Source: Clostridiales bacterium (GTDB taxonomy: Bacteria > Bacillota > Clostridia > Lachnospirales > Lachnospiraceae). Taken from it: a stretch of DNA of 42,681 nt. Shown piece after piece: positions 1 to 42,681 of the stretch. Under the pieces are notes generated by a model, which saw only the letters and a list, made by a program, of their open reading frames with translations, had not been told where the DNA came from and searched no databases. Positions within the stretch are counted from its first letter, which is position 1. Every line of letters starts with the position of its first letter. A program made the position numbers and the translations under genes. Where the stretch lies: assembly GCA_012837605.1 (NCBI GenBank), contig DUQV01000037.1, forward strand, positions 1 to 42,681, in the 5' to 3' direction.

Positions 1-467
1 CTTCTTCTTGCTCTTTCGCTGCTGCCGGCGGTCAGGTATATCTTCAGATCAGCATTCGGAAGTACATAGGTGCCGATATCTCTTCCGTCCATAACAACAT
101 TTGCTTTCTTGGCAAGATTTCTTTGAAGCTCTACAAGCTTCAACCGCACTGAAGGATATACGGATGCAGCACTTGCCATATTGCCGACTTCTTCTGTACG
201 GATAAGGTGACTTACATTCTCACCGTTTAATATTACCTGCTGTTCACCATTCAGGTATTCTATTGTGATATCCGCATTATTGCAGGCGTTCTCAATTTTT
301 TCTTTTTCGTCCGGCGATATATTGTTTCTGATAAAATACAAAGCCAATGCCCTATACATAGCACCGGTGTCAACATATATAAAATTCAGGTGCTTTGCTA
401 TTCTCTTTGCAATGGTGCTTTTACCTGCACCGGCAGGTCCGTCAATTGCAATGCTGTAGTACTTCAT
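1..467 (-). CDS. cmk: Cytidylate kinase (3' end cut by window edge)
   Basis: The minus strand from the ATG at 467 encodes about 155 residues and stays open to base 1, so the C-terminal part is outside the window. The N-terminus reads MKYYSIAIDGPAGAGKSTIA, which contains the P-loop typical of CMP kinases, followed by a YVDTGAMYRA segment that is a family hallmark. Further on, a VMDGRDIGTYV segment matches the conserved DGRDIGT block. The enzyme phosphorylates CMP and dCMP in the cytoplasm for pyrimidine nucleotide supply. A GGAGG ribosome binding site lies just upstream of the ATG. It follows the flavoprotein gene at 509-1774 by 41 bases and is probably co-transcribed with it. Identification is secure despite the truncation. 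Confidence 0.95.
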   Translation of the reverse strand, partial: MKYYSIAIDGPAGAGKSTIAKRIAKHLNFIYVDTGAMYRALALYFIRNNISPDEKEKIENACNNADITIEYLNGEQQVILNGENVSHLIRTEEVGNMASAASVYPSVRLKLVELQRNLAKKANVVMDGRDIGTYVLPNADLKIYLTAGSSERARR

Positions 468-508
468 CTTGTGCCTCCAATATATAAAATATTATATAAG
501 CGGACAAG

Positions 509-1774
509 TCAGCTTAAAGACTTCATCCTTTCACTCGCAGACTTTCCGGCCAAATATCCCGTAGACCAAGCTATTTGAAGATTAAAACCACCGGTTAAGG
601 CATCTAAGTCTAAAACCTCACCTGCAAAATACATGTTCTTAATAAGCTTTGATTCCATGGTGGAAGGATTAATTTCCTTAATATCAATTCCGCCTTTTGT
701 TATAACCGCCTGATTATATGGGGCCGGCTTTGTTACAGTAAAAGTAAGATTCTTTAGCAAATTAACAAGATTTTGTCTTTCTTCCTTCGTTATAGAATTT
801 ACCTGTTTTTCAGAATTTATAGAACTTAGAGGAATAATAACATCTATTAGTTTATTTGGCAATAGCAGGCTCAAAGAATTCTTAAACTGTTTATTTTTAA
901 ATTCCTCAAAATCACGAAGTATTCTCGCATCGAGCTGTTGATATGTCAAAGCCGGTTTAAGATCAATACTTACAGTAAGCTTCTCCTTTTCTTTCATATA
1001 TGGAATGATATATCGGCTGGCACTTAATATAACCGGACCACTGAGTCCGAAATGAGTAAATAGCAGCTCGCCAAAATCCTCATATATTTTTTTCTGTCCG
1101 GCTCTTACCGTTATGGATATGTTTTTCAATGATAATCCCATAAGATCCTTTATATATGGTTCGGCAACATATAAAGGCACTAATGAAGGAGACAGATCAG
1201 TAATGGTATGCCCTGTCCTTTTAGCAAATTTGTAGCCGTCCCCGGTTGACCCTGTAAGCGGATATGATAAGCCACCGGTGGCAATTATGACAGCATCACC
1301 GTATAACACTCCGTCACTGTTTTTAAGCTTAATGCCTTGAAAGCTTCCGTTCATAACCAATATATCACTGACTTCACATCTGTATCTTATATCTGCATTA
1401 AGACGTTCAAGCTCATTTTTCAATACGGATATTACATCAGAGGATTTGTCTGATAAAGGAAATACACGGTTTCCTCTTTCAATTTTAGTTCTGAGTCCCA
1501 GCTGTTCAAAAAAATCTATTACATCATAAGCACTTAATTGATTATATGCTCTATATAAAAACTTGGGATTAGTAATAACATTCTCAAAAAAAACATCTCT
1601 ATCACAGGCATTAGTCAAATTACATCTTCCTTTGCCTGTAATAAAGAGCTTTTTTCCAAGCTTTTCATTCTTTTCCAGTAAAATCACCTTATAATGATTC
1701 TGAGAGCTTCTTGCAGCTGATATGGCAGCCATCATACCGGAAGCCCCGCCTCCGACTACATATATACTTTTCAT
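509..1774 (-). CDS. BaiN/HI0933-family FAD-dependent oxidoreductase (copy 1)
   Basis: About 421 residues. The N-terminus has a dinucleotide-binding motif (VVGGGASGMMAA), then EKNEKLGKKLFITGKGRCN, the signature of the HI0933/YhiN/BaiN flavoprotein family. The C-terminus has MYFAGEVLDLDALTGGFNLQ followed by AWSTGYLAG, also family hallmarks. Members are often annotated aminoacetone oxidase or NAD(P)/FAD-dependent oxidoreductase; the physiological substrate is generally unknown, so I assign none. A TTG at 1777 is in frame, but the ATG at 1774 has the better spacing (8 bases) to the GAGGG at 1783-1787, so I chose it. It lies upstream of cmk. A paralogue of the same family lies at 37100-38344. Confidence 0.9.
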   Translation of the reverse strand: MKSIYVVGGGASGMMAAISAARSSQNHYKVILLEKNEKLGKKLFITGKGRCNLTNACDRDVFFENVITNPKFLYRAYNQLSAYDVIDFFEQLGLRTKIERGNRVFPLSDKSSDVISVLKNELERLNADIRYRCEVSDILVMNGSFQGIKLKNSDGVLYGDAVIIATGGLSYPLTGSTGDGYKFAKRTGHTITDLSPSLVPLYVAEPYIKDLMGLSLKNISITVRAGQKKIYEDFGELLFTHFGLSGPVILSASRYIIPYMKEKEKLTVSIDLKPALTYQQLDARILRDFEEFKNKQFKNSLSLLLPNKLIDVIIPLSSINSEKQVNSITKEERQNLVNLLKNLTFTVTKPAPYNQAVITKGGIDIKEINPSTMESKLIKNMYFAGEVLDLDALTGGFNLQIAWSTGYLAGKSASERMKSLS

Positions 1775-1847
1775 CAAATGTTCCCTCTGTTACATATATC
1801 TTTATTATATTTTGATTTGTAAATTATATTATTTTATAACGAAAATT

Positions 1848-1888
1848 TAGGTAATTGTCGAATACAATAAGAGTATCGCAATTACCTA
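1848..1888 (-). terminator. Hairpin behind the GerMN lipoprotein gene
   Basis: Arms TAGGTAATTG (1848-1857) and CAATTACCTA (1879-1888) pair over 10 bases, with further pairing inside the loop. On the minus strand the stem is followed by AATTTTCG, a weak T-run, so it probably terminates or attenuates transcription between the lipoprotein gene (stop at 1922) and the flavoprotein gene (start at 1774). Confidence 0.55.
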
Positions 1889-1921
1889 TGCTTCAAGACG
1901 GTATACTCGCGAATTAACAGT

Positions 1922-2551
1922 TTAGTCTTCAAAATAGACCTCATCTATACCCAGCTCTATATGACCGCTAATATATGGTCCGCCTTCTACACGATAAATA
2001 ATTTTATTATAATCCTCAAGATTTTCGGTAATACTCTGTGCCAATGCATCTAAAATCACATTTTCCAATCCTGACCCCACATTAATTAACGGTGGTTGAT
2101 CTGAATAAAAGCTGATTATTACCTTATCCTCCTGAGTAGTTACACTTTCGATACCTATAACGATTGATTGGTCAGCCATAGATTCTACTACAGTATCTAC
2201 AATTAATTGAGGAGTTATTTCACTGTCAGCAGGAACTAATGCTGTAACAGTATCCAAATCCGATTCGCTGTTTACTACATATATTAATAACTCTTTGTTT
2301 TCAAGAGGCTGTATTATTGTTGGAGTAGGCTTGTCTTGTTCTGAGCTGTCCCCTTCATCATCGTCGTCAAGATTATCTGTATCGACAAAAGTGTCTGTAT
2401 CTGTAATATCATTATCATCATTTTCTTCTATTTTATTGTTAGTTTCATCCGGATCTTTAAAGAATTTAAGATTGATATTACTGCATCCTGAAAAAATTAA
2501 CACAGTTATCAAAGAAAGTATCAAAACTTTACTCTTACAGTTACGCTTCAT
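1922..2551 (-). CDS. GerMN-domain lipoprotein
   Basis: About 209 residues. The start is the ATG at 2551, behind an excellent AAAGGAGGT site; an in-frame ATG nine codons upstream lies in front of that site and is rejected. Residues 1-23 form a lipoprotein signal peptide with lipobox FSGC (Cys23). Residues about 30-75 are an Asp/Asn/Glu-rich linker. From about residue 85 to the end is a GerMN domain (LLIYVVNSE, then LIVDTVVESM, and IIYRVEGGPYISGHIEL near the C-terminus). GerMN domains occur in GerM of Bacillus, a sporulation and germination lipoprotein, and in LpqB-type proteins. I infer an extracytoplasmic envelope or spore role, with no direct evidence for a specific partner. Neighbours are cinA upstream and a flavoprotein downstream. 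Confidence 0.85.
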   Translation of the reverse strand: MKRNCKSKVLILSLITVLIFSGCSNINLKFFKDPDETNNKIEENDDNDITDTDTFVDTDNLDDDDEGDSSEQDKPTPTIIQPLENKELLIYVVNSESDLDTVTALVPADSEITPQLIVDTVVESMADQSIVIGIESVTTQEDKVIISFYSDQPPLINVGSGLENVILDALAQSITENLEDYNKIIYRVEGGPYISGHIELGIDEVYFED

Positions 2552-2647
2552 AATAACCTCCTTTCGTAAAATTTCCATAACCTATTGCTACTATTATAGA
2601 TAGAAACTGTGTCATTTCTATGGTATTATTTCAACGAAATTATGTTA

Positions 2648-3919
2648 TTATCCGTATACTTCAATAATGCTTCTTCGAATTAAATCTAAGGCTGCAACAA
2701 CACTGTGTTCTCTGATTTTTTCTCTGCTTCCCTTGAAATGTCTTTCACTTACAAATACTTTATCAGATACGCTGCATGCAAAATATACCAAACCAACAGG
2801 CTTGGACGCAGTACCGCCTCCGGGACCTGCTATTCCTGTTACGGCTATACTCACATTACTGCCGGATGCTTTAACAGCACCTATTGCCATTTCTTTGGCG
2901 GTCTGTTCACTTACCGCTCCATAATCAGCCAAAGTATCGGTATTGACACCCAGGTATTTTATTTTTGATTGATTAGAATAAGTAATAAAGCCTTCTGTAA
3001 ATACTTCAGAGGCACCCGGTACATTCACAATCCTGCCTGACAGCAAACCGCCGGTGCATGATTCGGCTGTTACCAGAGTTAACTCGTGCTTTTTTAGAAG
3101 CTTAATAACCACTTCTTCAAGAGTTTCATTCTCATCTGCAGTAAATATATTGCTGCCAAAGCGGTTATTCATCTCATCCAGAATAGGGTTAATTAGTATT
3201 AATGCATCCTTTTCATTATCAGCTGACGCAGTAATTCTAAAATGCACCTCACCACCTTTGGCATAAGGTGCAATAGTCGGATTGCTTTGACCTTCAATCA
3301 AATCAATAATCATGGTTTCAGCTGTACTTTCACCGATGCCGCAGATTTTTACCATCTTAGTAACAAATACCTTGTCCTGAAGTTTTTTAAGATAAGGAAG
3401 CATATTGTTAAACATTGGAATCATCTCAACCGGTGGTCCGGGTAAAAGAAGAATAATTTTATTATTATCCTCCACTATATATCCCGGTGCACTCCCGTAA
3501 TCATTGTCGATTACGATGGAGCCTTCGATCTTTAAGGCCTGTTTCCAATTGTTTTCCGTTATTTTAGCCAGTCCCTTAGGAATTATTTTATTTGTCGCTA
3601 TAATTCTGTTCATATAAGCCTGAATTCTTTCACGGGAATGTTCATCCATTTCAAGTCTTCTGTTTAACACCTTGGCTAAGGTTTCTTTTGTAATATCATC
3701 AGATGTGGGTCCAAGACCGCCTGTCAGGATTAATATATCTGATCGCTTTAATGCTGTTTTTAGGGCTTCGTATAATCTGGCTTCATTATCGCCGACCGTA
3801 ACCTGATGATACATGGAAAAGCCCAGCTTGGCACATTCTATCGATAAATAATTGGCATTAGTGTTAATAATATTGCCCAGAAGAAGTTCAGTGCCTATAC
3901 TGATTAACTCAACTGTCAT
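2648..3919 (-). CDS. cinA: CinA-family protein, nicotinamide-nucleotide amidase
   Basis: A full-length CinA of 423 residues. The N-terminal MoaB/MogA-like (MoCF) domain starts MTVELISIGTELLLGNIINT and contains LTGGLGPTSDD. The C-terminal CinA/PncC amidase domain begins near residue 255 with VTAESCTGGLLSGRIV and includes GAVSEQTA and VTGIAGPGGGTASKPVG. Bacterial PncC-type domains deamidate NMN in pyridine-nucleotide recycling; CinA is co-expressed with recA in the competence regulon of some Firmicutes. No recA is visible here. A GAAGGAG site precedes the ATG, and pgsA ends 16 bases upstream, so the gene belongs to the folD-rimO-pgsA-cinA transcription unit. Confidence 0.95.
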   Translation of the reverse strand: MTVELISIGTELLLGNIINTNANYLSIECAKLGFSMYHQVTVGDNEARLYEALKTALKRSDILILTGGLGPTSDDITKETLAKVLNRRLEMDEHSRERIQAYMNRIIATNKIIPKGLAKITENNWKQALKIEGSIVIDNDYGSAPGYIVEDNNKIILLLPGPPVEMIPMFNNMLPYLKKLQDKVFVTKMVKICGIGESTAETMIIDLIEGQSNPTIAPYAKGGEVHFRITASADNEKDALILINPILDEMNNRFGSNIFTADENETLEEVVIKLLKKHELTLVTAESCTGGLLSGRIVNVPGASEVFTEGFITYSNQSKIKYLGVNTDTLADYGAVSEQTAKEMAIGAVKASGSNVSIAVTGIAGPGGGTASKPVGLVYFACSVSDKVFVSERHFKGSREKIREHSVVAALDLIRRSIIEVYG

Positions 3920-3935
3920 ACTGATATCTCCTTCA

Positions 3936-4481
3936 TCAAAAATTATTTTTACTAAATAACAGCTTTTGGTTCTTTATCAAATAATCCATCATGGATATGA
4001 CTGTTAATATCAGAGCCAAATATACTGCTATAACTTCAAGAATATTTATAAATGTGTATTCCAAATTGACAGTAAGCATCACACTCATTACTATCTGTAC
4101 ATTGGTCTTTATCTTGCCCCACCATCCTGCGGCAAGCACAACTCCATTATCTGATGCAATGAGACGAAAACCGCTTACAATAAACTCTCTTGCTATTATT
4201 ACAATAGCTATCCAGCTTGGTATTTGATGAGTTCCTACAAAGCAAATAAGTGCCGAGCAAACTAACAGCTTATCAGCCAATGGGTCCATAAACTTCCCAA
4301 AATTAGTAATCAAATTGTTCTTTCTTGCAATATATCCATCCAGCGCATCTGTTATGGCAGCTAATGTAAAGATGACTCCTGCTATATATTTCCCGTAGGG
4401 TATCTGATCTACCAGCATAAATACCAAATAAAGCGGTATCATAAGCACTCGGATGGCTGTTAATTTATTGGGTAAATTCAT
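3936..4481 (-). CDS. pgsA: CDP-diacylglycerol-glycerol-3-phosphate 3-phosphatidyltransferase
   Basis: A 181-residue integral membrane protein of the CDP-alcohol phosphatidyltransferase family. The full active-site motif D-x2-DG-x2-AR-x8-G-x3-D-x3-D is visible starting at DALDGYIAR and ending at MDPLADK. It makes phosphatidylglycerophosphate, the first committed step to phosphatidylglycerol and cardiolipin. Length is normal for Firmicute PgsA. Its ATG overlaps the rimO stop by four bases (ATGA), which indicates translational coupling. PgsA next to CinA and RimO is a common Firmicute arrangement. Confidence 0.95.
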   Translation of the reverse strand: MNLPNKLTAIRVLMIPLYLVFMLVDQIPYGKYIAGVIFTLAAITDALDGYIARKNNLITNFGKFMDPLADKLLVCSALICFVGTHQIPSWIAIVIIAREFIVSGFRLIASDNGVVLAAGWWGKIKTNVQIVMSVMLTVNLEYTFINILEVIAVYLALILTVISMMDYLIKNQKLLFSKNNF

Positions 4482-5821
4482 TTCTTAGCACTTCCTTCCA
4501 CAATTTCTCCGATTAAATCATAGTGATTTGCTCCGGTAACCTTAGCTTGTATGATGTCACCGGACATAAGCTCTTCTTCTGAATTGATAAAAATGTAACC
4601 ATCCACTTTCGGTCCGTCCATATATGTTCTTCCCACATATACCTTGTCCTTATCTGCGATTCTTCCTTCGATAATAACATCAAAGACACGCCCAATATGG
4701 GAAGAAGATATATCAAATGCTATGGATTGTTGAAGCTCCATTAATTGCTTTTGTCTCTTTTTCTTAACCTTGGCGGTAATCTGCGGCTTTAATAATGCAG
4801 CAGGTGTATCTTCTTCCTTAGAGTAAGTAAATACACCCAGTCGGTCAAATCTGACTTTTTCTATAAAGCGCAAAAGCTCTTCATGTTCATTATCAGTTTC
4901 TGTAGGAAATCCGGTAATCAGAGTGGTTCTTAGAACAATATGGGGGATTCTCTCTCTAAGCTTTTTTACTATGTTGATAATATCCTCTTTTGTTGCTTTT
5001 CTTCCCATAAGCTTTAATATCCTGTCAGAACAATGCTGAATAGGTATATCAAGATAATTGCATATCTTTGGCTCACTGCTTATTGTGTCTATAAGCTCAT
5101 CTGTTATCTCTTCAGGATAACAATACAGTAAGCGTATCCACTCAATACCCGAAATTTTACAAAGCCTTCTCAGAAGTTCCGGCAGTGCTTTTTTGCCGTA
5201 TAAATCAACTCCATATAAAGTTGTCTCCTGTGCCACCAGAATCAACTCCTTAACTCCATTAGAAGCAAGGTATGAAGCTTCATCTGTCAGCTCATCCATC
5301 GCTCGGCTTCTGTATTTACCACGCAGCTTTGGTATTATGCAATAAGTACAGTGTTTATCACAGCCTTCAGCTATTTTTAAATATGAATAATAAGGTACTG
5401 TAGATATAACTCTTTTAGAGATAATAGCAGGCTGCCTATTAAGATCAGCAAAGCATGTATGTTTCTTGCCATCCATAACTTCATCAATAACATGTAATAT
5501 CTCAGAGATGGCCGTTGTTCCCAAAAGTGCATCTACTTCAGGGATTTCCTCTAATATTTCATCCTTATAACGCTCGGCAAGACAGCCTGTAACGATTAAT
5601 GCTTTAAGATTTCCGATCTTTTTATAATCTGCCATCTCAAGAATCGTTTCAATACTCTCTTCCTTAGCATCGTGAATGAAACAGCAGGTATTTATTATAA
5701 TAATATCCGCTTTACTTTCGTTATCTGTTATTATATATCCGTTATCATGAAGGATACCAAGCATATTCTCACTGTCAACCAAGTTTTTATCGCATCCTAA
5801 AGATATAAAAAAAATGTTCAT
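4478..5821 (-). CDS. rimO: Ribosomal protein S12 methylthiotransferase RimO
   Basis: 447 residues with the three methylthiotransferase domains. The N-terminal UPF0004 cluster ligands are Cys10 (SLGCDKNLVDSE), Cys46 (NTCCFIHDA) and Cys80 (TGCLAERY). The radical-SAM CxxxCxxC is EGCDKHCTYC (Cys154, 158, 161). A C-terminal TRAM domain follows. The SLGCDKNLVDSE and EGCDKHCTYCIIP sequences mark RimO rather than MiaB; a true MiaB is present at 29477-30919. The enzyme adds a methylthio group to an aspartate of ribosomal protein S12, using SAM and two iron-sulfur clusters. GGAGC precedes the ATG. It lies 12 bases behind folD and overlaps pgsA. Confidence 0.95.
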   Translation of the reverse strand: MNIFFISLGCDKNLVDSENMLGILHDNGYIITDNESKADIIIINTCCFIHDAKEESIETILEMADYKKIGNLKALIVTGCLAERYKDEILEEIPEVDALLGTTAISEILHVIDEVMDGKKHTCFADLNRQPAIISKRVISTVPYYSYLKIAEGCDKHCTYCIIPKLRGKYRSRAMDELTDEASYLASNGVKELILVAQETTLYGVDLYGKKALPELLRRLCKISGIEWIRLLYCYPEEITDELIDTISSEPKICNYLDIPIQHCSDRILKLMGRKATKEDIINIVKKLRERIPHIVLRTTLITGFPTETDNEHEELLRFIEKVRFDRLGVFTYSKEEDTPAALLKPQITAKVKKKRQKQLMELQQSIAFDISSSHIGRVFDVIIEGRIADKDKVYVGRTYMDGPKVDGYIFINSEEELMSGDIIQAKVTGANHYDLIGEIVEGSAKK

Positions 5822-5833
5822 ATTAATGCTCCA

Positions 5834-6682
5834 TTAGATTAATTTGTAATTTGCAGCTAAAACACAATTATACATAAGCATAGCAATAGTCATGGGACCA
5901 ACACCACCGGGAACCGGAGTGATTGCACTTACCTTTTCAAGAACGTCATCATAGTCCACATCACCGCACAGCTTATTATTCTCATTTCTGTGCATGCCGA
6001 CATCTATTACTACAGCACCTTGCTTTACATATTCTTTTGTAATAAATTTTGGTTTTCCGATAGCCACTATCAATATGTCAGCTCTGCTTGTAATTTCCGA
6101 AAGATTTCTTGTTTTGGAATGACATACGGTTACAGTTGCATTTTCCCTAAGCATAAGCATGGCCATAGGCTTACCTACAATGTTGCTTCTTCCTATAATA
6201 ACACATTCCTTGCCTTCTATCCCGATATTATATCGCTTCAACAGCTGAACAACACCGGCAGGAGTACAGGATACAAAGCCTTTGTGTCCAATGCTGAGCC
6301 TTCCGACACTCTCGGGATGAAAACCGTCCACATCCTTATCCGGAGAAATAGTCTGTATGATTCTGTCTTCATCAATATGCTTCGGTAAAGGAAGCTGTAC
6401 AAGTATACCGTGTACATCCTTTCGCTGATTAAGCTCATTTATAAGTTCAATTAACTGTTCTTCGGCTGTATCCTCAGGAAGTTCATAGGACAGGGATTTT
6501 ATACCGATATATTCACAGGCCTTTTTCTTATTCCTGACATATATAGTCGAAGCCGGATCAGCTCCAACCTGTATAACACATAAGCATACTTCAATGTTTT
6601 TCTCTTTTAACTGCTCTACCTGCTCTTTAAGCTCATTCTTAATATCTGTGGATATCTTTTTTCCATCAATAATGGTAACCAT
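5834..6682 (-). CDS. folD: Methylenetetrahydrofolate dehydrogenase/cyclohydrolase
   Basis: 282 residues, the usual length for FolD. Catalytic Tyr48 and Lys52 lie in YVRNKKKACEYIGI. The substrate-binding PDKDVDGFHP (Asp119) and the NADP-site sequence GRSNIVGKPMAMLML are present, as is the C-terminal TPVPGGVGPMT. It interconverts methylene-, methenyl- and 10-formyl-tetrahydrofolate in the cytoplasm. This fits with the 5-formyl-THF cyclo-ligase at 35308-35883. It is the first gene of the minus-strand operon running to cinA; a promoter candidate lies at 6743-6771. Confidence 0.96.
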   Translation of the reverse strand: MVTIIDGKKISTDIKNELKEQVEQLKEKNIEVCLCVIQVGADPASTIYVRNKKKACEYIGIKSLSYELPEDTAEEQLIELINELNQRKDVHGILVQLPLPKHIDEDRIIQTISPDKDVDGFHPESVGRLSIGHKGFVSCTPAGVVQLLKRYNIGIEGKECVIIGRSNIVGKPMAMLMLRENATVTVCHSKTRNLSEITSRADILIVAIGKPKFITKEYVKQGAVVIDVGMHRNENNKLCGDVDYDDVLEKVSAITPVPGGVGPMTIAMLMYNCVLAANYKLI

Positions 6683-6742
6683 GTACTCACTCCTGAACTT
6701 TAAGTATTTTAATAAAATTTCCCGATATTTTTATATAATACA

Positions 6743-6771
6743 ATTCTAATATATTCCATAGAATATCACAA
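6743..6771 (-). promoter_or_regulatory. Candidate folD promoter with palindrome in the spacer
   Basis: On the minus strand, TTGTGA (6766-6771), a 17-base spacer and TAGAAT (6743-6748) resemble a sigma-A promoter. The spacer region is largely the inverted repeat ATATTC-cata-GAATAT (6751-6766), which could be an operator or chance in AT-rich DNA. Confidence 0.45.
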
Positions 6772-6822
6772 GTATTGAAATACATAATTAAATATTACAA
6801 AATTGTTACAATGATATTATTT

Positions 6823-6850
6823 TTGAACTTGTATTTTAATCTATTATTAG
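6823..6850 (+). promoter_or_regulatory. Candidate promoter of the 6895-7683 gene
   Basis: TTGAAC (6823-6828), a 16-base spacer and TATTAG (6845-6850) lie 45 bases upstream of the start codon. The match is modest. It lies in the divergent region shared with folD. Confidence 0.35.
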
Positions 6851-6894
6851 TTAAAATTGGTCTGTAGGCTTAGTTTTATATTGAGGGAGTAAAG

Positions 6895-7683
6895 ATGAAC
6901 GAAAAAATGAAAAAATCAATTGTAATGATAATTATATATTGTTTGTGTTTTGGCTTCTTAACTCTTTTTATCGGTTCATTATACCCAATAAAAAATAATA
7001 CTGGTTTGAAAGAGACAGCAGCTGATAAAAAGATTACATCTGCTTCAGATAACGATACATCGCAAACGGATAAAGCAGAAGCTGACAACTCTGCTAAGTA
7101 TCCTTCCGGCTCTGCTGATTCATATGATGAAACCGCTGCATCCATTCCAACAAAGGAACCAATCTCTACACCGATACCGACTCCAACTCCTCTTCCTGTA
7201 TATGAACTTGAAGAAAGCGGTTATCCTGAGATTGAGAAGTTTTTTCATGACTATTATGTGGCTTGGAATTTATGCGATAGAGAATTGTTGGAGTCCGTAA
7301 CTACTGCTCCGGAGAATTTACCTCCTCTATTCGAGATGGAGAAGGAAACTCTTTTTCTGGATGATATTCGTGACCTTTCATATTACATAATGAAAAGTTA
7401 TGAGGATAATGCATACATAGTTTATGTCTATTATGAGATGAAATATGTAAATATAAAGACTCCTCTCCCACGACTGGACAAGTTCTACCTGATCACAGAT
7501 AATGACGGTAATTTGAAGATATATAATTCTGAAATGGATGATATTTTAAAGACATATTATGAAGAAAGAGATAATGATGAAGCTGTAGTGGATATTATAA
7601 ATCATACTAATTATAAAGCAAGACAAGCCATGGAAAGCGATGAGGAGCTTCGGGTATATGTAGAAGCATTGTACGGCAATTAA
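6895..7683 (+). CDS. Exported or membrane-anchored protein of unknown function, possible NTF2-like fold
   Basis: 262 residues; I do not recognise a named family. A single hydrophobic segment at about residues 7-28 follows a Lys-containing N-terminus and looks like an anchor or uncleaved signal. Residues about 35-85 are Asp/Ser/Ala-rich, then Pro/Thr-rich (TPIPTPTPLP). The C-terminal part, about 105-262, is rich in aromatic and acidic residues (YPEIEKFFHDYYVAWNLCD) and resembles SnoaL/NTF2-like extracellular modules; that is only an inference from pattern. A GAGGGAG site precedes the ATG. It is transcribed away from folD, with a strong hairpin right behind the stop. Confidence 0.7.
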   Translation: MNEKMKKSIVMIIIYCLCFGFLTLFIGSLYPIKNNTGLKETAADKKITSASDNDTSQTDKAEADNSAKYPSGSADSYDETAASIPTKEPISTPIPTPTPLPVYELEESGYPEIEKFFHDYYVAWNLCDRELLESVTTAPENLPPLFEMEKETLFLDDIRDLSYYIMKSYEDNAYIVYVYYEMKYVNIKTPLPRLDKFYLITDNDGNLKIYNSEMDDILKTYYEERDNDEAVVDIINHTNYKARQAMESDEELRVYVEALYGN

Positions 7684-7690
7684 ATAAATG

Positions 7691-7745
7691 AGAGGGGCAT
7701 TTGTATGGCAGCAAACTTAGTGTTTAGCTATACTGTTGCCCCTCT
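7691..7745. terminator. Long hairpin between convergent genes
   Basis: Arms AGAGGGGCA (7691-7699) and TGCCCCTCT (7737-7745) are perfectly complementary. The 37-base interior also folds: TATGGC and GCAAAC on one side can pair with GTTTAGCTATA on the other. It lies 8 bases behind the plus-strand gene stop and 57 bases behind the hydratase stop on the minus strand. Neither side has a long T-run, so a bidirectional transcript end is likely but not certain. Confidence 0.6.
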
Positions 7746-7802
7746 AATATAATATTACAAGCTTCTATATATCAAATATACCGGAACATCTTCAATACAG
7801 TA

Positions 7803-10085
7803 TCAGCCTGAATAATAATTTATTAAGCATCCTTTAAGAATTATCTCTCTCTCATCTTCTGTCAGTTCTCCAAGGGTTAATGTGAACTCCTTCATGTCTT
7901 TATTCACGATATATACCTTGATTTCAGACTCTTTGTTCTGAATGGCCTTTCTAATATCCTTTATAAAGAGATAATCATTCTTCTCAAAGGGTAAATCTCC
8001 GTCTAATATAAACGGCAGCATGCCCCAATTAATCAGATTGGAACGATAACGCTTTGTAGCATATTCCTTAGCTATGTTAGCCAGACCGCCCAGCACCTTC
8101 TGACAGCTGGCTGCCTGTTCTCTTGCCGAACCGTCTCCCGGCTTTACAGCATATATGGTACTTCCTATTTGAGTATTGTCTATATCTATAGTGAATTTTT
8201 TGCTTATCTCCGAATAGATATTTTCAAGCTCAGGATTGGAAGCTGTTATATCATTACCTGCCAATCTTGCCTTCTCTGCTTTTTGAACCGCTTTTGCACG
8301 ACCCACATATTCCGGATCCTTTCTGGATAAGGTATATTCTGCAAGCCCGATAGGATTTGAGCGATATGATGAGGTTTCGCCCGAAGGAATAAGCTCATCA
8401 GTTGTGGTTACAGGATCCAGAATAACAGATACGACCTTTAATATTATATCATTGGTTAACTCCGGCATCTTAGGCCAATCCACAATTCCGGGACCTTTTC
8501 TTATTTCTACAGTTGTATCCGGTTTAAATGCTCCGTTATATACACGGTTGTCATATATTCTACTGTCGTAGAAATATCTTGGTCTTCCGAATTTTACATC
8601 TATATCCTCTGCTGATGTCAAATAACCATGATTTGCAGCCGTTGCAGCAATTGAACGGGCATCCATTAAAGCGACCGACGCTATCTGTCCATTTGTTATT
8701 TTTGATCCTTCTCTGTTAGGGAAATTTCTGGTCGTATGTCTTATACTTAATGCATTGTTGGCAGGGGTATCTCCTGCTCCGAAGCACGGACCGCAGAATG
8801 CAGTGCGTATACTTGCCCCTGATGCTATAAGCTTGGCCATGGTTCCGTTCTTAACAAGCTCCATCAATATCGGCTGACTGGCAGGATATACACTTAATGA
8901 GAATTCATCTGCTCCTATATTCTTTCCGCTTAATATATCTGCAGCATCACATATATTCTCATAGCTGCCTCCCGCACAGCCTGCTATAGTACCCTGTTCA
9001 ACATACAGCTTACCGTTTCTTATCTTATCCTTTAGCGTATATTTCACCTTGTTGCCCAATACGGTTAATGCATTTTTTTCCACCTCATCCAGGATGTCAT
9101 AAAGATTCGCGTTAAGCTCATCTATTGTATATGCATTACTGGGATGAAACGGCATAGCAATCATAGGCTTTATTTCAGACAAATCAACATAAACCATTCC
9201 GTCATAATATGCCGCCTGTTCCGGCTTAAGATACTTGAATGCTTTCTGTCGATTATGTATCTTATAGTATTCCATAACCTCATCGTCTGTTACCCATATG
9301 GATGAAAGACAGGTGGTTTCGGTGGTCATGACATCGATACCTATTCTGTAATCCATACTAAGTTTCTTAATACCGTCACCGACAAATTCCATAATCTTAT
9401 TATTTACATAGCCGTTTTTAAATACCGCCTTAATAATAGCCAGTGCAATATCCTGAGGTCCGACACCTCTGCGCGGAGTTCCTGTCAAATACACCGCTAC
9501 GACCTTTGGCATAGGTATATCGTAGGTTCTTTCAAGAAGCTGCTTTACAAGCTCCGGACCGCCTTCTCCGATACCCATAGTACCTAAAGCTCCATAACGG
9601 GTATGACTGTCAGAGCCTAATATCATGCTTCCGACTTCAGTCATCATTTCACGTGCATATTGGTGAATTACTGCCTGATGAGCCGGTACATATATACCGC
9701 CATATCTCTTGGCACTGGATAATCCAAACATGTGATCATCCTCATTTATAGTGCCGCCGACTGCACATAAGCTGTTATGACAATTTGTCAGCACATATGG
9801 CATAGGAAATTTCTCAAGTCCACTTGCTCTTGCGGTCTGGATAATTCCAACATAAGTAATATCATGAGATATCAGCTTATCGAATTTTATCTTAAGCTTA
9901 GACATACTGCTTGAAGTATTATGGCTCTTAAGGATTTTATATGCCATTGTTCCGCATCTGGCTTTTTCCTTGTCAATATTATCTATGCCTAATTTTTGAG
10001 ATACAGCGAAAATAGCTTGTGGTGAATCTTCAATTATTTCATTATTATTTAACAGGTATACACCTTTATCATATAATTTAATCAT
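7803..10085 (-). CDS. Aconitase-family hydratase (YbhJ-like)
   Basis: 760 residues. The aconitase fold is clear: [21 protein letters not shown] (DSHT at 159-162), a first cluster Cys370 in [11 protein letters not shown], and CGPC (Cys431 and Cys434) followed by an Arg/Asn segment RNFPNREG. The three cysteines are the ligands of a [4Fe-4S] cluster. The overall layout resembles the YbhJ-type putative hydratases rather than AcnA or AcnB: the first Cys lies in GCAGGSYEN instead of the usual SCTNSSYED. I therefore leave the substrate open (citrate/aconitate or another hydroxy-acid). The start is the ATG at 10085, behind AAGGAGGA. It follows the one-TM protein gene by 59 bases and may share its promoter. 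Confidence 0.85.
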
Positions 10086-10144
10086 ACTGTCCTCCTTATC
10101 AGTACTTTAAAAATTGCGTGCTGCTAATTGGTCTGTCGATACAT

Positions 10145-10672
10145 CTATTCTTCAACATATCCTTCTGCCAAATTAACTATATGTTCTTCATTACAGCTTA
10201 TTTGCGGTGAAGGTATTACACCGGTAGAAGCCTTTATCTTAAGAAGAACCTTATCATCGTGTGTATTATCAAATCTGACAGATATTTTACCTTTAAAAAC
10301 ATCATTAAAATAACCTGAATCTACAAATAGTTCATCATAGCCTTCGAATTTGAACCTAACCTCGAGATTAGCCTCGCTGTATGCCAAATCTATCTTATCT
10401 AATAATAACTCGGATGTTTCACCCTTCTCTAAGTTTTCAAACAGCATTTCATCTTCTGTCAAGCTGCCTTCACTGCCTACAAAATATGCTTTGACATATT
10501 CGAGCTTTATATCAGAATTATTTCTTACCGTAATTTTTCCTGCTGTGCTTTCGATTGACATTAATATTATTACTGCCAATAGAATAATCCCTGCAGTTGA
10601 ATATAAAATAATTTTTGTACTATTCTTCATAGGGGCTTTTTGCGGTTTTTTCTTTGCTTTTATCTTTTTCAT
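10145..10672 (-). CDS. Single-pass membrane protein of unknown function
   Basis: About 175 residues, not recognised. The N-terminus is strongly basic (MKKIKAKKKPQKAPMKNSTK), then one transmembrane helix at about 20-40 (IILYSTAGIILLAVIILMS). The rest is predicted extracytoplasmic, beta-rich and acidic (ITVRNNSDIKLEYVKAYFVG). The ATG at 10672 is chosen over an in-frame start 12 codons upstream because GGAGGTC lies directly before it. It precedes the hydratase on the same strand; no functional link can be read from the sequence. A promoter with an overlapping palindrome lies at 10779-10811. Confidence 0.7.
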   Translation of the reverse strand: MKKIKAKKKPQKAPMKNSTKIILYSTAGIILLAVIILMSIESTAGKITVRNNSDIKLEYVKAYFVGSEGSLTEDEMLFENLEKGETSELLLDKIDLAYSEANLEVRFKFEGYDELFVDSGYFNDVFKGKISVRFDNTHDDKVLLKIKASTGVIPSPQISCNEEHIVNLAEGYVEE

Positions 10673-10778
10673 GTCACAGACCTCCATTATTAATTCAAGT
10701 ATGTCCAAGCAATCCTGCTAATCCGTAGTCGGGAGCTTTATTATCCCCACTGATGATATCATACTTCGAACATTTATA

Positions 10779-10811
10779 ATAATACTTGGATTATTATAAA
10801 TAATCAAGTAT
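10779..10811 (-). promoter_or_regulatory. Promoter overlapped by an inverted repeat, upstream of the 10145-10672 gene
   Basis: On the minus strand, TTGATT (10802-10807), a 17-base spacer and TATTAT (10779-10784) form a good sigma-A promoter. An inverted repeat with 13-base arms and one bulge (10782-10811; outer parts ATACTTG and CAAGTAT) covers the -35 and the spacer. The position suits a repressor operator; a hairpin with no regulatory role is the alternative. Confidence 0.5.
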
Positions 10812-10820
10812 AAAATATGT

Positions 10821-10878
10821 CAGCTGCAAAATTGTACTAAAGGATATACCGATGCCCCTTTGATACAATTATGCAGCC
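10821..10878 (-). terminator. Long stem-loop behind fprA
   Basis: The arms 10821-10843 and 10857-10878 pair over about 22 bases with a few mismatches (cores GCTGCA, AATTGTA and AAAGG), leaving a loop of 13 bases. It begins 36 bases behind the fprA stop on the minus strand and is followed by ACATATTTTATAC, not a strong T-run. It is probably the fprA transcript end or a stabilising structure. Confidence 0.55.
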
Positions 10879-10914
10879 GCCACCTAATCACTGCTAATAA
10901 TATATCAGTTAAAA

Positions 10915-12108
10915 TTATTTATTGATAATATCTGCAAACTCTTTACCGAAATTTTTCAGCTTGTCTGCCTCATTCGCATCAGGTACCCATAGGGTTCTGA
11001 TACCGTCATTTATTACTTCAAATCCGGCATTCTTAAGACTTTCATTTAACAGTTTCACAGATTCACCGCTCCAACCATAGCTTCCAAATGCAGCAGCTTT
11101 TTTGTTTTTAAATTTCAATCCCTGAACCATCTCCAAAAGCCCGCCGATGGAGTGAAGTAAATTGTTGTTTACAGTGGGAGAACCCATTAGTATTGCTTTT
11201 GACTTAAAGATTTCGGTTATCACATCATTTTTATCCTCTTTTGAAGTATTTATCAGCTTAACGGTTACATCAGAATCAGAGCATGTAATTCCGTCTGCGA
11301 TTGATTCAGCCATCTTCCTTGTAGACTCCCACATTGTATCATATATAATTGTAATCTGATTCTCCTGATAATTATTGGCCCACTCCAGATATTTTTCAAT
11401 AATCTGTGCAGGCTCGTTCTTCCATATAACGCCGTGACTTGTGCATATCATATTTATCGGCAGGTTAAAGCTTAATATCTCTTCTATCTTCTTTGTTACA
11501 AATCTGCTGAAGGGAGTCAGAATATTAGCGTAATATTTAATTGCCTCCGCGTATAACTCGCAGTTATCAGCCTTATCATTGTATAAGGACTCAGTTGCAT
11601 AATGCTGTCCGAATGCATCATTACTAAATAAAATATTATCACCGGACATATAAGTCATCATAGAATCAGGCCAGTGCAGCATGGGAGCTTCTATAAATGT
11701 CAGTGTGGAGCTTCCGATGTTCAGAGCGTCTCCGGTCTTAACCGTTACGAAATTCCAATCCTTGTGATAATGCCCTTTAAGAATCTTAGCTCCGTTAGCC
11801 GTACAATATAGAGGTATGTCAGGTATTTCACTCATGATCTCTTCCAAAGCACCGCTGTGGTCGACTTCACTATGATTACATACAATATAGTCTATTTGTT
11901 TTAAATCAATTTCTTTCTTTAGATTAGTAATGAATTCTTTATCATATGGAAGCCAAACAGTATCGATTAATACGGTTTTCTCATCTCTAATAAGATAAGA
12001 GTTATAGGATGAACCCTTTTTTGTTGAATACTCATGTCCATGAAAATGTGTTAATTCCCAATCCACCTTGCCAACCCATGTAACCTTGTCAGTTATCTTT
12101 TTTCCCAT
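10915..12108 (-). CDS. fprA: FprA-type flavodiiron protein
   Basis: About 397 residues with two modules. The N-terminal metallo-beta-lactamase-like domain carries the diiron ligands: HSEVDHSG (HxExDH), His in MLHWPDSM, Asp in FSNDAFGQH and His in CTSHGVIW. The C-terminal flavodoxin-like domain begins near residue 250 (ITIIYDTMWESTRKMAESIA) and holds FMN. These proteins reduce O2 to water or NO to N2O and protect anaerobes. The ATG at 12108 has AGAGGTG in front; the earlier in-frame ATG at 12132 lacks a good site. It appears to be monocistronic, with its own promoter (12235-12263) and a stem-loop behind it. Confidence 0.93.
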   Translation of the reverse strand: MGKKITDKVTWVGKVDWELTHFHGHEYSTKKGSSYNSYLIRDEKTVLIDTVWLPYDKEFITNLKKEIDLKQIDYIVCNHSEVDHSGALEEIMSEIPDIPLYCTANGAKILKGHYHKDWNFVTVKTGDALNIGSSTLTFIEAPMLHWPDSMMTYMSGDNILFSNDAFGQHYATESLYNDKADNCELYAEAIKYYANILTPFSRFVTKKIEEILSFNLPINMICTSHGVIWKNEPAQIIEKYLEWANNYQENQITIIYDTMWESTRKMAESIADGITCSDSDVTVKLINTSKEDKNDVITEIFKSKAILMGSPTVNNNLLHSIGGLLEMVQGLKFKNKKAAAFGSYGWSGESVKLLNESLKNAGFEVINDGIRTLWVPDANEADKLKNFGKEFADIINK

Positions 12109-12200
12109 AATCGCACCTCTTTTTCTCTTCAATTTTATCTAAATATATGTTTAAATAATGTGTTCCATTTAGAGCAGCATAAAATTGTCAAATATAATTT

Positions 12201-12224
12201 GCATGTAATAACATATTTACATGC
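12201..12224. promoter_or_regulatory. Inverted repeat at the predicted fprA transcription start
   Basis: Perfect 8-base arms GCATGTAA and TTACATGC are separated by 8 bases. It begins a few bases downstream of the expected transcription start of fprA, where it could be an operator or a 5' stabilising hairpin. Confidence 0.45.
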
Positions 12225-12234
12225 TAATAATCTA

Positions 12235-12263
12235 CTTATATCAGATAAGCCAATATATATCAA
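12235..12263 (-). promoter_or_regulatory. fprA promoter
   Basis: On the minus strand, TTGATA (12258-12263), an exact 17-base spacer and TATAAG (12235-12240) give a good vegetative promoter about 127 bases before the fprA start. Confidence 0.6.
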
Positions 12264-12318
12264 GTATATGACGATTATATGCTATTTTCAGTGATTCAAA
12301 TCACCGAAGTTCACTTTT

Positions 12319-13611
12319 TTAATATTGCAGACCCCAAAGTCTTAGTATTCTCATAAAACAGAATTTATAATCTATTTTTTTGCTATCATCAGTGGTATAG
12401 ATCGGAAGCTCAGTATACAGATTATTATCTATAAAATATCTGGCAGATCCTACAACCTTGCCTTTCTTTACAGGTGCTGACAAAATATCAGGTACTATAT
12501 ACTCAACACTTACTTTTTCATCATTACGGATAAGAAGGTTCAAATCTCCGTTTACAGCCAAACCTATATGAGAGGTCTGACCGTTATCTACATATACAGG
12601 TTCTAACTTCCTGTTTTCAAATATTTGTTTTTTCTCATAATTCTCAATACCATATGTCATAAGACGTATTGTATCTGTCCATTTAAGATTTTTTCTTGGC
12701 GGCCATCCACAGCCTAAAACTACTGATATTAATGTTCTGTCCGGCTTTTTAAGTGCTCCAACAAAGCAATACCCTGCTTTACCTGTAAAACCTGTCTTTA
12801 TGCCTATGGCACCATCCATCATATATAGGAACTTGTTTTTATTTGATACGATAAAGCTTCTCCCTTTTTTCAATTCCTTAAACTGATATGAAGATGTATT
12901 TGTTATGTCTATGAATTCCTTGTTTTGTATTGCATATGATGATATAACCGCCAAATCCCTGGCAGTTGTATAGTGCCCTTCGGCATCCAGTCCGTTTGGA
13001 GTAATGAAATTCGTATCATAGCATCCCAAAGCTCTTGCTTTGTCATTCATCATAGTAGCAAAACCTTCAACCGTTCCACCTATATGCTCTGCTATGGCTA
13101 CGGCAGAATCATTATGACTTTCAAGCATCAGAGAATACATTAAATCCTTCAGATAATACTGTTCTCCCGCCCTGATATTAAGCTGTACATCAGGCATACC
13201 GGCTGCATAGGATGATACAGTTACCACATCTTCCATATTGCCGTTCTCAAGTGCAATAATGCATGTCATAATCTTTGTAGTGCTGGCCATGGGCATTTCC
13301 TGATAACCGTTAACCTCATAAAGCACTCTGTTATTCTCTGCATCCATAAGAAGTGCCGCCAATGAATTCAGCTTTATTCTCTTAGGATCTTCATTTTCCG
13401 GAACAGTTGAATTCTCATTTTCATAGGATTTGTCTATGCTGCTGTTTTCCTTTTTAAGCTTCTCTTCAAAATCATTATTTACAAAATAGTATGGATTAAA
13501 CATTTCATCATAGTAATTCCTTAAGCTTAAAAAGTTAACGGTTACAAATAAAATAAGAAGTCCTATACATATTAAAAATGAATTATTCAACCTTTGTTTA
13601 TAATTATGCAA
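12319..13611 (-). CDS. D-alanyl-D-alanine carboxypeptidase (DacF/PBP5 type, copy 1)
   Basis: 430 residues. An N-terminal hydrophobic helix at 11-29 acts as signal or anchor, followed by an acidic linker. The serine peptidase S11 motifs are complete: STTK (Ser110-Lys113), SHN (165-167) and KTG (272-274). A C-terminal PBP5-C-like beta domain follows. It trims the terminal D-Ala of peptidoglycan stem peptides outside the membrane. The start appears to be TTG at 13611 behind a weak AGGA; the in-frame ATG at 13620 runs into a stop. It is divergent from the sortase gene. A second S11 enzyme lies at 17901-19127; which is the sporulation DacF is not decidable, though the second has the better neighbourhood. 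Confidence 0.9.
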   Translation of the reverse strand: MHNYKQRLNNSFLICIGLLILFVTVNFLSLRNYYDEMFNPYYFVNNDFEEKLKKENSSIDKSYENENSTVPENEDPKRIKLNSLAALLMDAENNRVLYEVNGYQEMPMASTTKIMTCIIALENGNMEDVVTVSSYAAGMPDVQLNIRAGEQYYLKDLMYSLMLESHNDSAVAIAEHIGGTVEGFATMMNDKARALGCYDTNFITPNGLDAEGHYTTARDLAVISSYAIQNKEFIDITNTSSYQFKELKKGRSFIVSNKNKFLYMMDGAIGIKTGFTGKAGYCFVGALKKPDRTLISVVLGCGWPPRKNLKWTDTIRLMTYGIENYEKKQIFENRKLEPVYVDNGQTSHIGLAVNGDLNLLIRNDEKVSVEYIVPDILSAPVKKGKVVGSARYFIDNNLYTELPIYTTDDSKKIDYKFCFMRILRLWGLQY

Positions 13612-13657
13612 TCAAATCATATCCTATCTGTTTCCCTTATATTAATTTATTTGTTCC

Positions 13658-13686
13658 TTTACTGACTTATTCCTAAGTTGTATAAT
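13658..13686 (+). promoter_or_regulatory. Sortase gene promoter
   Basis: TTTACT (13658-13663), a 17-base spacer and a perfect TATAAT (13681-13686) lie 34 bases before the sortase ATG. The -10 is strong and the -35 is average. Confidence 0.6.
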
Positions 13687-13720
13687 TTAAGTAATTAGCA
13701 AACGAAGAAAGGATATTGGT

Positions 13721-14920
13721 ATGTCCGTATTAAAAAACATAATAAATAAAACTAAAAATATAATAAAAGACATAATAACAAACATACATAATAAAATATT
13801 TAAAAATAAATATATTCTTCGTGTGATAAGAATACTGTTAACCATTGCTTTTGTTGTGTTTTTGGTACTGTTTATTAATGAGGTTTTCATACAGCCCTAT
13901 AAATTAAAAAAAAGCATTGAAAAGGCAAAGGAATTGTATCACTACAGTGAGCATAAACCTACTGTAGAGCCTAGCAAATCAGTACCTGATACAGAAGCCG
14001 GTGAAGACAATACTCTTGCTGCTGAAACTGATACTGATTCCAATAATACGGATAACAGCACCGATAACGATGCGAAATGGTCAGAAAATGTAACTCCTGC
14101 TCCTACTCCGGATCCTAACAGAGATGAAAAGGGACGGTTAAAAAAATTTGTGAAGCTGCTGGAAGCAAATGAGGATGTTAAGGGATGGATACGAATTGAT
14201 AATATAAACGGTGAAAATGATACTAAGATCGATTATGTGGTTGTTCAATCAGACCCTTCAGATCCGTATTATTATCTTTCAAGAGACTGGGCTACTCATG
14301 AATACTTAAAAGCAGGCAGTATATTCATTGATGCTGCTTCGTCAGTAGAAGAAAACTCCAAGAACTTGGTTATCCATGGTCATAATATGACCTCTTCGGA
14401 TGATATGTTTCATTATCTGTTAAAGTATCATGAGATAAATTTTTTAGTAGAACATCCGATTATCAGCTTTGATACGATATATGAAGAAGCTCTATGGAAG
14501 GTTTTTTCGATATATATTACTCCCGGTAATAATGACAGGGGCGATTTCTTTCCGTTTACAAAAACTGAATTCGAGTCAGATCAGGACTTTATGGAATTCA
14601 TATATCAAACAAGATTACGCTCTCTTTTTGATATGGACGATGTAGATATTAATGAAGCAGACCGGATACTGACCTTATCTACCTGTTCCTATGAGCTTCC
14701 AAATTACAGAACAATAATCGTGGCAAGAAAGGTCAGGGAAGGCGAGGATCCCACTGTAAATACCGATTATTTCAGAAAGAAAAAAAGGGATGAGCGTCTA
14801 TATCCTCAAAGCTTTTATAATCACTATGGTGGAGAAGCACCTGATTTTCCTTCATTCGAGGAAGCTCTGGAAAACGGTTTCGTACCATGGTATAAACCGA
14901 TAAATACAACCGGACAGTAA
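13721..14920 (+). CDS. srtB: Class B sortase
   Basis: 399 residues, long for a class B sortase (about 240 is usual). A Lys-rich cytoplasmic N-terminus of about 33 residues precedes one transmembrane helix (about 34-55). Residues 80-135 are an Asp/Asn/Thr-rich linker ending in a Pro/Thr stretch. The catalytic domain starts near 140 (GWIRIDNIN) and holds His221 in IHGHNM, Cys322 in LTLSTCSYE and Arg336 in VARKV. About 60 residues follow the Arg, an uncommon polar C-terminal extension rich in Tyr, Phe and Pro. A sortase cleaves a cell-wall sorting motif and links the protein to peptidoglycan. No substrate with a recognisable sorting signal is encoded in this window, so the target is unknown. GAAAGGA precedes the ATG. 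Confidence 0.9.
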   Translation: MSVLKNIINKTKNIIKDIITNIHNKIFKNKYILRVIRILLTIAFVVFLVLFINEVFIQPYKLKKSIEKAKELYHYSEHKPTVEPSKSVPDTEAGEDNTLAAETDTDSNNTDNSTDNDAKWSENVTPAPTPDPNRDEKGRLKKFVKLLEANEDVKGWIRIDNINGENDTKIDYVVVQSDPSDPYYYLSRDWATHEYLKAGSIFIDAASSVEENSKNLVIHGHNMTSSDDMFHYLLKYHEINFLVEHPIISFDTIYEEALWKVFSIYITPGNNDRGDFFPFTKTEFESDQDFMEFIYQTRLRSLFDMDDVDINEADRILTLSTCSYELPNYRTIIVARKVREGEDPTVNTDYFRKKKRDERLYPQSFYNHYGGEAPDFPSFEEALENGFVPWYKPINTTGQ

Positions 14921-15273
14921 TTAGAAAGTTAAACCTGAAAATCAAGCTTTTAGAGGTCAGTTCATTATTTATCATGTCCCAAAATATGAATTATAGACCA
15001 AAACATTAAATCGCTCTTATTGTAATATATAAGGCGGGATACAAATAATCCCACACAAATTATTGCAAAAGAACCTTATAAATTTTCAAGGATTGGCATC
15101 AGCGGTGTCAAAATGCAGCCTTAGAAGAACATGAGCTCCGATTTGTGTGTCGAAAGCGGACTTTTTGTCCGATTTAGACATACAAATTGGAGTTCATGTT
15201 CTTGTACGGGTGTGTGTGACACCGCTGATACCAATTCCTGAAGATTTTATATAATGAATTTATTGAAAATGGT
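14921..15273. other. Convergent intergenic region with one structured element
   Basis: No gene is seen. The first half (14921-15077) is plain AT-rich DNA with one small hairpin (GGGAT and ATCCC near 15035-15052). The second half is filled by the long hairpin element described at 15078-15250. Confidence 0.7.
15078..15250 (-). repeat. Long structured 3'-UTR hairpin element, copy 1
   Basis: A 173-base near-perfect stem-loop, 23 bases behind the scpB stop on the minus strand. The outer stem (15078-15110 with 15217-15250) includes 13 unbroken pairs (15098-15110 with 15217-15229), then continues with two mismatches and one bulge. The inner stem (15125-15151 with 15177-15203) has 27 pairs, three of them G-U. 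At the tip is CGGAC-TTTTT-GTCCG (15157-15171). Between the stems lies a 4x4 internal loop, TTAG (15121-15124) against GTAC (15204-15207). The core shares long identical blocks with 38528-38702. It may serve as terminator, transcript stabiliser or non-coding RNA; I cannot name a known family. Confidence 0.75.
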
Positions 15274-15846
15274 TTATATATCCAGAGTGAGTTGTTCGGC
15301 TTCTTCCTCTGCTTCCAGTTTGAAGTCTTCCAGTTTTTCGGGATTTATGGCGGGAAGAGAATCTAAGGACTGAAGTCCGAAGCTACGTAAGAATTCTTCT
15401 GTTGTACCGAATAATATCGGTCGTCCCGGTGCATCCATCCTGCCTAATTCGCAGATAAGATTATACTCTAATAATTTATTAATGGGGTGATCTGATTTGA
15501 CACCACGTATTTCTTCAATCTGAAGCCTTGTAATAGGCTGCTTATAAGCTACTATAGATAAGGTTTCAAGCAATACATCCGTAAGTACATGCTTTTTCGG
15601 AATATGTGTTATCTTAATTATGCTTTCATACATAGATGCTTTTGTGCATAATTGATATGCTCCGTCAAGTTCAATAATATGTATTCCTCTGCTCTCATCA
15701 TCATATTTGTCCATCATATTCCGGATGATTTTCCTAGTTGTATCTTCATCATGGTCTATGGCTAAAGCCAGTCTGTCCAGCTCAACTGCCTCTCCCATAG
15801 TAAACAGAATGGCTTCTATTCGTGCTTCAACTAATTTTATATCCAC
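15274..15846 (-). CDS. scpB: Segregation and condensation protein B
   Basis: 190 residues, typical ScpB length. The N-terminus (KLVEARIEAILFTMGEAVELDRLA) begins the first winged-helix domain; LETLSIVAYKQPITRLQIEEIRGV is the strongly conserved second winged-helix segment. The C-terminus is acidic. ScpB dimerises and binds ScpA to complete the SMC condensin-like complex on the chromosome. The start codon is GTG; it shares one base with the scpA stop (TAGTG), so the two genes are translationally coupled. It ends the metallophosphoesterase-scpA-scpB unit and is followed by the structured hairpin element. Confidence 0.95.
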   Translation of the reverse strand: MDIKLVEARIEAILFTMGEAVELDRLALAIDHDEDTTRKIIRNMMDKYDDESRGIHIIELDGAYQLCTKASMYESIIKITHIPKKHVLTDVLLETLSIVAYKQPITRLQIEEIRGVKSDHPINKLLEYNLICELGRMDAPGRPILFGTTEEFLRSFGLQSLDSLPAINPEKLEDFKLEAEEEAEQLTLDI

Positions 15847-16622
15847 TAAAATCCTGCCTCCTCCATGGTTATTATGTCTGAAGCCAGATAAGTAATCCGG
15901 ATATCATCAAACATATGCTCCTGTTCTATTCTTATTCTCCCAAGACGTATAAGCTCCAGTATCCCAAGAAATGTCACGATTATCTCCATCTTTGTGGATT
16001 GCTGTTCCAACAGATTTCTAAAATAGAATATTTTATTCTTAATGCCGTATTCCTGTATCTGAATGAATATATCCGACAGGTTGATTTCTTCCTGCTCAAT
16101 TTTTCCGAATTTACTGCGGATAGGATCTATCTTGTCCGATTGTTTTTTTACAATTGAAGAAAAAATTTCATGAAGCTTTGATAAGGTCAGGTCACCGATT
16201 AATTCATTTACATCTATTTCTTCCTTATAGTCTGCTATTTCCTTCGGTATTGTAGGTGGTTTGAATAAAATTCTGGATGCATTCTCCTGCTTGTCCCTCA
16301 GCTTCTCGGAAACATATTTAAACATCTTATATTCCAATAGCTTGTCCACAAGCTCCTGTCTTGGATCTGCATCCTGCTCATCCTCTGTCTCAACAGCAGG
16401 CAGCAGCATACGGGATTTTATATTAATCAGTGTAGCAGCCATAACAAGAAATTCACTCATTATCTCAAGATTTTTTTCTTCCATCTGCTTTATGTAATCC
16501 AAGTACTGATCCGTAATTTCCACTATCGGAATATCATATATATTTATTTTATTTTTATCAATCAAATGAAGCAATAGGTCAAGAGGACCTTCAAATGCTT
16601 CAAGTTTAACACGTATACTCAT
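15846..16622 (-). CDS. scpA: Segregation and condensation protein A
   Basis: 258 residues. The kleisin N-terminus (VKLEAFEGPLDLLLHLIDKNKINIYDIPI) is highly diagnostic, with the IKSRMLLP segment after it. The C-terminal winged-helix part ends VTFLGILELIRLGRIRIEQE. ScpA bridges the SMC heads in chromosome condensation and segregation. AAAGGGG precedes the ATG. The upstream metallophosphoesterase gene ends 40 bases before it, so co-transcription is likely. Confidence 0.96.
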   Translation of the reverse strand: MSIRVKLEAFEGPLDLLLHLIDKNKINIYDIPIVEITDQYLDYIKQMEEKNLEIMSEFLVMAATLINIKSRMLLPAVETEDEQDADPRQELVDKLLEYKMFKYVSEKLRDKQENASRILFKPPTIPKEIADYKEEIDVNELIGDLTLSKLHEIFSSIVKKQSDKIDPIRSKFGKIEQEEINLSDIFIQIQEYGIKNKIFYFRNLLEQQSTKMEIIVTFLGILELIRLGRIRIEQEHMFDDIRITYLASDIITMEEAGF

Positions 16623-16662
16623 AATACCCCTTTCATCAGGCAGAAGATATAAACATTCAAAC

Positions 16663-17574
16663 TTATTTATTCAACAATACCACCTGTACCAATTCAGGCG
16701 GATTAAGAAATCTTGGCATAAAAGAATGACTTCCCAAACCTCTTGATATCACCATACAGCAGTTATTTTCAGCATGTTGTCCGGCATCATATTTGGGAAA
16801 AAGCTTAATCTGCGGTGATATGACACCGCCCAGAAACGGCAGGCGGATAAGCCCGCCATGCATGTGACCGGATATAACCAAATCCGCTCCCCAAGCTACA
16901 TACTCCTTAAAATATAACGGGTTATGTGCAATCAGTATATGATAGCCTTCCCTGCTCCTGCTTCCAATAAGGCTGCAGATTTCATCCTTATCAGGCTTCT
17001 GCAGGTTTTTTCTGTCAAAAAAATCACTATTTACGGACAGACCGGTGATTGTAAGCTTGCTGTCCCTATAATGCAATTCTATACCGCTGTTGTCCAAAAG
17101 GTGAACACCGAGCTTTTTAAGCTCTTTTTTGTATGCGTTCCATTCCTCATAAAGATGTACGCAATTTTTATTTCTATTCTCACTGCTTTCTGCGTCATTT
17201 ATAATGTTCTTCAGCTCTTCAAAGTACTGCTCATGATTCCCAAATGCATAATAAACAGGATAAAATTCAGAAATTTTCTCAATAAAATCAAATGCTTTAC
17301 CGGGATAACATCGTTTTTTCTTATTAATCATATCCCCCGCTATTATAACAAACTCCGGCTTTTGTTCCAATATTTTTTTAATAAGTCTTTTGTTGTTTTT
17401 CCCGAAGCTTGTGTTATGAAGATCGGACACTACAACAAATGATAAACCGTTAATATCCCGACCGATAAGCTCGGAATGTACAGTGTATTTTGATATGACA
17501 AGAATTTTCTGTTCAAAATAAGACCATAAAACAAATATTATAATCAAGCTTAGTAATACCCAAATATATGTCAT
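16663..17574 (-). CDS. Membrane-anchored metallophosphoesterase (YkuE-like)
   Basis: About 303 residues from the ATG at 17574, which has AAAGGAG in front; an in-frame start 24 codons upstream is rejected because it overlaps the promoter. Residues 3-20 form a transmembrane helix. The calcineurin-like metal motifs are complete: DLH (51-53), GDM, GNHE and GHMHGG. Relatives such as YkuE hydrolyse phosphate esters, in some cases lipid A or nucleotide derivatives, at the outer membrane face; the substrate here is unknown. It leads the scpA-scpB unit and has a strong promoter (17625-17653). Confidence 0.88.
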   Translation of the reverse strand: MTYIWVLLSLIIIFVLWSYFEQKILVISKYTVHSELIGRDINGLSFVVVSDLHNTSFGKNNKRLIKKILEQKPEFVIIAGDMINKKKRCYPGKAFDFIEKISEFYPVYYAFGNHEQYFEELKNIINDAESSENRNKNCVHLYEEWNAYKKELKKLGVHLLDNSGIELHYRDSKLTITGLSVNSDFFDRKNLQKPDKDEICSLIGSRSREGYHILIAHNPLYFKEYVAWGADLVISGHMHGGLIRLPFLGGVISPQIKLFPKYDAGQHAENNCCMVISRGLGSHSFMPRFLNPPELVQVVLLNK

Positions 17575-17624
17575 GCTGTCTCCTTTCAGGTTTATGACAT
17601 ACCTGCTTAAATACCATCCATTAT

Positions 17625-17653
17625 AATATAACTTTATGTATAACAAGTGTCAA
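17625..17653 (-). promoter_or_regulatory. Promoter of the metallophosphoesterase-scpAB unit
   Basis: On the minus strand, a consensus TTGACA (17648-17653), a 17-base spacer and TATATT (17625-17630). It lies directly behind the hairpin at 17668-17690, so one unit ends where the next begins. Confidence 0.65.
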
Positions 17654-17667
17654 CAAAGATATTTAAA

Positions 17668-17690
17668 GCCTCAACTCATAGTGTTGAGGC
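17668..17690 (-). terminator. Terminator behind the second carboxypeptidase
   Basis: Arms GCCTCAAC and GTTGAGGC (8 pairs, loop of 7) are followed on the minus strand by TTTAAATATCTTT. It is 211 bases from the carboxypeptidase stop at 17901. Two further small hairpins, CCAAC/GTTGG (17768-17784) and GCTTTAGA/TCTAAAGC (17801-17817), lie in between. Confidence 0.5.
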
Positions 17691-17900
17691 CGTTCTTACG
17701 TATCATTCTCTGTCTTTGTGAGTTTTAATTTTATGAAGTTTATAATATTCCATCTCTTCCAAATCTTCCAACCTTAGATGTTGGGGTTTTCTCCATTTCT
17801 GCTTTAGAATCTAAAGCATTTCCTTAGAATTGTCATTATGTGAATAACGATCCGATGTAAGATACAACATATTACAATATTAATTTTAGCTTATACATAT

Positions 17901-19127
17901 TTATTTATAAGTCAAGAAGAATTTTCTTATTGATTTGATGAAATTATCTTTGTATCCGGCTTTTTCAATATTATCTTTTGCCAGAATATCCACGCTTCCT
18001 ATCTTTTCATTATTATAATAATATACAATATCTCCGATTTTATCCTCAGTGGTTAAAGGTGCAGTAACCTTATCATATAGTACAATTTCTTTTCTGATAT
18101 TATCGGCAGACATCCCCTTAGAGCAAAGATAAGAGAATTCTCCTTTGATTTTGCCGTACACATAGTCGGATATACCTTTTGTAACCCTGACAGGCTCAAG
18201 TGTGATATCCTTATGGTCATCTACATATACCGAGTAATTTGCAAAACCGTAATTTAAAAGTTTGGCAGCCTCCATAAATCTGGTTTTAGTATCAGGTGCA
18301 GCCATAATGACCGCAATCAGATCCATATTGTTTCGTCTGGCTGTTGCAGATAAGCAGTATTTTGCTATGCTGGTCGAGCCTGTTTTTAATCCTGTAATAC
18401 CTTTATAGGACTTAATAAGCTTATTTGTGTTGGTCAGTCCGAACTCTGTTCTTCCTTTCTTGGTTGTATGTACGAATGTATCCATCCAAACCGTGCAATA
18501 ATTGCTCACCTGTGGAAATCTTGTGATCAGTTCTCTTGACATCAATGCTATATCATATGCTGTTGTATAATGATTATCTGCATCCAATCCGGTACAGTTT
18601 ACGAAATTCGTATTATTCATACCCAGTTCTTTTGCTCTTTCATTCATTCTGGCTACGAATTCTTCATGTGAACCTGCGATATGCTCCGCCATGGCTACAG
18701 ATGCATCATTTGCACTGGCAATACTTATACACTTAATCATTGTGTCGACATTTTGAACTTCATAAGGCTCCAGATATACCTGTGAACCACCCATAGAAGC
18801 GGCATGTTCCGTTACGCTCACATCATCCATAAGATTAATTTTCCCTTCTTCTAAAGCCTCAAAGATCAATAATAATGTCATAATCTTTGTAACGCTCGCC
18901 GGTCTTAATCTCTCATCCTTATTTTTTTCAAATATTATCGTTCCTGTTGATCCTTCTATCAGTACCGCTGAAGGTGTAACCAGCTCCATCTTCGCATCTG
19001 CCAATGCGGTAACAGGGATAACATCATTTATCCCGGGTCTTGTTGTATTAATTTGTGCACTTAATAAAGAGTTTGGTGCAGATAAAATTATGGTTAATAA
19101 TAAAAGAAAGATGGCCGTTTTCTTCAT
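17901..19127 (-). CDS. dacF: D-alanyl-D-alanine carboxypeptidase (DacF type, copy 2)
   Basis: 408 residues with a signal peptide (MKKTAIFLLLLTIILSAPN). S11 motifs: SVTK (Ser78-Lys81), SAN (138-140) and KTG (248-250). A C-terminal PBP5-C domain follows from about residue 300. It removes the terminal D-Ala from muropeptides; DacF-type enzymes act in forespore cortex synthesis. The neighbourhood (pdp, xerD, spoIIM, nudF further on) resembles that of B. subtilis dacF, which supports the name. Instead of GGAGG, the leader is GCGGGGC five bases before the ATG, as in the upstream gene. It is 93 bases behind the Ig-like protein gene. Confidence 0.88.
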   Translation of the reverse strand: MKKTAIFLLLLTIILSAPNSLLSAQINTTRPGINDVIPVTALADAKMELVTPSAVLIEGSTGTIIFEKNKDERLRPASVTKIMTLLLIFEALEEGKINLMDDVSVTEHAASMGGSQVYLEPYEVQNVDTMIKCISIASANDASVAMAEHIAGSHEEFVARMNERAKELGMNNTNFVNCTGLDADNHYTTAYDIALMSRELITRFPQVSNYCTVWMDTFVHTTKKGRTEFGLTNTNKLIKSYKGITGLKTGSTSIAKYCLSATARRNNMDLIAVIMAAPDTKTRFMEAAKLLNYGFANYSVYVDDHKDITLEPVRVTKGISDYVYGKIKGEFSYLCSKGMSADNIRKEIVLYDKVTAPLTTEDKIGDIVYYYNNEKIGSVDILAKDNIEKAGYKDNFIKSIRKFFLTYK

Positions 19128-19220
19128 ATATTGCCCCGCAAAAATACTATTATTAATATTTTAATCCATGCTGTACGGTTTTAGACCAATCCTTATATAA
19201 ATTTGTCTGCAGGATTCGTA

Positions 19221-19790
19221 TTATCTTACAGTTATTACGCATTTTAAATGTTTTCCCTTTACATTAGCTGTTATTGTTGTTTTTCCGGGACGTTTTGCCT
19301 TTACCTTACCGAATATGTTTACCGTAGCAACTGATGAATTACTGCTTGTATATCTTACAAAGCATGCAGGACCCTTTACTCTTAAACGAAATGTATCTCC
19401 AAGCCTTAAGTTTAGTCGTTTTCTGTTTAAATCAATAACCTTTACCCGGCATTTTAATTTTCTTTTTCCAACCTTTGCAATAATGACAGCCTTTCCTGTA
19501 CGATAAGCATATACTCTTCCGTTAAAATTCACTCCTGCCACACGAAAGTTGGTTGAATAAAAGGACACCCTTTTATTAATTCCATATACAAATAATCGAA
19601 ACTCCTCTCCCTTGATAAGATATATCTCCTGTCTGTTTAGATGCAGACTAAACGGGAGAATTATACCCTTTCGGTAGAACAAACCGGAGTTTCGATATAA
19701 AGAAAACATGACTATCAATATAATTACTGATATAATTATAACTTTATAAATTTTACGCAAAATGTATGATCTTTTAATATTTCTGCTCAT
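19221..19790 (-). CDS. Membrane-anchored protein with two bacterial Ig-like (BIG2-type) domains
   Basis: 189 residues, unusually basic (many Arg and Lys). One transmembrane helix lies at about 16-32. Two tandem Ig-like repeats follow: about 50-118, and about 120-189 with the BIG2-type FVRYTSSNSSVATVNIFGKV and KRPGKTTITANVKGKHLKC. The first repeat has the parallel elements SFYSTNFRVAGVNFNGRVYA and RTGKAVIIAKV. Such domains mediate adhesion or wall contact; the role here is unknown. It lies upstream of the carboxypeptidase on the same strand and may be co-transcribed. Its leader is GCGGGGC three bases before the ATG. Confidence 0.8.
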   Translation of the reverse strand: MSRNIKRSYILRKIYKVIIISVIILIVMFSLYRNSGLFYRKGIILPFSLHLNRQEIYLIKGEEFRLFVYGINKRVSFYSTNFRVAGVNFNGRVYAYRTGKAVIIAKVGKRKLKCRVKVIDLNRKRLNLRLGDTFRLRVKGPACFVRYTSSNSSVATVNIFGKVKAKRPGKTTITANVKGKHLKCVITVR

Positions 19791-19863
19791 TACGCCCCGC
19801 CGCTTTATATAATTATAATATATATGAATTTCTCATTATACTTTATGAAGCAGCTTATTATTC

Positions 19864-19883
19864 AAGTACACCCCGGTGCACTT
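19864..19883. promoter_or_regulatory. Small hairpin or palindrome between pdp and the Ig-like gene
   Basis: Arms AAGTACAC and GTGCACTT with a four-base loop pair over 8 positions if one G-U is allowed. On the minus strand it is 137 bases behind pdp and 73 before the Ig-like gene. TTGAAT followed by TATAAT with an over-long 19-base spacer lies just downstream, so it could be a transcript end or an operator. Confidence 0.3.
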
Positions 19884-19895
19884 ATATACAGATTT

Positions 19896-19982
19896 ATATC
19901 ATACAAATTATTCAAATCATAAAAGTAATATCATACAAATCTTATAAATCATTCAAATCAAACATAGTAATATCATACAAAT
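19896..19982. repeat. Short imperfect tandem repeats downstream of pdp
   Basis: The 13-mer ATATCATACAAAT occurs three times (19896-19908, 19928-19940, 19970-19982) and ATTCAAATCA twice (19910-19919, 19951-19960), alternating within about 90 bases. No coding potential is visible. Confidence 0.6.
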
Positions 19983-20020
19983 AATAAAGCAATACAATAC
20001 TGATAAGATATCTCAATATA

Positions 20021-21349
20021 TTATACTATTTTGATTACACCGTCTTTTGTAACGACACTATAGATATATGGTGGTCTTGCGGCTTTTTCCTTATTGATAA
20101 TAAAAGCATTAAGAAGCCTCTTTTTTGCTTCCCTTCTCTTGTTATCATCATTAGCATACAGGGTGGCAAGAGTCTCGCCCTTTGACACCTTATCTCCTAA
20201 TTTCTTGTGTATGAAAATTCCCACGCTTAAATCAATTTTACTGTCCTTGGTTACACGTCCGCCGCCTAACAGCAAAGAAGCCATGCCCACTTCATCAGTC
20301 CTTATTTCACTTATATAGCCATCCGAAGGGGATTTTAAATCATATTTAATTGATGCGAGCTTAAGCAGACCGGGATTATATACGAATTCGCTGTCTCCGC
20401 CCTGAGCATTGACAAACTGTGCCATCTTATCTAAAGCAGATTTATTCCTAATCGTTTCTAAGAGCAAATCCTTACCTTCCTTTGCAGACTTAACTCTTCC
20501 TGCTCCTAAAAGCATATAAGAAGTCAAAGCAATGCTTACTTCAAGAAGGTCTTCAGGACCCTGCCCATTTAATGTTTCAATGGCTTCCTTCACCTCAAGA
20601 GCATTACCGACAGCTCTTCCAAGAGGTTGGTTCATATCCGTAATAACTGCATAGGTAGGCTTATTAGCCAGAGTTCCTATTTGAACCATTTCGTTAGCAA
20701 GTGCAAGTGAATCCTCATAACTTTTCATAAATGCACCGCTTCCGGTTTTAACATCAAGTACAATAACATCCGCTCCGGAGGCAAGCTTCTTGCTCATGAT
20801 ACTTGAGGCTATAAGCGATATATTATCGACAGTTGCCGTAACATCTCTGAGTGCATATATTTTTTTGTCTGCCGGAGCAAGATTATATGTCTGACCAACG
20901 ATAGCGAGCTTAATCTTATTAACATTCTCAATGAATTGCTCGGTTGATAAACTCGTTGAAAAGCCGGGGAAGCTTTCAAGCTTATCTATAGTGCCGCCGG
21001 TATGCCCAAGACCTCTTCCCGACATCTTTGCAACGGGCAGTCCAAGAGCGGCAACCATAGGGCCAAGAACCAGAGATGTCTTATCTCCCACACCTCCGGT
21101 ACTGTGTTTATCCACCTTTACTCCTTCAATCTCAGAAAGATCCAAAAGATCTCCGCTGTTTGCCATGGCAATCGTAAGGTTCGCTGTTTCTTCATGAGTC
21201 ATATGATTAAGACATACAGCCATTAAAAATGCCGACATCTGATAATCAGGTATATCTCCCTTTGTGTAGCCTTCAATAATAAACTCAATTTCTTCCTTAC
21301 TAAGCTCACCCTTATTCTTCTTTTTATTAATCAGTTCATACATATTCAT
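20021..21349 (-). CDS. pdp: Pyrimidine-nucleoside phosphorylase
   Basis: 442 residues, normal length. The thymidine/pyrimidine-nucleoside phosphorylase signature is visible as MSGRGLGHTGGTIDKLES, and the phosphate-binding loop as KHSTGGVGDKTSLVL. The C-terminal domain ends with AARPPYIYSVVTKDG. It splits uridine, thymidine and deoxyuridine to base and (deoxy)ribose-1-phosphate in nucleoside salvage. GGAGTGAT precedes the ATG. It is divergent from the DAHP synthase gene. In B. subtilis the equivalent site between xerD and dacF holds drm and pupG, also salvage genes. Confidence 0.95.
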   Translation of the reverse strand: MNMYELINKKKNKGELSKEEIEFIIEGYTKGDIPDYQMSAFLMAVCLNHMTHEETANLTIAMANSGDLLDLSEIEGVKVDKHSTGGVGDKTSLVLGPMVAALGLPVAKMSGRGLGHTGGTIDKLESFPGFSTSLSTEQFIENVNKIKLAIVGQTYNLAPADKKIYALRDVTATVDNISLIASSIMSKKLASGADVIVLDVKTGSGAFMKSYEDSLALANEMVQIGTLANKPTYAVITDMNQPLGRAVGNALEVKEAIETLNGQGPEDLLEVSIALTSYMLLGAGRVKSAKEGKDLLLETIRNKSALDKMAQFVNAQGGDSEFVYNPGLLKLASIKYDLKSPSDGYISEIRTDEVGMASLLLGGGRVTKDSKIDLSVGIFIHKKLGDKVSKGETLATLYANDDNKRREAKKRLLNAFIINKEKAARPPYIYSVVTKDGVIKIV

Positions 21350-21528
21350 TTTTCATCACTCCAAAACATATTAATTTACCACACCATAATCATATCATTT
21401 TACAAAAATACTTGCCATTAAAATATATATTTAATATTAGTCTGTCTGTTATTATTCCAAATAATTTGTAATCAATTTTTCCATAAAATAATATTACCGA
21501 TTGAAATGAAAATATTAGTAAATTATCA

Positions 21529-21557
21529 TTGACTAAAATAGAAAAAAATAATAAAAT
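21529..21557 (+). promoter_or_regulatory. Promoter of the DAHP synthase gene
   Basis: TTGACT (21529-21534), a 17-base spacer and TAAAAT (21552-21557), 29 bases before the ATG. The leader is too short for a T-box or attenuator. Confidence 0.65.
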
Positions 21558-21586
21558 GAATAAAATCTTGAAGGGAGAAAATATAA

Positions 21587-22615
21587 ATGAGTTTCGAATT
21601 CATAAGAGAAGTAATATCACCATCTGAATTATTGAAAGCCTATCCCTTGCCCCAAAAGGATGTTATAAGAAAAAGAGAAAGAGACAAGGAAATAAAAGAT
21701 ATCATTATGGGCAGTTCTGATAAATTTCTTGTTGTCATCGGTCCATGCTCTGCAGACCATGAGGATGCGGTATGTGATTATATATCAAGACTTGCTAGAG
21801 TACAAGACATAGTAAAGGACAGATTGGTTCTTGTGCCCAGAGTATATACTAACAAGCCAAGGACTACGGGGGAAGGATACAAAGGTATTGTTCACCAGCC
21901 AAATCCCGAAAAAGAACCGGATTTGCAGGAAGGATTAATTGCAATGAGAAAGATGCACCTTCGTGCCATTGCAGAGTCAGGACTTACTGCTGCAGATGAA
22001 ATGCTTTACCCGGAAAACTGGCCTTATGTTGAAGATGTTCTTTCTTATGTTGCTGTGGGAGCACGCTCTGTTGAGAACCAACAGCACAGACTGACCATCA
22101 GCGGTATGGATATTCCTGCAGGTATGAAGAATCCAACCAGCGGAGACTTCTCTGTTATGCTGAATTCTGTTGTGGCTGCTCAAAGAAGTCATACCTTCCT
22201 CTACCGGAAATGGGAAGTAAAGACCTCAGGTAATCCCTTAGCTCACACTATATTAAGAGGTGCAGTGAATAAACATGGTCAATCCATACCGAATTATCAT
22301 TATGAAGACCTGTATAGACTGCTGCATATGTATGAAGAAAGGGAATTACAGTATCCTGCAGCCATTATAGATTCAAATCATGCTAATTCAAATAAAACAT
22401 ATTGGGAGCAGCCGCGAATAATTAAAGAGGTTCTATACAGCAGAAAGATCAGTCCGGATATAGCCAAACTCGTTAAGGGCGTAATGATAGAAAGCTATAT
22501 TGAAAGCGGAAGGCAGGAAGTATCAGGACATGTATATGGTAAATCAATAACGGATTCTTGCCTTGGCTGGGAAGAATCCGAAAGGTTGATATATTACATT
22601 GCCGACCATGTGTAA
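21587..22615 (+). CDS. aroF: 3-deoxy-7-phosphoheptulonate synthase (AroF/G type)
   Basis: 342 residues of the class I-alpha (E. coli AroF/G/H-like) family. Visible motifs: VVIGPCSADH, VPRVYTNKPRTTGEGYKG, GARSVENQQHR, DIPAGMKNPTSGD and IIDSNHANSNK. These contain the metal and phosphoenolpyruvate ligands of the barrel. It condenses PEP with erythrose-4-phosphate, the first step of aromatic amino acid synthesis. It is alone on the plus strand between pdp and the xerD-like gene, with its own promoter; no other shikimate gene is near. AAGGGAG precedes the ATG. Confidence 0.95.
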   Translation: MSFEFIREVISPSELLKAYPLPQKDVIRKRERDKEIKDIIMGSSDKFLVVIGPCSADHEDAVCDYISRLARVQDIVKDRLVLVPRVYTNKPRTTGEGYKGIVHQPNPEKEPDLQEGLIAMRKMHLRAIAESGLTAADEMLYPENWPYVEDVLSYVAVGARSVENQQHRLTISGMDIPAGMKNPTSGDFSVMLNSVVAAQRSHTFLYRKWEVKTSGNPLAHTILRGAVNKHGQSIPNYHYEDLYRLLHMYEERELQYPAAIIDSNHANSNKTYWEQPRIIKEVLYSRKISPDIAKLVKGVMIESYIESGRQEVSGHVYGKSITDSCLGWEESERLIYYIADHV

Positions 22616-22747
22616 AATATCCTTAATTTCAGAATAATTAATATGTATAAATATTAGGGTTATATAATTAATGCTTGGGTCACATTAACATCCCTGAAAT
22701 CTGCATTATAGACCTAAAATTTAAAACAACTCTAACTTCAGTGATGG

Positions 22748-22771
22748 GGTGGGTTTCTGATGAAGCCCACC
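22748..22771. terminator. Hairpin between convergent genes
   Basis: Arms GGTGGGTTTC (22748-22757) and GAAGCCCACC (22762-22771) pair over 10 bases with one G-T and a TGAT loop. It is 132 bases behind the DAHP synthase stop and 56 behind the xerD-like stop, so it may serve both, though T-runs are lacking. Confidence 0.5.
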
Positions 22772-22827
22772 TCAACTACTTGTACATAGAGCCGTATATT
22801 CTAAGCTTGGTACCGGTTTTTATGATA

Positions 22828-23703
22828 TTATGCTCTGGGATGAGTATTTGCATATACCTCGCGACTGTTTTGATAATTATATGAAAGATAAAGCTGAGTT
22901 GTACTTATATCGGTATGTCCCAGAAATTTCTGAACCACACCTATATCAGCTCCGTTATCTATCATATGTGCAGCAAATGAATGACGAATCATATTGGGAT
23001 TGATTCCTTCTATTCCTGCTTTTTTGGAATACTCCTTTAAAATTTTCCAAAATCCTTGTCTGCTGAGCTGTTCACCATGACTGTTTAAAAACAAATATTC
23101 ATTATTCTTTTTATCAAATGCAGCATTACGTATCTTCAGATAGGCATTTAAAGCATCTTTCGAAGCATTTCCAAAGGGAATACTTCTTTCATTCTTATCG
23201 CCACAGGTAACATATTTACCTGACAGATTAACATCCGAAAGCTTTAAATTGACAAGTTCTGAAACCTTCATACCTGTAGCATACAAAAGCTCCAGCATAG
23301 CTTTATCACGAATTCCTTTACTTGTTTTTATGTTCGGTTGATTAAGTATTGCCAGTATCTTATCTTCCTCCAAAACTTGAGGTGACTTCTTCACTACCTT
23401 TGGCGGTTTAATTCGTTCTGAAGGATCTCCCTTAATACTTCCATTCTTAAGAAGATATAATAAAAATGCTTTCATAGAAGCAATATGTCTTGATACTGAT
23501 GAAGGAGACATATTTTCCTTTTCCAAGGACAGAACATATGAATTGAGGCTTGTCTCTGTAATTTTTGCAGCATTTTCTATTCCCTGTTTGCGTAGAAAGG
23601 ATTCCAGTTTACTTAAATCATTTCGGTAAGCTCTGATAGTGTTCATTGAAGACTGCTTGACTTCCAAAAGATACTTTGTAAAATCCTCAATCTGCTGTTT
23701 CAT
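22828..23703 (-). CDS. xerD: XerD-like tyrosine recombinase with altered active site
   Basis: About 291 residues. The ATG at 23703 follows a clear AGGAGGT; the open frame runs 45 codons further upstream only because it reads through the tandem repeats. The N-terminal SAM-like domain (residues 1-95) and the catalytic domain are of normal length and end in HPRA, as in E. coli XerD. Against the E. coli residues, R247, H270 and Y279 are kept (Arg240, His263, Tyr272). The first Arg is Lys146 (ATGMKVSEL) and the His of HxxR is Asn237 (NPNMIRHSF); the beta-strand Lys region is shortened (CGDKNER, Lys170). Linkage to spoIIM matches B. subtilis xerD. Catalytic competence is doubtful; see findings. Confidence 0.85.
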   Translation of the reverse strand: MKQQIEDFTKYLLEVKQSSMNTIRAYRNDLSKLESFLRKQGIENAAKITETSLNSYVLSLEKENMSPSSVSRHIASMKAFLLYLLKNGSIKGDPSERIKPPKVVKKSPQVLEEDKILAILNQPNIKTSKGIRDKAMLELLYATGMKVSELVNLKLSDVNLSGKYVTCGDKNERSIPFGNASKDALNAYLKIRNAAFDKKNNEYLFLNSHGEQLSRQGFWKILKEYSKKAGIEGINPNMIRHSFAAHMIDNGADIGVVQKFLGHTDISTTQLYLSYNYQNSREVYANTHPRA

Positions 23704-23708
23704 CCCAA

Positions 23709-23860
23709 ACCTCCTATATAAACTATAAAAAAACAATAACATACAACGGAGGTTTTTACCTCCTATATAAACTATAAAAAACAATAACATACAACGGAGG
23801 TTTTTACCTCCTATATAAACTATAAAAAACAATAACATACAACGGAGGTTTTTACCTCCT
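23709..23860. repeat. 48-bp tandem repeat, three copies
   Basis: Units 23709-23757 (49 bases, one extra A), 23758-23805 and 23806-23853 (48 bases each), plus a partial ACCTCCT at 23854-23860. Apart from the extra A, the units are practically identical, with differences only at the xerD edge. Every junction contains GGAGGT-tttt-ACCTCC, a perfect 6-base hairpin. On the minus strand this gives an AGGAGGT Shine-Dalgarno-like motif in each unit. The xerD ribosome binding site is the last, diverged one. Confidence 0.92.
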
Positions 23861-23863
23861 GAA

Positions 23864-24490
23864 TTAACTTAAAAAATTAATAGCTAAAATTATTAATCCC
23901 AAGATTTTTTTCAGTAAAAACGCACCAACGTATGCTTCCAAAAAGCTGCCGATTAATAATAGAACAGCCAGGAAAAAGCATAAAATCAAATATGATTTCA
24001 ACTGTCTGTGTATTGTTCCCATATAATCTCTTGTATCATAATATATCGACTTACTTAGATTATATCCTCTGTGTATACATACGATTATTATAGGAAGATA
24101 TATGATGCCATGGGGAAACTGATAAACAAGAATTAGCAAAATACCTTTAAAGCCATATTGGATCGCTACCACCGATATAAAAAAACCGGTTGTAAATCCA
24201 AAAGCTATTATTTTAAATATTATATATGGAATACCCAATATTGTAACTGACAGCAAACAGAATGCAGCAAATTCTCTGAAGTTTTTACCTAATATATATA
24301 AGAATAAGCTTTTATAATCTATATTCTCTCTTACTATGTCATTGAAAATAATATTATGGCTGTCCACCAGCTTGTCATAATAGAAGGAACGGAACATATT
24401 GGCTGAAATTATGCCAAGAATCAGTCCCACACCCATAAGAAGAATTGATTTCTGAATAATACTCATACGCTGCAGCTTTGCTTTTAGCAT
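23864..24490 (-). CDS. spoIIM: Stage II sporulation protein M
   Basis: About 208 residues, polytopic. A cytoplasmic basic N-terminus and first helix (SILLMGVGLILGIISANMF) precede the SpoIIM/DUF95 domain with helices near 80-105, 108-130 and 180-205. A central motif with FREFAAFCLL and FGFTTGFFIS, then YQFPHGIIYLP, is typical of the family. SpoIIM is part of the SpoIIDMP complex that remodels peptidoglycan during engulfment. An in-frame TTG at 24496 is an alternative start; I prefer the ATG at 24490, though the leader (GGGATGAG) is a poor site in both cases. It lies between nudF and the xerD-like gene. Confidence 0.92.
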   Translation of the reverse strand: MLKAKLQRMSIIQKSILLMGVGLILGIISANMFRSFYYDKLVDSHNIIFNDIVRENIDYKSLFLYILGKNFREFAAFCLLSVTILGIPYIIFKIIAFGFTTGFFISVVAIQYGFKGILLILVYQFPHGIIYLPIIIVCIHRGYNLSKSIYYDTRDYMGTIHRQLKSYLILCFFLAVLLLIGSFLEAYVGAFLLKKILGLIILAINFLS

Positions 24491-24520
24491 TTTCAAAGAC
24501 TCATCCCGCCCTATTATTAT

Positions 24521-24557
24521 TTGACAATATAGAAATTACCTAGGCTTGTATTGTCAA
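24521..24557. promoter_or_regulatory. Inverted repeat upstream of spoIIM
   Basis: Arms TTGACAATA (24521-24529) and TATTGTCAA (24549-24557) are perfect, separated by 19 bases that include CCTAGG. On the minus strand the outer TTGACA has an 18-base spacing to TCTATA, a possible promoter 30-60 bases before spoIIM. The symmetry suggests an operator or a hairpin. Confidence 0.4.
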
Positions 24558-24600
24558 TAGATAAATATGACAGGATTTTGAAAATAGAACAAAACCTTTT

Positions 24601-25140
24601 CTATTTTTCCTGTTCTGTTTTTGATTTATATGCAAGCAAACCGGCGATAGTTTTGGCATCGGTTATTTTCCCCGAATAAATCATTGATATTAATTCATCT
24701 AGGCAGTACCGTTTCACATCCATATATTCATCTTCATCAAGGTTCTGCTTTGAAGGAGTCAAATCATTCGAATAATATACCTTTATAAGCTCATTGCTGA
24801 ATGCAACCGTAGTATGAACATCAATCAAATGCTTTACATTGTTAGGTATGTATCCTGTTTCCTCCTCGCATTCTCTAATTGCACATGCAAGGTTGTCCTC
24901 TCCGGGATTTTTCCCTCCGGCAGGAATCTCAAGTGTATATCTGTCTATTGCATTTCTGTATTGTCGAACCATGAGGATTTTACCGTCCTTGTCAACGGGT
25001 ATCATGGCTGATGCACCTTTGTGCTCTATAAAATCGAAAACCACCTGTTTTTCATTATTTATTATAAGAGTGTCTCTGTAAAAATTAATTATTCTGCCGC
25101 CGACGGAAAGCTCTCTCTTAATTCTTTTGTAATGATTCAT
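24601..25140 (-). CDS. nudF: NUDIX hydrolase, ADP-ribose pyrophosphatase type
   Basis: About 179 residues. The full Nudix box GX5EX7REUXEEXGU is present as GGKNPGEDNLACAIRECEEE plus TGY. The upstream IPVDKDGKILMVRQYRNAI, then EIPAGG, is characteristic of ADP-ribose pyrophosphatases (NudF). The enzyme splits ADP-ribose to AMP and ribose-5-phosphate. The ATG at 25140 has GGAGGC at good spacing; a TTG at 25158 lies inside that site. It is 36 bases behind proC, and spoIIM follows, as nudF lies near spoIIM in B. subtilis. Confidence 0.93.
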   Translation of the reverse strand: MNHYKRIKRELSVGGRIINFYRDTLIINNEKQVVFDFIEHKGASAMIPVDKDGKILMVRQYRNAIDRYTLEIPAGGKNPGEDNLACAIRECEEETGYIPNNVKHLIDVHTTVAFSNELIKVYYSNDLTPSKQNLDEDEYMDVKRYCLDELISMIYSGKITDAKTIAGLLAYKSKTEQEK

Positions 25141-25176
25141 TTTTATTTTTGCCTCCAAATACTGCTTAAGTGATAA

Positions 25177-25980
25177 TCAGTTTAGTGAAAGCTCTTTAGC
25201 CCTCTTGTAACAGGCATCGGTTGCCTTCATAACTGCATTGCGAAAACCGTTTTCTTCCAGTGCCTTTATACCTGCTATGGTTGTGCCGCCGGGCGAACAC
25301 ACCTGATCTTTAAGTACGCCGGGATGCTTTCCTGTCTCCAATACCATAGCTGCGGCACCCAAAACAGTCTGTGACACAAGCATATAAGCCTTTTCTCTGG
25401 GAACACCAAGACTGACCACACTGTCAGCCAATGCTTCAATAAATGTATATACATAGGCGGGTGAGCTTCCGCATGCACATGTAACCGCATTCATTTGACC
25501 TTCTGAAAAAATATCGTACTTTCCAAATGACCTAAAGAAGGAATCCAGTTGCTCCATTTCTTCATCGTTATATTCATCCGAAGAAAAACATATTCCGGTA
25601 AAACCTTTTAACAGAAGTGCTGGTGTATTAGGCATGGCTCTTACCACTCTTACCGATGATCCTAATATTGATTTGATGGACTGAATACCTATACCGGCTG
25701 CAATCGAAACAATAATATGATTCTGATTGACAGATGGCGTAATCTCTTCTAAAAGATAAGCCATTTGCTGTGGTTTAACTGCAAGAATTAAATATTTACA
25801 TTTACCTGCAACTGATAAAGCATCAGGTTCAGCTGATATACCAAGCTCTTCTTTTATCTCCATGCATTTATCCTTCGACGAATCATAATAAATTACTTCA
25901 TTCTTTCCGAATGCGGTAACAGAAGCCTTTAATATTGCCGAGCCCATATTACCTACACCGATAATCCCATACAAAGCCAT
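25177..25980 (-). CDS. proC: Pyrroline-5-carboxylate reductase
   Basis: 267 residues. The N-terminal NAD(P)-binding fold begins ALYGIIGVGNMGSAILKA. Conserved family segments are VVRAMPNTPALL, TCACGSSPAYVYTFIEAL and the signature VCSPGGTTIAGIKALEENG. It reduces pyrroline-5-carboxylate to proline, the last step of the pathway. The first two steps, proB and proA, lie 8 kb away in another operon. AAAGAGGT precedes the ATG. It is 5' to nudF and probably co-transcribed. Confidence 0.96.
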   Translation of the reverse strand: MALYGIIGVGNMGSAILKASVTAFGKNEVIYYDSSKDKCMEIKEELGISAEPDALSVAGKCKYLILAVKPQQMAYLLEEITPSVNQNHIIVSIAAGIGIQSIKSILGSSVRVVRAMPNTPALLLKGFTGICFSSDEYNDEEMEQLDSFFRSFGKYDIFSEGQMNAVTCACGSSPAYVYTFIEALADSVVSLGVPREKAYMLVSQTVLGAAAMVLETGKHPGVLKDQVCSPGGTTIAGIKALEENGFRNAVMKATDACYKRAKELSLN

Positions 25981-26149
25981 AACGATACCTCTTTCTTTAT
26001 CTGTTTCTTATGTATGAATATACATATAAAGCTTTAATTTTATTTGCTGTAATTAATCTATAATTACAGATATGCATAAGTGTAAGAAGCATAATAATTA
26101 TTTGTTCACATCATTATGCATATTATAAATATAACATAAAAATTAAAAA

Positions 26150-26187
26150 ATAGGTAGCATTTTAAAATAATTTTAAATACTACCTAT
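26150..26187 (-). terminator. Intrinsic terminator of the aminotransferase gene
   Basis: Arms ATAGGTAG and CTACCTAT with AT-rich inner pairing form a long stem; on the minus strand it is followed by a TTTTTTAATTTTT run. It starts 13 bases behind the stop codon. Confidence 0.8.
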
Positions 26188-26199
26188 ACATTAATATTT

Positions 26200-27399
26200 T
26201 TATTCCAAAACATCCAAGAATTCTTCAATTCTGTCAAGACCTTTTTTGATCGATTCCATGGATATTGCATATGAAAGACGGATATGATCATCAAAGCCAA
26301 AATCATTGCATGGTATTACAGCCACCTTATAATCCTCTATAAGAATCTTGGCCAGATTGCCGACATTTTCGACCTTACGGTCTTTATATGTCTTATCAAA
26401 GGTTTTTCCAATATCCACGAACAGATAAAAGGCTCCTTTTGGTTTTAGTACAGATATATGTTTCATAGCCTCTATACGCTCTGTCATGTAATTTAACCTT
26501 TTTTCAAATTCAGTCTTCATGGCACATACAAAATCCTGTGTACCCACCAGTGCTTCGTAAGCAGCTTTCTGTGCAATTGAATTGGGATTTGAGGTTTGGT
26601 GACTCTGCACACTGCTCATAAGTTTGGCTATTTCTTTGGTTGAACCGGTATAGCCGATTCTCCAACCTGTCATGGAATAGCTTTTTGATACTCCACTGCA
26701 GGTAATTGTACGCTTATATATTTCCTCATTTAATGAAGCTATACTTATATGAGTTTCTCCTCCATAAATCAGGTGCTCATACATTTCATCAGATACAACA
26801 TAAAAATCTTTTTCTACGGCAACCTTAGCTATGGCTTCAAGCTCTTCTTTGGAATAAACCATACCTGACGGATTATTGGGAGAATTCAATATCAGTGCCT
26901 TTGTTCTGTCTGTGCAGGCATCCTCAATCTGTTGTGCAGTTATTTTATAGTTCTGTGCTTTCTCAGCTCTTACATATACAGGTACACCATCTGCCAGTCT
27001 GACGATTTCCGGATAGCTTAACCAATAAGGCGACGGTATTATTACTTCATCACCCGGATTTAAAATAACCGAAAAGATATTGGTTAAGGAGTGTTTACCA
27101 CCATTGCTTACGACTATTTGTTCGGGTTCATAATAAAGATTATTGAAGTTCTTAAATTTATTACATATCGCTTTACGAAGCTCAAGTGTTCCGGGTACAG
27201 GTGTGTATTTTGTAAATCCATTGTCAATTGATTTTTTTGCTGCTTCACATATATTATCAGGGGTATTAAAATCCGGTTCACCCGCTCCAAACCCCACAAC
27301 ATCAATTCCATTTGCTTTTAATTCATTAGCTTTTGCAGTAATAGATAATGTTGATGAAGGTTTAACTGCCATTGCCTTCTTTGATAATGTTAATGCCAT
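26200..27399 (-). CDS. aspB: Aspartate aminotransferase (class I, AspB-like)
   Basis: 399 residues. PLP-dependent fold type I: GEPDFNTPDNI, NSPNNPSGMVYSKEEL, VSDEMYEHLIY and the PLP lysine in CSGVSKSYSMTGWRIGY. These fit the class Ib aspartate/prephenate aminotransferases. It transfers the amino group between aspartate and oxaloacetate with glutamate; a prephenate role cannot be excluded. AAGGTG precedes the ATG. It has its own promoter and a strong terminator. Confidence 0.9.
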   Translation of the reverse strand: MALTLSKKAMAVKPSSTLSITAKANELKANGIDVVGFGAGEPDFNTPDNICEAAKKSIDNGFTKYTPVPGTLELRKAICNKFKNFNNLYYEPEQIVVSNGGKHSLTNIFSVILNPGDEVIIPSPYWLSYPEIVRLADGVPVYVRAEKAQNYKITAQQIEDACTDRTKALILNSPNNPSGMVYSKEELEAIAKVAVEKDFYVVSDEMYEHLIYGGETHISIASLNEEIYKRTITCSGVSKSYSMTGWRIGYTGSTKEIAKLMSSVQSHQTSNPNSIAQKAAYEALVGTQDFVCAMKTEFEKRLNYMTERIEAMKHISVLKPKGAFYLFVDIGKTFDKTYKDRKVENVGNLAKILIEDYKVAVIPCNDFGFDDHIRLSYAISMESIKKGLDRIEEFLDVLE

Positions 27400-27474
27400 A
27401 TTGCACCTTCCTTATTCCTTCATATTTTATTCAAATTTACCCATCATATTTTTCCATCTAAGAATTTGAGTATC

Positions 27475-27503
27475 ATTTTAATATATATTTTTTTGAAATG
27501 CAA
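27475..27503 (-). promoter_or_regulatory. Aminotransferase promoter
   Basis: On the minus strand, TTGCAT (27498-27503), a 17-base spacer and TAAAAT (27475-27480), about 76 bases before the start codon. Confidence 0.55.
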
Positions 27504-27594
27504 CAAAAATATCAAAAAATTATAAAAAAATATTATCCCATACCATCATATGTCCGCCCACGAAAGACTTGTTGTGCAATTTCCCTTAAAAAAA

Positions 27595-27621
27595 AAGAGT
27601 GTTGATAATATCAACACTCTT
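27595..27621 (-). terminator. Intrinsic terminator of rny
   Basis: A perfect stem (AAGAGTGTTGATA with its complement, almost no loop) is followed on the minus strand by nine consecutive T. It begins 6 bases behind the rny stop. Confidence 0.9.
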
Positions 27622-27627
27622 AGTTTC

Positions 27628-29178
27628 CTATTTCGCATAATCTGTAACTCTGGATTCTCTTATTACATTAATTTTAATCTGCCCCGGATACTCCAACTCG
27701 TCTTCTATCTTCTTTGATAAGTCACGAGCCAACAAAATCATGTCTGCATCGCTTATCTGATCCGGTACTACCATAACCCGAACTTCTCTACCTGCTTGAA
27801 TAGCAAAAGACTTATCTACTCCCTTAAAGCCGTTGGTAATATCTTCTAATTGTTTTAGTCTGTTGGTATATGTTTCTAAGGTCTCACGTCTTGCTCCCGG
27901 TCTTGCTGCCGATATTGTATCAGCCGCTTGAACTATACATGCAATCAATGATTGGAATTCTTCATCCCCATGATGGGCTCCAACTGCGTTAATAATTATA
28001 GGTGATTCTTTGTATTTTCTACATAGCTCAATACCTATCTGAACATGGGTTCCTTCAACTTCATGATCAACAGATTTGCCGATATCATGCAATAAACCGG
28101 CACGCTTTGCAAGTCTGACATCAACTCCTATTTCGCCGGCTAACAGACCGGCCAATATTGATACTTCAATTGAATGCTTTAATGCATTCTGACCATAGCT
28201 TGTCCTAAATTTCATCTTACCTAAAAGCTTGACAAGTTCAGGATGAATCCCATGAACACCCACTTCAAGTGTGGCAGCCTCACCGGCTTCACGAATCATC
28301 GTGTCGACTTCTTTTTGAGCCTTTTCTACCATTTCCTCAATTCTGGCCGGATGAATTCTTCCATCAATAATCAGTTTCTCAAGTGCAATTCTGGCAACTT
28401 CTCTTCTGATTGGATCAAAGGCTGATAAAATAACAGCTTCCGGTGTATCATCAATAATCAAATCCACACCTGTCATTGTTTCAAGGGTACGAATATTACG
28501 TCCCTCTCTACCGATAATTCTTCCCTTCATTTCATCATTGGGAAGTTGAACAACAGATATTGTCGTCTCAGCCACATGGTCTGCAGAACAGCGTTGAATT
28601 GCTGTAACCACATATTCCTTGGCTTTTTTATCAGCTTCTTCTTTTGCTTTATTCTCTAAATCTTTAATGAGAACAGCAATTTCATGTTTGACATCTTCTT
28701 CAACAGTCTTTAAAAGATATTCCTTAGCTTGTTCGGAGGTAAGTCCGGAGATTTTCTCCAACTCCTGTAATTGTCTTGCATGGAACTCTTCAACTTCCTG
28801 TTTCATTTTATCGAGTTCCGCTTCCTTTACAGAAAGCTTTGCTTCCTTTCTTTCCAGTGCTTCGGTTTTTCGATCCAGGGTCTCTTCCTTAGTCAGAACC
28901 CGCTTCTCGTAGCGTTGTAATTCTGCTCTTCGTTCCTTTGTTTCCCGCTCGAATTCATTCTTAGACCTTAAGGATTCTTCCTTTGCTTCGAGCAATGCTT
29001 CTCTTTTCTTCGTTTCAGCTGTTTTTAAAGCTTCATCTATAATTTCTCTTGCTTTTTCTTCTGCTGTGCCAATCTTCGCTTCATAAACTTTTATTCGATA
29101 AGCAATTGCGATTTTCCAAGCAAGAGGAGCAACTATCACGAAGGTAATTATTATAGCAATTACAACTTCAAACGGCAC
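27628..29178 (-). CDS. rny: Ribonuclease Y
   Basis: 516 residues. One N-terminal membrane helix ([17 protein letters not shown]), a coiled coil at about 30-200 rich in Glu, Lys and Arg, a KH domain ([20 protein letters not shown]) and an HD domain ([17 protein letters not shown]). It is the membrane-bound endoribonuclease that starts mRNA decay in many Firmicutes. The start codon is GTG at 29178, behind AAGGAGGTG. The sequence AGGAG-GTG-CTCCT around this site is self-complementary, so the ribosome binding site can fold back on itself. It has its own promoter (29337-29365), a 5' leader of about 150 bases and a perfect terminator. Confidence 0.96.
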
Positions 29179-29243
29179 AGGAGCACCTCCTTATTAAGTT
29201 TTCATTGTACAATTACAAATGATTCTAAATATATGAATATTAT

Positions 29244-29283
29244 TTAAGCAAGTTGAACTGATCAATTTATTACACTTGCTTAA
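29244..29283 (-). promoter_or_regulatory. Hairpin in the rny 5' leader
   Basis: Perfect 10-base arms TTAAGCAAGT (29244-29253) and ACTTGCTTAA (29274-29283) with a 20-base loop lie between the rny promoter and the start codon. No T-run follows, so it is not a simple attenuator. Confidence 0.5.
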
Positions 29284-29336
29284 TTAGTAATAATATATAT
29301 CTGAAACTCATTTGTGATTAATAATACAACATTTAA

Positions 29337-29365
29337 ATTTTATACTGTAATTGATAATATGTCAA
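29337..29365 (-). promoter_or_regulatory. rny promoter
   Basis: On the minus strand, consensus TTGACA (29360-29365), a 17-base spacer and TAAAAT (29337-29342). It predicts a leader of about 150 bases. Confidence 0.65.
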
Positions 29366-29401
29366 GTGGACTGCTATTTTTTTTTGGCCATATAAACAAA
29401 T

Positions 29402-29445
29402 ACAGGTGTATAAATTTTAAATTGTCTGTTAATTTATACACCTGT
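29402..29445 (-). terminator. Hairpin terminator of miaB
   Basis: Perfect 15-base arms (29402-29416 and 29431-29445) with a 14-base loop lie 31 bases behind the miaB stop. The following ATTTGTTTAT is moderately T-rich on the minus strand. Confidence 0.7.
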
Positions 29446-29476
29446 AAGTCATGTTTTTATTGATCTATCCTATATT

Positions 29477-30919
29477 TTACACAAGGGTACCAATATAATA
29501 AAATCCCTTACTTTCATTCAGATAAACCTGTACAATACTGCCTATTATGCTCGGATCTCCCGGAAAATGAACAAGCATGTTATTGCCAAGTCTTCCTGTG
29601 AGTAAATTTTCATCATGTGAATTTACTTCTTCCACTAACACATCCTGAACAGTATGCTCATATCTTTTAGCAGCCTTTGCTGATAATTCCTGAATTACAC
29701 CAAGCAGTCTGTCAAAACGCTCTTTGGCCACACTTTCCTCAATCTGATTCTCCATTGTGGCAGCCGGAGTTCCGGTACGCTTGGAATATAAGAAGGTGAA
29801 TGCATTATCAAAACCTACTTTTTGTACAACATCCAGCGTTTCCATAAAGTCATCTTCTGTTTCTCCCGGAAAACCAACGATTATATCAGTTGTAAGAGAA
29901 ATATCCGGTACGGCTTTTCTTATTCTTGATACCAAATCCAAGTAATCCTCTTTTGAATATTTTCTGTTCATTATTTTTAAAAGTCTTGTGCTTCCGGACT
30001 GCAAGGGAAGGTGAAGGTGATTACATATTTTTTGTGAAGACCCCATCACATCTATCAGCTCCTGTGACAGATCCTTAGGATGGGAGGTCATAAAACGTAT
30101 CCTCTCAATACCGTCGATTTTTTCAACCTCCTGCAGCAGCTTTGCAAAGCTAATCTTGGGATTTAAGTCCTTGCCATAGGAGTTTACATTCTGACCAAGA
30201 AGCATTACTTCTTTGGCACCGTCATCGGCCAATGACTTTATTTCATCGATAATATCTTGTATATTACGGCTTCTTTCTCTTCCCCGTACATAGGGAACAA
30301 TACAATAGCTGCAGAAATTATTACAGCCAAATATAATGTTCACCCCTGCTTTAAAGGGAAATTTTCTGTCATTTGGCAGATCTTCAACAATCAAATCAGT
30401 ATCCTTCCAGATATCTATAACCATATTGTTGATGTGCTTACCGCCTTTCTCCCCGTTATCCAGACGGGTTTTTATCAGCTCGGCAAGCTTGAAAATATTA
30501 TGGGTTCCAAATATGATATCTACAAACGGATAGCTCTTTTTAATCCTTTCTACAGCTGTAGACTCCTGCATCATGCAGCCGCATAGTGCAATCAGCATAC
30601 CCGGACGCTTCTTTTTTAATTTACCTGCATAGCCCAGACGACCATAAACCCGGTTATTGGCGTTTTCTCTGACCGTACATGTATTATAAAGCAGGAAATC
30701 AGCATCCTCTGTATCTGTTTCAACAAAACCTATTTGCTTTAATATACCGGATATTTTTTCGGAATCTCTGCTGTTCATTTGGCAGCCGAAGGTTTCTATA
30801 TGATATGTTTTTCTTATGCCTGTTTTTTTAAATTCAGTATCAAATCTTTCCTTCAGCTCATTTATGATATCCAGCTGTTTTTTAGCTTCAAGCTCATTAG
30901 TATTCTCTGTCCTTTTCAA
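29477..30919 (-). CDS. miaB: tRNA-2-methylthio-N6-dimethylallyladenosine synthase MiaB
   Basis: 480 residues. UPF0004 cluster ligands are Cys46 (TFGCQMNSRDSEK), Cys81 (NTCTVREN) and Cys115 (LCGCMMQE). The radical-SAM motif is GCNNFCSYC (Cys199, 203, 206), and a TRAM domain ends the protein. The NTCTVREN and CQMN sequences mark MiaB. It methylthiolates i6A37 in tRNAs. The start codon is TTG at 30919, well placed behind GGAGGTAAT. The M14 peptidase gene ends 53 bases upstream on the same strand. Confidence 0.95.
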   Translation of the reverse strand: MKRTENTNELEAKKQLDIINELKERFDTEFKKTGIRKTYHIETFGCQMNSRDSEKISGILKQIGFVETDTEDADFLLYNTCTVRENANNRVYGRLGYAGKLKKKRPGMLIALCGCMMQESTAVERIKKSYPFVDIIFGTHNIFKLAELIKTRLDNGEKGGKHINNMVIDIWKDTDLIVEDLPNDRKFPFKAGVNIIFGCNNFCSYCIVPYVRGRERSRNIQDIIDEIKSLADDGAKEVMLLGQNVNSYGKDLNPKISFAKLLQEVEKIDGIERIRFMTSHPKDLSQELIDVMGSSQKICNHLHLPLQSGSTRLLKIMNRKYSKEDYLDLVSRIRKAVPDISLTTDIIVGFPGETEDDFMETLDVVQKVGFDNAFTFLYSKRTGTPAATMENQIEESVAKERFDRLLGVIQELSAKAAKRYEHTVQDVLVEEVNSHDENLLTGRLGNNMLVHFPGDPSIIGSIVQVYLNESKGFYYIGTLV

Positions 30920-30972
30920 AATTACCTCCAGATTTCTATGATAATTTATTTATGTTACTATATGTTGGCCAC

Positions 30973-31935
30973 TTACAATGACAATCCTCCAAGCTCAAAC
31001 AGCACCAGCTTTATCTCCTCGTATGTTTTGGCTCTGTATTTATAATCTAACGGAAAATCCGCATCTTCGTCAACAGTTTCTATTGTTAAAGCCGGTTTGT
31101 TAAAATGCTCGGAAAAATAATGAACCGTATTTCCTCCGGAATCACCATCGTCAATTTCATTATTATAATCATTTAATTCATAACCTGTAATATTCTTAAG
31201 ATGTTTGGCAATATATAATTGTTTCCTGTTGTATCCTTCAGACATGCTGCTTCGATAATAATAAATCGATTTTCCGCGGGAGTGAAAATCCAAAAAACAT
31301 CTGATACGATAATGATGAAAAACCTGTATTAATGCCTTAGTCTCATTTTCACTTGCTGCATAGTCACCTTGTTTTTTAGGCTTCCACAGACGAGATGGAA
31401 AATTGCGGTTGATATCTATTCCACGGCTGTTATATTTCCACTCTGCATAATTCGGATTCATTTTTTTAATTTTATTTTGAAGTGTCGAATTATTAACGGC
31501 ATAATGACCATATAATGATATCATATAACCGTCAGGATTTAAAAGTGGAATCATTAGGATTGTATATGTTTGAAGAAGCTCATATACACATCTTTTAAAT
31601 ATCATGGGTTCATATTGCTTCTTTATATTTACAGTGATATCTGTTATCCTTTGATTGCCGATTTTCTTGTGTTTTATGTAGTCTTCATATTGATATGCAT
31701 AATATTCTGCAATTTTCAGCAGGACTATCGGATTTATTGTCTCACGCCCGTGTACTCCTCCGCAAAAAAGTATATATCTTTTTCCCATACCGAGCCTTAG
31801 CATAGCAATGTCACGATTGTCATGAGATTTGCCAATCGTGACATATTTTATTGAATTATATTTTTTTGACAAAGCCTCTACATCAGAGATGAAATCCTCA
31901 TATGTATAATTCTCCCGGTCAAAATCAATAACCAT
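30973..31935 (-). CDS. M14-family zinc carboxypeptidase
   Basis: 320 residues, no signal peptide. The zinc ligands fit the M14 pattern: His62 and Glu65 in GGVHGRETINP, and His218 in FLDFHSRG. Substrate-binding NPDGY and RGIDINRNFP are present, and the catalytic Glu286 lies in ALTIETVDED. Relatives include carboxypeptidases and gamma-D-glutamyl-diaminopimelate endopeptidases that act on peptidoglycan peptides. Without a signal peptide or LysM domain it may be cytoplasmic; I leave the substrate open. GGAGT precedes the ATG. It lies between hflC and miaB on the same strand. Confidence 0.88.
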   Translation of the reverse strand: MVIDFDRENYTYEDFISDVEALSKKYNSIKYVTIGKSHDNRDIAMLRLGMGKRYILFCGGVHGRETINPIVLLKIAEYYAYQYEDYIKHKKIGNQRITDITVNIKKQYEPMIFKRCVYELLQTYTILMIPLLNPDGYMISLYGHYAVNNSTLQNKIKKMNPNYAEWKYNSRGIDINRNFPSRLWKPKKQGDYAASENETKALIQVFHHYRIRCFLDFHSRGKSIYYYRSSMSEGYNRKQLYIAKHLKNITGYELNDYNNEIDDGDSGGNTVHYFSEHFNKPALTIETVDEDADFPLDYKYRAKTYEEIKLVLFELGGLSL

Positions 31936-32036
31936 ATTCCGACTCCTAAATTCCCTTCTTATACAACCTATGTAGAGACATATTAAGTTATGCTAAAAGC
32001 AGCATTGGATAATAAACCAACAGTTATTATATGATT

Positions 32037-32924
32037 TTATTCATCCAGATTATTAAATATCTGGGCCAATGGTGAATCCTTAGATAATATTAATGTCTTA
32101 TCAGAACCTGAGAGCGATTCTCTGGCTGCATCCAATGCTCTTATAAATGAATAAAATTCACTTCTTGAAGTATCCGAGTACGCATTTGATAATATCCTCA
32201 TGTATTCGGCTTCACCTTCAGCGATAATCTTTGCTGCATCTGTTTGGGCATTTGATATGCTAATTTCAATTTCCTTATCGGTGGTATTTCTGATCATCTG
32301 TGCTTCAGATTCACCTTCAGCGGAATAAGCACCTGCCATCTGGGCACGTTCTGAAATCATACGTTCAAATACTGCGATTTTGTTATCACTGGGCAAATCA
32401 AGGTGCTTATTTTCTACTGTAATAAGATGAATACCGTATTGCTCCATGGTATCACCGATATCCTCCATAAATGCCATATTCAGTTTGCCGTCTCTTCCGC
32501 TGATAACCTCATTTTGAGTGTTACTGCTTATAACATTCTTCATGGCATTGTAAACGGTGGTGTTTATTCTGCTTTCAGCAAGTGTTATGGAAGAATTCAA
32601 GGTCTGTGCGAATTTGATCGGGTCGGATATTCTCCATAATACATAGCTGTCAGCAACCATTGTTTTCTTATCCACTGTTATAACATCGGACTGAGGCATA
32701 TCATAAAATTGTATTTCTTTTGGAAGCTTATCAACCGTCTCTACAAATGGAGTCTTAAAAGATAACCCTGCCGTATCAACTACCCTTTCAATCTTATCGA
32801 AGCGTTTAATGATTGTGTATTCATTTTCTCTTGTAACAACTAACGTGGTTGATAGTATTACTACAGCTGCGACCAATATAATTAATAATAATACTCCTGT
32901 AATGCTTTTTGTCCTCTTAGCCAT
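32037..32924 (-). CDS. hflC: HflC-type membrane protein (SPFH/band 7)
   Basis: 295 residues. An N-terminal helix (GVLLLIILVAAVVILSTTLVV) is followed by the SPFH domain with ENEYTIIKRFDKIERV. The long Ala/Glu-rich C-terminal helix includes AYSAEGESEAQMIRNTTDKE and ILSNAYSDTSRSEFYSFIRAL, typical of HflC. With HflK it forms a membrane complex that modulates the FtsH protease. Its start overlaps the hflK stop by one base (TGATG), so translation is coupled. Confidence 0.93.
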   Translation of the reverse strand: MAKRTKSITGVLLLIILVAAVVILSTTLVVTRENEYTIIKRFDKIERVVDTAGLSFKTPFVETVDKLPKEIQFYDMPQSDVITVDKKTMVADSYVLWRISDPIKFAQTLNSSITLAESRINTTVYNAMKNVISSNTQNEVISGRDGKLNMAFMEDIGDTMEQYGIHLITVENKHLDLPSDNKIAVFERMISERAQMAGAYSAEGESEAQMIRNTTDKEIEISISNAQTDAAKIIAEGEAEYMRILSNAYSDTSRSEFYSFIRALDAARESLSGSDKTLILSKDSPLAQIFNNLDE

Positions 32925-33892
32925 CAGTTACTGCCTCCTTCCACTAAAGGTTCCAGCGGCAGGAACTTATTAACCTCTGATTCTCCGCTGTCTATAATAA
33001 CTTTAACTCCCGGAAGAATATCCTCCATTGCCTCATAATACATTCTTTTCTTAGTGATTAAAGGATATTTTATATATTCTTCATACATCTCATTAAATCT
33101 TGCAACCTCAGCATGTGCTTCATTTATTCTCTTTGTTTTAGTAGATTCTGCCTGCTGAAGTATTTTATCAACTTCTGCCAATGCCTGCGGAAGCTTTTCA
33201 TTTCTGTATTTTTTAGCATTATTTATTGCTGTGTCCTTGCCTTGCTTGGCGGTTTCAACAGATTTAAAGGCTTCCATTACTTCCTCTGTAGGAGGTTCAG
33301 AATCCTGAATTGTAATATTTACAAGCATAAGTCCGATATCATGATTCATCAGATCCTCCAATATTTTTTCCTTAATTTTTGATTGGATTTCATATTTTCC
33401 TGATGTAATCACGCTGTCAACATCATAACTTCCAACAGTGCTCCTGATATTGCTTTGTGCAATATTCTTCAATATAATTACTGGATCGGAGGATGCATAA
33501 AGATATTTTATAGGATCGGAGACCTTGTATTCTACGAAGAAGTCCACATTAACAAAATTAAAATCTTTTGTAATCATGACTGCTTCAGATTCAATTGTCC
33601 TGTTAGTTGCTTCCTCATATCCTATCGGAAAGCCTTTTATTGTAGTATCTACCCTATGTATCTTCTGAATAACAGGTATTTTCAGATGAAGTCCTGCTTC
33701 TGTAACAGCCTTTGCTTTTCCAAAGGTTGTTATAACAACCTGCTCCTGTTCCTTAATCGTATAAAATGAACCAAAGCCTATAATAGCCAGAACGACTAAA
33801 ACAATAATAAACAGAGCAAATTTTCTGAATTTTTTAAAAAAGTCTTTCACCTCATTTCCTGATGGAAAATCATATACAACTCTTCCTGACAT
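32924..33892 (-). CDS. hflK: HflK-type membrane protein (SPFH/band 7)
   Basis: 322 residues. A cytoplasmic N-terminus of about 23 residues, one helix (FALFIIVLVVLAIIGFGSFY), then the SPFH domain (EQEQVVITTFGKAKAV) and a C-terminal helical region with AYAEV-like coiled-coil sequence (QQAESTKTKRINEAHAEVAR). The N-terminus lacks the long Gly-rich stretch of proteobacterial HflK, as in other Clostridia homologues. It partners with the downstream hflC. A GAAGGTAG site precedes the ATG. The region between it and proA contains degenerate repeats. Confidence 0.92.
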   Translation of the reverse strand: MSGRVVYDFPSGNEVKDFFKKFRKFALFIIVLVVLAIIGFGSFYTIKEQEQVVITTFGKAKAVTEAGLHLKIPVIQKIHRVDTTIKGFPIGYEEATNRTIESEAVMITKDFNFVNVDFFVEYKVSDPIKYLYASSDPVIILKNIAQSNIRSTVGSYDVDSVITSGKYEIQSKIKEKILEDLMNHDIGLMLVNITIQDSEPPTEEVMEAFKSVETAKQGKDTAINNAKKYRNEKLPQALAEVDKILQQAESTKTKRINEAHAEVARFNEMYEEYIKYPLITKKRMYYEAMEDILPGVKVIIDSGESEVNKFLPLEPLVEGGSN

Positions 33893-33943
33893 TAGCCTAC
33901 CTTCTTTCTATATCATTTTTGTTATTTAACGTATCAGTTATTT

Positions 33944-34041
33944 AAAGCTACTGCTTTGATTGACCGTTAATATGTTAATATTCAGATTACTGCTGTATCT
34001 GTTGACTTATTAATTAATCAAAGCTACTGCCTTATCTGACC
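33944..34041. repeat. Degenerate repeats at the proA 3' end
   Basis: Three related segments of about 22 bases lie at 34019-34041 (the last proA codons and stop), 33983-34006 and 33944-33965. The outer two share AAAGCTACTGC and TGACC with a few changes; the middle copy is more diverged. Spacing is roughly 36-41 bases. Confidence 0.5.
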
Positions 34042-35271
34042 GCTTCCGAATATTATATATTTTGTTGTTGTCAGTGCTTTTAAACCCATAGGACCTCTGG
34101 CATGCAGCTTCTGTGTGCTTATCCCGATTTCAGCACCAAAACCGAATTCATTTCCATCCGTAAATCTGGTGGATGCATTTACATATACCGCAGCAGCATC
34201 AATCTCGTTGTGGAATTTCATTGCGTTGCTGTAATCATTGGTTATAATGGCGTCTGAATGCTTGGTATTATAATGGTTGATATGCTTAATTGCCTCATCA
34301 ATATCTGCCACAACCTTTAAGGATATGATTCTATCCAAATACTCGGTGTAATAATCCTCTTCCGTTGCAGGTACACATCCGGGACTGATGGCACACCCCT
34401 TCTCATCCGCTCTTATCTCAATTCCTTTAGAATGCAGCCTTTCATATAGAAGCGGTATGAACTTTCTGCTTATCTTTTCATGTATAACCAGAGATTCGCA
34501 TGTATTACATACTCCCAGTCTCTGCGTCTTGGCATTGTCGATTATATTAAGAGCCATGTTAAAATCGGCATGTTCATCCACATATATATGGCAATTTCCT
34601 GTTCCGGTCTCAATAACAGGGACGCTGCTGTTTTCCTTAACCAAGCGAATAAGCCCGGCTCCGCCTCTTGGTATCAGTACATCTATGTATTTATCAAGCC
34701 TCATCATCTGATTTACTACATCTCTTGCCGTATCCTCAATCAATATCACGGCATCTTCAGATATTCCGGTTTCCTTAAGGCCCTGGTGCAATGCTTCTAC
34801 TATTGCAATATTTGATCTGATTGCATCACTGCCGCCACGAAGTATAACTGCATTTCCTGTTTTAAAGCATAAACCAAAGGCATCAGCGGTTACATTAGGA
34901 CGTGATTCATAAATCATACCAATCACACCCAAGGGTACTCTTTTTTCGCCGACAACTAATCCGTTCGGTCGGACCTGCATAGAAATAACCTCACCTACCG
35001 GGTCAGGAAGTGCAGCAACCTCCAGCAAGCCATCAGCCATTGATTTAATTCTTTCGGGAGATAACATAAGCCTGTCGATTAAGGATTCCTTAACCTTGTT
35101 CTCCCGTGAGCGTTTTACATCCTCTTTATTTGCTTCCAATATTTTGTCCTGCCATTTAATTAATGACTCGGCACATGATTTTAGTACATCATTTTTCTCA
35201 TTCTGAAGCATCAGTGCAAGCTTCACCGAAGCTTCTCTTGCCCGTTTACCGATACTTTCCAAATACTCCAT
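34024..35271 (-). CDS. proA: Glutamate-5-semialdehyde dehydrogenase (gamma-glutamyl phosphate reductase)
   Basis: About 415 residues. Aldehyde dehydrogenase superfamily: [30 protein letters not shown], and the catalytic Cys255 in [14 protein letters not shown]. The C-terminal [16 protein letters not shown] is a ProA hallmark. It reduces gamma-glutamyl phosphate, made by ProB, with NADPH. The ATG at 35271 sits behind AAAGGAGGC; an upstream in-frame start is rejected. It follows the 5-formyl-THF cyclo-ligase by 36 bases, in the proB-DUF896-cyclo-ligase-proA operon. Confidence 0.96.
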
Positions 35272-35307
35272 ATTAGCCTCCTTTCCTGTCCCCTGCAAAA
35301 TATATTC

Positions 35308-35883
35308 TCATTTCTTACATATAATCAATTCATCGTTAGTGATGATATAATCCGCCGGAATATCATATATATCAACTGTTATCCTATCAGTTATCTGAAA
35401 ATCATATGCCAAAGCAATCTTAACCCATTCATCCTGAGGATATTTTCCAAGATAGCGGTCATAATATCCTGCACCGTATCCAATCCTGTTACCCACCTTG
35501 TCGAATGCAAGACCGGGAAGCAGCATAACCTTCTTAAAACCCGGCAGCGGTTTCGTATATTTAAGATGTATTCTGTCATCAGGCTCCAATATACCAAAAT
35601 CGCTTCTTACCAAGCCCTCAAAACCGTTAATCCTATAAAAACTCATATTCTTATTCTCAACTCTGGGAACATACACATGCTTATTCATACTAAGAGCTTT
35701 TCTGATAATCTCATGCGTATCAACTTCATTTCCAAAAGATATATAGGTAAACAGCATATCACAATTTAAAAACTCCTGTAACCCATATAATCTTTTACGA
35801 ACCTTCATGCTATACTCATGCACAAGATCCTCCGTCAGTTGATCTCTTTTCTCTTTATATTTTCTACGAATTCTGCTCTTCAT
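35308..35883 (-). CDS. 5-formyltetrahydrofolate cyclo-ligase
   Basis: About 191 residues. The basic N-terminus RIRRKYKEKRDQL and the C-terminal nucleotide-site motif GNRIGYGAGYYDRYL are typical of the family, as is MLLPGLAFD. It converts 5-formyl-THF (folinate) to methenyl-THF with ATP. The ATG at 35883 fits AAAGGTG at 8-base spacing; two other in-frame starts lie within nine bases upstream. It is placed between DUF896 and proA. Its ribosome binding site lies a few bases from the REP-like palindrome at 35898-35920. Confidence 0.93.
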   Translation of the reverse strand: MKSRIRRKYKEKRDQLTEDLVHEYSMKVRKRLYGLQEFLNCDMLFTYISFGNEVDTHEIIRKALSMNKHVYVPRVENKNMSFYRINGFEGLVRSDFGILEPDDRIHLKYTKPLPGFKKVMLLPGLAFDKVGNRIGYGAGYYDRYLGKYPQDEWVKIALAYDFQITDRITVDIYDIPADYIITNDELIICKK

Positions 35884-35897
35884 CTGCATCACCTTTG

Positions 35898-35920
35898 TTA
35901 ATGGTGACAGGCACCATTAA
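35898..35920. repeat. REP-like palindrome 1 in the proline operon
   Basis: Nine-base arms TTAATGGTG and CACCATTAA around ACAGG. Same core as 35981-36003. Confidence 0.85.
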
Positions 35921-35980
35921 GAATATATTGCATAAATGTTAATAAAATATTACATAATCGGCAGTATGTGTAATACATTT

Positions 35981-36003
35981 GTAATGGTGTCAGGCACCAT
36001 TAC
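35981..36003. repeat. REP-like palindrome 2, overlapping the DUF896 stop
   Basis: Nine-base arms GTAATGGTG and CACCATTAC around TCAGG, in the same orientation as copy 1 with 60 bases between. The outermost pair differs from copy 1 in a compensated way (G-C against T-A). The DUF896 stop codon lies inside it at 35990-35992. Confidence 0.85.
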
Positions 36004-36175
36004 AATCGTCGGGATCAACAAATTTTATACGCTCCAATGTTCCCCTGAGATTATTGCGAATTGCTTGGATATATTCTTTTCGAAGATGCTCCTGTTCGGC
36101 TTTTTCCTCGGGGGTTAATCCTACGGTTTGTGATTTCCTGTATAGCTCATTAATTCTATCAATATTCAGACTCAT
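35990..36175 (-). CDS. DUF896 small protein (YnzC-like)
   Basis: 61 residues: IDRINELYRKSQTVGLTPEE, KAEQEHLRKEYIQAIRNNLR and LERIKFVDPDD are the DUF896 family pattern. B. subtilis YnzC is a small helical protein of the same size range; its role is not established to my knowledge. The last residues CNGA and the stop are encoded by the REP-like palindrome, so the native C-terminus may have been replaced. AGGAG precedes the ATG. proB ends 12 bases upstream, so it is co-transcribed. Confidence 0.88.
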   Translation of the reverse strand: MSLNIDRINELYRKSQTVGLTPEEKAEQEHLRKEYIQAIRNNLRGTLERIKFVDPDDCNGA

Positions 36176-36187
36176 ATAAATCTCCTA

Positions 36188-37051
36188 TTAGCTAAACTGC
36201 TTTGTTTTTGTTCTTATGTAATCCATAATATTGAAATCCTTTGCTTTATGGGCAATGAACAGAGTTCCTATATCTTTTCCATCAATAAGACGATTAATAT
36301 TACGTACATCATCTCCGTTGACTATAGCCATGTCAGCACCTGAAGCGTTGGCGATTTTTGCGGCAGAAAGCTTTGTAGCCATACCACCGGTACCGAGGCT
36401 GCAGCCTGTTGATGATTTAGCCATCTTAAGAAGCTCATCATTTATTTCATCTACATAGGATATTAGCTTTGCATCTTTGTTCCTATGAGGATCATCGGTA
36501 TAAAAGCCATCTATATCAGATAATAATATGAGCAAATCTCCTCCCACTAAAGCCGTAACAATTGCGGAAAGTGTGTCATTATCTCCAAAATCACCGATAT
36601 CTATCTCATCTGTAGATACTGTATCATTTTCATTTACAATTGGGATTACTCCCAGTTTGAATAATTCATTGAATGTGTTTTGTGCATTTTTTCTGCTGAT
36701 ATCATTTAGCATGGTGTCTTTTGTCATGAGGATTTGAGCTGCCATCTGGTTATATTCAGAGAATAATTTCTGATATACCATCATAAGTCTTGCCTGGCCG
36801 ACCGCTGCACAAGCTTGTTTTATAGATATTTCGGTTGGTTTTTCAACAAATCCCAATGCATTTCTTCCTACTGCAATGGCTCCGGATGATACCAGTATAA
36901 CATCTCTTCCATGATTTCGAAGATTAGTCAGAATTCTTACCAGTCTTTCCATCTTATCAAGGTTAAGCAGACCTGTTTCGTGATGTGTTAAAGATGCAGA
37001 CCCGATTTTTATTACTATCCTTTTCTTATTTTTTAAAGTTTTTCTTTTCAC
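36188..37051 (-). CDS. proB: Glutamate 5-kinase
   Basis: 287 residues. Amino acid kinase fold: RIVIKIGSASL, VILVSSGAIAVGRNALGF, NENDTVSTDEI, FGDNDTLSAIVTALVGGDLLILLSDIDG and GTGGMATKLSAAKIA. It lacks the C-terminal PUA domain of longer ProB proteins, as in many Clostridia. It phosphorylates glutamate, the first step of proline synthesis. The start is GTG at 37051 behind GGAGGAG. The flavoprotein at 37100 lies upstream by 48 bases and may share its transcript. Confidence 0.95.
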   Translation of the reverse strand: MKRKTLKNKKRIVIKIGSASLTHHETGLLNLDKMERLVRILTNLRNHGRDVILVSSGAIAVGRNALGFVEKPTEISIKQACAAVGQARLMMVYQKLFSEYNQMAAQILMTKDTMLNDISRKNAQNTFNELFKLGVIPIVNENDTVSTDEIDIGDFGDNDTLSAIVTALVGGDLLILLSDIDGFYTDDPHRNKDAKLISYVDEINDELLKMAKSSTGCSLGTGGMATKLSAAKIANASGADMAIVNGDDVRNINRLIDGKDIGTLFIAHKAKDFNIMDYIRTKTKQFS

Positions 37052-37099
37052 TTATACTCCTCCAAATGTAATTATATTTTTTGTCTTTTGTTATTTCTG

Positions 37100-38344
37100 T
37101 TAATTCTTCAGTACTTCGGTACCTGCATGACTGCCTGCAATATACCCTGTACTCCATGCCCACTGCAGATTGTATCCTCCGCATGTACCGTCCACATCTA
37201 AAAGCTCTCCAATAAAGTATAAACCTTTCTTTATTCTCGATTCTAATGTATTCGGATCAATATCTTCGGTTGAGACTCCACCTGACGTAGCTTGGGCAAA
37301 ATCAAATGTATTTGTATCCTTTATTCTGACAACTAATCCTTTTATTAATCTCGCAAGCTTAATTACATCTGATTTGTTCAGCATATGACACGGTATATCA
37401 GGATTAAACCCTGCCTCTTTTATGATAATATAATTAAGCTTCTGATTAAAGATTCCTACCATCATCTGTTCCAAGGTCTTATCAGGATTGCTGATACATC
37501 TGTTAATAAACATCTCCGTAAGCTCTTTTCGGGAGTAATGAGCAAATAAATCCAAGCTTATAAATACTGAACTTCCTTCATCAAGAGCTCTTGAGGCAAA
37601 GCGGCTCATCTGCATAATGGGTATGCCTGATATACCATAATCGGTAAATATTATCTCGCCTTCTTCTTCTGCCCGATTCTCGTTATCAATGTATAATGAT
37701 GCTTTAGCCCATGTACGGACTCCGGATACGACCTTGCAAAACTTGTCGTGAGATTTTAAAGATACCAGAGCCGGTAATGGCTTTATTATTCTATGACCAT
37801 ATGCCTTAGCAAGTAAATAACCGCTTCCGTCAGAACCCAGCTTTGGACTTGCACAGCCGCCGGTCGCCAGAATTAATTTCTTGCCATAGTAAACCGAATT
37901 TGTTTTATCAGGCTTCATTGTATTAACCGTATAGTCCGGTTCTGATATTTTAGTAACTCTTTCTTTATATATAATATCTACTTTTAATCTTTCACATTCC
38001 ATCAGCAAAACCCGGACTATGCTTGCTGCCTGTTCAGAGTTGGGATATATATAACCGTCCCTGTTCTTTGGTACGATACCCAGCCTTTCAAAAAACTGTA
38101 TTGTTCTTTTATTATCAAAATTAGACAGCACCTTCATAGCAAATGCACTGTCATCTGATCGGTAGCAATCCGGCGTCTGATGCATATTGGTGAAATTACA
38201 TTTGCCATTACCGGTTGCCAGTATTTTTTTCCCTGCTTTTTCTTTTTGTTCTATAATAAGCACCGAATTACCTTTTTCAGCAGCAGCTATTGCAGCAACC
38301 AATCCGGATGCACCTGCACCAACGACTATAATATCATAATCCAT
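37100..38344 (-). CDS. BaiN/HI0933-family FAD-dependent oxidoreductase (copy 2)
   Basis: 414 residues. Same architecture as the copy at 509-1774: IIVVGAGASGLVAAIAAAEK, EQKEKAGKKILATGNGKCNFTN, GDG(S)-type LGSDGSGYLLAKAYGH and a C-terminal YFIGELLDVDGTCGGYNLQ, AWSTGYIAG. Sequence identity with copy 1 is clearly partial, so the two are old paralogues and not a recent duplication. Substrate unknown. GAGGGC precedes the ATG. A good promoter lies at 38434-38462. It lies upstream of proB. Confidence 0.9.
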   Translation of the reverse strand: MDYDIIVVGAGASGLVAAIAAAEKGNSVLIIEQKEKAGKKILATGNGKCNFTNMHQTPDCYRSDDSAFAMKVLSNFDNKRTIQFFERLGIVPKNRDGYIYPNSEQAASIVRVLLMECERLKVDIIYKERVTKISEPDYTVNTMKPDKTNSVYYGKKLILATGGCASPKLGSDGSGYLLAKAYGHRIIKPLPALVSLKSHDKFCKVVSGVRTWAKASLYIDNENRAEEEGEIIFTDYGISGIPIMQMSRFASRALDEGSSVFISLDLFAHYSRKELTEMFINRCISNPDKTLEQMMVGIFNQKLNYIIIKEAGFNPDIPCHMLNKSDVIKLARLIKGLVVRIKDTNTFDFAQATSGGVSTEDIDPNTLESRIKKGLYFIGELLDVDGTCGGYNLQWAWSTGYIAGSHAGTEVLKN

Positions 38345-38433
38345 CTTACTGCCCTCACAAGCAATATGCGTAAAATTCCCTCATATGCTTCTATTGTGTG
38401 AATTCAATATTCCTCAAACTTAACATTTGTTCC

Positions 38434-38462
38434 ATTATATTTTATCACATATATTAATTCAA
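38434..38462 (-). promoter_or_regulatory. Promoter of the second BaiN-type flavoprotein gene
   Basis: On the minus strand, TTGAAT (38457-38462), a 17-base spacer and a perfect TATAAT (38434-38439), 90 bases before the start codon. Confidence 0.65.
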
Positions 38463-38527
38463 GACTTTCTTACAATATTTAATATAATGCTTTTCAAATT
38501 TTAATGAAAACTTAAGACGTAAAAAAA

Positions 38528-38702
38528 GAAGTTATAAAATTGTGGAGCAAGGGTATTGCCATAATGCACCCTTAGAAGAACATGTACCCAAGTTTGTATT
38601 ATCCTAAGCGGACATTTTATGTCCGATTAGGATTTACAAACGGGTACATGTTCTTGTACGGGTGTGTGAGGCAATATCTATGCTCCGTAATTTTATAACT
38701 TC
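38528..38702 (-). repeat. Long structured 3'-UTR hairpin element, copy 2
   Basis: A 175-base stem-loop, 8 bases behind the BofC-like stop on the minus strand. Outer stem: 38528-38549 with 38681-38702, 22 pairs in a row (two G-U), then TATTGCC (38554-38560) with its complement. Inner stem: CACCC with GGGTG, the 4x4 loop TTAG/GTAC (38572-38575, 38656-38659), 14 perfect pairs (38576-38589 with 38642-38655), ATCCTAA with TTAGGAT, and a tip CGGACAT/ATGTCCG. On the minus strand the outer stem is followed at once by seven T (38521-38527), so the whole looks like an intrinsic terminator with a large insert. The conserved blocks are shared with 15078-15250. Confidence 0.78.
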
Positions 38703-38710
38703 TTCAGGTT

Positions 38711-39400
38711 TTAACTTGTATAGCTTTCTAGCAGTGCATACAATTCATCTATATTATTAATGTATATCCCATTGCTTAAAGCCACTCTGTCCTCTTCCGG
38801 AAGGTATTTTGCCTCTATATGCGTATATTCATAAACCGATTTTAAATCGCTGTTGTATACGACAACAAAGCCGTCTCTCACTACAACATAAAATCTATAA
38901 GGCACCATGTCCGCATCGTAGCTTTTTCTGAATTTAACTGCTTTATCCGAAAAAGATATAAGCTCATACGAAAGCAAGCCTTTATTATATTCCGACAATG
39001 TCAAATCCCTCATATATTCATCCAGATATTTCTCAACTTCTTCTCTTGTAAGTCCCACAATATCTGCAGGCGGATTTTGTTCTACCTGCGTTAGTACACC
39101 TTCCTTGCGGTCATAAATTTCGAGTATATAATTCGTGGAAGGCAGTATAACAGGTTCCGGTAAAGCCCCGGCAGATACAGTATCTTCACTGTCAGCGTTA
39201 TCGTTGTCCGTATTCGTATCAGCGATTTCAACGGGTGCAGGAGTATCTTCATAAAAAGCGGCAAATCTTTCTGACTGTTCTACTGCCCTTTTATTAAATT
39301 GTCTTAATGCATGCTGATAGCTTAAAAAATAACAGCAGCTAAAAAGAACTGACAAGGTCAAAAAGCTTAGCAAAAAAATATATGCCTTTTTGAGTTTCAT
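38711..39400 (-). CDS. BofC C-terminal-like exported protein
   Basis: About 229 residues from the ATG at 39400, which has GGAGGTT in front. One N-terminal hydrophobic segment (YIFLLSFLTLSVLFSCCYFL) acts as anchor or signal. Residues about 45-75 are an Asp/Asn/Thr-rich linker. The C-terminal part, from about residue 105, carries VGLTREEVEKYLDEYM and FYVVVRDGFVVVYNSDLKSV, then YEYTHIEAKYLPEED, similar to the BofC C-terminal domain. BofC in Bacillus is an intercompartmental signalling regulator of pro-sigma-K processing; the relation here is by domain only. The structured hairpin element lies directly behind it. Confidence 0.75.
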   Translation of the reverse strand: MKLKKAYIFLLSFLTLSVLFSCCYFLSYQHALRQFNKRAVEQSERFAAFYEDTPAPVEIADTNTDNDNADSEDTVSAGALPEPVILPSTNYILEIYDRKEGVLTQVEQNPPADIVGLTREEVEKYLDEYMRDLTLSEYNKGLLSYELISFSDKAVKFRKSYDADMVPYRFYVVVRDGFVVVYNSDLKSVYEYTHIEAKYLPEEDRVALSNGIYINNIDELYALLESYTS

Positions 39401-39627
39401 AACAACCTCCATCTACCGTTTTGGCGGTAAACAATCAGTGCGTAAAAACACATTCTTTGGCATATATTTTCTCCATATTTAATTTATTTATACAATTAAT
39501 ACCTTATCAAAAAATTACCGTAATCTGTTGTGACATAAAACATGTAATACCATGTAATATAAACATATAATATAAAATGTAATATATACTATATTGATTT
39601 TCGTGGACTTATCTGCTTATAAGCAAA

Positions 39628-41313
39628 CTATTTTTTCAGTATATGAGCCCAATATAAGAATCTGATTATAGATTCGCCCTTAGGCAGATCCTCAAGCTCA
39701 TCCTCCGTAGCACCTTTCATTAAGACAAGCAGAGTGAAATAAATGATTATTGCAGCTATCAGAGAAACTATCGTGGCAAATGTATTGCTTCCTGTCCATC
39801 TGTGAAGTCCCTTATGTATAAAGTATGTTGCAACTCCCATAATTACCGAACTGACAGTCGGAATTACGAAGGTTTTCAATATTTCCTGTTTATAGTCTAA
39901 GTATTTCTCAATAGATATCCAGTTAAGAATTGATATAACCAAGGCAAAGGTCACATTTCCTATAACCAGCGAATAACCGCTCAGGGATGTGAATTTTAAT
40001 AAAAAGAATACCAAAACCACATGAAACCCTAATGATATGGCTGCATTTATAACTGGGGTTCTCAGCTTGTTTATTCCCTGAAGTATAGCTGTAGTAACCG
40101 TTGATAAAGAGTAAAACACAATGGCTATTGATCCCAGCATAAGATAATTGGCATCCAACTGACTTGAACCCGGAAAAAGCATATTAAGTATCGGATAAGC
40201 CAATACTCCCATTCCCACTGCTGAAGGAATCGCTATTATCATATTAAACTTTATGGCTACATGTGCTTTATATCTTATAACCCCGTCCATTCCTCTTGCC
40301 TTTGCCGCCGTAATACTGGTTACTATGGCTGCCCCTATGGCTGAAGCAATAGCTACCGGTACATTAGAAAGATTACGATATTTATTGCCGTAGATTCCTA
40401 ACAAAACCCTGACATTTTCAGTAGAATACAGGCTTCCGGGAACAGTATTCTTAAAGACAGTATTGTCAAAAAAGGTTACTTCCTTAGTAGCCATTATGTT
40501 TCCAAACATTGCATTATCAATAACACCACTTATATGATAAACCGTTTGACTAAGAATTATCGGGGAAATAGTTGCTATGAGCATCTTAAATATATCCTTA
40601 TAGGATTCAAGATATGTAGTTCGGTCATTTCTGATCTGACGCCGCAATACCGGCTTATAAACAACATAAACAAATAATAAGAATAGTAACCCCGCTACCG
40701 CACCAATTAATGTTCCAAATGTTCCTCCTGCGGCTCCATATGCAGCCACATTTGCCGAGGCACTGTAATTCATTATCAAAAAATATGCTGCCACTATACT
40801 GACAACAGCATTAATAATCTGCTCAATAACCTGAGAAATCGCAGTAGGAATCATGGTATTCTTACCTTGATAAAAGCCTCGAAAAACACCCATAATCGAA
40901 AACACAAATAAAGTCGGTGCCAATACCTTAATAGGAAGCACTACATTCGGATCATTGTTTAAAACAGTTGCAAAAAAATCTGCACCAAAAAGCAATATCA
41001 GAAATGAAACCATTCCGACAACAAAAGCAAATAACATTGCACATACAAATATTCTATAAGTATTTCTATGTTCCTTTATGATGCTTTTGGACGCAACAAG
41101 CTTGGATACTGCAAGCGGTAAGCTGTATGAAGATAAAATCAGTGCAATACTGTATAATTCATATGCAATAGTATATAACCCCATTCCCTCGTCACCTATT
41201 ATACGGGTCATGGGTATTCGATATATAAGACCGATAATACGTACAATCAGCGAAGCAACAGCCAATATGCTGCCTTGAAGCAAGAATTGATTCTCTGTTC
41301 TGTGTGTAGCCAT
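39628..41313 (-). CDS. SpoVB/MurJ-like polysaccharide flippase (MATE/MVF superfamily)
   Basis: About 561 residues, highly hydrophobic with 12-14 predicted helices. The N-terminus FLLQGSILAVASLIVRIIGL, then YRIPMTRIIGDEGMGLYTIAY, is typical of SpoVB and related putative lipid-linked oligosaccharide flippases. SpoVB is needed for spore cortex synthesis; relatives flip other lipid-linked precursors, so the name is by similarity. The ATG at 41313 is behind AAGGAGAGG; an in-frame upstream start would overlap the DUF3048 gene. It follows that gene by 22 bases. Confidence 0.88.
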   Translation of the reverse strand: MATHRTENQFLLQGSILAVASLIVRIIGLIYRIPMTRIIGDEGMGLYTIAYELYSIALILSSYSLPLAVSKLVASKSIIKEHRNTYRIFVCAMLFAFVVGMVSFLILLFGADFFATVLNNDPNVVLPIKVLAPTLFVFSIMGVFRGFYQGKNTMIPTAISQVIEQIINAVVSIVAAYFLIMNYSASANVAAYGAAGGTFGTLIGAVAGLLFLLFVYVVYKPVLRRQIRNDRTTYLESYKDIFKMLIATISPIILSQTVYHISGVIDNAMFGNIMATKEVTFFDNTVFKNTVPGSLYSTENVRVLLGIYGNKYRNLSNVPVAIASAIGAAIVTSITAAKARGMDGVIRYKAHVAIKFNMIIAIPSAVGMGVLAYPILNMLFPGSSQLDANYLMLGSIAIVFYSLSTVTTAILQGINKLRTPVINAAISLGFHVVLVFFLLKFTSLSGYSLVIGNVTFALVISILNWISIEKYLDYKQEILKTFVIPTVSSVIMGVATYFIHKGLHRWTGSNTFATIVSLIAAIIIYFTLLVLMKGATEDELEDLPKGESIIRFLYWAHILKK

Positions 41314-41335
41314 ATTCCTCTCCTTTATCCCGTTC

Positions 41336-42445
41336 TTATTCAATAACAACATCCTTGGTTTTATTGTCAGGAAAAATTGCAATATATGTTTTTCCTGGGT
41401 TTATTGTAAGTTCTACACCTGTAGAATCATAATATCTCATCCATTTTTTCTTTTCATTCCTTTTCCATGTGATATCAACCTTCTTGCCATTGGTTATATA
41501 ATAACCTTTTCCTTCGGCATCCTCTATGTCCATGGTTTGATATCCGTTCTTATCAATATTCCATTCCTTAACAAACTGGACAATAATATTTTTAAATGCA
41601 AGCTGCTCTCCGGTATTCGCATCCTTATGAGCCTCCCCGAATTGAAAACGCAAGTATTGCTTGTCCTCAGGATCATAAATAAAATATGGTTTGTTATCAG
41701 GATATTTTATTGATATCTTATTGCATACAATTCCATCAGGAAGATCCGTATCTTCCTCATAGAATGAATAATGAGGTTCAAAATCCTCTCCATGTTCAGT
41801 CTTGTATCCCTTTATCTTTATTCCCTCACGAATTCTGTCAGGGCTTGTAAAAGCATTGTGAGGAGCCTTCATCGTATTATCACGATAAAACACAGTATGT
41901 CCTATTCCGGTTTCACCGTCAAGATTATCCAATTTCAGCTGTTTCAGTTTGGAAACAGCATATTTTGTTTTACCGTAATGAATATAAATTGCATCATATT
42001 CGTCTGCAAAGCTGGCATAATAATGTCTCGAACTTCTGATAGAACCTATTCTGTCTGCTGTAAAATTCTCTCCTATAGCAAGGAATCGGGTGATTCCTCC
42101 TTCAACAAGTGCCTCATATACGATATCAGCCTGCCCTATTCCCCACTGGTTTCTCACAGTTTTAAAATTATTGAATTGAACAGCATAAGGTCGTTTTTTC
42201 CCTATCTCTTCAGAAACCCATAATCCGGTAAGAGTACTTCTCATTTCTCCTTCATGCATCTTCTCAATGTCCTTCGGTTCAGGAGCTTTTGTCGGCTCAG
42301 GTGTTATACTTCGTGTCGGAGAGGGTATCTTAGTAACCTCATGATTTTTGTCGTCATTATCTATAGGACCTTTATTCTTTTTACAACCTGTCGCAGCAGC
42401 GACTAACATAGTTATAAGAAGAATTAAGCTTAATGTTCTTTTCAT
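41336..42445 (-). CDS. DUF3048 lipoprotein (YerB-like)
   Basis: 369 residues. A lipoprotein signal ends at Cys21 (AAATGC). A Pro/Thr/Lys-rich linker (about 35-60) leads to the DUF3048 domain: KKRPYAVQFNNFKTVRNQWG, QADIVYEALVEGGITRFLAI, and IGSIRSSRHYYASFADEYDA. The C-terminal part (about 260-369, YITNGKKVDITWKR, LTINPGKTYIAIFP) is the second module seen in YerB-like proteins. The function is not established to my knowledge; location is the outer membrane face. GAAAGGT precedes the ATG. ybeY ends 23 bases upstream. Confidence 0.9.
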   Translation of the reverse strand: MKRTLSLILLITMLVAAATGCKKNKGPIDNDDKNHEVTKIPSPTRSITPEPTKAPEPKDIEKMHEGEMRSTLTGLWVSEEIGKKRPYAVQFNNFKTVRNQWGIGQADIVYEALVEGGITRFLAIGENFTADRIGSIRSSRHYYASFADEYDAIYIHYGKTKYAVSKLKQLKLDNLDGETGIGHTVFYRDNTMKAPHNAFTSPDRIREGIKIKGYKTEHGEDFEPHYSFYEEDTDLPDGIVCNKISIKYPDNKPYFIYDPEDKQYLRFQFGEAHKDANTGEQLAFKNIIVQFVKEWNIDKNGYQTMDIEDAEGKGYYITNGKKVDITWKRNEKKKWMRYYDSTGVELTINPGKTYIAIFPDNKTKDVVIE

Positions 42446-42468
42446 GCTAAAAATTACCTTTCAAAATG

Positions 42469-42681
42469 TTACCTTAGTATTTCTAAACGTGCTAATACTT
42501 CTTCCTGTTTTGTCTCCATAATCATCCTGTCAATATCGGATATATGATCATATCCCATAAGATGAAACATACTGTGAGCCGTCAAAAATGCAATTTCTCT
42601 CGTTATTGAATGATTATATTCTTCTGCCTGAATAATAGCTCTGTCAACTGATATAACAATATCTCCAAGCATGAGCTCATC
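42469..42681 (-). CDS. ybeY: Endoribonuclease YbeY (5' end cut by window edge)
   Basis: Only the C-terminal 70 residues are inside the window; the frame stays open to base 42681. The sequence starts DELMLGDIVISVDRAI and holds HSMFHLMGYDH, the HxxxHxxxxxH zinc site of the UPF0054/YbeY family. The usual HG.LHL is HSMFHL here. YbeY processes 16S rRNA 3' ends and acts in ribosome quality control. It precedes the DUF3048 lipoprotein gene. Confidence 0.93.
   Translation of the reverse strand, partial: DELMLGDIVISVDRAIIQAEEYNHSITREIAFLTAHSMFHLMGYDHISDIDRMIMETKQEEVLARLEILR

Follow-up and report, generated by a model that had tools for sequence, protein, structure and literature searches.

The two long hairpins in the window (the whole 42,681-nucleotide stretch of Clostridiales DNA analyzed here), termed W1 and W2, belong to a mobile hairpin family. 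We read this family, with a probability of roughly two in three, as MITEs of the IS1182 type which target terminators and probably then serve as one. Most likely, the family spread through one genus by jumping into transcription-ending stem-loops. The features concerned are listed below; W1 and W2 are both among the 22 sequences used in the covariance model R1.

13721..14920, + strand: sortase-domain protein, class B sortase-like, below the NCBIfam curated cut-off; ends towards W1
15078..15250, + strand: W1, hairpin element copy (arm repeat, fold, model R1 at 106.4 bits); motif on the + strand
15080..15110, + strand: left outer arm of W1, 87% complementary to its partner 15217-15247 (repeat finder)
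15108..15221, + strand: W1 conserved structured core (model R1, E 5.3e-28)
15217..15247, + strand: W1 outer arm, right (repeat finder)
15274..15846, - strand: ScpB; ends towards W1
37100..38344, - strand: FAD enzyme of the aminoacetone oxidase family; 5' end on the W2 side
38521..38527, - strand: seven-T run, terminator-like; reading from the BofC-like gene, it lies at the distal base of W2
38526..38704, + strand: W2, hairpin element copy (arm repeat, fold, model R1 at 115.1 bits)
38526..38560, + strand: left outer arm of W2, 86% complementary to its partner 38670-38704 (repeat finder)
38559..38673, + strand: W2 conserved structured core (model R1, E 1.4e-30)
38670..38704, + strand: W2 outer arm, right (repeat finder)
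38711..39412, - strand: BofC-C-like protein (weak match to the BofC C-terminal domain); 3' end faces W2

Both hairpins were found where the initial annotation had placed them, and their folds are much more stable than those of shuffled sequence: folding energies were -106.8 kcal/mol for W1 (z -16.8) and -110.2 kcal/mol for W2 (z -16.7), equalled in each case by none of 200 shuffles. The arms of both were recovered by the repeat finder without prior input. The common blocks that had been reported are also present, namely CCTTAGAAGAACATG (15119-15133 and 38570-38584), AAGCGGAC (15154-15161 and 38606-38613), GTCCGATT (15167-15174 and 38621-38628) and the identical 22-base block (15195-15216 and 38647-38668). 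In contrast, the TTAG/GTAC site, described as an open 4x4 loop, does not hold as such: its middle TA/TA is paired in the predicted fold, with T.C and G.G mismatches on the flanks. Some members of the wider hairpin family have a pair in place of the second mismatch, and in two copies (L141 and L152) the whole site is perfectly paired. W1 occupies the gap between the converging ends of the sortase-like gene and scpB, while W2 has the 3' end of the BofC-C-like gene on one side and the 5' side of the aminoacetone-oxidase-family gene on the other. The seven-T run at the W2 foot reads as seven A on the + strand, and two of the seven lie inside the arm.

Scanning with the covariance model, as the initial annotation had proposed, showed that this is not a two-copy RNA. 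The model located 19 places in this genome at E<1e-6, and 28 of the 34 genomes of the genus had matches, with 101 matched rows in G006 and 65 in G013 (opposite-strand rows counted too); 12 clear places were found within 400 kb of G006. A less sensitive scan of an order-wide sample of 246 genomes gave a match in this genome only. The expectation that no known Rfam family is involved was borne out, the window having 0 matches at the gathering score; permissive E-values applied to the elements returned mostly microRNA families, all below gathering (best 57.1 bits against 90). As to a named MITE, which had been put forward as a refuting outcome, the kind fits, but the literature searches turned up no name for this hairpin family. 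The W2 hairpin had no match among phages and plasmids, nor did positions 1-20000 of the window among plasmids (megablast). Two loci with an 18-base pattern in the genome contigs (L016 and L017) were set aside as chance because neither matched the covariance model.

The mobility of the hairpin family is well supported. The sister species G001 carries 15 copies of about 190 nt with a mean identity of 89% (range 82-94%), which have common ends GAGGCTGTCGCA...TGCGACAGCCTC within unrelated flanks, as well as versions that keep these ends but are shortened in their interior. No target duplication was seen at these 15 copies, their end direct repeats averaging 1.5 nt (longest per copy) against 1.9 nt in cross-copy comparison. 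The elements are short and multi-copy, and judged by their length have no coding capacity. The earlier statement that this is not a plain repeat is not supported: with copies in several genomes, common ends and unrelated flanks, the element is a mobile interspersed repeat.

Wobble, placement, strand and end tests were performed on 83 distinct copies, the best-strand rows from 92 sources, leaving out opposite-strand rows, duplicate loci (L181, L269, L173, L196), an identical core (L175) and weak or partial matches (L163, L198-L201, L215). This set is non-random: copies entered it according to score and, in the case of some from G006, because their ends were intact. Tested copy by copy against shuffles with a threshold of p<=0.05, GGGGCTGTYGCA lay outside the core in 23 of 26 G006 copies (some selected by their ends), 23 of 35 copies from other genomes and 3 of 4 G001 copies; among the G006 copies not selected by ends, 11 of 12 show it, one (L217) being cut by its locus end. 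Such ends reached p<=0.05 in 3 of 18 copies of this genome. Sharp terminal inverted repeats, as in MITEs, are found in the 15 G001 copies; W1 and W2 show no recognizable GGGGCTGTYGCA ends.

The ends resemble those of an insertion sequence of G006, located via its transposase family and present in 3 copies (99.9% identical) with GGGGCTGTCGC at both ends. Its protein scores above the IS1182 transposase cut-off (324.1 against 270 bits), and one end of the G015 copy is GGGGCCGTCGCA. The hairpin ends match those of the IS1182-family elements of the genus over about 12 bases, both ending in GGGGCYGTCGC, as expected of a MITE that has its ends in common with an autonomous element; the similarity suggests a link between the hairpin family and IS1182. 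The hairpins differ from that family in being about 190 nt long, geneless and folded over their whole length, and their core had no match in the genus IS copies compared (L351-L353 and L355). The transposase was detected in 3 of the 34 genus genomes, G045 having fragments only, and was absent from the other 31, including G001 with its group of 15 copies. A search of G006 for a complete IS by the MITE end pattern gave matches that pair only at about 190 bases. Relatives of the G006 insertion sequence occur on plasmids of other Bacillota, Enterococcus and Staphylococcus among them, in 257 records, the best with 72% identity over 91%.

The placement of the copies is strongly skewed towards gene ends. 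Relative to their flanking genes, 79 copies fell into 38 convergent, 39 co-directional and 2 divergent gaps, against a background of 15, 59 and 26%, respectively, for the intergenic bases in 400 kb of G006. Motif orientation in the co-directional gaps was free (20 ++ and 19 --), and the same gene end can be occupied in different species in either orientation. The end of the BofC-like gene in 13 other species illustrates this history: a full copy lies in the opposite orientation in G006, one with its centre deleted in G001 and another palindrome in G022, and at least five species (G007, G008, G009, G014 and G018) have, by eye, a short terminator-like hairpin. The scpB and BofC-like genes were each found in 31 of the 34 genomes, and in the 30 loci scanned for each, some cut by contig ends, the core was near scpB in this genome only and near the BofC-like gene in G000 and G006 only. 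Inversion of the core in place at orthologous sites was considered and dropped in favor of mostly independent insertion, because the BofC-like gene has no element beside it in the closer relatives of G000.

On the strand of the BofC-like gene, W2 followed by its T-run fits the pattern of an intrinsic terminator, and there were no other terminator-like sites in 38300-38800. The scpB strand has a separate terminator-like site beyond W1 (15054-15034; 1 found, 0.6 expected), therefore W1 need not be the terminator there. In the wider set there was a small enrichment just outside the arms (T 0.40 against 0.36, A 0.42 against 0.38). At the 15 G001 copies, six flanking positions were complementary in 57 of 90 cases, against a mean of 46.0 in permutations, of which 4 in 5000 came as high; two of these positions are consensus end. 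Over positions 3-8 the count was 47 of 90 (permuted mean 39.9; 218 of 5000 as high). This complementarity hints, weakly, at palindromic insertion targets. According to published accounts, IS1272 and TnSha1 of the IS1182 family target stem-loops, many of them terminators, make no duplications and, for TnSha1, are known in both orientations at a single site (PMC5678879, PMC4923244). The hairpins resemble them in having no target duplication, gene-end placement and both orientations at one site, and such behavior fits the placement seen here.

The claim that the stems pair in spite of sequence differences was confirmed on 22 aligned copies. Both sides had changed in 18 of 40 pairs, and double-changed cells numbered 87 against 26.3 in shuffles (0 of 500 reached 87) and 6-17 in slid controls, bearing in mind that kinship among sequences inflates shuffle-based covariation tests. 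The outer arms are well paired though their sequences differ, and the conserved mismatches are kept in most of the 22 copies. Moreover, G-T exceeded A-C in the stems read on the motif strand (124 against 34 in the core, 101 against 39 in the outer arms, with repeats of the same mismatch collapsed within 56 clusters of the 83 copies), and at two conserved wobble positions the counts were 92 and 0. This bias persists where the flanking genes read the opposite strand and is therefore not explained by a terminator function. The 15 G001 copies had no such bias among single changes at paired sites (21 G-T and 28 A-C). Their paired double changes amounted to 22 against 7.8 in permuted columns (highest of 2000, 15), 18 of them in the terminal repeats, with 0 cells in 39 middle pairs and 4 cells in 28 inner pairs elsewhere.

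The initial annotation had favored a structured RNA or a hairpin recognized as single-stranded DNA, for which the covariation and the one-strand mismatch bias do speak, and a strand-specific role of either sort may exist. A non-coding RNA that is read from the motif strand and functions as such, with multiplication as a secondary matter, would account for the stem covariation, the G-T excess including the two wobble positions, and the conserved mismatches. Against it stand the free orientation relative to genes, which varies by species at one gene end, the absence of G-T bias among single changes in G001, and consensus promoter scans with counts close to those of shuffled sequence at W1 (2 against 1.4) and modestly higher at W2 (5 against 2.8). 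Copy number and ends are explained by a mobile repeat. The RNA reading is unlikely; a hairpin MITE is the better fit than a free-standing RNA gene because the repeat is mobile and has IS1182-like terminal repeats. The case also warns that covariation seen in a handful of palindrome copies is not in itself proof of a functional RNA. Pairing might instead be kept solely by DNA-level palindrome correction, with template switching between the arms and no selection on structure. The perfectly corrected copies L141 and L152, the well-paired yet divergent outer arms and the excess of G001 double changes in the terminal repeats are in line with this; it is nevertheless improbable, as the conserved mismatches persist, a strand bias is unexpected under correction, and few G001 double changes lie outside the terminal repeats.

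Ordinary long terminators, non-mobile and shared by descent, would match the placement at gene 3' ends and the T-run of W2, but are contradicted by the related G001 copies in unrelated flanks and by the sporadic presence of the core at the scpB and BofC-like loci, which makes this explanation very improbable. Movement by a single-strand (HUH/Y1, REP-like) transposase needing one folded strand, with a coincidental resemblance to IS1182 ends, would agree with the strand-biased pairing, the conserved mismatches and direct repeats not above the cross-copy level. The terminal repeats, however, match IS1182 ends, and elements of the REP type are as a rule shorter and have a tetranucleotide at their foot, so it is quite unlikely. 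A further reading, less likely than not, is a mobile element with one folded strand as its substrate: its conserved mismatched core would be recognized as single-stranded DNA or RNA, that strand would be under selection as the element spreads, and the element would swap in for terminators and take over their job. If so, transposon and terminator would be one and the same.

In the preferred reading, that of an IS1182-type MITE, the transposase would move hairpins into terminator stem-loops, the target stem being replaced or split. The inserted hairpin may then serve as terminator, often between two convergent genes, and this use would help the base of the stem to stay paired while its sequence drifts. 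The conserved mismatched core, in its folded form, might be recognized by the transposition machinery or another factor. With its numerous copies of differing age, the family offers a natural series of an element seemingly replacing terminators, on which the stem-loop replacement model proposed for IS1272 could be examined. The strand bias in pairing, in turn, gives a concrete clue as to whether a folded single strand takes part in such movement.

Among other small repeats, REP/BIME and ERIC are imperfect palindromes at gene 3' ends, like the hairpin family, and differ in size and ends. Target site duplication is usual, though not universal, for MITEs; according to published accounts, IS1272 too is without it (PMC5678879, PMC4923244). 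Compared with the bacterial MITEs as reviewed in PMC10969869, the hairpins are likewise short, non-coding, intergenic and multi-copy, with terminal inverted repeats and expected hairpin transcripts, and differ by having no target duplication, a marked preference for gene 3' ends and covariation across subfamilies. The small intergenic repeats SPRITE, RUP and BOX of Streptococcus pneumoniae are similar by description (PMC10969869; see also PMC3049150), the former source calling SPRITE terminator-like.

The two intergenic hairpins of the window are members of a family of mobile hairpin repeats, which are probably IS1182-type MITEs that target terminators:

15078-15250: W1, a hairpin adjoining the 3' end of scpB
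38526-38704: W2, a hairpin adjoining the 3' end of a BofC-like gene (weak match to the BofC C-terminal domain)

Re-reading the sequence with the help of a repeat finder returned both hairpins, with blocks and coordinates as initially annotated, and both fold much better than shuffled sequence. The 4x4 internal loop described as unpaired and invariant actually consists of two mismatches flanking two pairs. In keeping with the suspicion that no named family holds these blocks, no Rfam family reached the gathering score in the window, and a permissive search of the elements gave below-gathering scores only, mostly to microRNA families. Searches of open-licence papers listed no description of the family.

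Among the 22 copies used to build a covariance model of the structured core (W1 and W2 included), standard pairs occupied 95.4% of cells and both-side changes occurred at 18 of 40 pairs. Such changes filled 87 cells compared to 26.3 after shuffling (a test inflated by kinship among the copies), with 0/500 shuffles reaching 87 and slid controls giving 6-17. The covarying stems proposed by the initial annotation are thereby upheld, but its undescribed structured element is a family of mobile hairpin repeats. Further copies were found by Blast in the same genome. There, the model gave 41 rows at E ≤ 0.01 with opposite-strand rows included, corresponding to 24 distinct places (19 with E below 1e-6), and it matched 28 of 34 genomes of the genus (E ≤ 0.001). 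At the latter threshold and with opposite-strand rows counted, G006 and G013, two other genomes of the genus, had at least 101 and 65 rows, respectively. By eye, plus orientation looked commoner among the rows listed for G006 contig C1 (~30 vs 13). In an order sample of 246 genomes, searched with stricter filters and lower sensitivity (15 rows for the own genome), the latter was the sole match at 1e-6. As far as tested, the family is confined to its genus.

The sister species G001 harbors 15 copies with a pairwise identity of 82-94% (mean 89%), common ends from GAGGCTGTCGCA to TGCGACAGCCTC and unrelated flanks, together with shortened versions whose ends are unchanged. The 15-base end pattern GGGCTGTTGCATAAT, one mismatch allowed, was matched 27 and 29 times in G006, as opposed to 0 for the reversed control. 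Among 83 copies, a 12-base end was detected at p ≤ 0.05 in 23/26 from G006 (some of them chosen by their ends), 23/35 from other genomes, 3/4 from G001 and 3/18 from the own genome. G006 copies not chosen by ends had it in 11 of 12 cases, one of the 11 (L217) being cut by the locus end. The same test did not find it in W1 or W2, so their placement in the family rests on the core. In front of each of two G006 copies (L211 and L212) stands another hairpin, ~45 nt long, nearly perfect and related in sequence, and the likeness of the two loci extends across it.

The link to IS1182 comes from three insertion sequences in G006, 99.9% identical and with GGGGCTGTCGC at either end, whose protein exceeds the cut-off of the IS1182 transposase model (324.1 vs 270 bits); a relative in G015 has GGGGCCGTCGCA as one end. 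The insertion sequence ends tested form hairpins on folding, and the hairpin core was not found in the copies tested. The transposase was found in 3 of 34 genomes, one of which (G045) has only fragments, and the same search did not find it in G001; hence, either an active copy has disappeared or is missing from the assembly, or a different enzyme is at work. One IS1182 copy of G006 (L352) lies immediately after a reading frame's stop codon; we take this frame to resemble an IS200-type transposase.

On the strand of the BofC-like gene, W2 lies 6 bases past the stop codon and ends in a run of seven T, with no other terminator-like site in 38300-38800, and fits a putative terminator taken over by the element. 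The picture for W1 is less clear, because the scpB strand has another terminator-like site beyond it; T enrichment in the wider set of copies was small. Among the 79 copies flanked by genes on both sides, 38 were convergent, 39 co-directional and 2 divergent by a simple ORF caller; across 400 kb of G006, the same caller put 15, 59 and 26% of intergenic bases, respectively, in these classes. The 15 G001 copies had no excess of direct repeats at their ends (1.5 vs 1.9 nt across copies). A stem-loop target would leave complementary flanks; the complementarity seen was weak: 57/90 vs 46.0 permuted at the six positions next to GGCTGTCGCA on its outer side (two of them consensus end) and 47/90 vs 39.9 over positions 3-8 (218/5000 as high). 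Published precedents include IS1272 of the IS1182 family, which replaces stem-loops without target duplications (PMC5678879), and TnSha1, which inserts into hairpins (5/7 sites being terminators by RNA-seq), deletes part of the hairpin and occurs in both orientations at one terminator (PMC4923244). Stem-loop transcripts and possible terminator roles of MITEs are mentioned in a review (PMC10969869).

The BofC-like gene was found in 31 of 34 genomes, and among 30 loci scanned, some cut by contig ends, the core lay near it only in the own genome and, in opposite orientation, in G006. In the 14 species inspected at this gene end, a copy with a deleted centre occurs in G001 and, by eye, a short terminator-like hairpin in at least five. 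Between gene and element, the G006 locus (L304) has a further hairpin whose 19-base stem is perfect (CGTCGATACAAAAGGCTC...GAGCCTTTTGTATCGACG); in the G022 locus (L296), the palindromic element is another one and has GAGCTGTTTCATAATAATTGTATACAG as its ends. Near scpB, the core was found only in the own genome (30/31 loci scanned). Further gene ends common to several species hold copies in the same or opposite orientation; we read these mostly as repeated insertion; some pairs, L139 and L150 for example, may share descent.

Stem mismatches on the motif strand were more often G-T than A-C in 83 distinct copies (core 137 vs 37, outer arms 112 vs 48), with 92 vs 0 at two conserved wobble positions. 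When each mismatch type was counted a single time per position and cluster (56 clusters), the figures were 124 vs 34 and 101 vs 39, and the bias was kept where flanking genes read the opposite strand (29 vs 10 and 28 vs 8). The 15 G001 copies had no such bias among their single changes at paired positions (21 G-T vs 28 A-C), so it develops over longer periods or in those lineages that spread. The same copies had 22 paired double changes vs 7.8 in permuted columns, 18 of the 22 in terminal repeats. The family-wide favouring of one strand's pairing is the part that the MITE reading leaves without explanation, and it keeps some interest in the folded single strand envisaged by the initial annotation. 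In L141 and L152, the conserved mismatches are gone and pairing is perfect. L142, on contig C157 of the own genome, has palindrome arms of ~165 bases per side with 80% identity, which is long for a bacterial chromosome.

Other features seen were three tandem units of ~48 nt at 23709-23882 of the window, each with the small terminator-like hairpin GGAGGTTTTTACCTCC, and, unrelated to the hairpin elements, a TPP riboswitch above the gathering score (L139, 2515-2652) and a T-box match that narrowly misses its own (L141, 3244-3443).
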